Below are positions 1 to 64,000 of a stretch of DNA of 64,000 bases, piece after piece (position 1 is the stretch's first letter; the number at the start of each line of letters is the position of its first letter). The translations under genes were made by a program, and so were the position numbers. The notes below the pieces were generated by a model, which did not search any database, was not told the DNA's origin, and was given only the letters and a program-made list of their open reading frames with translations. Location: positions 6,574,501 through 6,638,500 of the forward strand of contig NC_087112.1 of the NCBI RefSeq assembly GCF_963855985.1, in the 5' to 3' direction. This DNA is from Ostrinia nubilalis. Lineage: Eukaryota; Arthropoda; Insecta; Lepidoptera; Crambidae.

Positions 1-837
1 GCAAAGTAAGATAAAAATAAGAGGGTATAAGACTAAAATTAGTCTCTACCAAAGTTTTTGTAAGTACCACTTTCTTCGGCATAGTATCATAGCTCTGCTG
101 AGTTTGTGCCTAGATTGAAATTTCTTGATTGTGTCTCAATTCCTCATATCCATGACTTTAAATAGATAATTATCATGTTAACTAGCATATAACAAATGGT
201 AAGAAACAAAAATAAATTATTTTATTTTTGCACACCGCAAAATAATAAGCGTGCCCAAATAACTGCACGCACTAAGATTTATTGAATGCTATTGACAACG
301 CCACTCTTGTAGCGGAGTTTTGGGCTGACACTGTATTCTTAGGTTTTTTGTCGACACGACAAGATGAGGAAGAAGAATAATAGAGTAGATAAAATTAAAG
401 AAATTATGCGTCGACTCCACCCCACTCCTATTCCGCCCGCCTAGAAAACTCATGACGTTCTATTACGACACACATAGCAGTGTGTAGCGCTTAGCGCGGC
501 TTACGGAGGCCGTACGAGTGCCCAAGTGCTGGCTTAGTTCTGTGGCTTTAGGAACTGAAATCGGACTGTTTTTAGAGGGAGAACTTGTTTATGTTTGTCT
601 CTGTCTGGAATCTGAGACGTGTTTTGAGTTTGATAGTACCTATTGTGTTTTTTATTTTTTGAAGAGGTAAGCCCGCAATAAATACTATTTTAATACGACT
701 TTGTTAGTCACATGGCTATGATTATCTAATTAAAATAAACTGGATGAGATTTAAAACGTAACGTTCTAAATCTAATCCTTAATAATTAACCCTTCGAACA
801 TAGATGATCCATCAGCGATTTCAAGAACGCGTATCTC
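1..837. other. Intergenic, nothing coding seen
   Basis: AT-rich sequence with the short repeat at 290-345. No gene-like frame or splice structure. Confidence 0.5.
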
Positions 838-1048
838 TGTTCGTTCGTTTCAGCCAAATGACGTCCACTGCTGGACAAAGGCCTCCCCCAAGGTTTTCCA
901 TAATGAACGGTCCTGCGCTGCCCGCATCCAGGCTCTTCCCGCGACCTTTACCAGATCGTCGGTCCACCTAGTAGGAGGCCTGCCCACGCTACGTCTTCCA
1001 GCCTGTGGTCGCCACTCGAGAACTTTCCCCGGCCCCAACGGGCTGTTA
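838..1048 (-). mobile_element. RTE-like non-LTR tail, minus strand
   Basis: The minus-strand frame reads [20 protein letters not shown] to QQWTSFG with a stop, the same family as 14098-14343. 5'-truncated. Confidence 0.75.
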
Positions 1049-1329
1049 GTTCTCCCAGTTTTTTATGTTGATTGTGAAAACTAAGTGAATATTATCATGA
1101 AATAAGACTTTTTACAGTATCAATATTTTTAAAATATACTCGCTCGACGGATACTATTGTAAACAAAGACATTTAAGTGGTTGAATTACCCCCATATATG
1201 CTAGCTAAGGTAAACTAACATAATTTCGTTCTTGGTATACACCATCAGTTACTAGGTTGCCTAAGTGTGCCTAGGTATAATGGCTAGATCTATTTTTTTT
1301 TCGTCTTCCTGTTTCTCTTTTTACTATGA

Positions 1330-1972
1330 TAAAGGACAATGACCAAAAATGTATGGAGTGTGGTCCAAATGTCCACCACTAACGAGACCTATGTAGTAAA
1401 ATAGTCTACTAAATACTGATTAATTATAACCAAACCGCAATCAAAAATATGCTGTCAGAAAAAAGTTATGACTGAATGAAAAGTCATTAGGTTCTCGCTA
1501 AAAGAAAAAAAAAATAGCTCAGAAGAAAGACAATAATATTGGAATACTTGGAATAATGCGAAAGGGCTAAAAATAGTCTTATTTCCAACTGGTGCGGGGT
1601 TATAGATGTATTATATTATACTAGCTGTGCCTATGACTTTGTACGCGTGAAAATAGTTTGAATAATATTTTCCATTTTAACAACATTTGTCTTTACTGCT
1701 CCGCCCCTATTGGTTGTAGGGTGATGTTATATAACCTAAAACCATCCTTGATAAATGGGCTATCCATAACAAAAAGATTTTTTCAAATCGGACCAGTAGT
1801 TCCTGAGATTAGAGCGTAAACTACTACAATTTTACATACAGTCATAACTTTTTACTGACAGCTTATTTTTTTTCGTCCCATACTGAAAGTTAATCTCTAT
1901 TTAATGGACTATAAGCCAATATAGGTCTCATTAGTGGTGGACATTTGGACCACTTTTGGTCATTGTCCTTTA
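1330..1972. mobile_element. 643-bp TIR element
   Basis: TAAAGGACAATGACCAAAA / TTTTGGTCATTGTCCTTTA tips; the arms continue with GTCCAAATGTCCACCACTAA and TATGCTGTCAGAAAAAAGTT complements. The middle (1560-1830) holds a fragment resembling Helitron-like sequence. Confidence 0.8.
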
Positions 1973-2537
1973 TTTTATTGAAGTAGTTTGAAATGCATTA
2001 AAATTAAACGGGGTAAAAACTTAAGACAAATAAAACAACAAAAGTATCATGAATGTTAATTCATATTTAATAAATAAATACATTTTCATTGTTTTTTATT
2101 TAAATAAAACTATTGTAAGTGACTTAGGTGTATCAACTCTCAACAATATTATCATAATTTTATACAACATGTAAGGTGACGCGTACGCGTTTATTGCTTA
2201 AACACTAATTTATATAACAATTATAACTAAAGGATATATATTAGAAATGTACTCTTTAATATACATACACAAAGTATAATAAGTTAGTAAGGTTTATGTT
2301 ACAGAAAACTAAATAGTCCCTCAACTTAAAATAACTAAAAATAATTAACATAACTTCTCTGGAGAGAGTTGTGGAAGTCGATTCAAATAGAGGCATGCAT
2401 TTGACTTTTGAACCGTGCTGTAGAATCAACTTTTGACATCAGGAATCCGACATACCTATTTAAAGATTTTTTACACTCTGCGACTCAATACAGCGCTTCC
2501 GTAGCGCTTCTGTCGCGATAGTCTTCAATCCTCACCA

Positions 2538-2640
2538 GATCATTTAGTCTTCATTGCAGGAACATGACCTTCAATTTACCAGAGGCAAGTGAAGGATTGT
2601 TTACACTGCCCGCGTTATCCAGACTGGTTGGAGAGACCTG
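2538..2640 (+). repeat. Dispersed repeat family B
   Basis: CATTTAGTCTTCATTGCAGG, then TTTACCAGAGGCAAGTGAAG and ACTGGTTGGAGAGACC. Relatives: 13594-13700, 24880-25010 and 58676-58790. Confidence 0.65.
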
Positions 2641-2643
2641 AAG

Positions 2644-2781
2644 TGGAATTGTGTAAAGCAATCGTTATCATTTGACAGTTCATAACGTACGATTTTTGTG
2701 TCAAATGCTTTGTTTAACTGACTCTATCGTACGTTATAAACAGTCAAATTTTAATGATTACGATTGCTTTACACAATTCCA
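2644..2781. mobile_element. 138-bp MITE
   Basis: TGGAATTGTGTAAAGCAATC / GATTGCTTTACACAATTCCA tips and a further inverted ATCGTACGTTATAA core. Confidence 0.88.
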
Positions 2782-5484
2782 TCTCTGATGTTAGCATATT
2801 AAAGTCGTGTATTCAAAATGTACACGAACCTAATTTTCACTTGCTTTGGTTGCAATATAATTTCTGTCGTTTATAGATGGTTTCTGCAGCAGATGTATTT
2901 CTCGAGTGTATTAAAAATAAATGTGTCGGATTACTGATCTAGCAAAAAACACAAAATGACAGTTCCATCGTAAGGTGTGAACACAAATTATACATCTTTG
3001 GCTTCAAGCGAAATTTACAAAAGCAATTTAATGATTATAATCATCTCACACAAAACTATTGGCGTATTCCAATTTTTATATTTATTTGCAATGCTGTTTA
3101 TTCGCCGTTCAGCCAATTTTAACTTCTAATGCATTATAATTAAAATATGTTTCCGTACACAAGTTATTGGAATACACCACTATCACAAAATTACATCATA
3201 TTGAATCATATTCCTAAGAAAAGAAAGACGCATTCCGCTTGAAATACGCACAAGAATTTCACATTTAAAATAAAATTGGATCGGCACTTTTGTACTTGAA
3301 TTCGAATCAAAAATTTTATAATTTAGCATCGTAATGTTAATAATTATTATGGAAAATTTATTATTTATTATTATATTCAAATTTAATTAAGACTGCAGAT
3401 ATAATTCAATACTTTATCATATTAAAATTGAAAAAATAAAATTCGAAATAAGTACTACCGATCGTCACAAGTTTAGAATTATTACACAATCGACACAACA
3501 TTATTACAATACGCACAAGGTTCATAATCCAACGAAGAATCAATTCCTTTAGTTTTGTCATGCATTACAATATTTTAGAACTAGCGTTAACTCGAAAGAA
3601 TGTACAGTCGACTGCATAAACATGTCAATGACATTTTTAATGACAGTTCAATTCAAACTGACAGATATTTATGAATGATTTATACAGTCAACTGCACATT
3701 TAATACAAATTATTAAAAACGATGAGACTTATCAAGTATGAAGTATACAAAATGGAGATTCAATGGATTGAATTAATAGAGAATTAACTCATGAGTTAAA
3801 TTTAATGAGTCAACTCTAATAGGTACAGAAAACTTGTGGAAGCACATGAAATTGACAAATATTTTAGTAAATAAAATTAATAACGGATTAACGGTAAATA
3901 ATTAAATATAGATATTTTCCTTCAAGCCATGTGCCATTATTTATTTAATTATTCAATTTCATGTACCCACCACAATTTGAAGAAACTAAAGATTTTGCCA
4001 AGGCTTAATTAAAATGCTATTAAAATAGCTTTATTTTTTTGTATTTTAATAGTGAATAGCTAGTTTTAGATCTTATTAATATTGTCATAAAAACTCCTAT
4101 AGGATTGAAATAACAGAGAAAATTATCTTTTGTTTTTGGGAAACGTAAAATATTTTAGAAATTAGTTTCTAATAGAGGGGAATAGAGAAATGAGGGAAAG
4201 AATTGTTTTTACGACAATATTAACCTGCAAATGTAAAACTAAGGGAATACAAAAGCACGACGATCGAAACCTCATCGCTGATCATGCCGAAGAGATCTCA
4301 ACAAGTTTAATTTCTATCTACCCCCGTATCAAACAGTAGAAACAACAAGCTTACGTAATCGGTACAAAGTCAACAGTAGTTAGCTACTGCCATTGATTTA
4401 TATTATAGATAAATAAATACTTTAATCCCGTCTTGATTTTTGAGAATATTTATAAACGAGTTTTAAAAGTGGATCTTCGTTTGCCTTAATGAATTTTGAA
4501 TTTTATGTCTTCAATGTCAAATTTAAAATACATTGATTATTATTTATTTGAAGCCGTACATACGACCAAAGTATATCGAAACACCTATAATATACACCAA
4601 TGGCTATCATTTAAATTAGTCAACATTTTATTACTGGCCGGTCTTATGAAAGTAGAGCATATTATTGTGTTTTATTGAAATTACTATAGTTTGAAAACAC
4701 AACATAAAATCCATATTCTACATATCATTTTGAATGAAGTAAGTATGTATGTGATGCATGCATGGTTGCGCTCACAACGATGAATGAAGGAAGTGTCAAA
4801 TGTCAATAACAATTTGACATTTCATATGCATAATTTTATTACAATCTTATTACATTTCAACACTACTTCAGAACACCATGTTAAAGATTATTTATACTTC
4901 ATAAAAATGCAAATCTATGAGAAGACCGGCCAAAAGTCATTGTTTACTTAACACTAGTTAGGTATACGTTTGGTAAATCCAGGGAGTGTCAAAATCGGTA
5001 ACATAGTAAAGTAAATACAGTTCAACATTACGTTCAAAGTGAACTAACGCAGTCGAGTTTATGCATACCTTTACAAAAATTCTGACATTGTCATTTTTTT
5101 AATGACTTTTAACTGTCAAAATTTTTGTAAACGTATTTCTAAGCACGACTGTACAAGTCAAAAAGCAGCCTTCTGGATACAGTCAAACACGAAATAATAG
5201 GATACGTTTTTGGAAGAGTTCCTTACCCTACTTTAAAACATGGACATTCGACAGAAATGCACCAAAATCTGACGACTAGACTAATACGTTATATTTTTTG
5301 TATATTTCGAAACGTTAAATGGGTTAGGAATTAGCCTATTTTAAAAATTTCCTCAAATCGCCTATAAAGCTAATAAAATTCATCAACAATAGTGAATAAA
5401 TTCGTATTTTTTAAATATTATTTAGATAAATGTAATATGTGACGTATTCATTTAAGTATGTTCAAAATGAGCTGGCATGAATTT
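2782..5484. other. Intergenic, AT-rich
   Basis: Besides the MITE at 3601-3697 there is a weak inverted pair GGCCGGTCTT (4637) / AAGACCGGCC (4922) and an imperfect hairpin at 5080-5130 (TTCTGACATTGTCATTTTTT). No coding evidence. Confidence 0.5.
3601..3697. mobile_element. Small MITE-like inverted repeat
   Basis: TGTACAGTCGACTGCATAAA and TTTATACAGTCAACTGCACA are imperfectly complementary (17 of 20). Confidence 0.6.
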
Positions 5485-6283
5485 TATAGTCTATCCAATA
5501 TAGCTTGATTAGAATGACGGCTGTCAAACGAATGTGACTAGTGCTGGGTATGTTTCGTACGGTTCACATAGATGTATCGATAAGTTTTCGAAAAAATGAT
5601 ATAAAAAATGCACCCAATTTTTCTTCATATCTTTATTCATAAAAATGACAATTATGATTTAAATTTAAAGACAGTAAAATTTAAAATTCATGTCAAGGGT
5701 GTACAACCTAAGTCGTAGTCATTATCATCAGTGTTCTTCAGTGGTTTTTTCCTCTCGCTAGAGGGCGGTGGGCATCTCTTCTAGAGCAAAGGTGCTATGA
5801 ATACCCAAAAAATTACCGGTGATTGATTTCCGATGTTTGATTATTTAAGAATGAAATGTTTTTTGGTTTTTAATAGTGAACATTTAGAAAAACGTATAAC
5901 TTGACTTAAATATGTTAAAAAATTAGTTAGTAAAAAATTTGTTAAATATGTTAAAAAATTAGTTTTAATTTAATATGACATTTGTCGATATGTCCCAACA
6001 CTAACATTTTTGTAACTCGAGATAACCTTGTAGAGACGTCGTTAATACTCTAGCTTGATTTTTATAATTTCGAATTACTACTTATTGGTGTAATTTAACG
6101 CTGCATTTACACGAAATTAACATTTTTATTGGAAGCACTGTCGTCGAAAATATTGTTTGTAGGTCAGACGTGAATTATTTCTTGTCCGCCAATATTTAGC
6201 TCTCATTGATCGCTACTACAAAGTTATGTCGTTACTTTTGATGGCAGCTGTCATTCTAATCAAGCTATATTGGATAGACTATA
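5485..6283. mobile_element. About 800-bp TIR element
   Basis: TATAGTCTATCCAATATAGC with TTGATTAGAATGAC, mirrored at the right by GTCATTCTAATCAAGCTATA with TTGGATAGACTATA. No transposase frame. Confidence 0.85.
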
Positions 6284-6340
6284 GTAAGATGTTTCTTTCA
6301 ATTATCATACGTCATTTGGCATCCGCCTTGAACTGAACAG

Positions 6341-6520
6341 TGTGCTTACCATGAGTTTACGGTTACGTGTGCTCGTTAGCGACTGCGTAAAAAAATTTCA
6401 TTAAATGTATGACATATTATGCAGCGCCCCTAGCGGCTACTTTCGAGAAATAAAATCTTCATAGATTTTTTTGACATACTCGCTAGCGAGCACACCTAAC
6501 GTGAACTCATGGTAAGCACA
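6341..6520. mobile_element. 180-bp MITE
   Basis: TGTGCTTACCATGAGTT / AACTCATGGTAAGCACA tips, with inner GTGTGCTCG and CGAGCACAC. A related sequence is at 26485-26645 (CACTAGCGAGCGCG, GGGGCGCTGTGC). Confidence 0.85.
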
Positions 6521-6544
6521 CAATCACTGAACTTTCCCCTAGAA

Positions 6545-6655
6545 CAAACTTTGCCTCACTGCTTGAATTTCAGTGGGTAGTCAAGCTGTAGATCCTGGCT
6601 ACACAGGAGTTGCAGCGGTGGGAACAAGAGGTGGATATAGTCCCTTTATTAACGT
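6545..6655 (-). repeat. Dispersed repeat family A, reverse copy
   Basis: TCAAGCTGTAGATCCTGGCT and CACAGGAGTTGCAGCGGTGG. Confidence 0.7.
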
Positions 6656-8264
6656 TTACCAGTAATTGATCATAATTATTAATAATTTAGCCAAAACATG
6701 CCAACTCTCTTGTAACATTATTGCTTGACTGTGCATGTAGAAAATCGTGATGCTAAATATCCTATTGCAATCTATTCTGAACGTATGTACAATTATTCTA
6801 AAAAAATATCATGAAATCTAAGTTAAAAATCTTTAATAACCATTTAAATATAAAGTAATATTAATACTTTGTGGCTTCTGGTAACATGCAATTATTATTT
6901 TAAATCCGGCAAGTAGTAGTTTTATTAATTGTGTTCTGTACTTTATGATTCAAAACCCTTATCAATATAACATTCTCTCCCAATAACCAGCATTTCCTAC
7001 ACGGTTTTTAACTTTGATTCTGACAATGTGTAAAATAAAAGCACAATATTTTTAACTCAAATCTCTCTTATTTTTCTGTGATGGACTGTAGTTCATAGCT
7101 GTCAACATCAAAATGACAAAATATCAATTCTGTATACGCTCTTAAAAAGACGTGCACATCAAGTCGCTTCCATTCATAAATTAACTGCAATATCAGCAAT
7201 ATAAGACCTATATCCACTAAGATAGAATAAAATTTCTTTTACAAACGATCAGAATCATTGTTAACCCGTTCTTCTCCACCTAATCCTACTTCCAAAATCA
7301 TGGACCCACTGTTTTCGATACCGCGAACACGACTAGTCATCTAATTTCGTGATACATTAGTATAATCCGAGTAATATATCGTACTAGTCAAAAATAGCTC
7401 AAAATTTAAACAACAACTAGTTAATATTCAAAAACAACAGTTGCAGTTTTCGTTCGAAGGTGTTTAGAATTCGAAATTCACTAGATACGTACCTGAATTC
7501 TATAATTTATTCATAAAATGTATAATTATGTTTTTCTGATGAATAAATCCTAATCCTGTTAATGAAAGTTTCTTGCCAAGTGAAATTAATAAATACAATA
7601 ACTTCCTATGTCATTGGAAAATATTCAAAATATGACATAACCTGTCAAATATCATTGTTAAGTACTTCCCCAGTTATCCCAAACTATACAAGCTGTAACA
7701 CATCAAGTGTAAAATTACCTTTACATTTTCATATTCGTTGATTATTCGACGTACAGAAGTATCAAAAGTGTATCATACCTAACTTTGGTATAAGCCCATA
7801 AAACCCGAATCGTTCGATTCCTACATTTCATACCTACGCGATGCCCTAGACCCTGATATTATACGATTTTACGTCAAGAAATATACGAAAATGTTAAAAT
7901 TAATTCGGTACCAGCAAATATTGGCACTTAATAACAATCGTATTTGATATTAGTTATGACAGCCGAAATAATGACACATACAAGAAACTGAATTCGTTAC
8001 CATCTGTCAAAAATTTAGTAATGTCAATGCTTGAAAATTGCAATTATACTAAAAATAGTGTCATCATTTTCAGTTGTCCTATAGGATATATTTACAGAGT
8101 ATGTGTGCTGTAAAATATACCCTAATTTGTATTGTTTTAAAGTGTTAAATTTCCATAAAATGTGATGTTAAACTACTGAATATACTCGTACATACTCAAT
8201 ATTGTCAAACTCCTGTTTCTTCACGCTACCTTACCACAATTCGTAAGTCTGCATGTTCGTTCCA
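6656..8264. other. Intergenic, nothing recognised
   Basis: AT-rich, no long frame and no clear repeat. Confidence 0.5.
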
Positions 8265-8731
8265 TTTTTATTATTAAATAAAGTTTTACGTAAACACATA
8301 CGTAGTGTTTCATACAATTAAGATCATAATACACAAACAAAGATGGCACTCTAGATAATAATACACTGTAAAAATATATTCAAAAGGATTTAGGCATAAA
8401 TCCCATTTTTTGAAATGAAGCATGTAGACATTCTGTCACCTTAACCCTTAAGCATATTCCATTTTATTTTTCTTAAAATCAAAACAATTTAAGAACATTG
8501 TAAGGTTAAGTTTTGGAAATCAAATTCAATTATGCAAAACCCTTATCATACTATAGCCATCTTATTTTGTTTTGTAACCTTTGGGCTACAGTTTCAGAAC
8601 AATCATGTTTTTCACGAAGAATAAAACATAAAACTTGACTGACCCAATCTTCCAAAGCGGGTGTGTTCCAAGCCCTGAAATGTGGAGTTCCTGGAATCCT
8701 CAAATTGAAACCGTGCTGGTTTATTATCCAT
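8265..8731 (-). other. Probable 3' UTR of the IQSEC gene
   Basis: Sequence downstream of the stop is non-coding. Candidate AATAAA signals on the minus strand lie at 8463-8468 and 8265-8270. The true cleavage site cannot be chosen from sequence alone. Confidence 0.4.
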
Positions 8732-8835
8732 TTACACCTCTGTGCTCTTGCCGACCCCTCCGTGCTTCGAATCCGGGACACCAGACGCGCTCAGCTTGCG
8801 TTGTCGACTGGGGAATATGCCGCCGAAAAGACGTC
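8732..8835 (-). CDS. siz (IQSEC): IQSEC exon s: C-terminus with PDZ-ligand-like end
   Basis: The acceptor TTCTTCCGCGCAG precedes 8835 and the frame stops with TAA at 8732-8734. It encodes [20 protein letters not shown] and ends KSTEV. Vertebrate IQSEC proteins end in a similar class I PDZ ligand (ST-V-V), used for scaffold binding at synapses; T-E-V fits S/T-x-V. This supports the choice of exon, acceptor and phase. Confidence 0.88.
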
Positions 8836-11800
8836 CTGCGCGGAAGAAAAATAAAGTTATAGTTTGATAATAAAAACAATGATATTAAAAATGGCTAATT
8901 TCTGGCTCCCCAGGATGGAAATCTTTAAGCTAGAGCCACTGTTAAGATTCGATTCTATGGACGAAGCTGACTGCTACTCACCAGGCGACCGCTCCAGGGT
9001 GACCCAGCGCTCTCCAGGGAATCCGTAGATACTTGCATCGGTAGTTTTTGTGATGCTAGAGCCACTGCCAAGATCCTATTCTATGGATAAGCCTGACTGA
9101 AACTCACCAGAGCATTTCAGCTCCCTCTTTCTTTCTCTCTCCTAATTTACAATGGATGAAGCTGACAGCAACTCACCAGGTGTCTCTTTTGTCCTGGACG
9201 GCAATCTTTCAGCCACCAGAGCTACTGTTAAGATTCTATTCTATGTATGGAACTCCAAACTTACCAGGTGATCTCTGCTCCCCAGGATGACGTGGTGACG
9301 TGGCGTGCAGCGCGTTGCGGCTGCCTTGCTGGAACGACACCGACATGCCGCTGTCCAGGGATCCCACGGAGCCCCGCCTTTGCAGCCTTTCAGCTGCTAG
9401 AGCCACTGTTGAAATGGAAAATAGTTTCAAAAGTTAGTTTCAACTTGCTGTAAAACAATATACATCTATATCTATAAAAGCAAGTGCTAGGAGTCTCAAA
9501 GTTTGCATGGGGGTTGCTTTTAGAATGTAGGTGCTCATTAAGACGGGATTTGGCAAAATTCAACCCCTAAGGGGGTAAAACGGGATCCACGCGTACGAAG
9601 TCGCGGGCGGCCGCTAGTAATAGTAGTATAATAAGTAGTTAGACAATTAAGTTCGCGTAGTGCTGGCGTCATAGTCCCCTTTGCTAAACAAAATGTACCC
9701 TAATGTGTGAGCCATTTTGCAGCGTATCTAGTTACAATAATAAACCTGTTTCAGGGTGGTTGAGGATTATGGGTAATGCTCGTTTCCACCTTTGACCTGA
9801 TTATCGCCATTTCTCAAGTGAGATGTAGGCCAAGAGCTTCTCATTGTGGGTAAAAAACAATCATTTCCGCCAAGCACACTTACCTGGGTCGTTGATATCC
9901 ACGAGCGAGTTAGAGAGCACGTTCCGTTTGATGATGGTGGTGGGCGGCGGATTGTGTGGGAGCCGTGACGGCGCCGCCGGAGCCGGCCCGGACGGCGGTG
10001 GTGGTACTACCACTCTATGGAAATAAAAGAAGCATGATAAAAATCTTATCTTATCTTATTTAGGGCCACGCATGGGCGCAGTGCACGTCGACCCATTGGG
10101 ATCTTTTGTGCTTCCCTATACCTTTATCCCCCCTCATCCGCAAAGATCCTATCCATATAGTGAATCAAGTGCTTGGGTAAAAAGGACCTATATTCTTCTG
10201 GTGTCGGATAAGCCGACTCCAGGAAATCCATTCTAGTTCTAGCTAGCGCGTCGCATTCGCACAGTATATACTGTGCGAATGCGACGCGCTAGCTAGAACT
10301 AGAACAAATTAGTTTTTGTATAGCATGATAAAAATCTAATTTTTGTATAGACTGGAGCATCTTAAGTAGTTGTTTAGGTTACGCAGCGAAAGTTGAAGTC
10401 ATCAACACAAGCATCGCCGCGCTGACGTCTCGCGTAACTGACAAGTGATTCCTGTCTCGCTTGCACACTTCTAGCAAGAGCGAGGTAGCTAGTCTATTTG
10501 ATATTTGAACCTGAATGAGTGTGTTTGTCTGTTCTGTATTCAAATATTACATTAGTGATGTGATGTCGAGTCGACAGCATTAAGGTTAGAAATTCTAGTT
10601 TCCAATCGTGATATTTATACGTTGATACGAGTTTTACGTTGAGAATGAATTTATAATTTCTTACCCATGAACATGGACGTGGTCCATGCACTGCTGGTGG
10701 TCGATCTCAACGTCCGCCACTCCGCTGTCACGATTTTCCATTACTGTTGGCAAGAGAAAATACTTTGAAGTCGAGAAATCGCATCAGAAATTAAACATTT
10801 TAACAGACGATGAATGATAATATTATTCAGTTTTCTGGTACCGTACCCGTAGTGAAAGTTTGGATCTAGATGGCACTGTCTACTTCAACAATTCACTGGT
10901 CCTTCAAGCCAGATCACTTGTTAAGCAACTCAGTGAACTAGTCCTCCGAGCCGAATCACTAATAAAGTAACTCCGCGAACTGTTATTTTTGAGCCGGATC
11001 ATGTATGAAAGACTGGAGACCTTAGAAGATCACTTTGAAGTAACTTGGTCCTTCGAGCCGGATAATTTTTGGCAGATAGAGCCAGTCACCGTTCCTGTTG
11101 TTGTCCGTGCCTCTTCCCTTCCCTCTGTTGAGTTCGCCCTCAATCCTCATGGCCTCCATCTCGTCCATTTCCGCAATACTCTCACGCAGTTCTTTAAAGA
11201 CCTGGTCCTTCGAGCCGGATCATTTATGAAGCAACTCCGCGAAATGATCGTTTAAGTCTCGAATCACTAAAGAAACTGGTATTTTGACCCGGATCACTTT
11301 GACTCACCATTCCTATTGTTTCCCGTGCCCCTTCCCTTGCCTCTGTTGAGTTCGCCCTCGATCCTCATGGACTCCATTTCGTCCATCTCAGCGATGCTCT
11401 CGCGCAGGTCTTTAGCGACCTGGTCCTTCGAGCCGGATCATTTATGAAGAAACTCAGCGAAATAATCGTTCATGTCGAATCTCTAAAGAAACTGGTATTT
11501 TGACCCGGATCACTTTGACTCACCGTTCCTATTGTTTCCTGTGCCCCTTCCCTTGCCTCTGTTGAGTTCGCCCTCAATCCTCATGGCTTCCATTTCGTCC
11601 ATCTCGGCGATACTCTCGCGCAGGTCTTTAGCGACCTGGTCCTTCGAGCCGGATCATTTATGAAGAAACTAAGCGAAATTATCGTTCATGTCGAATCTCT
11701 AAAGAAACTGGTATTTTGACCCGGATCACTTTGACTCACCGTTCCTATTGTTTCCTGTGCCTCTTCCCTTCCCTCTGTTGAGTTCGCCCTCGATCCTCAT

Positions 11801-14800
11801 GGCTTCCATTTCGTCCATCTCGGCAATACTCTCGCGCAGGTCCTCGGCGAACTTGCAGCGGTCGTGTTCGTTGCGCGCGTTGAAGGTTGCTAGGCGACGG
11901 CCGTCCACGCGGCGGGATAGGCGGATGCCGAATGGATAGTCTGAAATGACGTCATTATTGTATTTGTTAATACTAGGTCAACAAGTAATGGATGTAGACC
12001 GAACATGAAGCAAGTCAAAGTGGCAGTGGACCTGCTATAATTTATGTCGCAAAAGTGATTAAATATGGAGTAGACAGGGCTCGGAAAATGTAGTATAGGA
12101 GGCTGTTCTACTCAATGAACGGACGACTGACCCGCTCAGTCGAACAAGATAATAAAATAAAGGACAGGTGAGCACACTATACAATAAGTTCCAGCTGACA
12201 AAATGCAAATCGTTTATGATTAAGATTCTCTGCAATAGATAAATAAGTTTCAACCGTGATAGGCACATTTACATGTAAGTGAGAAGTATTGAAAGTTGAT
12301 CAATTGATTAAATCGAGTTTAGATTGACCCCGGCCTCGTTTTAGTATAAAAACTAAATAAATCGTTAGTTATGTCATACTCACGCGGCACTGAGAACAAA
12401 TTAACAAGCATTCCGCAGAGAGGGAACGACTGGCGGAACGTGTACGTCACAGAAGACTTCTTCTTGCTGAATATCTTCGTTATCACCAGCAGATCGTTGA
12501 ATAGGAACACCTGAAAATAATTTGCGTACAGTTAATATTTTGAACTGATAGATGACAACACAGTTTATCATTTTTACAAGACACTACAAAGGTTTTTTAA
12601 AATTTTATATACGCCTGTGAACCTCACTTGCCAGGGAACTGCACTGAAAACCAGCGTCATGACTCATGCTGAGTTGGGCACTTTTAATTTGGGCAGTATT
12701 GTTAACTTTTGAACTGTTGTAGTGGATATACACATTGTGATTATTGTGTTCTATACCTTTGTCACGGTCATGTCCAAAATTAAAAAAAGTTCTCGCTTTC
12801 TTTCTTCTGAGTAGGGTCTTGTCACTTTCCAGTGGCGCCAAATGTAGATCACCAACGATAGCCCTAATATTTTTTATGCTTTTACCAATTGGCACCACTA
12901 TCATTGTCACTAAATGGTGAGTTTACGGGACTATTCCCACCTCTCGTTCCCACCAGGCGTAGCTAGGATATACAGCATGACCGCTATTAAAAAGCAACCA
13001 GTGAAGGCCAAGTTTGTCTCGGGGATAAGTTATTTTATATTATAAAGTCATTGGACCCGCAATAAAATTTATCAGAAGAACACAGGAAAAGTTCGAAATT
13101 ATAACAGTGAGTTTGTACTCACCAGTTTACGATCTTGAGAACCCTTATTAAAATCACATACTCGTAAGTAAATGCCTTTATAAGCCCTGACATGACAATA
13201 CCTCTCTCTGGTGCACGCCAGGCCGCTCCTTCTTGTGTATATCCGGTATCTCGTATAGACGGCAGTAGCAGACCAGGCGTCGGTGCGGAAGCGCCAGGTG
13301 CGGTTTCTTGCCCACAATCGTAGCTTGCACTTTCATCACCTTGAAATAAATGGTAAAGTTCATTAGAACTGTGTAAGAAGTATAAATATTTTTAGCTGGA
13401 TTAGTCAATTTATATTATGCTAAACTGTTACCCCCCTTATTAATAAAAGTTACACCATAGTTGAACTCTGGCTTAAATTGTCATTTAATATAGGAATGTC
13501 ATTTTAATCTAGGGTTCATCGTAGCTACATGTAATTTTTTATTAATAAGGGGGTTAGTTTTTAGTTGGATTAGTCAATTTATATTTATGCTACGTCATCT
13601 TTAGTTTGCCACTTTAGGAGCATAATCCTCTCTAATTTACCAAAGGCAAATGAAGGATTCAACTTACACTTCCGAAGCTGGCCAGACAGGGAAGCGTTGC
13701 CTATGCAAGCTAAAGAATGCCACGCATCCCTATCTACAGTTGCTTGCTTCCTCTCTGATCCATTTGCCATTCAGCATATGTTTGACTCTATAGTATATGC
13801 CGGCCAGCATGACTATATCCACAGTTGTCAATGCGAGACTTTGTTAGGAGTCATAAGTCACAGACTTTGTTTGGAGTCATAAGTCACATACTATGTTTGG
13901 AGTCTTAAGTCACATAATAGACTGGATTATCAAATAGCCAAGTTAAAATAGCTCTTATTACATGCGTGACATGGTCGCTTCCCAGCCTGAATTCGCTAGA
14001 CTTGACCCTATCGTATATTCCAGCCAACATGTCTCTGTCAATGTCTCCCGTCGATGCAAGACTTTATATTTGGAGTCAAGTCACATAATTGATTGGTACA
14101 AAAATAGGGCACATAGCTCGTAGAGCTGACGGCCGCTGGGGCAGGAAAGTTCTTGAGTGGCGACCACGAGCTGGAAGACGTAGCGTGGGCAGGCCTCCCA
14201 CTAGGTGGACCGACGATCTGGTGAAGGTCGCGGGAGGCGCCTGGATGCGAGCGGCGCAGGACCGGTCTTTATGGAAAACCTTGAGGGAGGCCTTTGCACA
14301 GAGTGGACGTCTTTCGGCTGAAACGAACGAAATAAAAAAAAATACTAATTTAAAATAATTCTTATTACCTGCGTGACATGGTCGCTTCCCGGCCTAAACT
14401 CGCTCGACTTGACCCTATCGTATATTCCAGCCAGCATGTCTCTGTCAATGTCCCCACAGTCATCGATCCCTCGGAGGTTCCGTACGAAGTCGTCCAGCGA
14501 CATTCGTGCTTCGGGCTTCAAGTTGGGTGTGTGGAGGTCTGTGTTCAGCATTATTATCGCGAAGGCTAGCACGAAGATCTGGAAAGAAATAAGTAGAACA
14601 TAAGTCAAAATGCGTGTTGGTAATTTTAGTTTTAGATTTTGATACTAGGCGGCATAAGAGTGGCTGTTGTATATGATTTGAAGAATCTCGATATTTGACC
14701 TCTCTCACACCGCTAAAGTACCGCAAATAGCTACTCAATTATTGGCTATACCTGAAGATACTCTTTAATGAACACCATACAGAACTGACAAATAAAATAG

Positions 14801-17800
14801 AAACAGCATAACTCAACCAATCTTATGCTAGGAAGCAATATCTTCTGGACAATCCAGGAAGAGTAGAAAAAGGGAAGTTAGACTAATTAATTTTCTTCAT
14901 AAGCTGATTATCGTCGTGAGAAGAAAATTTGTAAATCATAGTTTTTTTCAAAGATTTATTAGTAATTTGTTATTTCACAATTTACTAACAGTCCCGTTAG
15001 CCCCTCGTACTAAGCTAAATATGCATGTATCATGAGTGAGCTCACCACAATAGTCGAGCGGCGGCGGGGACGGAACCCGCGTTTCCCGGATCACGAGTCA
15101 GCCAGTCCGACCCCTTCACCGTTCGGCTATCGTGGCTTCATAGTGACTTACTTCAATGTATCCACTCACCGTATCCTGAGTCCTCAGCCGCTGCACAAAG
15201 TCAGTATTGCAAATACAGTAGCGGCGGGCAAAGGCTTCCACCAGCCGCTCGATCTTCTGAGCTTCACCAGGCAGTCGGAAGTGGGCCTGGTATCTTCGAA
15301 GAGCCACGTCGACCGCCATGCCGGAGAGATCTAGCTCGTTGACGAAGCATCTGTGAGGAAATAATAGTTATTATCATCAGGTCGTTTAGTAAAGGAAGGT
15401 TCATATCTCCATATTTTATAAGCCGCGCGTGATTCGCAGGGAGATCGCAACGCGATACGCAATGACCGTGGTCGAGCCGTACTCACTTGAAGGTTGGATA
15501 CGTTAGATGCTACGTTACGTGCTACATGGCAGGTGAGTACCTTGCTAAGGAGTTTGTAGTGTAAAGATTACTACTACCGTTAACCCCTCCAGTTAAGCTA
15601 AATGTGCTTGTGTGACTCCTAGGCTCACCACAATAGTCCAGCGGTCAGCGAGGATCAAACTAGCGTTCCATAGTCCTCTAGGAACCCCCTAGCGATGAGA
15701 GGTAATAAGCCACGCTACTGTATTTTACGCATTTACCCACAACAGAGAAGCTTTCAGCCTGCATCTTACTTGATGGTACCTAAGTGATGATCAGGCCGAA
15801 GGTCTTCAACTTCACCCAACTACGAAAGAACTGGCTATCTTACCTCCAGCTGCCAAATCACAAAAAATGCTCTAAACATAGTTTTTCTAGCCAGGCTGAC
15901 TTGGCCCTACCACCAACCTATGCTATACGCTCCAGTTTTCACGGAACAGGTTTGTTATATTCAGTTATTATACCAACTCACTCTAGCACAGCCATATTGA
16001 ACGGGTTCTGCAGGTTGCCCAAGTATTCCCCGATCATCTGCTTGCTTAACCCCTTGCGCGTGATGAGAAAGCGGGCGACTCCCCGAGGGGAGTTCTCTAG
16101 GAACCCCCTAGCTATGAGGTAAGCCACGCCACGCTCAGGCTTCTTGTTGAAGAGATTGAGCCCCACGCGGTATTGACGTTTGCGGACTGTTTCGGAGACC
16201 TGTAAGAGATTTGTATACTTTTAACAATTGATTTTATTTATATCCTGACTTAGCTGGTGATTCATAAAGGAAAACAAAAGAGGTGGTTGCTTGAATTAAT
16301 AAAATATGATCGATGTTACATTTGTACGTTCCAGCCGCTGCAACTCCTGTGTAACCAAGGTACTCTGGACCCTCGTATAATAAATAAGTAACAAATACAA
16401 ATTCTTAAGGAAGTATCTTATAGGAAGGTCATAAAAGTGAAACGAAAATCATTCACGCGATACAAGAGAACAAATTAAAAGACGATCAGCATGCGAATGC
16501 ACCCTGTACCAAGAAACCAAAGTTAGTGGTGTGCGGGCGAGTATTTATCATGCGGGCGACAGCATACCGCCGGCGGGAGCGGCTCGTAGTACGAGGGCCC
16601 TAGTATCACAACGACACAAGTCGATTGAGTGTCCCCTGTACCACGCAATTATGCATACCTTGGACCGGCGGGAGCGCCTCGTAGTACGGGGGCCTTAGTA
16701 TCATAACGACACTAGCCGATCGAGTGTCCTCAGTACCACGAAACCATGCATACCTTGGGCTGTTGGTGGTGGGCGGGCGGGTGTCTATCATGCGGGCGAC
16801 AGCATACCGCCGGCGGAGGCGCATCGTAGTACGAGGGCCCTAGTATCACAGCGACACAAGTCGATTGAGTGTCCCCTGTACCACGCAACCATGCATACCT
16901 TGGACCGGCGGGAGCGCCTCGTAGTACGGGGGCTTTAGTATCATAACGACACTAGCCGATCGAGTGTCCCCTGTACCACGAAACCATGCATACCTTGGAC
17001 CGGCGGGAGCGCCTCGTAGTACGGGGGCCTTATGCACGTTTTCACCATCGATCCCTAATTTTTAAGTGACCCCTATGTAAACAAAATTCCTGTTATTTGT
17101 TACCATTAGGGGTCACTTAAAATTAGGGATTGGTGGTGAAAACGGGCATAAGTATCATAACGACACTAGCCGATCGAGTGTCCCCTGTACCACGAAACCA
17201 TGCATACCTTGGGCTGTTGGTGGTGGGCGGGCGGGTGTCTATCATGCGGGCGACAGCATACCGCCGGCGGAGGCGCATCGTAGTACGAGGGCCCTAGTAT
17301 CACAGCGACACAAGTCGATTGAGTGTCCCCTGTACCACGCAACCATGCATACCTTGGACCGGCGGGAGCGCCTCGTAGTACGGGGGCTTTAGTATCATAA
17401 CGACGCTAGCCGATCGAGTGTCCCCTGTACCAAGCGACATGCGTACCTTGGGCTGTTGGTGGTGGGCGGGCGGGTGTCTATCATGCGGGCGACAGCATAC
17501 CGCTGGCGGTGGCGCCTCGTAGTACGGGGGCGCGTCCTGTCGCTTCCACACGGGGAATCCGGGGGCGGGGACTGGCGCGGCCACGCCTTCGTAGGCGGAG
17601 CCTGATGCCGTGCGCTGGTGGCCTTGGTAGTGCTGCTCTTGGATGTGGATGTGAGGCTCCTGGGAGGTAGAGGATAAGGTTAACCCTGTATAAGGCTCTA
17701 TGACCCTTATTCATTTATCATAAGGTCGAAAATGAATGAAAATGGCAATGCCAGATTTTGTATGGAAGGTGGCGTCTTTTTTTTTCGCGCGGCCATCGAC

Positions 17801-20800
17801 CAAACTTTGTTTTTTGACTACAAAATCCCAACTAATATTATAAATGCGAAAGTAACTCTGTCTGTCTGTCTGTCTGTTACGCTTTCCCGCTTAAACCTCG
17901 CAACCGATTTTGATGAAATTTGGCATAGAGATAGTTTGAGTCCCGGGAAAGAACATAGGATAGTTTTTATCCCGGTTTTTGAAACAGGGACGCGCGCGAT
18001 AAAGTTTTTCTGTGACAGACAAAATTCCACGCGGGCGAAGCCGCGGGCGGAAAGCTAGTAGTGTAATAAACCAAACTTACTATGATATGTATACCTCTGA
18101 ACTCAGTCTGAACTGAGTTACGAGCATTAGAAGTTTGATGATTTTCATACTAGATTTGCTTTTTGCGCGCAAGTTTTGTATGAAATTGCAACAAAATGTT
18201 GCGCTATTTTTTTATTGCGCTGATTCTGCTGCATACTGATTACTGATGTCTGGGGCCTTTAATGGATGGTATTGTTTGTTTACACATACAATGTCACTAT
18301 TTTGTTTTTTTTTCAATTTCTTACAAAACTTGCGCGCAAAAAGCAAATCTAGTATGAAAATCATCAAACTTATAATGCTCGTAACTCAGTTCAGACTGAG
18401 TTTAGAGGTACACATGTCATAGTAAGTTTGGTTTATTAGACTATTTTGTAATCAAAAAACAAGGATTGGTCGATGGCCGCGCGAAAAAGAAGACGCCAAT
18501 TTCCGTCATTGTCTTTTTCAACATGTCATGCCCTATAGAGGGTTAAAGCCTAGGTAGGATTTAAATGTACACCTGACAAGTTTTTGTCATATCTTAATGT
18601 AGTGGGAACACTGTGCTTAACAATCATGACAGACAAAATATAAAGTAAAACGAAACCTCATGCAATCTTCTTTTTTGCCCTCACCCATTCCTGTAACTTA
18701 AATCTCTTTTCCGACGTGTGGATAAAACCCCATGCCATGATTTGATATTATTAAGTGCGTTATAAACTTGTAAAAGTTTTATACGCATGTCACTAAGTTT
18801 AACTTTAAGGGTTATTTTGGCATGTAACCATTTCCAAACCAGAACGTTCCTGGCGGTCAACTTTTGAGACAAACATTTAATTCTTGAAATAAACAAATGC
18901 AATGTCAGAATGACACACATTAATAAGACAGTGCAGGAACGTTGAGGTTTAGCATGACGTCTTGAATTTCTTAAATTAAGGACGTCAGGTCTAAACGGGT
19001 AAAACCATACTTAATACAAATGTTACTTAATCGAATACTAAATTGCGCGCCTCTGCTGACAACAGATGGCCCCCGCTGAAAATCAGTTTCGAGACAAGCC
19101 CTGACGCCCAGCCTTCTTGTCAGAGGGGCACAAGCAGCTATCTGTCCATTAATTTGTTCAAAAAAAGTCAAAAGTCAAAATTTCTTTATTTGTTTAGGAC
19201 TAATAAATAGTTCTTACAAATCGTCATTTTGCTCTTAAGGAGCCTCTATATGTCTCATAATCTTTTTACCCTACCAGCGCGCAGCGCTTCGAGACCAACA
19301 TTTGGCAAGTGCTGAGAAGAAGCGCCGCAACAGACCAGTCACCACTGTCTGCCGGTTATGCATTCTTATATGGTGTATCTTATAAGAATGTGTATACAAA
19401 ATTGCGTGGTATATTAAACAAGGTAGTGACTTACATTATGTACAGTCACGGAATGAAAAGGTTCGTCAGTTTTCAAATTGATTCCTTCAACGAATCGCGA
19501 CCACATATTACCTTTTGAAACTATGTTACAGAATAATCTCGAGTTAGAGAAAATAATCTTTAACTGTTCGTCAGTAAAGTTCAAAATTATTCAGCTCAAA
19601 GTTGTTTGACGATTTATCTTGTCAAGGAGATTATTATGATTGATAAACTAAAACCTTCTTGTTGGTTCAACTTGTCATTATTATTTTTTATAAAATAAAA
19701 AAAACTATTGTCAATTGGTCAATGTCATCATTGCATTGCACTGATGGGATAGAAAAATAAACAAGCAAAACCTTATTCGTTAGCAAACGTCATATTTATT
19801 TAAATGTTAGCAGCACTGTTTCTTGCACTGTTATGTTGGCAGGTTTGACTCTTACAGTACCTAGTGCAAGCGAAAACCGACACTAAGGTGACGAACCTTT
19901 TCATTCCGCGACTGTACCTATGTCTTGCCTGCTTGTATACCTCTATTTCAAATAAAAACTATTCCATTCTATTCTAATACTAACCGGAGCCCTCTGCTGG
20001 TACGGCTGGTGGTAATGATGGCGGTGCTCCTGCGAAGATGACGATGACGAGGACTGGACCGAGGACATCGATCCTCCTCGTACTACTGCTCCTCCACACT
20101 CGGCGCGGCGGAGCGATACTGGACTTTCAGCACTGGAGACAAGTATTGGAATTTAGACCTTAATGCTTATGATACAGTGGCTATTTTTAACTATAGTGTC
20201 GCCAAAGACATGGAGCCCTACACTGGACTCTGTGTTGAAATGTAGACCATAATGTCTGTGATACAATGACTATTTTTAACTGTGTCTCTGAAGACATCGA
20301 ACCTCGTCGAAAACTGCTCCTCCTCAATCGGTGCGGCGGAGCGATACTGGACTTTTAGCACTGCGGGATTTTTTTGGGATTTAGACCTTAATGCTTAGGG
20401 ATTAAGCACATTATAGGGACGGCACGGCAAGGGACTTTTAGGTGACGAATAATAATGTACTTTGTAGTTTAAACGTTATGGTTGAAATTGCAATTACAAT
20501 GGTTTTAGCATGCCAAGGCATGCTTAGGAATACCGAGCCAACAGCCTTAGGGATGCATTGGCAGCCTTCGGTTTGCTTCGGCAGCCTTCGGGATGCGTCA
20601 AAAGCCTTCGGGATGCGTTGGCGCCTTTGAGATGCGTCGGCAGTCAGTTGTCGATACGCACGAGCGAATTCTTGACACATTTCGGCATGCATAAGGATTC
20701 CGCGAGATGTCTAGTCATGCTGAGGGATGCCGCGTCATAATTGACGTAGTAATTTCTATCCATCATTTCATTCATTTACAATTATGTGAGCAATAAGATT

Positions 20801-23800
20801 TACTTACTTGAGGGTAATACTGCTGGTCCTCTTTGGCACTTCTGGCGGCATCCGCCTGGCATTGGCAGCCTGTATCGCCGCCAGCTGTTGTTGCTGACGC
20901 GCGGTAGGGGACGACAGGGGCTTGCCCCCTGACGATAGCAGGTTACCGTATATTGGACCTAAAAGAGATACAGATACGGTTGAGTTTACATTGGCAGCCT
21001 GTATTGTTGCTGACGTACGGTAGGGTAAAAAAGGAGCTTGCTTGGCCCTTGACGATAGCAGGTTACCGTATATTGGACCTAAAATGGATACAGATAAGGT
21101 TGAGTTAACATTGGCAGACTGTTGTTGCTGACAGACGGTAGGGGACGACAGGGGCTTGCCCCCAGATGAGAGCAGGTTACCGTAAATCGGACCTAAAATA
21201 GATACAGATAAGGTTGAGTTTACAGTGAAAGCGTACGTAAGCTGCAACATTAAAACTAGAATCGAACAAATTAAAACCTGAATGCGACGGGAATACGGTA
21301 TGGGTAGGTGTCATCAAAACCGAAGTGTCATTTTTTACAAGCACTTTATTGTAGCGCATTTATGACTATGTACTTAATATTTATGTATGTCCCAATTGTA
21401 TCTTTGTCTTAATAAGTAAAAAAAGATCTTTAACCCTCAGTTTGCATGGTGACTAAAACTTACGTTAAGTGTAAGGTGGAGACCCAGGGACTCCATATTT
21501 CAAATGAAGAAAAAATATACTAATACTTATAAAAGTAATATATTTTTTATTTGGTAACATAATATGGTTAATATACTATTAATTAGAAACAACAGAAATG
21601 GAAACATTAATTAAAATTCATTTAAAAAATAAAATTTTCATGAAGTCGTAAAAATCACATAAAAATCGACATAGGCATTTTGTACCTCTTAAACATAGAA
21701 AAAAAATTAACCCAATTTTTTTTTCTCTCTAAATTATGTGGACATAACAGTCTTCTTGATAAATAATATGTAAAATGTTAGAAAAAAATTAACACGAAAA
21801 AACGTGCAATGGCTTAGTAACTACTACGAGCAGCACATTGCCTGCCAAACTTTTTCGAACAATACAAGCATATTTTTGTGAAATGAATTTCAAAATAAGC
21901 AGTCTTTCTTTTAATTCATCAAAACACATCATCAAAATACAAAATCATCAAAACAAATCTTTCGGGATGTAAGATGTAAAATCCTCTTCTTTTTCTTCAT
22001 CGTCTGCATTTTCTTCTAGACTTTCTTGCCAGTCCCTCATATCTGAGGCCTCATTTTCATCTAACGTATTGATAAATCATGTATTGTGACTGTTTGATGC
22101 TTTTTGATCCACTCAAACCGTAAATAAATCATAATTAAAAAAATAATAATAATATCATAATAAAAATTTTTGTTACGCAAAGTGTATGGTGGAGTCCACG
22201 GGACTCCGCAAGTGTCAATTACTCAACTTTCTGTGATGCGCACGCAGACGACCTCTCGCCCCCGAGTTGGCCACGACACCAAAGGAAGCTACTCAAGCGC
22301 ACAGCACTTTATTTGCGTATTGAAAAAAATTATGAACCAAAACAGTTTCACATGGAGTCCCTGGGACCTACCATGCAAATTGAGGGTTAAATCGACCTGA
22401 ACCATTTTCATCTTTTCTCGCCTCGGGTTTTTTAAAATATACAATACAAAGATATGGGGAAAATATTTATGTAACAATAACAGGAAAATCATATGATCCG
22501 GACTATTATTTGATAAAAACTGTTTGATGTTTGCAAAGCAAACTTTATACGATGTTGTGTTGACGTAAGAGTTGGCTATTTGACAGTTGGACAAACAATA
22601 TTACAAATGAGTAGATATTTTACCTATTTTTCTACTTATTCGCCTAAAGCTTCAGCCAAACCAACGCGTGCAGATCGCGTCGGCGATGGCGATCACTGCG
22701 CGTGCAAATACCAATGACAGGACGCGCGTCCAAAACATATGTGCCCATTTGTACACACAGCAATAAAAGGTAGGCTCAAAATTTAGAAATTTAAAAAAAA
22801 GATAAAATAAATTGTATCTCTAAAATAGTGATACTTTTACTAAAGGTTTTTTTTGTAGTAGATGGTCATCCATTAATCTAAGTTTGGGGCGCTCTTTTTG
22901 GGACATCCTGTATTGGGTTTGTTTATAATTTAGTTTTTTACCTGTATTATTCAACAACTGATGATTATGGAGAGATTCATTGTGCGACGATGACGTCGAT
23001 ATGTTGGTAACTGAGCCGCTCACGGAACAACTGCACACCTGTAATACAAATGACATAAGGTTTAAATTCGATCAGCAAACATCTAGGGGTAAAAGAAGAT
23101 TCTTCGTGTAAAGTTGAGTAATGTGTTCAATCAATTTTAAGACGTATGATGGAAAACTTAAGGTTTATATTCAATTAATCATAATACATGAACGCTGCAA
23201 ATGTAACACTCATGGACAATATTTTAAGGTGAGAATAGATAACCTTTCTATGTACGTAATTATTAATGTTCTTTGCGAATGGTACAATACAGTGAAAATT
23301 AATGACGTTTAATTCCGAGGGTTAGACACTTCATAGAGCCGCTCGTTGTTCTGTTACAAGTAAATGCACTAGTCTATGCTCACCTTTACACAAATTATGA
23401 AACCATCAACGTTTACGATATTCATCTTTATTGTTTGGAGATCTAATTAAGCAAAATTAAAATTCATAGCTTAGACAATAAAAGGTTTAAACCTTGAATT
23501 TAGTGAGAGTACATAAGGCATAAATTAACATGTCAAGACATTATCTGAAGAGGTAAATGCCTTTAGATTGCGCCTGAGCTGTTTGCTTAATAAATTCTAG
23601 TGTATGATGCGATCTTTTAGTTTTATTTCTAAAAATAATAATGCTGTAATATTTACTTTTCAAATGAATAACATTGCATCATATTATTTGCATTTTTTGA
23701 AAACTAAGCTTCTTAAAAATAATGATACATGCGGTAGTGTCTCTGTTAGTTTGCTAAAATTTATGACTGAACCGCTGAATCTTCGGTTACCTTGAACTTT

Positions 23801-26800
23801 GAGCATTGAATTTCGACGAATTTAGATATTATACTAGTAGTGACATTGAACTAGGAGATAGGTACGTAGGCAAGCATTTGTGGCAAAATATATCTGAAAA
23901 TTCTGAATAAGGGAAGATATCAATCAAGTACATAAATACAAAACTTTACGATCAATATTAGGAACATCATAACAGAAAAACTGTGACTCACTAAATTATT
24001 AAGGCCAATAAATTTTATCAATTAAAAACAAGGTTCACTTGTGATTAAGCCATCGCGCAATTCACCTGTCAATCACCGCTCCAATTGTTACTGGAGATAC
24101 GTCTCTACCTGAACAGATTTAGGGTCTATTATTGATTGCCAATTTTCTCTACTAGACACTCCTCTGTTCGAGAAAGGTTCGAGAGGTTAACAAACAAAAT
24201 AAAAACAAACATACTTCGTATTTAACCACTCTTCTCCCTAAATACGGCCACAGACTAATCCTTTTCACTTTCCTAAACGATGCACTTTTCGTCTTCAAAA
24301 CAGTTTGTATTTTTATCTTACAGGTATCCATTATTAATAATTACTATTACAACAAAATCACCACACGTCGCGCCGCGGCAGCGTATGTGCGAACACTGAT
24401 GGACTGATAACGCGATTTTGCACAAGATAATTGCTAATTGGTTTGAATTCCTCGCGTGACGTAGAGTTTGATAAGACGCTACTTTCGGTTTCGGTTTGCC
24501 GGATTAAAGACAGGTGGGTCTTAATTGTTTACTAGCTTTTGCCTGTGGTTTTGCTCGCGTTAAACTGTGGAAGCCCGTTTCAACCCCTTAGAGGATGAAA
24601 TTGGAACAACACTTTCTTAGGGGATGGCAAGTGTTAACGTTGACGTCATAAAGTTATTATTAGTGTATTTCAGCACAAACTGTTTAGTGACTTGAGCTGT
24701 TGCTAGAAAGGTAACAGACAGACAGAAAAGAGTTACTTTCATATAATGTTCTTCTGGTATTTTATCAGAGCTTGCAATCGTTTGCGCATAAAAGTATTAA
24801 TGTAATAATTGTGCAAATGATAAATTATTACGTTGTTATTTCATTCATTTCAAAAAACCAAGTAGGTATACTCATTATCATGTCATTTAGTCTCCATTGC
24901 AGGTACACAACTCTCTTCAGAGAAAAATTGGCCTACACTTTTAACATCAATTGGTCAGACGGTTTGGGGAGACTACATTCCTCACGCAAGCCAAATGGGT
25001 TAAGAACAGCATAGAATAGAATGGAATAGAATAAGCATAGTATACCCAGCAACCTGTGTTCTTCTGATTAATTTCGTTGCGGGTCCAATGACAGTTAAAT
25101 CTCCCTCGGGACAAACTTGACCTTCACTGGTTAGGTTTTTATTGGCGGTCAAGCTGTAGATCCTGGCTGCACAGGAGTTGCAGCGGTGGTAACGAGAGGT
25201 GGGCATAATCCCGTAACCGTATCTTCACAACATATAGCGGGCCTTTAGTATAATAGGCACTTACAAGGCAGATAAAATTATGTACCATCCTAGACTGCAT
25301 CTCACTTAACATCAGGTGCGACTGCGGTCAAATACCTGCCTTGTTATCCATGAAAAAAAGTTGTCTCTCTATGGCACAGTATGTCCAACACTGGGCCTCG
25401 TCAACTCACCCCGCTATCCGTGTCCCCACGGTGTAGATGTGGCATATCGGCCACCATGTGTATTTTCATATGCCCATCATGCCCAACAGTGGGCCTTGTC
25501 AACTTACCCCGCTATCTGTGTAGATGCGGCATATCGGCCACCATGTGTATACTCATATGCCCAACATGCCCAGCAGTGGACCTCGTCAACTTACCCCACT
25601 ATCCGTGTAGATGCGGCATATCGGCCACCATGTGTATAACTATACTCATATGCCCATCATGCCCAACAGTGGGCCTCGTTAACTTACCCCGCTATCCGTG
25701 TAGATGCGGCATATCGGCCACCATGTGTATACTCATATGCCCATCATGCCCAACAGTGGGCCTCGTCAACTTACCCCGCTATCCGTGTAGATGCGGCATA
25801 TCGGCCACCATGTGTATACTCATATGCCCATCATTCCCAACACTGGGCTATGTCAACTTACCCCGCTATCCGTGTAGATGCGGCATATCGGCCACCATGT
25901 GTATACTCATATGCCCATCATGCCCAACAGTGGGCCTTGTCAACTTACCCCGCTATCCGTGTAGATGCGGCATATCGGCCACCATGTGTATACTCATATG
26001 CCCATCATTCCCAACAGTGGGCCTCGTCAACTTACCCCGCTATCCGTGTCCCCACGGTGTAGATGCGGCATATCGGCCGCGATCATGTGAATCTGGTGGG
26101 CCGACTGCTGGACCCTCGCTACCATCGCTTCCACCTCGTTCTGGGTGTCGCATTGCAGGTGGTTGCTGTAATAGAGAATTGACCGATTAAAATATGAACA
26201 TCTGAAAGGTTAGAACAGCGGTTCCCAAACTTATTTTGTCTACTGCCCACTTTGAGAATAAATTCTTTTTAGCGCCCCCATTTGTAGTCGAGTGTCGAGT
26301 GCTCAGTCGGTGTCTAAGAGTCCTCCTAATAAATGACGCCTCCCAAGCCTCTACACAACGTCCCGATTTTTTTTCTGGGTCTCTTACCGCCCCCTTTTAA
26401 TCCTGCAGCGCCCACAAGGGGGCGTTATCGCCCACTTTGGGAAAGACTGGGTTAGAACATAAAAACAGGGGGCTTAGTCAACATCAAAAGTCGTCACTAG
26501 CGAGCGCGATAAAAAATGTATGAAAATTTTAGTTCTTGAAAGTTTCCGCTAGGGGCGCTGTGCAATCCGTCATACATTTAATGTCACTTTTTTACGCAGT
26601 CACTAGTGAAGTTTGCCCGCAGTCAATAGTCACTAGTGAAGGGTAGGTATGCAATTTCATGCAACTTTTTCCTCGAAAAAAAAAAGGTTCGCCTGGCGTT
26701 CCTATCATGAAGCCATAATTGCCAAATTATGGCGACAATCAAGCGGTCGCTTGGTTTTTAAATTAAGTGACCACTTGGAACGACATACTTCTTAATGCCT

Positions 26801-29800
26801 AGCCAATCCCTTGGGAATAAGCCTATGAGAACCAACACCAATATTACATTTTATCAAAATGTCTATAGAAATCAGAGAGAATAGAATAGAGCAATAATTG
26901 CTCACATCTATGATCAGCCCGACATTATAATAACAAGTAAGGGAAGATCAGTGTTTTTCTTTTTTTAAATCTGAAATTATAATAAAAAATCTTTTCCAAA
27001 TTAAAATATAGGAAATTGAATCCTATACCAACGTAATAAAGCTCACCTCATATCCATGTCGTGCCGTTCTCTCAGCGACATGGACCTCATCGGCCTGGTG
27101 AGAGCCAACATCTTCTCCGCACCCGCTGGACTCTTCTGGAGCAGTGTATTCCCGTAGATATCTGTACCTGGAAGAAGATAGTACAAGGTTCGGTTACTTG
27201 GAGGATGCAACAAAACTTCTAGGTTGATAATAATAAGGTCTTGGCTGAAAGAAGTTATGGATATCAGCAAGAGATAAAGTACAAGTGGCCATGGCAGAAA
27301 TCTATAATAGCTGCATTTCCGACAGCTGCAATATCTGGAGGATACCTCCCTCCGCTATTTACTGCACCCATCTCAACGAGAAGAAGATGCAAAACTCATT
27401 GGACCGAGTTCCTCCAGTCTCATTTTTCTGTAGCTATGCTATACACCAGAAGCTGTACCATTGATGATCATGATTAGGCCCATCTTGTAGACGCTTCGTT
27501 GTGGAATCTGTTTCCCTCGCCCCACTTTAATGGTGCTGGACTCCATAGCTTATCAGACCCTAAATTCCTTTTGTACTTATGCTAGTTTACCAGAAGCCTT
27601 ACCATTGACTAGCTGGCCATGATCAGGCCCGTCCTGCATTCTCCTCGCGGTGGAGTCAGCAGCTTTTGCCATCGCCGTGATGGCGCTAAACTTCTTCAGC
27701 AGCTGTCGCCGTCTAAACGCCCTTTGGATGGTGACCGCTGCCCTTCGAGCTCTAAGACCTCCGTACCGCCTCTCTAGGATCTCGACCTGCTTGTCCAGGA
27801 GATCTTGGGACATCTCATAACGGCTGTGGAAGCGATAAAGAGGGAATTAATACCTGGCATTATTTATAGGGAGTTTGGAATGAAGGTGTGGGGAGGGTAG
27901 TCTACTCTGCAGAAGGTTGAGGAGAACAATATTTGTGAATGAGGGTCTACTTTGCAAGAGGATGATGTGGAATCTTTTCTCTCTGTCAGTCATATCAGCA
28001 TCAGGTTAAGCGAATGAGACGGATTGAATGGCATTTTTATGAAGATCCGGTGGGTATTTTAACTTACTACTCACTTTCACGGGCATTAATGGATTCAAAT
28101 CTTATCATAGTCAGATTAGTGGCAGATAACTACTGTAGTGAAATTTTTTAAAGGTATACAACGTGTTATTGCTTAAATTAATAAATTGATAAAAAAAGCT
28201 TATTAAAAATTAATGTGTTAAGTCGATTCACTAATCGATTACATGTACACGTTTCTAAACAAACAAAAAGGTATTGCGTCAGTTCAATTACACGTTGTAC
28301 ATACTCATTTTGGATAGAGGTGTAGGTAATGCCGATATTGGACAAAAACATATTATGCTATCAAGTTATTAACAAATTATAACAAGTATTTAACTGTTAA
28401 TTAATCCTATTACAATTAATTGGTTCACATTTTCTGAATCATTAAATTGCATATTAGTTAAAATGTTTGTTTCATTAAATACACTCATTACATTAATTGA
28501 TTATGTTAGGTATGTAAAGTCATCATTCATTATATTTTATTGATGAATGTCTCGAACTAATATTTAGCATGATTTACGTGAAAGTTTACTAACTACTAGA
28601 AATTATTTGACAATACTAACTAATAGTCAGATTTAACAGAATTTGAGATGATCTATATTGTAGAAAGCGAATCAATTTAAACTAACTGATACATTATAAA
28701 AACTTTGTAATTTAAATTAGTTGTGTTTTAGTACATGCAGCATGGAGTTCAAAATATTAATGAATTAGAAAATCAAATCGTTCATCAGCTCAAGATTATT
28801 TGTTAAGCTTCAACCACACCAACGCGTGCAGATCGCCATTGCCGGCGCGATCATAGGCTAATGACAGGTCGCGCGGACTGTCATGGGTCGCGCGACCTGT
28901 CATGGGTCGCGCGACCTGGCATTGGCCTATGATCGCGCCAGCGATGGCGATCTGCACGCATTGGTGTGGTTGAAGCTTTTTAAGTATAACATGCCTTATT
29001 TTACTGTCAGTACCTATGAGTCAAACTAATAGAGGAAGTATTAGGTAGGGCAACGTCAGTAGGGATCGATTCTATTGTATGTTATAAACAAATTCTTTTC
29101 AATCGTTAGCTTGCCATACAGGATTTCGGTAGAAAGTAATATCCCATCAAAAACAATACTTGTCAAAAAAACCAAGTCTCGCAACTCAGTTGTTCTACGG
29201 TAAAAAGTTGTGAGATCCATGTAATACCAAGTCCAGGCCAGGAAATCTTTAACGTTTTACAGAAATTATTGACTTGGCCATCGCACTAAATAATTTAATT
29301 TACACGTGTTTTCATGCGATGGCCAAGTCAATATATTTATGTAAAACGTTAAAGATTTCCTGGCCTGGACTTGGTATTACATGGATCTCACAACTTTTTA
29401 CCGTAGAACAACTGAGTTGCGAGACTTGGTTTTTTTGACAAGTATTGTTTTTGATGGGATCTCATTTCTTTTTGTATTTTGTAGACAGCAGTTATGTATC
29501 TAGAAAACTGGACCGAAATTGAAAAATTTTACTCGACTTGGCGGTTGCACTACCGTGCCCCCAAATATTTTAGTTTTTCCTTGATTCATACACCAAACAC
29601 TACTTGTTGAGAGGGGCTATGTGTGGTCAATTAAAGGCTGACTCCAAATTACAATGAACATTTATTTTGAAAACGGACGGTCTTATATAGGAAAATATTT
29701 ACAATATTAGACAAGGACAAAACATATACCTATTTCACAGATAACATCTACAAACATTTTAGGGTGAGACAATAAAACGATTACCTACAAACATTATAAT

Positions 29801-32800
29801 AAACGGTCAGAGCGAGACAGAAGGAGAAAAGTATATCTATTTCACACTACACAAATATAAATAAGATGGAGGGTACACAAATTATTGATACTGAATTTAG
29901 AATGAGATAGCCTGAACTTACAAATACATCTGTTTCATACGACATGGAAATAACACTTAAAAGACGGTACACGAATATTAATTAATAAGCAAGATAGATA
30001 AGGACAGCAAGAAGTTAGTATAGGTTTGTTTCACACAACATAAATATTACACAAAAACAAGGGTACTTCAATAAATAAATAAAAACAGATTACCGACATA
30101 TTAAAATAAAAAGTCTAGTAGTAGTCTAGGGCAAAGCAGCTCTCATCGTCCAGTGCGGCGGTGCTGCCGGTATGATGCGGACGTATGTCATGTGGTGTCG
30201 CCACATAGCTCCCCCTCAAGCGAAGCGTACAACTGGTTTCACTATTCTTCCGGATCGTGTTCTCGTCGCGCTTGCAGTGATCTTCGGCCGGAGTCGATGC
30301 GCAGAAATACACTTTCGCAGGATTGGAGATCTTTGTGCACGAAAGTTTTAGTGTTGTGTCTTACTGGTTCAGCGGCTTTGAATTCGTTGATAGTGTGACG
30401 TAATCGTTCCACGTAGGTGTAGTCCATATTTTGTAGTGACGTCATCGGGGTGTTATTGAAGAAATCTCCCGGTAATCTTATGATAGTTCCGTAGGTCAGC
30501 TGTGCGGCGCTTACTCCGGTGTCTTGTCTTGTTGCAGCTCGTAGTCCCAGTAGAACGGTAGGTAAAGCGTCAAGCCATTTAGTGTTACGGCTGTTTAGGC
30601 TCGCAGTAAGGGCGGTCTTGAGAGTTCGGTGCCACCGTTCTACAATTCCATTGGACTGCGGATGATATGCGGTAGTTCTTGTCTTCTCTATGCCAAGTCG
30701 TTTAGTGAGTGATGTGAAAAGTTGGCTCTCGAACTGGCGTCCTTGGTCACTCGTCAGTGTAGAGGGACACCCAAATCGTGAGATCCATCCTTCGTAGACG
30801 TGTCTGGCTACTGTCTCGGCGGTTATCTCGTGCAGAGGTACGGCTTCTGGCCAACGGGTTGTGCGGTCTATCATTGTGAGTAGATATCTGTGGCCATGCT
30901 GTGAAGGCGGTAGTGGCCCGACGATATCGACGTGTAGGTGTTGAAATCTCTCAGTTGGTGGAAATGAGGTATAGTTGCTGCTGGTATGTCGATTTATCTT
31001 GGCCTTTTGACATGGTATGCACGCTTTGGTCCAGTTGCTGATGTCGGCGTTCATCGATGGCCAAAAGTATCTTTCAGTGAGCATTTTTCGGGTTGTGCGA
31101 ATGCCAGGATGACTTAAGTTGTGTATTGCGTTGTATGCTATACGTCGAAAGTCTTGAGGTAGATACGGCCTTACGTTTGCGGTAGATGTCTCACAGTAGA
31201 TACTTGCACTATTAGACATCGCAATTTTCTTGAAGTGTAGATTGTCTTGCTTCGTAAGTGTTGTTAAATTGCTGTCTTTTTGTTGTGCCAATGCAAGTTG
31301 ATCGTAGTCAATAGTACTCGGGCATGTTATGTCTTCTATGCGAGAGAGCGAGTCGGCAACAATGTTCTCTTTCCCACTTATGTGACGAATATCACTTGTG
31401 AACTCACTGATAAATAGTAGCTGGCGGGTACGACGTGGAGTTTCAGTGTCAGATGTTTTCTTCAGCAGGGCGTAAGTGATTGGCTTGTGGTCGGTGAATA
31501 TAGTGAGCTGCCTGCCTTCAAACATTTTGCGAAAATGTTTTACTGCCATGTAAATTGACAGTAGTTCTCGGTCGTACGTCGAGTATCGTTGTTGCGTATC
31601 GGAGAATTTCTTTGAAAAGTAGCCCAGTGGTTGCCACTTGTCATGCTGGTATTGTTGTAGCACAGCTCCGGCGCAGGTGTTAGATGCGTCACACATAAGT
31701 GCTATCGGTGCGTCGTATGCGGGATGCGCGAGTAAAGCTGCGGTTTGAAGGCTTACTTTACACGCTTCGAATGCTTGTGTAGCTTCATCAGTCCATACAA
31801 TCTTTGTTTTATCGTTTTTCTTGCTATTATGTAGGTACGCGTTCAGTGGAGCTTGTATAGATGCGGCTTGTGGTATGGCGTCTCTGTAGAAGTTGACAGT
31901 GCCGAGGAATCTTCTCAGTTCTTCGATAGTATTAGGGCGAGGGAATGCACTGATTGCACTCACTTTCTCATCAGGTGGTTTAATGCCGTGCTGTGACACC
32001 ATGTAGCCCAGAAACTTGACTTCTTCCTGGCCCAGTGTACATTTCGATGGATTGATAGTGATTCCGTATTCGTTCAGCTTACTCAACACGGTGCGCAGGT
32101 GGAGAATGTGGGCTTCTTCAGTTTCAGAACTGATCAAGACGTCATCAATGAATGGGAAAACGTAATCGAGCCCTTGTAGCACTTCATTTATGAACCGTTG
32201 AAAGGTTTGTCCGGCGTTCTTCAAACCTGGGCACATTCTCGGGAACTCAAACAGGCCGAAGGGAGTAATTATTGCTGTCTTCTCGATGTGTGCGCTGAAT
32301 ACTGGCAGTTGCTGGTAGGCTCTGTTGAGGTCTATGGTGGAGAATATCTTCTTTCCGTTGAGTTGATAGGTGAAGTCTTTAAGACGTGGCACAGGGTAGC
32401 GGTCAGGTTTAGTGGTAGCGTTGAGTCTTCTATAATCGCCGCATACCCTGATGTCACCGTTCTTCTTGGGCACTACGTGCAGTGCACTTGCCCACGGGCT
32501 TTTGCTCGGTCGGCATAGGCCCTGTTCCACCATGACCTCAAATTCTTTCTTCACAGCTGCGTAGCGATGAGGCGGAATGGGTCTTGCTTTGCAGTATAAT
32601 GGTGGTCCGGTTGTTTCTATATAATGCTCGACGCAGTGTTTCGGTGTTTCTTTCATTGTTGATATCCGAGTTATTTCAGGAAATTCAGCGAATATATCGT
32701 GATATTTCTGACTGCTGTCGATGCTTCGAATTGTTGGTGTAGGGTAGTTTGAAATCTTTGTCTTCACTGATAAGTTTGTGACTTCATCTCTGAGGCTTCT

Positions 32801-35800
32801 ACCCGCAATATCTACGAGTATCTTGTGATATTCTAAGAAATCAGCTCCAATTATCGGTTTGCTGACGGCGGCTATGATGAATTTCCATCTGAATGGACGA
32901 CGTAGGCCAAGGTCCAACTCGAGCGTCTTCTCACCGTAGGTAGGTATTATAGTGTTGTTAGCTGCATACAAATTGAACGTTGTAGGCTTCATTTGCTGGC
33001 TACTTCTTTTAGGAATGACGGAGATGTTCGCACCGGTGTCGATCAAAAACATCAGTTTTGTTTTCTTGTCGGTAACGAAAAGACGGTGTGATTGAACTCT
33101 AGCGCTGGTGCCCGTCTCTGCCAACGCTAATGCTAGTTTTCCGGCACATTTTTCTTCATGAATGTACAATTGTCTGCACATTTTCTTGCGTTGTGGCCAA
33201 ACTTGCGATGATAGTAGCAGTACGGCGAGTTGCTGGGCGTCTGGCTTCGGTTGCGGCTATTCGATCGAGATGCTTGCCGATTCTGTCTCCAGTTTCGATA
33301 GGGCGAACGTCCTCGTTGGTTATTGTGCGTCACTAGTTGCGTAATAGCTTCTGTAAGCTTGTCGATCTTGTCTTCTAACGCGTTGTATCTTGAAGATGAT
33401 GAGTGTGGACGGTCGATGGCGAAAACTTCTTGTTGTTGCGCATCATGTAGATGTTGACGATGATTATGTGGCAGCCGTCCCTCAGGGTTTGTGTTCATTT
33501 TGATGTATGATGTGTTCGGTAGGGGTCACCACTGTTGAGAGGGGCTATGTGTGGTCAATTAAAGGCTGACTCCAAATTACAATGAACATTTATTTTGAAA
33601 ACGGACGGTCTTATATAGGAAAATATTTACAATATTAGACAAGGACAAAACATATACCTATTTCACAGATAACATCTACAAACATTTTAGGGTGAGACAA
33701 TAAAACGATTACCTACAAACATTATAATAAACGGTCAGAGCGAGACAGAAGGAGAAAAGTATATCTATTTCACACTACACAAATATAAATAAGATGGAGG
33801 GTACACAAATTATTGATACTGAATTTAGAATGAGATAGCCTGAACTTACAAATACATCTGTTTCATACGACATGGAAATAACACTTAAAAGACGGTACAC
33901 GAATATTAATTAATAAGCAAGATAGATAAGGACAGCAAGAAGTTAGTATAGGTTTGTTTCACACAACATAAATATTACACAAAAACAAGGGTACTTCAAT
34001 AAATAAATAAAAACAGATTACCGACATATTAAAATAAAAAGTCTAGTAGTAGTCTAGGGCAAAGCAGCTCTCATCGTCCAGTGCGGCGGTGCTGCCGGTA
34101 TGATGCGGACGTATGTCATGTGGTGTCGCCACACTACTTATATTCCAAATTTGAAGCTTCTAGGTCTGCTAGAAGTGCCTTAGAATTTTGATGATCGGTG
34201 AGTCAGTGAGTCAGTCAGTGAGTGACAAAATGAAGTAACTTTGACCCGTTATAATTCTTAAACTACTGGTTCAAATTGAATGAAATTTTAAATATACCAT
34301 GTCTTTACAATGCCTGCATAGCTAATGAAAATTCAGCCTTCTAGTTTTATCCACAACGAAGTTACAGGCGGTCGAAAATGGCCTGAATTGCTTCGAGAAA
34401 AGGATGGTACGGCCGTGCCACTTTTTTGCTCGACTTGGTGGGGGCACTGCCGTGCCCCCAGATTCGATTCAAACCCCGTTGTAGCTGGTCTGTTGTGGTG
34501 ACGTGTGCCCCTTAACATAAGCATTCAGCTAGAGGAGTTAAAGGGACTTTTTTGAAAAAAAAAAAAGATACGGGAATTGCATGTAGTATCTACTTACCTC
34601 TGACTTTGTATTTATAAATAACGGTAAATTAATTTCAATGTACTACAGGCCACACTTCCAGCTACCCATTTCCGGTCATGTCGTCTCGTTATATCGCAAA
34701 GCATCGCCATTTGATGAGAGCGAGAGAAAAATCGGAAATGGGTAGCTGGAGTTGTGTCCTATTGTACATGTACATTCCCCAGCCCGTCCTTATTTTAATT
34801 TTAAAGGGTATAAAAAATAAAAAAGTCACAACAAGCAAGCTAACTTATGAAAAGAGAATATTAATAACATACATTTCATTCACTTTCATCAGCGAAAGAA
34901 GGATTTAGTGATATAGACAGTTACAATATTACTAGGGCCAAGGGTACACGAGACAGGCATTCCTGACATACCCTCTAGTCAATTTGCCCCTTTTTTGGGG
35001 CAAACTCGGGTCTTTTTGCGTCATCCCCGTTGTCCCCATGATGGAAACGTCTGTGCCACGCCTATGGAACAATTATTAACATAAACACACGCCGAAAAAC
35101 ATAACTGGACCCAAAATCTACTTAAAATTAATAACTTCATTGATACACCCTACTTTATGTTCAATTGGTAGGATACTCTTCTTACCAATACTGCTCGATT
35201 TGACGAAACTATGTAGGTAGGTAGGTACTTTTGTCTTTGTCACTCATACCAAAATTTCGGGTACAGTGAAAGAGACAGGTAGAGTGGGTTGAATACCTAT
35301 CGAACTCTTTAGCAAAATTGTAGAGTGTATTAGTGTTTTTCAGTGCAGAATTTATGTACAGATAGTGGTAACCATAATAAACAATTAATATTAGAACATA
35401 CAAAAAATATATTTACAAACATTATAAAATACAACATCCCGTCTACTTTCTGTAAATTAAAAAGAAAATTATGTTCGATAAAAAATAATATTTACAGTTA
35501 TTGAAGCCGGCTTTCTACTTCATTTTATTATTATATATTTTTATTTCTACTAATTATAATACAATGCCAGTAATTACACAGTTCGATTTTATTTATTAAC
35601 TAACGATTGTTATTTTAAATAAAAAAAATCATAAAACTGATTTTAATAACTTTTTTATATTGTCAATCAGTTAATGAAAATCCTTCACAACATAAATGAA
35701 GGTACTATGTTAAAATGAATAAGGTTTAGTATTGTACGGCAAACTAAATTTAGCAATACTATTTATAGCAATACCATATAATCAAATGTAATTGATGAAA

Positions 35801-37676
35801 GTGCCGCTTCTTCTTTGGAATAGTGAAAGTATTCGTTTATAGCAAACTTTATGGCATTCACAGTCATAGCAACTCACTTATATGCGTATGAAATGCCATT
35901 GACTTATAACGATTGATTGGATGTTGTCTAAAACATCATCATCATATTTATGTAATCAAATTAACCCACAACTATGTGTAGCATAGTGGTTAAAATTTTA
36001 TCTACGAGTGTAACGGTTTTCCCTATGACTTTATTTTAATTACAGTTGGCGCCACTGTAGAATAAGATCCTGTCACTTGCTAGTGCAGGGGTTCCCTAAC
36101 TTATTTGAGAAGCGCCCCCTTTCGACCTTACAAAAAAATCCGTGCAAGATTATTTATTGGTCGTATGGAGCAGTCTGGAATGCATTCTCTCAGCGGTCGC
36201 AGATTTTTTTATACTTAAGTACACAGATCGCCCGCGCCCCCCATTTAAATGTCTTTGCGCCCCCCACTTTGGGAACCAATGTCGTAGACCAAATCCTGAA
36301 TGTCGACTTTGGTGGCGATGGAGTGCTATCTGCCCAAGGGCTATCGTTTTAGCGCTCACCAGTTGGCGCCACTGTAGTGTCACTTCTTAGTGGCTAAAGA
36401 CAGAAGCGGTAGGAGGACTACCGCATTTGCACTTACTTGGATGGCGGACCTAGAGAAAGGACCTGTCATTCCAGTGGTGCCAACAGTTAAGTATAAACGC
36501 TAGCCATCATTAGGCGCACAATCTATGCGATTCGGCCAATATGTATAACGCCATCGCTGGTGGTGAAAGACCACACTCACATTTTTGTGTGCATCCTGAA
36601 GCCCTAACCCTGACTGACCCTGATAGTGACAAACTTTGTAACATATGAGAAAACAAGTCACCGGTAGGCGACTTTAAGGCACACCACTCTGACCTAGTGA
36701 TATGCCATCCCTAAATCATGAACGACCTTATCGGTTGAAGAGCACCACACTGACCTGTTGGTATGAACGGCCATCCCGAATCCCTCCGGCGGCGCGGCGA
36801 TGTACAGCGGCGGCGGCGGCTCCTGTGCGCCGGCGCACAGACCCGCGCCCGTCGACGCGTTCGAGGCGGACGAACATGACGAGTTCGAGTGGTTTAGAGC
36901 TGGAATTGAGGAAATGAAATAGGTAATATCTTTACTATGTGACTTAATAATGGATATGAATAGATATTGGGTAAGGCCTCCTTACGGGTTTTAACGAGCC
37001 TTTTGCAGAGCTACGAAATCGGAACAGATTCGTGAGCTCAATTTTTGCCTTTCGGGTCGCGAGAGATTCATATGTACGAGTATAAAAATAAGGCACATAC
37101 TTGAACGATAAAGAATCACAATAAAATTTTCCAAACGACGATAACTGCATCGGTAGTCTGGTCCTCTGTTGACTGCATCCAGGTACATCCTGTGACTGTC
37201 GACAGATCGTCGGTCCACCTACGTCTTCCAGCCCGTGGTCGCCACTCGAAAACTTTTCTGCCAACTGCCATCAGCTTTAAGAGGCATGTGCCTTGCCTAC
37301 TACCAATTACTACTTATGTAGGTTAAATTGAAGGTTTGTGGATTACCCGATAAAGACCGGTGAACCGCTATGACGTATCTGTTCCTCTCCATATACCCTG
37401 GCTAGTATAGATGTAATCATGGGACTCTTGTGTAAAGCATGCACGACGAACTACAGCTACTTAAGTAGGTTAAGATTTAAGGTAGTTGTTTGTGGCTTAC
37501 CCGGTAAAGGCCGGTGGACCGCGGTGACGTATCTATTGCCCTCCATGTACCCGCGGTCCGGCTCGGCGGTGTGGCCATGGTGGCTGTGGATGGAGTGCTG
37601 GTGCGTGTAGAACCCGTCGGGAGGGTGGAGCGCCACGCCGCCGCCGGACTCCTCCTCATCCACTTTCTGGGAGAAG
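8732..37676 (-). CDS. siz (IQSEC): IQSEC/BRAG-family Arf-GEF (schizo/loner type), 3' 19 coding exons
   Basis: Joining 37501-37676, 36755-36899, 27603-27823, 27047-27167, 26036-26165, 22942-23038, 20808-20958, 19985-20132, 17447-17659, 15982-16199, 15170-15350, 14369-14578, 13202-13339, 12384-12510, 11740-11940, 10665-10743, 9884-10014, 9265-9393 and 8732-8835 gives one open frame of 972 residues plus stop. Every junction is GT-AG and every phase agrees. In this partial numbering the IQ motif is near residues 136-155, Sec7 near 473-670, PH near 671-805, and the C-terminus reads STEV. Family knowledge: IQSEC proteins bind calmodulin through the IQ motif and catalyse GDP/GTP exchange on Arf6/Arf1 at the cell cortex; Drosophila schizo/loner acts in myoblast fusion and axon guidance. 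The first visible exon begins inside a codon with an acceptor before it, so the N-terminal exon(s) are missing. Length is in the usual range for the family. Family assignment is very secure; the exact orthologue name is inference. Confidence 0.95.
8895..9240 (-). repeat. Partial, internally deleted copies of exon r with both splice sites
   Basis: The copied intron end (AGTGGCTCTAG type) appears near 8937 and 9056, with a variant near 9225; copied donors (CTG|GTGAGT type) appear near 8975, 9110 and 9173. The copy at about 8973-9050 has both an AG acceptor and a GTGAGT donor around an open 74-base segment. Exon-like words such as CATCCTGGGGAGC and CTGAAAGATTGCC are kept while the middle of the exon is lost. 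Confidence 0.75.
9265..9393 (-). CDS. siz (IQSEC): IQSEC exon r: conserved [10 protein letters not shown] tail segment
   Basis: The acceptor GGCTCTAGCAG precedes 9393 and the donor CACCTG|GTAAGT follows 9265. It encodes [20 protein letters not shown], matching the RR-S-GSLDS block after the PH domain of vertebrate IQSECs; the RRGS could be a kinase site (inference). It is phase 1 in and out. Several internally deleted copies lie at 8895-9240. Confidence 0.92.
9464..9618 (+). mobile_element. Short Helitron-like non-autonomous element
   Basis: It begins near TCTATATCTATAAAAGC and ends CGCGGGCGGCCGCTAG, a GC hairpin directly before CTAG, typical of Helitron ends. Relatives: 38318-38420, 51817-52035 and 62954-63166. 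Confidence 0.55.
9884..10014 (-). CDS. siz (IQSEC): IQSEC exon q: Pro-rich tail
   Basis: The acceptor TATTTCCATAG precedes 10014 and the donor CCCAG|GTAAGT follows 9884. It encodes [20 protein letters not shown] and [16 protein letters not shown]. It is phase 2 in and phase 1 out. The proline-rich character matches the tail of vertebrate IQSEC proteins and could bind SH3 domains (inference). Confidence 0.82.
10231..10304. repeat. Perfect 74-bp palindrome
   Basis: The two 37-base arms are exactly complementary around ATACAGTAT-like centre AGTATATACT; the left arm begins TTCTAGTTCTAGCTAGCGCG. There is no loop. It lies in the intron between exons p and q, next to dispersed-repeat sequence (10040-10230). 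Confidence 0.95.
10665..10743 (-). CDS. siz (IQSEC): IQSEC exon p: C-terminal tail
   Basis: The acceptor CTTGCCAACAG precedes 10743 and the donor CATGG|GTAAGA follows 10665. It encodes [20 protein letters not shown] and HVHVHG. Phases (1 in, 2 out) fit both neighbours. The small size means the call rests on splice signals and phase. Confidence 0.75.
11084..11733 (-). repeat. Three 216-218 bp units: copies of exon o 3' half with donor
   Basis: The donor complement lies at 11734 (true exon), 11518, 11302 and 11084: steps of 216, 216 and 218 bp. Each copy keeps about 115 exon bases encoding [15 protein letters not shown] and [11 protein letters not shown] without stops. Two copies have a perfect GGTGAGT after CG or AT; the outermost reads GGTGACT. 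Each copied exon part joins abruptly to intron text (GACCTGGTCCTTCGAGCCGG) instead of the upstream exon half. Shorter relatives of that intron text continue to about 10898. Confidence 0.93.
11740..11940 (-). CDS. siz (IQSEC): IQSEC exon o: PH domain end
   Basis: The acceptor GTCATTTCAG precedes 11940 and the donor AACG|GTGAGT follows 11740. It encodes [20 protein letters not shown] and the terminal PH helix [20 protein letters not shown]. It is phase 1 in and out. About 115 bases of its 3' part plus donor are copied three times downstream. Confidence 0.96.
12384..12510 (-). CDS. siz (IQSEC): IQSEC exon n: PH domain middle
   Basis: The acceptor TTATTTTCAG precedes 12510 and the donor TGCCGC|GTGAGT follows 12384. 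It encodes [20 protein letters not shown] and [13 protein letters not shown], closely like vertebrate IQSEC PH sequence. It is phase 0 in and phase 1 out. Confidence 0.96.
12927..13083 (+). repeat. Dispersed repeat family A
   Basis: Shares GGACTATTCCCACCTCTCGT, CAACCAGTGAAGGCCAAGTT and CATTGGACCCGCAA with 25062-25212, 38866-38965, 39105-39260, 50257-50385 and 6545-6655 (some reversed), plus a stub at 16327-16375. Class unknown; no clear terminal structure. Confidence 0.75.
13202..13339 (-). CDS. siz (IQSEC): IQSEC exon m: PH domain start
   Basis: The acceptor TTTATTTCAAG precedes 13339 and the donor AGAGAG|GTATTG follows 13202. It encodes [20 protein letters not shown] and [13 protein letters not shown], the Sec7-PH joint and first PH strands of the IQSEC-type PH domain, which binds phosphoinositides. 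It is phase 0 at both ends. Confidence 0.96.
13755..14055 (-). repeat. Two partial copies of exon l 3' end
   Basis: The stretch 13957-14048 repeats the last roughly 90 bases of the exon with about 90 percent identity by eye; its donor position reads ATG|TAATAA where the true exon has CAG|GTAATAA, so the donor is damaged. A second, more decayed copy is near 13787-13825. Both are followed by the same spacer (GACTTTGTTTGGAGTCATAAGTC type). The RTE-like tail at 14098-14343 separates the copies from the true exon. Confidence 0.85.
14098..14343 (+). mobile_element. 3' tail of an RTE-like non-LTR retrotransposon
   Basis: The plus strand encodes [20 protein letters not shown] and [11 protein letters not shown], the C-terminal tail of an endonuclease/reverse transcriptase family abundant in Lepidoptera. 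Only the tail is present. It separates exon l from its partial copies, so it probably arrived after the duplication. The clade name is from memory. Confidence 0.75.
14369..14578 (-). CDS. siz (IQSEC): IQSEC exon l: Sec7 domain part 3
   Basis: The acceptor TTTCTTTCCAG precedes 14578 and the donor CGCAG|GTAATA follows 14369. It encodes [16 protein letters not shown], the most conserved Sec7 motif forming the Arf-binding groove, then [20 protein letters not shown] and the final helices. It is phase 0 at both ends. Two partial copies lie downstream (13755-14055). Confidence 0.96.
14943..15137 (-). mobile_element. tRNA-derived SINE with 7-bp TSD
   Basis: The minus strand starts with a tRNA-like head carrying an A box (TAGCCGAACGG) and B box (GGGTTCCGTCC) and ends in an A-rich tail. 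TCATAGT flanks both sides (14936-14942 and 15138-15144). It sits just downstream of the donor of exon k. A fragment of the same family is at 15575-15667. Confidence 0.85.
15170..15350 (-). CDS. siz (IQSEC): IQSEC exon k: Sec7 domain part 2
   Basis: The acceptor TTCCTCACAG precedes 15350 and the donor GATACG|GTGAGT follows 15170. It encodes [20 protein letters not shown] and the hallmark segment [20 protein letters not shown]. It is phase 2 in and phase 0 out. A SINE lies immediately downstream of its donor. Confidence 0.96.
15575..15667 (-). mobile_element. Fragment of the same tRNA-derived SINE
   Basis: Shares AGCTAAAT, GCTCACCACAATAGTC and AGCGG words in the same order as 14995-15070; the tRNA head is missing. 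Confidence 0.7.
15668..15715 (-). repeat. Partial copy of an internal part of exon j
   Basis: CTCTAGGAACCCCCTAGC and the following GATGAGAGGTAATAAGCCACGC match 16091-16136 of exon j apart from small insertions. It directly abuts a SINE fragment (15575-15667). Confidence 0.75.
15982..16199 (-). CDS. siz (IQSEC): IQSEC exon j: Sec7 domain part 1
   Basis: The acceptor TCTCTTACAG precedes 16199 and the donor CTAGA|GTGAGT follows 15982. It encodes [20 protein letters not shown] and the first Sec7 helices, including [13 protein letters not shown], the segment holding the acidic residue that destabilises Mg-GDP on Arf in this domain. It is phase 0 in and phase 2 out. A 45-bp partial copy lies at 15668-15715. 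Confidence 0.95.
16525..17446 (-). repeat. Array of about seven partial copies of exon i 3' end with donors
   Basis: Plus-strand GCATACCTTGG (donor AAG|GTATGC on the gene strand) recurs near 16655, 16750, 16894, 16990, 17210 and 17350, with a seventh decayed unit near 16525. Two unit types alternate: long units keeping the exon part that includes TATCATGCGGGCGACAGC, and short units with that part deleted. Units are joined by shared intron sequence (CACTAGCCGATCGAGTGTCC type). A 116-bp MITE sits inside one unit at 17033-17148. Confidence 0.9.
17033..17148. mobile_element. 116-bp MITE inside the exon i array
   Basis: Terminal inverted repeats begin TGCACGTTTTCACCATC and end GGTGGTGAAAACGGGCA, and the inner part is also inverted (AAGTGACCCCTA / TAGGGGTCACTT). 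TA flanks both sides. A fragment of the same family is at 60257-60295. Confidence 0.8.
17447..17659 (-). CDS. siz (IQSEC): IQSEC exon i: Pro/His-rich linker before Sec7
   Basis: The acceptor CTACCTCCCAG precedes 17659 and the donor CCCAAG|GTACGC follows 17447. It encodes 71 residues starting [16 protein letters not shown], through [20 protein letters not shown], to PPAHHQQPK. It is phase 0 at both ends. The next exon begins [11 protein letters not shown], the start of the Sec7 region. High GC content. Confidence 0.85.
17736..18520. mobile_element. Nested foldback elements with an inserted Helitron-like element
   Basis: The outer arms 17772-17826 and 18443-18498 are complementary (both contain CGCGCGGCCATCGACCAA or its complement). 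Inside lies a second inverted repeat, 18064-18439, with arms containing AACTTGCGCGCAAAAAGC. Between them, at 17827-18060, sits an unrelated segment starting after CCCAACTAATATTATAAATG and ending GCGAAGCCGCGGGCGGAAAGCTAG, a hairpin followed by CTAG as expected of a Helitron 3' end. Confidence 0.65.
19170..19360 (-). mobile_element. 3' end fragment of the jockey/CR1-like family
   Basis: Complement of the 3' end seen at 55840-56039: CGCTTCGAGACCAAC, AAGTGCTGAGAAGAAGCGCC and a TCAAAAGTCAAAAT tail. Confidence 0.65.
19441..19916. mobile_element. TIR element, about 480 bp
   Basis: TACAGTCACGGAATGAAAAG with GTTCGTCA at the left, and TGACGAACCTTTTCATTCCG with CGACTGTA at the right. No transposase frame. 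Confidence 0.75.
19985..20132 (-). CDS. siz (IQSEC): IQSEC exon h: Ser/His-rich linker
   Basis: The acceptor CTTGTCTCCAG precedes 20132 and the donor CTCCG|GTTAGT follows 19985. It encodes [20 protein letters not shown], a Ser run, and [15 protein letters not shown]. It enters phase 2 and leaves phase 0, matching both neighbours. The His/Gln-rich character is common in IQSEC linkers. Confidence 0.8.
20133..20400 (-). repeat. Degenerate copies of exon h 5' half and acceptor side
   Basis: The block 20277-20400 repeats exon h: the 21-base run from GCGGCGGAG through GGACTTT (interrupted in neither copy) is shared, as is the following intron text ATTTAGACCTTAATGCTTA. A shorter unit at 20190-20275 repeats the intron part (GCTATTTTTAACT, GATACAATGACTATTTTTAA). 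The outer copies keep an AG near the acceptor position but are more decayed than the copies beside other exons. Confidence 0.75.
20808..20958 (-). CDS. siz (IQSEC): IQSEC exon g: linker with conserved [11 protein letters not shown]
   Basis: The proximal acceptor CTCTTTTAG precedes 20958 and the donor CTCAA|GTAAGT follows 20808. It encodes [12 protein letters not shown], a QQQQ run, and [14 protein letters not shown], a block I recall as typical of insect and vertebrate IQSEC linkers. Two further acceptors with copied exon starts, 120 and 234 bp upstream, are in frame with it, so the N-terminal boundary may vary between transcripts. Confidence 0.85.
20959..21250 (-). repeat. Two extra in-frame copies of exon g acceptor and 5' half
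   Basis: Copies of the intron end (CTGTATCTATTTTAG type) followed by exon-like GGTCC(A/G)AT sequence start at 21078 and 21192. The spacings to 20958 are 120 and 234 bp, both multiples of three. The frame is open through all three units down to the donor, and even the intron pieces between them translate (NSTLSVSIL). Using the outer acceptors would add 40 or 78 residues containing repeated [10 protein letters not shown] blocks. Confidence 0.85.
21434..22386. mobile_element. piggyBac-like element with transposase remnant
   Basis: The inverted ends CCCTCAGTTTGCATGG / CCATGCAAATTGAGGG are flanked by TTAA on both sides (21430-21433, 22387-22390), the piggyBac target. On the minus strand near 21960-22070 an acidic run ([20 protein letters not shown]) resembles the N-terminal region of piggyBac transposases. 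The catalytic domain is missing, so this is a deletion derivative. Confidence 0.8.
22942..23038 (-). CDS. siz (IQSEC): IQSEC exon f: Ser-rich linker
   Basis: The acceptor TTGTATTACAG precedes 23038 and the donor TACAG|GTAAAA follows 22942. It encodes [20 protein letters not shown] and then HNHQLLNNT. It enters phase 0, so it can follow either exon 26036-26165 or the alternative first exon 24215-24331. No duplicated copy is seen beside it. Confidence 0.8.
24215..24331 (-). CDS. siz (IQSEC): Candidate alternative first exon (short isoform)
   Basis: An ATG at 24331 with A at -3 and G at +4 opens 39 codons starting [19 protein letters not shown] and ending VVKYE, followed by GAA|GTATGT, a good donor. 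In-frame stops lie just upstream, so this is a real start if used. It ends phase 0, exactly what exon 22942-23038 needs; splicing to it gives 747 residues lacking the IQ motif but keeping Sec7 and PH. The peptide is basic (Lys/Arg-rich), which would suit membrane or nuclear contacts (inference). I do not recognise it from another species, so it is a prediction resting on signals and phase. Confidence 0.55.
24365..24401 (-). promoter_or_regulatory. Candidate TATA-less core promoter (Inr + DPE)
   Basis: On the minus strand an arthropod initiator TCAGT places +1 at 24397. Positions +28 to +33 read CGACGT, one base off the DPE consensus (RGWYVT). A second TCAGT lies 8 bases upstream. The site is 66 bases upstream of the ATG at 24331, in a small CpG-rich island. 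Confidence 0.45.
25062..25212 (-). repeat. Dispersed repeat family A, reverse copy
   Basis: Reverse complement of the family at 39105-39260, containing GGTCCAATGACAGTTAAA and ACAGGAGTTGCAGCGGTGG. Confidence 0.75.
25385..26035 (-). repeat. 87-bp tandem array of exon e 3' end plus splice donor
   Basis: On the plus strand the donor complement ACTTACC/ACTCACC recurs at 25404, 25502, 25589, 25682, 25769, 25856 and 25943 before the real one at 26029. The step is 87 bp (93 where a 6-bp extra occurs, 98 at the outermost unit). Each unit carries exon-like sequence encoding ADMPHLH on the minus strand and an intact GGTAAGT (GGTGAGT in the outermost). The outermost unit keeps an 11-bp segment (CCCCACGGTGT) shared with the true exon; the six inner units lack it. 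The structure therefore looks like an expanded exon-edge duplication. Confidence 0.92.
26036..26165 (-). CDS. siz (IQSEC): IQSEC exon e: helical linker
   Basis: The acceptor CTCTATTACAG precedes 26165 and the donor GCGGG|GTAAGT follows 26036. It encodes [20 protein letters not shown] and continues to [10 protein letters not shown], probably helical. It enters phase 2 and leaves phase 0. The last roughly 45 bases and the donor are repeated seven more times downstream in the intron (25385-26035). Confidence 0.85.
26216..26449. mobile_element. hAT-like MITE, 8-bp TSD
   Basis: The ends CAGCGGTTCCCAAACTTATT and CCACTTTGGGAAAGACTG are hAT-type inverted repeats. GGTTAGAA flanks both sides (26208-26215, 26450-26457). 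234 bp, non-coding. Confidence 0.9.
27047..27167 (-). CDS. siz (IQSEC): IQSEC exon d: linker after IQ motif
   Basis: The acceptor CTTCTTCCAG precedes 27167 and the donor TATGAG|GTGAGC follows 27047. Phase 1 in and phase 2 out match both neighbours. It encodes [15 protein letters not shown], then [16 protein letters not shown], a basic Ser-containing stretch that could be phosphorylated (inference). The motif IYGN recurs in exon 20808-20958. No intronic copy of this exon is visible. Confidence 0.85.
27444..27530 (-). repeat. Partial copy of exon c donor end
   Basis: ACCAGAAGCTGTACCATTGA and ATGATTAGGCCCATC resemble the true exon c end (ACCAGAAGCCTTACCATTGA, ATGATCAGGCCCGTC) about 150 bp away. 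The donor position on the gene strand has become GGTACAG. Confidence 0.7.
27603..27823 (-). CDS. siz (IQSEC): IQSEC exon c: coiled segment and IQ motif
   Basis: The acceptor GCTTCCACAG precedes 27823 and the donor AATG|GTAAGG follows 27603. It encodes [20 protein letters not shown] followed by the IQ motif [18 protein letters not shown]. In the family this IQ motif recruits calmodulin and couples Arf activation to calcium. The preceding segment is the strongly conserved block before the IQ motif in vertebrate IQSEC1-3. The intron upstream is about 8.9 kb and carries the Gypsy element. A partial copy of its 3' end lies at 27444-27530. Confidence 0.93.
27824..28804. other. Intron sequence, nothing recognised
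   Basis: The intron upstream of exon c. AT-rich without repeats I can name. Confidence 0.5.
28805..28978. mobile_element. GC-rich MITE with internal tandem repeat
   Basis: Terminal inverted repeats AAGCTTCAACCACACCAA / TTGGTGTGGTTGAAGCTT continue into CGTGCAGATCGCC. The centre repeats GTCATGGGTCGCGCGACCT. Decayed relatives lie at 22648-22740 and 51180-51245. Confidence 0.85.
29141..29460. mobile_element. 320-bp foldback (long-TIR) element
   Basis: The arms 29141-29285 and 29315-29460 are almost perfectly complementary (for example AGGCCAGGAAATCTTTAACG and its complement) with a loop of about 29 bp. The tips read ATCCCATCAAAAACA / TGTTTTTGATGGGAT. No coding capacity. Family not recognised. 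Confidence 0.9.
29605..30205 (-). repeat. Gypsy 3' LTR
   Basis: 601 bp with TGTTGAGAGG on one end and GTCGCCACA on the other (TG...CA); no difference from the copy at 33533-34133 was seen on reading. Confidence 0.97.
30242..33181 (-). CDS. pol: Gypsy Pol: protease, RT, RNase H, integrase
   Basis: 979 residues without a stop. The protease active site [13 protein letters not shown] is near residue 48. Reverse transcriptase follows with DYRRLNATT and the catalytic FIDDV. RNase H ([27 protein letters not shown]) comes next. Integrase has an HHCC finger (HNLSHPG ... CIPCQKAK) and a DDE core ([28 protein letters not shown]). All key residues I can check are present, so the enzyme set looks functional. 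Probably expressed by -1 frameshifting from gag; I see no canonical slippery heptamer in the overlap. Confidence 0.96.
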   Translation of the reverse strand: MCRQLYIHEEKCAGKLALALAETGTSARVQSHRLFVTDKKTKLMFLIDTGANISVIPKRSSQQMKPTTFNLYAANNTIIPTYGEKTLELDLGLRRPFRWKFIIAAVSKPIIGADFLEYHKILVDIAGRSLRDEVTNLSVKTKISNYPTPTIRSIDSSQKYHDIFAEFPEITRISTMKETPKHCVEHYIETTGPPLYCKARPIPPHRYAAVKKEFEVMVEQGLCRPSKSPWASALHVVPKKNGDIRVCGDYRRLNATTKPDRYPVPRLKDFTYQLNGKKIFSTIDLNRAYQQLPVFSAHIEKTAIITPFGLFEFPRMCPGLKNAGQTFQRFINEVLQGLDYVFPFIDDVLISSETEEAHILHLRTVLSKLNEYGITINPSKCTLGQEEVKFLGYMVSQHGIKPPDEKVSAISAFPRPNTIEELRRFLGTVNFYRDAIPQAASIQAPLNAYLHNSKKNDKTKIVWTDEATQAFEACKVSLQTAALLAHPAYDAPIALMCDASNTCAGAVLQQYQHDKWQPLGYFSKKFSDTQQRYSTYDRELLSIYMAVKHFRKMFEGRQLTIFTDHKPITYALLKKTSDTETPRRTRQLLFISEFTSDIRHISGKENIVADSLSRIEDITCPSTIDYDQLALAQQKDSNLTTLTKQDNLHFKKIAMSNSASIYCETSTANVRPYLPQDFRRIAYNAIHNLSHPGIRTTRKMLTERYFWPSMNADISNWTKACIPCQKAKINRHTSSNYTSFPPTERFQHLHVDIVGPLPPSQHGHRYLLTMIDRTTRWPEAVPLHEITAETVARHVYEGWISRFGCPSTLTSDQGRQFESQLFTSLTKRLGIEKTRTTAYHPQSNGIVERWHRTLKTALTASLNSRNTKWLDALPTVLLGLRAATRQDTGVSAAQLTYGTIIRLPGDFFNNTPMTSLQNMDYTYVERLRHTINEFKAAEPVRHNTKTFVHKDLQSCESVFLRIDSGRRSLQARREHDPEE
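33133..33498 (-). CDS. gag: Gypsy Gag remnant: linker and nucleocapsid
   Basis: 121 residues. A coiled linker ([17 protein letters not shown]) and a basic RS-rich region precede one zinc knuckle, [14 protein letters not shown]. Gag proteins of this type normally have about 200 further residues (capsid) before this point, and these are absent, although a Met opens the frame just inside the LTR. It overlaps pol, which lies in the -1 frame. The element may need capsid supplied in trans (inference). Confidence 0.85.
   Translation of the reverse strand: MNTNPEGRLPHNHRQHLHDAQQQEVFAIDRPHSSSSRYNALEDKIDKLTEAITQLVTHNNQRGRSPYRNWRQNRQASRSNSRNRSQTPSNSPYCYYHRKFGHNARKCADNCTFMKKNVPEN
33533..34133 (-). repeat. 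Gypsy 5' LTR
   Basis: 601 bp, reads the same as 29605-30205. The element's presumed primer-binding site (TGGTGACCCC on the minus strand) follows directly inside it. Confidence 0.97.
34647..34760. mobile_element. 114-bp MITE
   Basis: AGGCCACACTTCCAGCTACC / GGTAGCTGGAGTTGTGTCCT ends, then CATTTCCG / CGGAAATG. Confidence 0.8.
36086..36281. mobile_element. hAT-like MITE
   Basis: The ends CAGGGGTTCCCTAACTTATT and CCACTTTGGGAACCAATG match the family at 26216-26449. The target duplication is no longer clear. Confidence 0.75.
36679..36720 (-). repeat. Partial copy of exon b donor end
   Basis: GCACACCACTCTGACCT and TGCCATCCCTAAATC resemble the true exon b end (GCACCACACTGACCTG ... GGCCATCCCGAATC) about 70 bp away, including the donor complement CTGACCT. 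Confidence 0.6.
36755..36899 (-). CDS. siz (IQSEC): IQSEC exon b: Ser/Pro-rich linker
   Basis: The acceptor TCAATTCCAG precedes 36899 and the donor CAACAG|GTCAGT follows 36755. Of the three frames only the one with a two-base phase joins both neighbours. It encodes 47 residues including [12 protein letters not shown] and [16 protein letters not shown]. The end base pair AG plus C of the next exon makes the Ser of [13 protein letters not shown], a conserved IQSEC segment. The GC-rich exon stands out from its AT-rich surroundings. Confidence 0.8.
37195..37265 (-). mobile_element. Short RTE-like tail fragment
   Basis: CAGATCGTCGGTCCACCTA and GTCGCCACTCGAAAACTTT match the tail family (compare 952-1028); a middle part is deleted. 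Confidence 0.6.
37316..37400 (-). repeat. Partial copy of exon a donor end
   Basis: The stretch repeats 37462-37560: TACCCGATAAAGACCGGTG against TACCCGGTAAAGGCCGGTG, then ATGACGTATCTGTTCC against GTGACGTATCTATTGC. The donor on the gene strand reads GGGTAATC. The offset is about 165 bp. Confidence 0.82.
37501..37676 (-). CDS. siz (IQSEC): IQSEC exon a: N-terminal linker, first visible exon
   Basis: The acceptor TTGTCCACAG lies just above 37676 and the donor GG|GTAAGC follows 37501. The exon starts with one base of a split codon and ends phase 1. It reads [20 protein letters not shown] at its start and then a His-rich stretch ([11 protein letters not shown]). No domain is recognised. It joins in phase to exon 36755-36899. 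A degenerate copy of its 3' end with a donor lies at 37316-37400. Confidence 0.8.
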
Positions 37677-38317
37677 CTGTGGACAAGAGAGAAGATGTTT
37701 AGATGGTGATGCATAGGGTACACTTAGAGGAGGACAGTTAGCAAGTTTCCAAGGTGCCCAGATTTTCAAGAACAACTTTCTACTCGATCCCATGTTTATT
37801 CAAGGGAGTAACTTTCGAGAACGAACATAAATGCGTAAGAAAATTGATTAAAACGTAATATCCGTGGAGTTTCTGGTGATATGGTTAAGTAATATCAACA
37901 GCAAAAAACCGTTTATGAATACTATCATATTACCGTTATTAAAATTTCTTAGCGAATAGAGCCCGCCTTAGGCAGTTCGATTTTTTCAAGTTGTTTATTT
38001 AAAATTTACTATCATATTATTTTCATGACGTCATAAAATTCGGATTTTACTAAGCCCGTTCAAAGTGACATAGCCGAACCGCATGCAACCAAATCAGTTT
38101 TTAAGCAGGTTCTAGTGTGAAAATAAACTACTACCTACACAGGATCTTGCAAAAAACGTAATGCCGTGGGAACTGGCCTTTAGTATGCAAGAATTTTGAC
38201 TTGATCACGATGAATTTTAAGAATTGTCGCCTCATCAGCAGGATAGCAAAATACCTTGTTTTTTTTTTTTTCAAGTAAAGAGATACCTACTTATTGACTG
38301 ACATCACGAAACTTCAG

Positions 38318-38420
38318 AAACTACATGTGCTAGGAGTTTCAAATTTTGCATGGGGGTTCCTTTTAGAACGTAGGTGCTCACTAAGACGGGATTTTGCAAA
38401 ATTCAACCCCTAAGGAGTAA
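38318..38420 (+). mobile_element. Fragment of the Helitron-like family
   Basis: Shares TGCTAGGAGTTTCAAA, GCATGGGGGTTCCTTTTAGA and GACGGGATTTTGCAAAATTC with 9483-9565; the 3' hairpin is missing. Confidence 0.6.
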
Positions 38421-38865
38421 AACGGGAACAACTAAATGTTGCAGACAAAGAAAGTCAGAACTATGTTGAATAAGATATTTTTAATGTAAATGCACATTTC
38501 AATGAAGGTTGCCTAATCGTTAATGGAATTGACGCATGATTAGCTTGTGATGCCCAAACGCAGCAATCTAATAAACATTAATGAATTAAAGATATCTTAG
38601 TTTTATCTAACACAGGAAAAGAGCAAATAGAATTCTTATAGCGCAATTACGTGGATACTTAAAATTTATTCGTAATTATGCATCAAATAAAACCAAACGA
38701 GGTACATGGATCGTGAGCATCATAAATTAACGTCCCACAGCTGTCTGCAGGGCTGCTAGGCTGAGTTTCAGTCGGATAGATTTGATAGAAAGAAATATTT
38801 TATTATGTGGGCCATCACGAACTTTTATGCTAACAGGTAGCCTCAATAACAGTTTAGTTTTCCTC

Positions 38866-39260
38866 TGGTGCTAATTTAGTCTTCACTGGGTGGGTTTTTA
38901 TAGGCGGTCATACTGTAGATCCTGGCTATACAGGAGAGCAATTGTAATAGTTCCGTAGCAGGTAACTAAATTATTTAGAAAATCCGTAATTCTTCCGGAT
39001 ACTGTAGACATTGTAATCAGCGCCTAAATGCCAGAAATTCTAGATAGATCTAACGAGGCTACAAACCGTAAACGTATATCGAGACGGTTGAACTTATTAC
39101 AGGAATACGAGACTATTCCCACTTCTCCTTCTCATTCCCACCACTACAACTCCTGTGTATGATCAGGATCTACAGCTTTAAAAACCCAACCATTGAAGGT
39201 CAAGTTTGTCTCGGGGGAAGTTAAACTGTCATTGGACCCGAAACGACATTAATCAGTATA
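38866..39260. repeat. Two copies of family A in opposite orientation
   Basis: A reverse copy at 38866-38965 and a forward copy at 39105-39260 (GAGACTATTCCCACTTCTCC, AAGGTCAAGTTTGTCTCGGG). Confidence 0.7.
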
Positions 39261-39361
39261 ACTTAGGAGGAGTTCGAAGTTAAGGATCGACTTCCCTCCA
39301 GTGCAAAGCGGATGACAGGAAGGATGATTATACCTACTTATCTCCCTAGATAGAATAATCC

Positions 39362-39520
39362 ATCATCATCATAGCTATAGGACGTCCACTGCTGATGCGG
39401 AACATAGGCCTTCCCCAATGATTTCCATGTTGCCCGGTTGGTAGCGGCCTGCGTCCAGCGCCTTCCTACCTTTCTGTAATAATCCCTGTCAAATGTTCTT
39501 CCTTCTGGCAACCCTACTCG
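39362..39520 (-). mobile_element. RTE-like tail fragment
   Basis: The minus-strand frame contains RKVGRRWTQAATNRATWKSL and QQWTSYS, the same family tail, more diverged. Confidence 0.6.
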
Positions 39521-40340
39521 AGGCAGTATGCAAACAATATGCATGCCGAAGCAGCTGTAGTAACAAAGGCTTCGACGCGTCATATGGCGAAGTTTCAACC
39601 AGTTTGCATGGTCGATCCGCTTGTACCAGAAAATATACATTTTCATCGATAAAATTTCCCATAGATTACGCCCTTTTGATCACTACATGCCCGGACACAC
39701 TGTACCTACTATATGTAATATAATTTAGATTACAAAACAACGCTTTATTGTCACTGTGATTGGGTCTAAATTTTGATATTCAACGAATCAAAAGCTTCAA
39801 TCTTTACTTGTTCAAATGAGTTTAGTTTCGGTTTGTAATGTGCACCTACCTCTGTTACACAAAAAGAGTTAACCCTTACAAATGTTGATTAAGTACATTC
39901 ATTAACAAACTTCATCTTGCCAATGTTTTGTTTACATTTATGAAAGGAGATGTCAGTTGCCTAAAATGTTTTCCCTTATCTGTACTCCCAGTCCCTACAC
40001 AACCTTTTCTAGTGTTGCCATTTGTTACGGATATAAACTAAGTAGGCACTACATTTTCGGATACGTAATACGAAAATTACATTGCACCGGATAAGTGTTA
40101 GTTTTCAGATATTGTTCGTTTTTGTATGTAACGACACTAGGAATACTTGTAATATTGTATAATCCTAATATCTTCGTGCATTATTGTTTTTTAATATTTG
40201 CCATTAAGGGCAATCTAAGGTACATAAAGAATTAAACATTCTCTTTTTACATACATACATAACGCTTGAAATGCACGAAAATACCTATCTACAAGGCATC
40301 CTCTTCAAATCAAAACTGACTGAATATTTCTGACTTCCAT

Positions 40341-40750
40341 TTTCAACCGACATCAAAAAAGGAGAAGGTTCTCAATTCGACCCGTATGTTTTTTTTTTCT
40401 ATGTTTGTTACGCGATAACTCCGCCAATTATGAACCGATTTGAACAAATCTTTTTTTGGCGTATAGGTAATACCTCAAGGGTGGTCCCATTTAAATTTAA
40501 TAATAGAAAATACAACCCTCAAGGGTGGAAAATTGGGGATGAACTTTTTTATACGCAATATCTCCGCCGATTATAAATCAATTTGAACGATTATTTTTTT
40601 GTTGAATAGGTATTATCAAAAGGATGGTTTCATGCGAATTTGAAGAAAATATTTCACCCCCAAGGGTGTAAAATTGGGGATGAACTTTTTTATATGCAAT
40701 ATTTTTAATTTTTAGTTTTTTTTTGTGTTCACGCATTTGAAGTCGGTTTT
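40341..40750. mobile_element. Repeat with internal tandem units
   Basis: The left end TTTCAACCGACATCAAAAAA and right end TTTGAAGTCGGTTTT are inverted, a lepidopteran repeat type. Inside, a unit of about 125-130 bp (AAATTGGGGATGAACTTTTT, TACGCAATATCTCCGCCGAT) occurs two to three times. Confidence 0.7.
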
Positions 40751-42149
40751 ATTTTTTTTAAAAGTTAATTATCGGATAAGTAGTTCTATAAAATATACCG
40801 GGACTTCACTATCCGATACCAAACTCTTCTGCTATCTAAATCAAATATTTGTACAGTTTCAAATATGGGACAGTGTGCTCTCATGGTGCAATATGTAAGA
40901 AGCTTATGATTTAACCCTTTTCACGATTACTTAATACGTGTGCCAGTTCGAGAATAACTCGCAAACGGCTGAACGATTTCTAATGAGGTTATAATAACTG
41001 CGCTTGTAATCGAAACATAGCATTAGGTCAAATGTATGATTTATGATGTCTTGTGTCGCAATGAATAAAATGTATGTATGCCATACAAATAAATATTCAG
41101 ATTTGAATTTGGCTTCTATGTACTACTCGTATATTAATTTGGCTCCAAAGACTTTTTTTACAAGGTAAAGAATGTAATTTTGAATAAGAAAAATGTATAT
41201 CAATAAAAAATAATAAAGACGAAGATTACCAATAAACAGAATAAAGAGTAGATAAGCAATATTTGATGTATAACCTTTCGTTTATTACGAAAATAATAAT
41301 AAAAACTTTCGATGCATTCCAAAACAAACGCTGTGTTACCTAAACGGTGCATTTTTATGAATGGAAACACAATCAAATTACGCTAATTTATTACAAAAAT
41401 GTTTACTCAACTTTGGACCTTAATTTGACAGACTTAAAGATGATAATCATATTTATGTAAGTATATACAGTCGACAACAAAATGCCAACGACGGGCCATC
41501 ACAGTAACAGTACCTGTTGCTAATATGATAATACTTGTTTAATTCAAGGAGCTCGGCAGAGCGTTGAAAAATTACTGTAATTTAGTACAGTGGGGTGCAA
41601 AAGTGGTTAATAACAATCGTATTTAACACTTTGATATACAGATTCGAGTTTTTTGTTTAAAAAAACTTCCGAAATATCTTCAACACCTTCTGATTGACGA
41701 TAATTATGTAAAATAATTAGGAAAACAGAAAAAAAACTGAGGAAAATCTATGAAATAATAATAGGTTTTAGAAAAAAATACGGTTTTAGAAAAAAAATTG
41801 TAAACAGAATAATAAAATAAAAAAATTGTAAACAGAATAATAAAATAAAAAATTCAAGACCTACATTTCACTTGCCTTATTTGAAAAAAAAGCCCTTCTT
41901 TTTTATCAGCTTGTATTATCTACATAGTTCAATGGAAAAAATGTTCGCGAAAATTCTGAACATTCGAGGGAATGCTGTAATCTTGCGTGATACCCCAAAT
42001 CTCTGTTGAAATATGGGTCAGCCAATATGGATGGTGCAGGAGATAAGATACTGCAATGTTTGCCTATCTACTTAGGAACTCCTGATATACATTATTTAGA
42101 TCTTTAATTTTGGCTTATAATAATCCGGAGAGGCGTGGTCTGTATGTGT

Positions 42150-42270
42150 AGGCCATTGATCTTGTCTCGAAGCACTGGTGAAAAAGAATGATAAATGTAT
42201 AGGCTCCTTAAGAGCATTGTAAGTACTAATTTAATTAGTCTACACAAATAAAGATAATTTTGATTTTGAT
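42150..42270 (+). mobile_element. 3' end fragment of the jockey/CR1-like family
   Basis: TTGTCTCGAAGCACTGGTG, TAGGCTCCTTAAGAGCATTG and AAAGATAATTTTGATTTTGA tail. Confidence 0.7.
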
Positions 42271-42606
42271 CCCACAGCGTATTGAAAAAAGTTGTTTTTC
42301 GACTTAATGATAGTGGATTAAGTTCAAAATACAATGATGGTAATTAAGTCACCTGAGCCCTTTAATGGGTTAAGGGTAAGCTAGTTGGTAATTAGTATTG
42401 AAAGAAAAGATATTTTTTGTGCAGCATGTTATTGCAAGAGGTGTTAATTTGTAACAAAACTGATATCGACTGAACTTTACTACAGTAGTAGATATGTATT
42501 TTTACCCATTTGGTTCAAGTGCTCGTTATTACTGATTAACAAAAATAAATATTGTTTTAAATATCTTTATAAAGCAAATCAAACAGGTAAGATTGCCAAT
42601 TCAAAG

Positions 42607-42935
42607 TGTACGCGCCAGCATTAAAACCTCATACATTTCGAACTCATGTCACACTATTCTATCACTCATTCTGACAGTCCTTTTTCCTATCCTCTCCCTC
42701 CCACCTTCAGTCTCGCTCTCGCATCGCAACGCGCCGCTTCGCCTACCTATCTGGGCGTTAATACTAAATAAGTATCCAAAATAAACCAATTCAAATAAAC
42801 CCAAATCGCGCGCTAAACTCATCTCAATAAAAATTCAAGTGTTTGTGAAAGTGAAAGAAGAACCAAGCTTGGACCGTCCTGTGGAGTCTGCTCAATCGAA
42901 GGTATCCCATCCCGTTCCTATCCCAATCTCCTACA
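42607..42935 (+). repeat. Bel-Pao 5' LTR
   Basis: 329 bp, TGTACGCGCCAGC...TCTCCTACA. The segment following it (42936 on) should hold the primer-binding site. Confidence 0.96.
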
Positions 42936-43328
42936 ACTCCTTTCTGGTCCTACCGAGCCGCATGGTTCATTTCCTATCCTTTACACTTACATAAAATCAC
43001 AACTACACATTTTCACGCATCCGTCATTTTGACAACTCTCTAGAAAATTCTAGAAAATTCGCTCGTTTGACACATCCTTTCTGGAAAGTTCGATTCGTTT
43101 GATATTTGACACATTCTAGAAATTACTATTCGCTCAAACGTCAACTCGTTGTTTGTAAACACGTATATTTTTTAAATTCAATCTTTAAAATTTTATTTCA
43201 ATTCAATTTCAAATTCGCTTACATACGCTACGCATTTTATTTTCCTACTGGATTATAAATAAATACGCACAACTCAACTCATTTTTAACGCTAACTCTCG
43301 TGCGTGTGTTTGCTCACCTACCAATACA

Positions 43329-46300
43329 ATGGAGGGAGTAAAACGCAAAATTAATTTGCTTGAAGCTAAAAAAGAAGCGCTTTTTCAGAGGGTTCAGGAA
43401 CTATACGACCTCAGCCTAAAGGTCTCCGACCCTCAGATTGAACAAATTTTCATGTCTCGCATGCATTCGATTGAAAAAACGAGATCGGATTTTCTTGATA
43501 CCATTGACGAACTTAATTTGTGTTATATGAAAAATGATGAGGAACTCAAACCTACATTTGCCGCACTCAACTCGTTTGACGATTTGTACTGTAACATCCT
43601 TTCGGTGCAAAGCTCCATCGCACAACTAAAGGCCAACACAGAGCGTCGCAAACAGGATTTCGTAAAAAAATTACCGCCTTTAGAACTAGTCTCTTTCGAC
43701 GGAGCCCCTTCCAAGTGGCCCGTTTTCTACCAAAATTTTAAAACGCTTATTCATGAGAACACTGGTTTGTCTCCAGGTGAAAAGGCTCAATACCTTATAG
43801 GAAAACTTTCCGGAAAAGCACTTACAATTTGCTCGGGTATTCCACCGACTGGTGAGAACTATTACATAATTTGGAACAACCTATTAGAAAAATACCAAGA
43901 CATAAGAGTACAAGCCTCTATGTATTTGGAACAATTAATAAACTTCAAATCGCAATCTTTAGATGAATTTTTGGAACAGTATTGCTCAGCTGAAGCTGCC
44001 TTACGACGTTTACAGATTGATGACCTTTCCGATTTCATTTTGACTCATATTGCTCTCAGTAAATTAGACAAAGACACTCTAAATTTATTTGAACAATCCA
44101 TTAAGCACGTAAAAATGCCTACGTTTAATGATCTCAAGACTTTTATAAAAGAACAGAATAAGATCCATTCTTTACGCTCATCTTTTACGCAGAATAAGCT
44201 GTACGTTAATAATAAAACGAATTTCGCATCGCAGTCTAAAAACTCGAAACCGACACAGTCGTTTGTTTCTAATACAGCTTCTGGAGTAAAACCCAATCAA
44301 CATTACTTCCAATCTCAACCGAATTCGCAAGGCTCATACACTCCATCCGCTGTACGCAAGAATTGTCAACTTTGTAAGACGGAACCTGAACATGCCCTGT
44401 TCAAATGCAGTTATTTTCTCTCGAAAAATGCGCCAACTCGCCACTCTTTAGTTACTAAATGTAACTTTTGTCTCAATTGTTTAGGCTTTCATAACATCAA
44501 AGATTGCAGATCTCAAAATCGTTGCTCAGTTTGCCAACGTAAACATCACACTCTTATTCATATAGATAATTTTAACGTGAATAGACCTATGACGTCACAA
44601 CAGCTGACTGGCAGCGCGACGCTTTCGCCGACCGACGCGTCCATGTCCGCGCCCGGTCCGGTCACGCCGCCGTTGCAATCGATGCCAACCAACAATGTGT
44701 CTCTCTCTGCAGTCACGCTGTCGATCGCTGATGAATCTAGTACCACGGTCTTATTACCCACCGCGTCAGTGTATACTTATGACAATAATAAGACGTGTCA
44801 AAAATTACGCGTGTTTCTAGACACAGGTTCGATGAGCAACTTTATCACAAATAAATGTTGTGCGCGACTGAACTTAAAAGTCAATCCGCTACCTACCACT
44901 ATTAAGGGCATAGGTCAGTCTGAAAGTGTGTCGCTAGGATATGTATCTTTCACAATTGCCTCACGCTTTGATCCCAGGTGTAAATACACTATTAACGCAC
45001 GCGTCATTGATACAATAACCGATTATTTACCTAATGTAAAGGTTGACATAACCCAGTTATCGCATTTACAAGGTCTTCCTATGGCTGATGACAGCTTCGA
45101 TATCCCTGCTGAAATCGATTGTTTGTTAGGCAATGAGATATTCCCGCTTCTTTTAGGTAGTAATAAAATAACTTCACCCCAATCCTCTGTCATCGCCATC
45201 GAAACCACGCTCGGATATCTCGCTATGGGACGCGCTCAGTGCTACTCAGCTCATTCACGCAATGATAATAAAGCATTCTTTTGCAATGTAGACTCGCACT
45301 CATTAGAATCACTCACGCAACGCTTTTGGGAGCTTGAAAGTGTACCTACTAAGAGACACATCAGCCCTGACGACGAAATATGTGAAAACATTTTCCAATC
45401 AACTCATTCTCGCGACGACTCTGGGACGTATACCGTTTCTTTGCCATTTAAACTCGACCCATCAGAACTCGGCGATTCTTACTTTACTGCTAGGCGTCGC
45501 TTTTATAACTTAGAGAAAAAGTTAGACTCAACTCCGGGCTTACGCACTAACTATAATGAAAATATTCAAGACTGTATCGATCGCGGTTTTCTGTCAAAAG
45601 TTGAAAACGCATCGAATTCAGAGGAAAATACTCCAAATTATTATATACCTCATCATGCAGTATACCGACCAGATAAACTCACTTCAAAAACTCGAGTCGT
45701 TTTAGATGCAAGTTGTAAAACAACCTCTGGAAAGTCGTTAAATGATGTTCTTTACACTGGCCCAAACTTACAAAGTAATATTTTTGATCTTTTAATTAAC
45801 TTACGCACTTTCTCAGTCGCTTTATCTGCTGATATTGAAAAGATGTATTTCTGTGTGAAGCTTGATCAAAATCACCACCCGTTTCAACGCATATTATTTC
45901 GATTTGATCCTGAATCACCGATTGATACTTATCAATACAATAGGGTTTCTTTTGGCGTTTCTAGCTCGCCTTACCTCGCTATGCGTGTCGTTCGCCAACT
46001 CGCTGAGGACGAGCGCGCGAATTATCCTATCGCCGCGTCTGAAGCTCAATCCTGTATGTATATGGACGATTATGTCTCATCGATGGACGGGTTAGAAAAA
46101 GCTGAACAATCTTACCATCAAATGGTTAAGATGTTCATGGCCGGGGGGTTTAAAATGGTTAAGTGGATCTCGAACAACCCTGAGCTTATAAATAAGATTC
46201 CCGATTCGCATAAAAATCCACAGCTCGTCGATTTTGACACTGACTCAGAAATTACGACAAAAATCATAGGCATGCAGTGGCAACCTAATGATGACGTTTT

Positions 46301-48623
46301 TCTTTACAAAATTAACTCTACTAACTCTGACCAATGCACAAAACGCACGATTCTTTCCGCAACCGCTAGATTATTCGACCCTTTGGGTTTGCTAGGCCCT
46401 GTGACAGCGTTTCTCAAACTTTTAATTCAAGAATGCTGGCAGCGCGAACTTGAATGGGATCAGCCAGTTCCAGACTCAATAAAAAATAAATGGAATCGGT
46501 TTGATAGTGAGATTAACTATTTATCGCAATTAAAAATATCTCGTCATATAGGAATCACCGCGGGTTGTCACGTCACTATCATGGGCTTCGCGGACGCCAG
46601 CGAAGTATGCTACGGAGCTGTAGTTTATGTGCGCGTGAGCTCTGATGCAGATTCACCCGGTGAAGTCTTTCTTATCGCATCCAAATCGCGCGTCGCGCCT
46701 TTAAAGAAAATATCTCTTGCGCGGCTTGAACTGTGCGCAGCGCTGCTCTTAACAAATCTTTTGTTATCGGTTCGCGATAGTATAGAGAATCGTTATCCTG
46801 TTAACTCAATTTACGCATTTTCAGACTCGACTGTCACTCTCACGTGGATACATTCTCCCGCGTACAAATTTCACACATTTGTTGCGAATAGAATTACTGA
46901 AATTAATTCGAAACTCAACGCCAAAATTTGGTATCATGTTAATGGAAATGAAAATCCTGCAGATGTAATATCGCGACCGGTAACTCCTAAAGCATTATTA
47001 AATCAATTAAATTGGTTTCACTCTCCTCAATGGACAGCTCAGCCAATCTCGCAATGGCCTATCGAGCCATTTCAAGTTTCATCTAACAGTGTTCGACTGG
47101 AAGAGAAAACTATCGCTCTTGTTTCAGAGACAAGCTCTCAATCGAACTCTCACCCTTTCGATCGATTAATTGATCGCATTTCCACGTACCCAAAATTATT
47201 ACGCGCTACTGTGTACGTGTTACGCTTCGCTAAAATACTACGTTCAAACAGAGTGGTAACATCCTCTGATTTAGAACTCGCTGAACTCTATTTAGTACGC
47301 CATATACAGGCACTATTTTTTACTCAAGATATGCACGCAATTAAAAATAATAAACCCTTTAACAAATCGCTTCTCAAACTTAACCCTTTCATTGACTCTG
47401 ATAATATACTTCGTGTCGGAGGTCGACTCACTCACTCTCAACTCAACTATGGACAAAAGCATCCAATCATTCTATCGCCTAAACATCGCTTCACTCAACT
47501 TTTAGTTGATTACTTTCATGTATGTAATTTACATACTGGTCCTTCACTTCTACTCAGTCTGCTTAGACAGAAATTTTGGATACTTTCCGCACGTAACTTA
47601 GTACGTCAAAGAGTGCATCAATGCAATATTTGTTTTCGTTTAAACCCTAAATCTACAAACCCTCTTATGGGCGACTTGCCATCATTTCGCGTTTCAGAAG
47701 CTAAAGCCTTTGTTTATACATCGGTCGATTATGCAGGTCCCTTCTTTATTACTCACATTCGCCGCAGAGGTGTTAAAAGCCAGAAGGCTTATATTTGTTT
47801 ATTTTGCTGTCTTACAACTAAGGCTCTACACATAGAGTTAGTTTCAGACTTAAGCTCTGATCTATTTCTCGCCGCTTTTCGTCGATTCATTTGTAGAAGA
47901 GGCCCCGTTTCCATGATATATAGCGACGGAGGTACTAACTTTATTGGCGCTAAACGCAAGCTTGACGAAATTTACGCTCTTTTAGAATCTGACTCTCACA
48001 AAAATTATTTAAGTTCACATTTGGCTGAACAACGCATTAAGTTTCTTCATAGTCCACCATATGGCCCGCACTTTAACGGCATCACAGAGATAAATGTTCG
48101 TTATGTAAAAACGCATCTTTATAAAGTTATTGGTCTTCAAGTGTTAACATACGAAGAGTTCAACACTGTACTTGTACAAATAGAAGGCTTATTGAATAGT
48201 AGACCATTGTGTGTTCTTAGCTCTGACCCATCTGATGTATCCGCTCTCACTCCCAATCACTTTCTCAATATAACTCCACTGAAATTCTTACCAGTAGAGG
48301 ATGTCTCTGATATTTCTGACAATCGGTTAACGCGTTATCAGTTAGTCAATAAATTAGTGCAAAGCTTTTGGCGTCGCTGGAGTCAGGAGTATTTAACTTC
48401 TCTACAACGCCGTGAAAAGTGGAATACGGTGACCAAACCGATAGATGTGGGCTCTGTTGTTGTTATAAAAGATGACAATGCGCATCCTCTTTGTTGGCCA
48501 TTGGGTGTGGTTGTGGAAGTATATCCCGGAAAGGACAAAATCATTCGCACCTTAAAGATTCGCACTGCAACCGGTACTTATGTTCGGCCTGTAGTTAGAG
48601 TTTGTCCTCTTCCTTTACAGTAA
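43329..48623 (+). CDS. Bel-Pao Gag-Pol polyprotein
   Basis: 1764 residues from the ATG at 43329, about 390 bp past the LTR. The N-terminal gag region (near residues 110-260) has the Pao-type SFDGAPSKWPVFYQNFKT segment. Cys/His fingers (CQLCKTEPEHALFKC; CNFCLNCLGFHNIKDC; CSVCQRKHH) lie near 345-410. The aspartic protease FLDTGSMSNFI is near 498. Reverse transcriptase has YMDDYVSS near 910. An RNase H-like region lies near 1075-1215. Integrase has a zinc finger (HVCNLHTG ... HQCNICF) near 1396-1436 and catalytic residues in VDYAGPF, SDGGTNFIG and GITEINVRYVK. No stop or frameshift and no env-like frame downstream. Single-frame gag-pol is usual for this superfamily. Confidence 0.97.
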   Translation: MEGVKRKINLLEAKKEALFQRVQELYDLSLKVSDPQIEQIFMSRMHSIEKTRSDFLDTIDELNLCYMKNDEELKPTFAALNSFDDLYCNILSVQSSIAQLKANTERRKQDFVKKLPPLELVSFDGAPSKWPVFYQNFKTLIHENTGLSPGEKAQYLIGKLSGKALTICSGIPPTGENYYIIWNNLLEKYQDIRVQASMYLEQLINFKSQSLDEFLEQYCSAEAALRRLQIDDLSDFILTHIALSKLDKDTLNLFEQSIKHVKMPTFNDLKTFIKEQNKIHSLRSSFTQNKLYVNNKTNFASQSKNSKPTQSFVSNTASGVKPNQHYFQSQPNSQGSYTPSAVRKNCQLCKTEPEHALFKCSYFLSKNAPTRHSLVTKCNFCLNCLGFHNIKDCRSQNRCSVCQRKHHTLIHIDNFNVNRPMTSQQLTGSATLSPTDASMSAPGPVTPPLQSMPTNNVSLSAVTLSIADESSTTVLLPTASVYTYDNNKTCQKLRVFLDTGSMSNFITNKCCARLNLKVNPLPTTIKGIGQSESVSLGYVSFTIASRFDPRCKYTINARVIDTITDYLPNVKVDITQLSHLQGLPMADDSFDIPAEIDCLLGNEIFPLLLGSNKITSPQSSVIAIETTLGYLAMGRAQCYSAHSRNDNKAFFCNVDSHSLESLTQRFWELESVPTKRHISPDDEICENIFQSTHSRDDSGTYTVSLPFKLDPSELGDSYFTARRRFYNLEKKLDSTPGLRTNYNENIQDCIDRGFLSKVENASNSEENTPNYYIPHHAVYRPDKLTSKTRVVLDASCKTTSGKSLNDVLYTGPNLQSNIFDLLINLRTFSVALSADIEKMYFCVKLDQNHHPFQRILFRFDPESPIDTYQYNRVSFGVSSSPYLAMRVVRQLAEDERANYPIAASEAQSCMYMDDYVSSMDGLEKAEQSYHQMVKMFMAGGFKMVKWISNNPELINKIPDSHKNPQLVDFDTDSEITTKIIGMQWQPNDDVFLYKINSTNSDQCTKRTILSATARLFDPLGLLGPVTAFLKLLIQECWQRELEWDQPVPDSIKNKWNRFDSEINYLSQLKISRHIGITAGCHVTIMGFADASEVCYGAVVYVRVSSDADSPGEVFLIASKSRVAPLKKISLARLELCAALLLTNLLLSVRDSIENRYPVNSIYAFSDSTVTLTWIHSPAYKFHTFVANRITEINSKLNAKIWYHVNGNENPADVISRPVTPKALLNQLNWFHSPQWTAQPISQWPIEPFQVSSNSVRLEEKTIALVSETSSQSNSHPFDRLIDRISTYPKLLRATVYVLRFAKILRSNRVVTSSDLELAELYLVRHIQALFFTQDMHAIKNNKPFNKSLLKLNPFIDSDNILRVGGRLTHSQLNYGQKHPIILSPKHRFTQLLVDYFHVCNLHTGPSLLLSLLRQKFWILSARNLVRQRVHQCNICFRLNPKSTNPLMGDLPSFRVSEAKAFVYTSVDYAGPFFITHIRRRGVKSQKAYICLFCCLTTKALHIELVSDLSSDLFLAAFRRFICRRGPVSMIYSDGGTNFIGAKRKLDEIYALLESDSHKNYLSSHLAEQRIKFLHSPPYGPHFNGITEINVRYVKTHLYKVIGLQVLTYEEFNTVLVQIEGLLNSRPLCVLSSDPSDVSALTPNHFLNITPLKFLPVEDVSDISDNRLTRYQLVNKLVQSFWRRWSQEYLTSLQRREKWNTVTKPIDVGSVVVIKDDNAHPLCWPLGVVVEVYPGKDKIIRTLKIRTATGTYVRPVVRVCPLPLQ

Positions 48624-48823
48624 CTCAAATAATGTTCTTAACTTTATTTTTTCTTAACTTTAATTTAACTCAACTTTAATTTGAATTTAACTCAACTTTA
48701 ACGCTTATTTAACTCAAATTTAACTCGTTTAGTTCTCTCTAACGCATGCTTTTTTGCGTTTTTAACTTTATTTTTTTTACAAACGCTATTCAATCTAGAG
48801 GAAGACCTCTAGGCCGGGGGAGT

Positions 48824-49152
48824 TGTACGCGCCAGCATTAAAACCTCATACATTTCGAACTCATGTCACACTATTCTATCACTCATTCTGACAGTCCTTT
48901 TTCCTATCCTCTCCCTCCCACCTTCAGTCTCGCTCTCGCATCGCAACGCGCCGCTTCGCCTACCTATCTGGGCGTTAATACTAAATAAGTATCCAAAATA
49001 AACCAATTCAAATAAACCCAAATCGCGCGCTAAACTCATCTCAATAAAAATTCAAGTGTTTGTGAAAGTGAAAGAAGAACCAAGCTTGGACCGTCCTGTG
49101 GAGTCTGCTCAATCGAAGGTATCCCATCCCGTTCCTATCCCAATCTCCTACA
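48824..49152 (+). repeat. Bel-Pao 3' LTR
   Basis: 329 bp, reads the same as 42607-42935. Confidence 0.96.
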
Positions 49153-49432
49153 CAAAGTAAAAATGTGTCGCAGAGGTAACATTTCCGATAAGGTACAAGA
49201 AAAATATGTTTTCGCAAGGGATTGTTTATTAAATAATGATATACCTATCCTGTCTGTTTGCCTATCAATATTGATTCTGCTGTCTCTGTTAGCATTCTGT
49301 TTGTGTATCTTTCGATAAAAACCCATTTTTTCTTGCAATTACCTGTAACATCTACTCACACATTAGTACACTGTGAAGTACATGTGTGTTGTTTAGATTT
49401 TAGTGTGTTAGCCTACTCTGTGACTTCACTAA

Positions 49433-49530
49433 GGCTGAGTTGCACCACCTTTAACTGTAAGTATAACTGGTGTTTTTGTAAATAACTGTTGACGTTTGTT
49501 AGAGTTAAAGTAAAATGGTGCAACCCAGCC
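49433..49530. mobile_element. 98-bp MITE with TAA TSD
   Basis: GGCTGAGTTGCACCACCTTT at the left and TGGTGCAACCCAGCC at the right; TAA lies on both sides (49430-49432, 49531-49533). A 3-bp TWA-type duplication suggests PIF/Harbinger. Confidence 0.88.
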
Positions 49531-50256
49531 TAAATGAGTAATGGCTACAGCACGACAAGCTACACACTGGTATCTTCTGTACAGAGAATAAAAATGATTT
49601 CGCAACAAAAATGAATAGTCTGATGTGTTCAGTCCACCGTGGCGCCGTCTGCCGAAAAAATACGAACCTTCCCGAAACTTTCCCGCCAAAAGCAATAGTG
49701 TGACGCACGCACTATAATATAATACACTGCACACTAAATCGCCCCTTACTCGTTACAATGTAAAACGGCATTGGCCGCGTTGCGCCAAAGTTCCAAAGCT
49801 GGCACAACACCAAAACTGCAGTTGGAAAAATCGTTGCAGCTCCAAAGCTAATGGTGCGGGCCACTTTGGGCACAACCTCATTCTGAACTCTTTGTTGGGT
49901 AAGTACGGCAATTTGGAAGAGCAATTGAAAATAGGTCTTGTCGTGAATATAACATATTCATTCATTAATTGTCTCGGAGAAGTAACAAATTACTTGTCTA
50001 GTTAGCCCTTCGTTACGTCATGTGAAGGTTACATTATAAAACTAGTGTCAGTCTTAATTATAAGCTTTGATAAACGATGGCTTATGCGATGGTAGTAAAT
50101 GTACGGAATCATACTTATTTTCGAAGAAACAGTTTTATTCAAGCCTCTGCATAAACCGTAACCAAAGTGGAAAAAACTAGACAGTGACTTTTCATACCAA
50201 CACCAAGAAGCTCAGGAAGATCTCCGGATACAAAGAGTCCAACTATCTTGCTACTA

Positions 50257-50385
50257 GACCAGAACGGGACTATTCCCACCGCCTGCAACTCTTGTGTAGT
50301 CAGGATCTACAGCTTGACCGCCAATAAAAACCCAACCAGTGAAGGTCAAGTTTGTCCTGAGGAAAGTTAAATTGTCCAAAAAAGG
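50257..50385 (+). repeat. Dispersed repeat family A, forward copy
   Basis: CGGGACTATTCCCACCGCCT, GATCTACAGCTTGACCGCCA and AACCAGTGAAGGTCAAGTTT. Confidence 0.75.
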
Positions 50386-50444
50386 AGTTGTTTCTCTTTA
50401 CAAGTACCTCCTTGGTATTGTTAATAAGCAACTAAGTACTCTTA

Positions 50445-50619
50445 GAGTAGGCGCACACCGTTGATTTTTCGTCGGCCGATAGTTTAGTAGGGCAGTTGAT
50501 CAGTATGGGCATGTATGGGAGTGCGCACACTACGCCGATTCGATTTTGCCGATTCTTCATACAATTTAAAATCGGGCACAACTATCGGCCAACTAAAAAT
50601 CAACGGTGTGCGCCTACTC
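50445..50619. mobile_element. 175-bp MITE with TTA TSD
   Basis: GAGTAGGCGCACACCGTTGA / TCAACGGTGTGCGCCTACTC ends with TTA on both sides (50442-50444, 50620-50622). Harbinger-like. Confidence 0.9.
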
Positions 50620-51816
50620 TTAGCAAACTCAAAATCTAGCGTCCATAAACAGGCAATAAAATCCGTAAGAAAGAGTAAAGCATTAATTTAATTACAATTA
50701 ACACACTTGTACGCGACTGTACAAGTAAAGAACACGGCGCGTGCGCGTTCCTTGACAGTGATCACCGGCACTCATGCGCATCCCGCTGACCATTGCATGA
50801 ACGAGTGGCTAACACGTTTATGAAATTGTATGAACTTGGTATCGATTTAAGTGTTAACTGATCCGGTTTACAAGTCAGGTTAGATTCGATTAGCGGATCA
50901 TTTGTAATGTAGCAAAAGTATTTGGAACTGGCCGAAATAAGTAACTGCAGGGAAATTTATCTACGTTACTGGACCTTTCCTAACGCTATCAACTCCTGTT
51001 TTTACCAGTAAAACTTAATTCTTCGATGTGAAAACTATTCTAAATACTATAAAATGTTACAAAGTGTTTATTATTTTTGTGTAACCTAAACAACAGGAGA
51101 CCAACCTTATGTTAAATTCTTGTAAAGTACTTGAAGTAAGTACTTCACAGTAAAGGTTCGGTAGGAATCAGTAGGGCCGCTATCTCCACTGCATCTCGCC
51201 ATCGTGCACGCGGGCCGCACGCGTTGGTTTGGTCGAATCTTCACTTCTTTTATGAACCGTAGTATTAACTCTATAAACATTTTGATCCCATTTCTATTGA
51301 AAGAAAGAAAGAAAAATAGTTTATTTGTTTCAAACATTAATACGTTACATATCTAATCTACTAATCCTATGGTCCGAGCAAGCTTCCCACATAACTGGCC
51401 AAGATCGGTATTTTGATACACCGCACTATCTCAAACGGCTTTGTTTATGTGAAACTTTTGTCTTAAATAACTTTATTTTGACAAACACGACACTTGGACA
51501 CGTTATCGGACGTTATGTCGAAACTTCGGCAACTTTTGTAGTAAGAGAGAAATTTTTCAGTTGTATTTTTACTCAAGAGAAAAGATACTGATGAAAAATA
51601 TTTTTACTCTGCTACGTTGGATTCCAAAAATGAAAAAGTTTGATTGTCTATCATCAGTATTGTTAAAGCATTGAAGCCTGCAATCTGATTTGGTACTTGA
51701 TATAACAACAAAAACTTATGACGTCACTTGTTTGATAACAGAATTGACTAACTTTTGTTGTTCATTCGGAGAAGATGGGTCTTGAAGTTATTGGTTGTAC
51801 TTATGTCAAGCACATA

Positions 51817-52035
51817 ATCTAAATATATGACTCAAAGGTGACTGACTGACTGACTGACTGACTGACATAGTGATCTATCAACGCACAGCCCAAACCACTG
51901 GACGGATCGGGCTGAAATTTGGCATGCAGTTAGGTGTTATGACGTAGGCATCCGCTAAGAAAGGATTTTACGAAACTTTACCCCTAAGGGGGTAAAACGG
52001 GATCCACGCGTACGAAGTCGCGGGCGGCCGCTAGT
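51817..52035 (+). mobile_element. Helitron-like element with a GACT microsatellite
   Basis: It begins near TCTAAATATATGACTCAAAG, contains a (GACT)n tract, and ends TACGAAGTCGCGGGCGGCCG then CTAGT. Same family as 9464-9618. Confidence 0.6.
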
Positions 52036-53249
52036 TGAAGATTTCTTTTTTCTGCTTCGAGGGCACGTTTATATCTGACACCTGTACTTAAACATACATG
52101 TCAACCACATAATTGAAGAAATATTTGTTTTCTGTGATTCGAGGCACGTATAATACATTTATTGCTCATGAAAGTCTGACAAAACTACCCTGAGTTGTTA
52201 CCAGCCACATTATAGCTGAAATCTTTATTTGTATAATCATAGTAGATAAGAAGCTTCTTTCACTTCTGAAGAGAAATGTACTCATTAATATTTCTTAGCA
52301 GATCCTACAGAGAGGAATCGTGCCGTATGATTTAGCCTTACGCCATCTACCTTGCGGATAGGGTTGTCACATTAAAAACAACAAACTACTAAGAAGGATT
52401 TTTATAATGCTTACATATTTTAAATAAATTTTCTATAAAATAAATCACTGCCTTAGGTAGAATAGTTAGTATTTCCCCAGAAATAATGCTTTTAAATGGA
52501 CTAGTTAGATAATAGTTCAAAGAAAGTAGTTGTATGTGGAGACTTTAATATTAATATAATAGAAGATTCCTCTCTTTCAATACTGTTTTTAAATTTATTC
52601 AAATCTTTTAACTTGTTAAATCTTTTCTCTGAACCAACTAGGGTGACTCCAACATCAGCTACTTGCTTAGATTATATTCTGTAACTGCTTAGTGCTAGAG
52701 AAATCAATAATAAATTTTGTTAATTCTGATCATTGCGGTCAAATAGCGTCATTTCAACACCATTTTGTGCCATCGAGCAAGGAAATAGAATATAGACCAG
52801 TCACTGCATCCCAGAAAGACAAATTTAAATCTCAAATATCTAATAAGGTCCCACTTTTGCATTATTTTAACTGTAGTATAAATATTTTATATGAGCAATT
52901 ATTTGAATTAATTAAAAATGAGTTCAATAAAACTTTTCCTAAGAAAACAATTATTATTAAAAACAATAAAACTAAATTCAGTGACTGGGCTACAGTAGGT
53001 ATTTATATTAGTAGGAAAAAAATATTTGAATTATATGGTAGAAAAGCCTATAGTAGCGACCCGGACTTTATAGAATATGTAAAAAAATACTCAAAAGTTT
53101 TTAAACAAGTTTGTACTATGGCAAAATCTATTTACATACGTGACAAAATTAAAAACTCTGGCAACAAAATTAAAGCTACTTGGAATTGTATTAATAAAGA
53201 AACTTGTAGAATTATATCTCGGGATGACACATTCGCATTAAAAATTGAT

Positions 53250-53340
53250 AATAAGTATATTTTTTTTTTTTTTTTTTTTTTATCCACAACGAGGAAGCTC
53301 TTGACCTGTATCTCACCTGATGGTACATTAAATGCAATGA
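53250..53340 (-). mobile_element. SINE fragment inside the non-LTR element
   Basis: A run of T then ATCCACAACGAGGAAGCTCT and CTGTATCTCACCTGATGGTA, matching 57522-57600. The host reading frame resumes after it (GTAGCAAACGCATTCGAAGG). GATAA-type words on both sides suggest a target duplication. Confidence 0.7.
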
Positions 53341-54750
53341 TAAGGTAGCAAACGCATTCGAAGGTTACTTCTCAAATGTACCAATCATAACAACAAGCAA
53401 TCTTAATTCATGTTCATATCAGGCAATGTCTCTTCTCGAAGGTTGTGTTGATGTTTGCAATAGCCCATTAAAATTTAGACAAATAGACCCCATAGTTATT
53501 ATAAAAACTTTCAAAGAACTAAATATAAAAAAGACAGAGGATATATGGGGCATATCAACAGACATAATAAAACCCATCATTCCTCTTATAGCTCCCCATT
53601 TAGCTCATATCTTTAATGAATGTATTAACGAAGGTCAGTTCCCTACCCTGATGAAACATAGTAAAATCATACCATTATTTAAAGCAGGAGACAAAAGTGA
53701 CCCATCCAACTTTAGACCTATATCGATACTACCTGCGCTCAGTAAAATATTTGAAAAAATTATTTTCAATCAACTACTTTCTCATTTTAACTTAAATAAA
53801 CTGTTTCATGAAAAACAATATGGGTTCACAAAAGGGAAAAGTACGACCGATGCAGGGGTTGCTCTTATCAAACACATTTTCGATGCTTGGCAGGAGAAAA
53901 AAGATGCTATTGGTGTATTTTGTGACTTATCGAAGGCGTTTGACTGTGTTGATCATCAAACTCTGTTATTTAAGCTAGAACATTATGGCGTATCAGGCAA
54001 GGCCTTAAGCCTATTACACTCTTACCTCTCAGACAGATTACAAAAAGTAAATATTCACGGAACTAACTCTTCGGGCGCCCCCCTAAAAATGGGAGTGCCC
54101 CAAGGCTCAATACTGGGACCATTGCTCTTTCTGATTTATATAAATGATCTACCTTTTTATTCAAAGGACCTTTGTGAGATAGTATTATTTGCTGATGACA
54201 CTTCTTTAATTTTTAAAACTGACAGGCGTCAGGAAATATTTGACGACGTGAATAATGCTCTTTCCAAAGTATTAGACTGGTTTACAACTAATAATTTGCT
54301 ATTAAACGCAAAAAAAACTAAATGTTTAAAATTCACTATGCCTAATGTCAAACAAGTTAATGTTAATATTACAGTAAATAATGAACGCATTGAACTGATA
54401 AACTCTACTGTCTTTCTAGGTATTACCCTAGACTGTAAATTACAATGGGGCCCCCATATTGCTGCCTTGGCGGGAAGACTTAGTTCAGCTGCCTTTGCGG
54501 TGAGAAAGATCAGAAACTTGACTGATGTTGAAACAGCAAGGCTTGTATATTTTAGTTATTTTCATAGTATTATGTCTTATGGTCTTTTACTGTGGGGCTC
54601 AGCAGCAGACATAGAATCAATTTTCATTTTACAGAAAAGAGCTGTTCGGGCAATATACGGTCTTAAACCACGTGACTCGCTTAGAGAAGTTTTTAAAGAA
54701 ATCAATATATTGACTGTGGCTTCGCAATACATATTTGATAACATTATGTA

Positions 54751-55487
54751 CGAGGGTGGTCTGAAAAGTTTCCGACCTCAACGTGAAGATGGCAGCACAC
54801 ATCAATTAAAGTCAGGGAATGTAATTGTGCATCTTTTGACAGCAACACTTCAAAATTTCAGCCATTTTTGACGCGCGGTTTTTATTTGAAAGTCGTTTGA
54901 GTGAGTCGATGTGAGTATTTTTGTGAAAATGGAAAAAATCGAGTATCGAGCTGTCATAAAATATTTGTTTTTGAAAGGGAATACCCCTACGCAAATCAAA
55001 GATGAGTTAGATTCTGTGTACGGGGACTCTTCACCGTCATTTACCACAGTAAAATTTTGGGCTGCCGAATTTAAACGTGGCCGTAAGAGCTTGGGAGATG
55101 ATGAACGTTCGGGACGTCCAAAAACTGTAACTACTGACGATAACATCGCTAAAGTTCACCAAATGGTGTTAGACGACCGCCGAATTAAAGTGAGAGAGAT
55201 AGCAGAGGCAATGAAAATGTCCAAAGAACGTGTTTGTCACATATTAAATCAAGATTTAGGCATGAGAAAGCTGTCCGCGCGTTGGGTGCCGCGTTTGCTA
55301 ACGTCAGACCAACGACGTGTTCGAATGAACATTTCCAATGCTCTGTTGGCGCAGTTTAGGCGCAATAAATCCGAGTTTTGGCGCCGACTAATTACTGTAG
55401 ATGAGACTATGTAGAAAAATAAAAATAAATTTTAAGAAAAAAAATCTTGTATCTATGTTAGGTCGGAAACTTTTCAGACCACCCTCG
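54751..55487 (+). mobile_element. Mariner element, internally deleted
   Basis: 737 bp with inverted repeats CGAGGGTGGTCTGAAAAGTT / AACTTTTCAGACCACCCTCG and TA duplicated at both sides (54749-54750, 55488-55489). Full-length mariners are about 1.3 kb, so roughly half is missing. It interrupts the reverse transcriptase frame exactly; without it and one TA the flanking codons are in phase. Confidence 0.95.
54911..55414 (+). pseudogene. Truncated mariner transposase (DNA-binding half)
   Basis: 167 residues. Two helix-turn-helix parts are visible (KYLFLKGNTPTQIKDELDS; VREIAEAMKMSKERVCHILN) with the DDERSGRP linker between them. The frame ends ITVDETM, straight after the first catalytic Asp, so the second and third acidic residues are lost. 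It cannot catalyse transposition but could bind the inverted repeats. Nearest relatives are SETMAR-like mariner transposases. Confidence 0.9.
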
Positions 55488-56507
55488 TATGTCCGTAAAC
55501 ATATACATTTATTTACTAAGAAAAGTGACGTCCACTCATTTAACACGAGACATAAGAATAAACTTGCTGTTCCATCATTTAGGTTGCATAAGATAGGTAA
55601 TTCATTCTTGGGGAAATGTATTACCATATTTAACAAAATACCACACAACCTTGTCGAATCGCCAATAAACAAATTTAAGATACATATAAAAATACCCTTA
55701 TGTCCCAAAGGGTACTACAAGGTTCGAGACTATATTGATGACAAGGATGCGTGGTCAGTTCAGTCTGCACATATTTGATGTACTTAAATTTGACTATTCT
55801 TACCGTTAGATAATTCCTGGCAATAAGTGGTGACTGAGTTTGTTCCGGCGTTTCTTCTCAGCACTTGCCATATGTTTGTCTCGAAGCGCTGGTAGGGCCC
55901 AAAAGATAAGGAGACATGTAAAGTGCCCCATAAGGGCTACCTTTTCTTTTTTTATTATTTTCTATTGACGTTCATAAGTGCCACTTGTGGTCTAAACTGA
56001 ATAAATATTTTTGATTTTGATTTTGATTTTGATTTTGACTATAGACAGCTGATAACGTTTAACTCCAGTATTGTATTTTGAAATGTTACAGTCATACTAG
56101 ATTAGGTATAGCAAATCTATTCAGCCTGCTATAATAACACATCACGCACATTGATTGCCGGCGAGTGTCGTCGATGTTTTAAATTAATTTAAAACCTCCT
56201 GATAAACCGATAGATAACCCTAGCCGGAATCACGTCGGTCCACAGAGAAAGTTCGAGAAAGACATCAATTTGCGGAGTTAGCGATCCGCAAACTTATACT
56301 ATTGCAAAATGATAGTTACGAAACGTAAGAAAGCAGACCCCTTGGCTTTAGTACGATGTCTAGATGATTTGCTTTGACCGGTTCCTTATTACAAGAGTCA
56401 CGTATTGTAGCTTCAATAGCTTTAAAATTGAAAAAAAAAAAGAGAAATATCTTTCATTTGGCTCAGAAGTTTAGTAAACAACAACTGTTCAAATAAAGAA
56501 AACAATG

Positions 56508-56665
56508 CGTACCGGAAAACGCAGCGTGGGACGTCCACTCACAAGGTGGACCGACGACATCGCAACGGTGGCAGGAAGACGCTGGACGCTACGTACCAAA
56601 CGGGTAACATGGAAAGCATTGGGGGAGGCCTATGTTCAGCAGTGGACGTCCTATGGCTGAGATGA
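56508..56665 (+). mobile_element. RTE-like tail fragment
   Basis: The plus strand encodes GKRSVGRPLTRWTDDIATVA-like sequence and ends at CAGCAGTGGACGTCCTATGG. 5'-truncated. Confidence 0.65.
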
Positions 56666-56744
56666 TGAAAGAAAACATTGAAAAATGTAAGTGTGGCCAA
56701 ACAGGACTCTATTAGAAATGAGTCCCTAAAATAACAACAATAAT

Positions 56745-56830
56745 GACTGAGTGCTGCTTCTTCTCAGCACTGGCCTATATTAATGTCTCGAAGCAGTGGT
56801 AGGGTTGGGACTTGAGACAAGTAAAAATGC
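56745..56830 (+). mobile_element. 3' end fragment of the jockey/CR1-like family
   Basis: GCTGCTTCTTCTCAGCACTG and AATGTCTCGAAGCAGTGGTA match 55850-55895. Confidence 0.65.
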
Positions 56831-57521
56831 TCAATATTCGTGGCTGACATCCGTATTCACAAACGATACTTGCTTAAGAGACAGCAGTAAGGGCAAATCG
56901 AACGCACAGCGTTGAATAGAGCTCTGTGATTGATTCGTGTGCGACCCTGTGCGTCCACGCGCACTGTGAGACCTCATAGTAATGTTTGTGAATACGGGCG
57001 TGAGTATGCCACAACGCTGCACGTGCTGCTTCAGAATTTACCTTAGTTAATAAATCATTTATTAGTAACTCGAAACAGCTGGAAAACCAGCAGAAACACA
57101 ATTTGGAATTCGACTGCATTTGGCTGTGTGGGCGGAAATGGCGCTTCGTTATCGAAACTCCGGAGTTACATCCCAGCTTCGGGAATAACATGGAAAAAGG
57201 TACAGTATGACCACGTGAAAAAATTGTGAGGAGGAGGAAAAATGTGGGAAAGCGTGGGCCAAATTCTCCGTTTGTCTCTGGTGCTTAAGTGCTGCTACAG
57301 TAGGGACCAAATGACCTGATGAAGACGAGAACAGAAACATAATGATTCCTAGCAATATGATAATAATATGAATAAATAAAAGTCAAGTAGAAATAAAGGT
57401 GGTTAAAGAACAAATGATTGTTTCTGGTTAAAATTTCGTGGCCCTGGCATTGCACTATGTAAGTAACCAAAGTAGGAATATTCCAGAATGCATTTTTAGA
57501 TGACTCTACTTATGGGATTTT

Positions 57522-57600
57522 TTTAAACCACAACGAGGAAGCTCTGGCCTGTATCTCACCTGATGGTATCACATGTACGGTGATATCACACGTTTGCCTT
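57522..57600 (-). mobile_element. Copy of the same SINE fragment
   Basis: CCACAACGAGGAAGCTCTGG and CCTGTATCTCACCTGATGGT after a T-rich start. Confidence 0.65.
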
Positions 57601-58039
57601 TTAAATGGGGGTAGATTTGCTTGCCATGAAAAAAATGTGAGTACCTATGCACATGCACAAGCACAAGACACTAGCATTCTTATGCATGTACTCGTCAAAC
57701 TTATGTGGTGGGAAGTATTTGCCGCTTTGTGGTTCAGGAAGTTAGACTACTGACCAATTTTTATTTTGTAACGATGAGTTAGTTCTGCATATTGTAATGT
57801 TCGTGATCGTTAGTGTGCAGTTCCAAGAGCGGTTCTAATGCTCGCTGGGAAGTAAATAATGGATTTATTTAGGTTTGTATCCTTGATTTACTTGTTATAT
57901 CATTTTGTTACTTCCATTTTGTACTGCTCTGTTGGTTGGAGCACGGAATCTGGGAATGGCTTGATTATTTCCAGATACGCTAACTATAAGTATAGCGCTT
58001 ATCCAAAGGCTTCTTCTTTTCGTGTCGACAACAAACCTA

Positions 58040-58085
58040 CATAGTGTCAGCCCAAAACTCCGCCACAAGAGTGGCGTTGTCAGCA
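58040..58085. repeat. Short repeat also found at 290-345
   Basis: AGTGTCAGCCCAAAACTCCG and CACAAGAGTGGCGTTGTCA are the complement of sequence at 293-332. Confidence 0.8.
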
Positions 58086-58142
58086 GCACTCATCAAATCC
58101 TCCTGAGTGCAGTTGCTTGGGCACTCAGGGCACGACAGAGGC

Positions 58143-58322
58143 TTTTAACTGAGTCAGTGCCTGAGGTATGGAAGCGACACGGGAGGGTAACATTGACATA
58201 ATTATTATGACGTGGCAAAACATACAAATCTGAATGAGATCTGAAGTCTCGCTGACGTTTGGCCGTCACAAAAATACCCTCCCCGTGCCGTTCCCATTCA
58301 TCAGGCGCTGACTCAGTTAAAC
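58143..58322. mobile_element. MITE-like inverted repeat
   Basis: TTAACTGAGTCAG and CACGGGAGGGTA at the left, TACCCTCCCCGTG and CTGACTCAGTTAA at the right. Confidence 0.75.
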
Positions 58323-58980
58323 GCTAGGCAGCTGTAGTATTTTTACAGTTACGATCAATTTCGGCTTCATTACAAGTATCAAGACTTCTTATTCATAATT
58401 TACTAATATCAGAAGTCCATAGTGATGTTTTTATATTAAACCATCAGCATTCATGTTTACAGAACACGGATTTGTTATCTTTAATATTACGCATGCGCAC
58501 ACGTGTTACCGTTTCATCATGTGTTGTAATGTTAACAGAAGGTAAACAATAACTTACGTTTATGCTGACTGAGACGTGGATGGATGAGGAGTTCCGCAAG
58601 ATTATGCGAAACATTTTCTTACAACATGTCTATTTATGTCAGCGTCATATGGTCTGTTCTCTACATCATCACAATCATTAAGTCATTAAATCTCCACTGC
58701 AGGAGCAAGACCCTTTCAAATGGAGGATTTGACCTAAACTCCACATACTGGCCAGCTGGTTTGGTCTGGCTGGCTATCTCGTTTTAAGGTCATAATACAT
58801 GGATAGGACTTGGGCAGTTAGCAATCACAATAGCCCATTGTAATTAAGCTGCTATAAGTTTTTATGAGACTGCTCTTTTTGTAGGTAATCGGTACAATTG
58901 GTGAAAAATCGTTTGGACAGCAAATGTCATCCAAATACACCTATAGAATCGATGCTTGATCAAGTGACATTTTTTTCCAT

Positions 58981-59460
58981 TCATCCAAATGACGTCCACT
59001 GTTGGATAAAGGCCTCCTCCAAGGATTTCCACAAAGATCGAAAAATATGTATTAATCAGAGCAGAATCACAAAGCAAAGAAACAAGTTAATAAGTCCCAT
59101 TGAAGTTACTTTATAATATCTGCTACGAATCAAAAGCGAATTACCCGGGAAATGTTTCTTGGATTTCCAGAAACGATGTTCCAAAGTTTGAACTCAAACA
59201 ACAAAACAAGCCAACAGCGTAGTTCAAACTGAACGTTTCTCATCTATGCCATTTATTACTGTTGGCGAAGAGGGATATACCTCGCTGAAAGCGTAGCATG
59301 AATAGAACAGCCAAGACACTTCGCAAAAGCAATATATTGGATCCATCTAACCATGTTCATCATCGTCATTATTTCAGACACAAGACGTCGACAACTGTAC
59401 AATACGCCTTCCCTAGTGAAATGATTTCCAGGTTGACCGGTTGGTAGCGTTAAGCCTGAA
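58981..59460 (-). mobile_element. Two small RTE-like tail remnants
   Basis: ATGACGTCCACTGTTGGATA at 58990 and a weaker match near 59385-59460 resemble the tail's last bases in minus orientation. The sequence between them (59040-59380) shows no recognisable feature. Confidence 0.4.
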
Positions 59461-61523
59461 CCATGCTACAGCTTTAGTGGTCATTATCATGATTTTGCTG
59501 CTGGCCACACAATGATGGCATTCTACAATGAGTCTTGTTGTTCAAAATCAAAAAAGTGATATAGGTGTAAGTTTTCGAAAAAAAAAAACTCACTTTTATG
59601 TACACCTACTCAATAATTTGTAGTGTATGTAGTGAATTGGCTGTTTTTTCTGACTAAGGACAAACGCTCCGGAGACCGAACTACAATTTTAATTACATAC
59701 CAAATGTTTTCCGCAGCGGTCGTACCTTTTGCGATGTGCAAATAACAATTATTACATAAATAACAAACCACTAATTAGCCTTTGTAAATTAAAACAATAC
59801 GGGCGAAGTAATTTCGGAAAGTTTTATTATATTGGTAGCAGCAAGCGTGTGGCAGGGCAAGTATCCTTAGTATAGGAGTTAATTAGTTAATCATGCGATT
59901 ATAATAATTATTTATTGAGTGAACTAAGAAATAATGAAAGTACAAGTTAGCTTACCCTCAAGAGTAAGACAGGACATGGACATTATTTTTTTACAATAAC
60001 AAATAACGCGATACAATAACAACCAATATCGTCATGTTAACGTAACAGATTTGGCCCATAAACTCCGGTTCATTGAAAGGCTGACGTTCGACCAAATAGT
60101 AATTAACGACGGTATAAAATTTAACTGCTCGTTTAATTTCAGAGATAAAGCCCGCCAATTAGTACGTGAGCCCCGTGCACGTTGGAGCGCTGCCAAAAAT
60201 ACAGAATAATAAGGAAAGTAAACGCATTCCGTAAAACAATAATCTAATAGAAAAAGAGTCACTTAAAAATTAGGGATTGATGGTGAAAACGGGCAATAAG
60301 CAATTTGTTTGCACTGAATTGCTGTCTAAACTACGCCGAGATAAAACTTTTTCTACTAATAATATGTATGAGATAGCAAGCAGTTAAAATTGACAGACTA
60401 ATTGTTAAAGGTGCTCTTCACTTAAACACTTACTTACAATAAAAAAAACTCAAGAGCATTTTTGCGTGAGTGCTGTAAGTGTCACGCTAGGTATTTTTTT
60501 AAAACAAAATTCAATAAACAGAACATTACTTGCTTTCGTACTTCATATTTCCATGTGTTTGCAGAATCATATATTTTATTGTTAATTTTATGCTTAATAG
60601 ATGTTATGGATGTTTATCGCAGATTATATACTTTTTTTTTCGTAAATCTCGGAATGAGGTGGCTGTTCTATCTGAGCTGTGCCCATCTGATACCTCGTGT
60701 TACCTGTGGGATTAAGTAAGGTTTACACCTCGATGTTTAAGCTTCGTAACTGTAAACAGTCCGGAATAGTTAACACTGTCTTTATGTCTCTTGTGATTGT
60801 TTCCTAATGGTTAATTCCAGATTTTTTTTTCAAGATCTTAACCTTATAAAAATTTAATCGTTTACGAAGATACTCAATTTCAATATATCGGTTAAATTCA
60901 CGCACTTTTACTATCATTTTAAGGTAAAACTAAAAAAATAATGCATATCTTACCAAATGTACTGAAAAGACAGAGCGAAGCGATATTGGAAATAAAACTG
61001 CCATGAATCTACGTTGTCTAGGAGGCAGGCAACCGTTTTAAACCCTTTATTAGTCTATGATATAAATGTATAATCAATTATTCAAATAATTTCTCATTAA
61101 AACGCTCAATTGTTCGGAAAAATCTTCCAAGAAAGAGCAAAATGATCTTACTCTGAAGGAGTTACGGATCACCGCTTTTCCAAACAGATTTTATTTGTCA
61201 AATAGAGTGGGGAGATGAGGCCAGTCCTCCATTGAGCTGCATAGAGTTGATTAATGTGGCTGAATGCACCCGCCCGCTGCAGACGACCCAGTTCAGAGTA
61301 GTGTGGCCAGGGTTTAAGATTATGCAGGACATGGTCAAGTCTTTTAGTTGCGTGTGCGACCAATTAGGTGTCCAGCCTGTCCGGGTTTTGTTAGGCGTTT
61401 TAAACGTGGACAGATTTTTTAAATTATCCACTAGTTATCCAAAGAACAACAGTATAAAGTATTACTAACAGTATAACGAAAAATTTGTATTTTTGTGTTT
61501 GTTACGAATAACTCTAAAACTAC

Positions 61524-62142
61524 TATAGTCTTTTTCACGTAAGATGATCCGTATGACACTTCAAGGTTATCCATATTACGCATAATACATATATGCAGAA
61601 TATTTTTGAAAAAATATTTGTATTTTATTAGCAATATAATAAAAAAAAATAACTACTTGTTTTGAAATATATAGTAAAATCTGAGTCTATTGATTATATT
61701 TTAATTAAATACGATGTAAAAATATTTTTTATTTAATGTACGCAATGTGTGAAACGGAATAGATTTAGTGCTGGGGTATTTCTTGTATAATAAAATCGAT
61801 TATATCCGCGGTTCATTAATCGATTGCAGTGAATACTTAGTTATTAAAAACATAATTTAAAGAAACAGAACCAGTACTTTTTAGGAATCGTTTTTTTGAA
61901 CACGAACCATGAAATTTGAATATTATTATTATCAATAAAAAATTGTTACAATAATATTTGTAATTAAAAAAAAACATGTTTTTTGTTAAATAACACCTAT
62001 ACAAAATATTTCTTTAAAAGTAGGTTTTACTAACTCTTCGAAAAAAATCGATAGATAAATCGCTATGGTTTAGTAATGTGACATCTCTAAATCTTTCAAA
62101 CTCGAAACGTCATACGGATCATCTTAGGTGAAAAAGACTATA
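61524..62142. mobile_element. 619-bp TIR element
   Basis: TATAGTCTTTTTCACGTAAG with ATGATCCGTATGAC, mirrored at the right by GTCATACGGATCATCTTAGG with TGAAAAAGACTATA. AT-rich, no coding frame. Confidence 0.85.
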
Positions 62143-62265
62143 GATCGATTTCAAAAATTCTTTCACCGTTAGAATGTTACATTTATCCCTTAGTAACATA
62201 GGCTATAGCAGACCGATATTCCCACACGGGCAAAACCGCAGGAAAAAGCATTTTTTTTTCATATT

Positions 62266-62657
62266 ATGATGATTTCAGCTTCACCTGCCTCACATTGTAT
62301 CACTGGTACTGTTTTCCCTACTTCTCAGGTGCCCACTCTACATCCAAACCCTACTTTACATTTTTGGATTTTCTCTCCACATGTCCGGCTAAACTATCCG
62401 ATCTGTCCGGAGTGTCCGGCTTTTCAGCAGGACTTGGTAACCCCACATTTGAGCCCAGTGAAAAATTATTAAACTGGGCTAACTTTGCTTGCAAAAACAT
62501 GCCAACGTTGGATATTCGTTTTCGCTGCGTTTGCGGCTTATTATTAGAGTTGCTGCTACAGCAGAATGATTTGTTTGGGAAATGTACGCGACCCCAATAC
62601 AATTGCGGTCGCATAGGATATAATGATACTAATAAGGTGGACATCAATTTGAATTAG
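62266..62657. other. Open reading frames of unknown origin
   Basis: Both strands are open for about 100-120 codons here (plus 62295-62657; minus 62351-62647). I do not recognise either product and see no splice sites that join it to the IQSEC gene. The minus frame has a Ser/Lys-rich composition. It may be part of an old repeat. Confidence 0.3.
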
Positions 62658-62953
62658 TACGGTGCTTTTGTGTTAGCAGAGATAATGAAGCCATTGTGAT
62701 TTGATTTGAAACCTATATCTCTAGAGTCCCCAGGCTCTTTTTAATAATGATCGCACACGTTAAATTGTATGACAAATGCGTTGGAATAAATATGTCAATT
62801 ACCAATAATATTGTGCGGACTTGCACGGCTTAAGTTCTTCAAAACGTCTTATTTGGAATCTCGTACTGTGCTAGGCAATAAGGAAAACGGTGTTAGAGCT
62901 TTGTCACAGAAAACAGTGAAATAATAATTTGGATTTATGCGATTTATTAGAGA

Positions 62954-63166
62954 ACTAGCAGCGGCCGCCCACGACTTCGTACGCATGGATCCCGTTTTAC
63001 CCCCTTAGGAGTTGAATTTTACAAAATCCCGTCTTAGTGAGCACCTACGTCCTAAAAGGAAACCCCATGCAAAATTTGCGACTCCTAGCACTTGTAGTTT
63101 CTGAGATTTCGTGATGAGTGAGTCAGTCAGTCAGTCAGTGACCTTTCGCTTCTATAGATATAGATT
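62954..63166 (-). mobile_element. Helitron-like element, minus strand
   Basis: Reverse orientation: CTAGCAGCGGCCGCCCACGA at one end and TCTATAGATATAGA at the other, with an internal (GTCA)n tract. Confidence 0.6.
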
Positions 63167-63466
63167 TAGTGGATTTTTCATGTTTCAAAATACAGTAGGT
63201 AAGCTCTGTAGTACAGAGCCACATCGAAGTAGCCTTCAATATTCGAATACCGCTCCAATAAGTATTGCACGTAAATGTCATTTGCTGGAACAAATTAAAC
63301 CGACTGTTTATCAGTAATATCAGTATGCTACTTATTCATGTTTTCACTTACTAAGAAGTCGACCTTGGCAGTTAAAACACTGTAGTTACCGATAACACAA
63401 TTGAAAGGAGTTAAAACTGTTGTCTTTTACTTCGTTTTCAATATGAGTCTTATCATTCGTTCATTC

Positions 63467-63570
63467 GTTTCAGCCAAACAACTACCACTGCTGGACAAAG
63501 GCCTCCCTCATGGATTTCTATAACGACCGATCCTGCGCAGCCCGCATCCAGGTTCTTTTTGCGACCTTGA
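63467..63570 (-). mobile_element. RTE-like tail fragment
   Basis: CACTGCTGGACAAAGGCCTC and CTGCGCAGCCCGCATCCAGG match the family tail at 868-935. Confidence 0.6.
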
Positions 63571-64000
63571 GTCTAAGATAGATATTATGAGGAACTATAA
63601 ATCTTAAAGTTAACTTATGTAGGTTAAAGTAAAATATAAATAAATACCTACATGAGAATGGTTGGTAAACAGTTTTAAACATTATTCACACAGGTATTGG
63701 GAAATTTGCATTTACAAAAAACATTGCATTTACACTAAACATAATATTATTTTCATATTGTGACGGTATATGTGGGTAGGTAGCATAATAACGTTATGGT
63801 TCAAACACCAATATCAAAATGTTTGACTCAACATGTCTCTAAAGTATATGAATGAATATTATTAAGAAATAGAATCAATCCGAGACATCATCATATACCG
63901 TAAAGATAGCGTTTAAAAGTCCGTGATACGGACACCCAAAGTAGCCAAAAGTTCGCAATACGTCTTTGTTACAATTGGAATAAGTTGTGTTGTCACCTTT

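Follow-up and report, generated by a model that had tools for sequence, protein, structure and literature searches.

Recurrent tandem duplications across exon edges of an IQSEC gene in the moth Ostrinia nubilalis

Introduction

Among described systems, tandem exon duplication and the mutually exclusive exons associated with it come closest to the locus characterized here: as set out in excerpts of two accounts (PMC9013439, PMC6071210), they likewise place same-strand local copies, intron flank included, in neighbouring introns. The share of exonic bases with a copy is about 2% in human, 0.08% in D. melanogaster and 0.06% in C. elegans, with outlier genes, according to the excerpted part of PMC9013439. 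Internal tandem repeats at exon-intron boundaries within human segmental duplications (PMC2812944, in excerpt) are likewise boundary-spanning and able to move splicing, and intron gain by tandem genomic duplication (PMC2891723, in excerpt) likewise gives rise to a further splice site of the same type. Among the results listed by our searches of the open-licence PMC literature, we found no title or abstract opening on exon-edge-biased duplication across one gene. Here we describe such a gene in 64,000 nucleotides of the Ostrinia nubilalis genome (NC_087112.1, positions 6,574,501 to 6,638,500; the window).

Results

Gene identity and exon model

The gene, on the minus strand, encodes a lepidopteran IQSEC/schizo Arf-GEF: a draft protein assembled from minus-strand frames matched lepidopteran IQSEC/schizo proteins, and the Pfam domains Sec7 (E 1.1e-65) and IQ_SEC7_PH (E 5.4e-63) place it in that group. 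At 93% identity, the Chilo and Loxostege proteins are the nearest to the window protein among the matches listed. Alignment of seven lepidopteran IQSEC proteins against the window with tblastn, together with GT/AG sites, yielded 20 coding exons, e2 to e21, running from 37676 down to 8732 (minus strand) with an unbroken frame and GT/AG at every junction. A preliminary description of the same DNA had counted 19 exons with a lower end at 8895; it had missed e4 and placed the end of the gene short of the last exon. Judging by order and copy number, its exons a to s would correspond to e2, e3 and e5 to e21. Exon 1 was not found within the 64-kb window, and intron 1 extends upstream from 37677.

Inventory of exon copies

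The exons served one by one as queries against both strands of the window, and a self-comparison of the gene body added e5 and the spacings between copies. Apart from an inverted repeat inside e3, the search of the whole window gave 25 non-self exon matches at E ≤ 0.005, every one of them on the strand of its exon and within an adjacent intron; these 25 placements derive from nine exons (e2, e7, e9, e10, e11, e12, e14, e17 and e20). A significant partial copy is thus present in 10 of the 20 exons. Nine of these 10 have an edge copy in the adjacent intron, on the donor side at e2, e5, e7, e11, e14, e17 and e20 and on the acceptor side at e9 and e10. The copies cross the exon edge, normally together with its splice site, as seen in alignments (for e11, in the search output). 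The features are as follows, with the exon letters of the preliminary description in brackets; unless stated otherwise, exons rest on tblastn and the exon search.

37501..37676, minus strand: exon e2 (a), from tblastn to P0001/P0002 and GT/AG sites
37310..37398, minus strand: donor-side copy of e2; 80% over 96 bp at a spacing of 154 bp, GT retained
35061-34972, minus strand: exon e4, common to Chilo
27603..27823, minus strand: exon e5 (c)
27426..27508, minus strand: donor-side copy of e5; 71%, GT retained, site weakened
26036..26165, minus strand: exon e7 (e)
25370..25985, minus strand: seven donor-side copies of e7 at a spacing of 87-93 bp; GTAAGT in six, GTGAGT in the last
20808..20958, minus strand: exon e9 (g)
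21004..21232, minus strand: two acceptor-side copies of e9 in units of 114-120 bp; their acceptors lie in frame, 120 and 234 nt upstream of the authentic site
19985..20132, minus strand: exon e10 (h)
20290-20397 (region 20221..20397), minus strand: acceptor-side copy of e10; 83%
20221-20303, minus strand: second e10 copy, mainly upstream intron; 76%, the partner extending two bases into e10
17447..17659, minus strand: exon e11 (i)
16522..17446, minus strand: donor-side higher-order array of e11 with units of 95 and 240 bp; nine copy donors
17029-17152: inverted-repeat insert within the e11 array
15716-15672, minus strand: exon-internal copy of e12 (j); 45 nt, 78%
14369..14578, minus strand: exon e14 (l), part of Sec7
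13932..14048, minus strand: donor-side copy of e14; 90% over 117 bp
13782..13819, minus strand: third, decayed e14 copy; 38 bp, 82%, without donor
11740..11940, minus strand: exon e17 (o)
11086..11637, minus strand: three donor-side copies of e17 in 216-bp units; GT kept in all three
9265..9405, minus strand: exon e20 (r)
8905..9254, minus strand: intron 20 pieces of both e20 ends, shrunken or decayed; CTG|GTGAGT donors at 9176, 9107 and 8981
8835-8732, minus strand: last exon e21, from tblastn and GT/AG sites

Of the at least 11 of 19 exons earlier counted as having partial copies, nine (a, c, e, g, h, i, l, o and r) are confirmed with edge copies, b is unsupported and j has an exon-internal copy. 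For exon b (e3), neither the gene-body self-comparison (E ≤ 0.05) nor the exon search gave a copy, short donor look-alikes being all that can be seen by eye, and the copy of j (e12) lacks the splice sites of that exon. The sides previously assigned agree with the alignments for both acceptor-side exons (g and h) and, on the donor side, for a, c, e, i, l, o and r, with the qualification that intron 20 also holds acceptor-end pieces of e20.

The arrays of e7, e9, e11 and e17 consist of head-to-tail copies spanning the exon-intron boundary. No whole-exon copy with both splice sites and an intact frame was found: eight families include one edge only, and the e20 pieces, from both ends, are shrunken. 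Support from the exon search is weakest among the nine edge families for e20 (E 0.002-0.003), part of whose copies stand at 67%. The exon parts of the long copies differ by about 5-28% from their exon, which an assembly error would hardly produce, but some e7 and e11 units are about 97% or more alike among themselves, and the copy numbers of those arrays are those of the assembly. Between e14 and its copy, the stretch 14133-14331 matches 840-1041, in another part of the window, at 90%.

Edge-spanning and intron-only duplications

To compare edges with introns, duplication families were counted from matches of at least 60 bp at spacings of at most 1,500 bp, with Gypsy LTR pairs and a SINE-like pair excluded. 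This count omits matches below 60 bp, namely 13592/13422 and 22207/21494 (35 bp each), a 46-bp match in a 20-bp minisatellite at 20539-20643, short array pieces in introns 14, 17 and 20 and the e12 copy. Nine families span an exon edge. Intron-only families number zero in the gene body outside the arrays of those nine, one in the 26.3 kb of intron 1 and zero in the 8.7 kb of 3' flank. The preliminary description had named equally frequent intron-only tandem duplications, per base, as what would refute its claim; in this one gene they are outnumbered by the edge-spanning ones, arrays and transposon pairs set aside. The single intronic case shows that such pairs are detectable:

40404..40702, minus strand: intron-1 tandem duplication, the only one of at least 60 bp found there; 158-bp match, 77%

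As a placement null, a segment of each family's length was slid along the gene body, the Gypsy element excepted; among positions that were not wholly exonic, 12-23% spanned an edge (mean 0.146). Against this null, the probability of at least 9 edge-spanning families is 4e-6 out of 12 and 3e-5 out of 14, both values being post hoc, since the window had been picked by a reader as striking. Three matches of 62-87 bp that are intron-only or nearly so (10896-10962 against e17 flanks, 9254-9193/8968-8910 and the second e10 pair) are included above in the edge families next to them; treating them as separate makes the share 9 of 13, with the intron-1 pair among the 13, and 9 of 14 once the SINE-like pair is added as well. 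The edge excess over introns in IQSEC is real, for one gene chosen as striking. The gene body also contains five short-unit arrays (13-42 bp units), all of them intronic, so the edge preference is limited to long units. The excess of donor-side families (7 of 9) is not significant (p=0.18).

A repeat-prone locus, from which a striking gene happened to be picked out, would offer another explanation. The window was indeed chosen by eye, and gene-level duplication counts are long-tailed in other animals, according to the excerpted part of PMC9013439. However, intron 1 holds only one such duplication in its 26.3 kb, transposons included, and the 3' flank none in 8.7 kb, so repeat-proneness is not a feature of the entire locus; we therefore regard chance as an unlikely explanation. 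The free length of intron 1 is less than 26.3 kb (about 17 kb by estimate), because the intron contains LTR, LINE-like and mariner-like sequence.

Transposons and other repeats in the window

Several repeats were set apart from these counts. The pair 15577-15667 / 14994-15083 (74%), which flanks e13, was considered as a duplication around that exon and dropped for its SINE-like look; both members resemble tRNA-derived SINEs, and a search of the window against Rfam gave nothing above threshold. Two 94-bp-spaced pairs inside the Gypsy LTRs were likewise dropped from the duplication counts.

Intron 4 contains a Gypsy-type LTR retrotransposon (29605-34133) whose identical 601-bp LTRs and unbroken pol frame point to a recent insertion. 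Adjoining it are two long palindromes, side by side (28805-28978, 86%; 29131-29469, 93%). A second LTR element in intron 1 (42607-49152), whose direct repeats (329 bp) are identical and which has a frame of 1786 aa, is by eye presumably BEL/Pao-like. At 52671-55414, reverse transcriptase frames are followed by a transposase frame, which we assume to be LINE-like and mariner-like, respectively. Intron 10 carries an inverted repeat pair (18059-18196 and 18306-18443; 138 bp, 94% identical).

Coding potential of the e9 and e17 copies

Some copies, above all those of e17 and e9, could be real alternative coding sequence. Upstream of e9, the two copy acceptors score 8.4 and 8.2 against 9.8 for the real one, and both are strong; with the real one they make three in-frame acceptors, in a frame that is open across the array (168 codons), and use of the copy acceptors would add 40 or 78 residues. 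Among the e17 exon and its three copies, 17 of 103 sites are variable and 15 of these fall at codon position 3 (p=4e-6 versus one third), a pattern unlike that expected of freely drifting decoys. More conservative counts give 10 of 12 (p=0.0005) and, at the most conservative, 6 of 7 (p=0.007). The e17 copies are stop-free, and differences between copies are mainly silent (silent to changing, 6 to 1, 10.5 to 2.5 and 11.5 to 3.5). Over 12 of the 14 exon-copy pairs (two redundant rows omitted), differences by codon position number 21, 14 and 63, with e17 contributing 26 of the 63.

Against a coding role, however, an acceptor scan found nothing scoring at least 4 ahead of the first e17 copy and, ahead of the third, a weak site at 11258 (4.5), and a stop lies four codons past the e17 donor. 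Furthermore, the e10 copy and the far e11 copy look neutral, and the tested copy peptides of e9, e11, e14 and e17 are absent from the best 120 of 971 homologues; one of those 120 shares an eight-residue piece of the e7 copy peptide, which is also exon sequence. Alternative coding use consequently strikes us as improbable. Given the lack of a good acceptor before the first e17 copy and the weak one before the third, exchange with the functional exon is probably a better reading of the e17 array than separate translation.

Detection of old and recent duplications

The preliminary description had also raised detection bias as a possible contributor, exon copies being easier to spot than intron copies. 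If the exon half of a duplication is constrained, old exon-edge duplications remain visible while old intron-only ones fade. Such a bias must operate in families that are old (e5 at 71%, part of e20 at 67%). The intron-derived halves differ by 2-19% in e2, e7, e9, e11, e14 and e17, by 21% in e5, by 24% in e10 and by 32% in e20. Spike-ins of 90, 120 and 200 bp placed wholly in introns (substitutions only; the unit was the query, in a search space equal to the gene body's) were all recovered (180 of 180) at 5%, at 12% and at 20% divergence; at 30%, 175 of 180 were. Wholly intronic equivalents of the six families diverged by at most 20% would accordingly have been seen, as the intron-1 duplication was at 77%. 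Detection bias fails for the recent events and may contribute for e5, e10 and e20; as an account of the whole pattern it is very unlikely.

Splice sites of the copies

Copy donors score about like the authentic ones in e7 (10.8-11.4 versus 10.6), e11 (6.7-7.7 versus 5.2), e20 (10.3 versus 9.9) and two of the three e17 copies, with authentic donors scored leave-one-out and copies with all 19 sites, a scheme in which small gaps mean nothing. In e7 and e17 a stop lies within a few codons beyond the donor, and splicing at a donor further downstream would therefore truncate the protein. Selection for decoy splice sites was among the causes proposed earlier; it would keep the copies as decoys or spares by which IQSEC splicing or expression is tuned. 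This view could draw on these scores and on the two in-frame e9 acceptors that have been kept, but we find it unsupported and highly improbable, as donor strength is no lower in exons with donor copies than in the remaining exons (mean score 8.4 versus 7.1, p=0.42) and the sites of several older copies (e2, e5 and e14, compared by eye) are weakened, the third e14 copy having lost its donor.

Repeats in homologous proteins

Recurrence in other species was assessed by a k-mer count scan for repeats in the 134 homologue proteins listed (the best 120 of 971 and of 251 matches); BLASTP self-comparison was uninformative for this purpose, a known repeat in the control not being listed. Long-stretch repeats were found in three of the 134 (P0005, P0033 and P0122), and three others share a single six-residue word. 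In the predicted protein P0033 of Phthorimaea operculella, the last 40 residues encoded by e14 are present in five copies (four extra), each ending at the e14 donor position; these copies start further upstream than the e14 copy described here, and P0033 is one of 51 lepidopteran proteins as grouped here. The shared exon edge (that of the 90% e14 copy) and the different start suggest, on the evidence of a predicted protein, an independent event. In the predicted protein P0005 of Papilio machaon, the e15 segment is exactly doubled in tandem. P0122 of Heliothis was set aside, since it aligns as a chimera. A search of viral contigs for relatives gave 11 stretches that matched a pattern, none of which was confirmed.

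Discussion

Taken together, the account that we consider probable, and the best overall, is one of recurrent, independent tandem duplications at exon edges, tolerated and in places amplified. Short local duplications would have arisen independently at nine exon edges, each with one breakpoint in the exon and the other in the intron. That there were many independent events, as had been proposed, agrees with the differences among families in unit length, breakpoint and side, and the spread in divergence of the intron-derived halves (2-32%) indicates that the events differ in age. As the anatomy shows, each event leaves one intact exon with both splice sites in place and adds a part-exon copy with a splice site to the intron, and it is because an intact exon remains that the duplications would be tolerated. 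Tolerance presumably also depends on the splice site nearest the exon still defining the right exon, which fits the seven donor-side versus two acceptor-side families, a non-significant difference. Some copies, as the arrays show, were amplified to seven or more, probably by slippage or unequal exchange, and most would then drift as decoys; those of e17 probably exchange with the functional exon, which would keep their differences silent.

The edge excess may tentatively be ascribed to a mutational propensity of exon edges and not to decoy selection, and it is compatible with slippage or template switching favoured there. At the e17 breakpoint, the CAAGTT after the last unit matches, by eye, the CAAGTT at the unit start; this six-base match fits a microhomology-guided duplication, in one case. 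In structure the duplications resemble ordinary local tandem ones, and the surprise lies in their concentration at the exon edges of one gene.

A broader reading, speculative though possible, is that some lepidopteran genes have germline hot spots of tandem duplication (80-240 bp) at their exon edges, through which introns would steadily gain half-exons whose splice sites are live, and with them a source of decoys, of alternative ends and of new exons; on this reading the e14 edge would have been hit independently in two moth families. If exon edges do attract duplication, neutral models of intron evolution, of alternative splice sites and of new exons would have to include a mutation term that depends on the site, and in genomes of this kind predicted proteins may carry spurious repeats, possibly including P0033.

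How, then, does this locus differ from the systems described before? In the window, intronic copies at ≥80% identity exist for 531 of 3,022 exonic bases (17.6%), and since programs and criteria differ, this compares with the excerpted figures of PMC9013439 in order of magnitude only. Tandem exon duplication and mutually exclusive exons, as excerpted from PMC9013439 and PMC6071210, involve whole exons, whereas the copies here are mostly half-exons with one splice site and so imply no exon choice. The boundary repeats of human segmental duplications have units of 30 bp on average and lie in duplicated genes (excerpt of PMC2812944), whereas units here measure 87-240 bp and occur at nine edges of one gene. 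In intron gain, finally, an exonic duplication makes a new intron (excerpt of PMC2891723), whereas here existing introns receive the copies and the exons stay whole.
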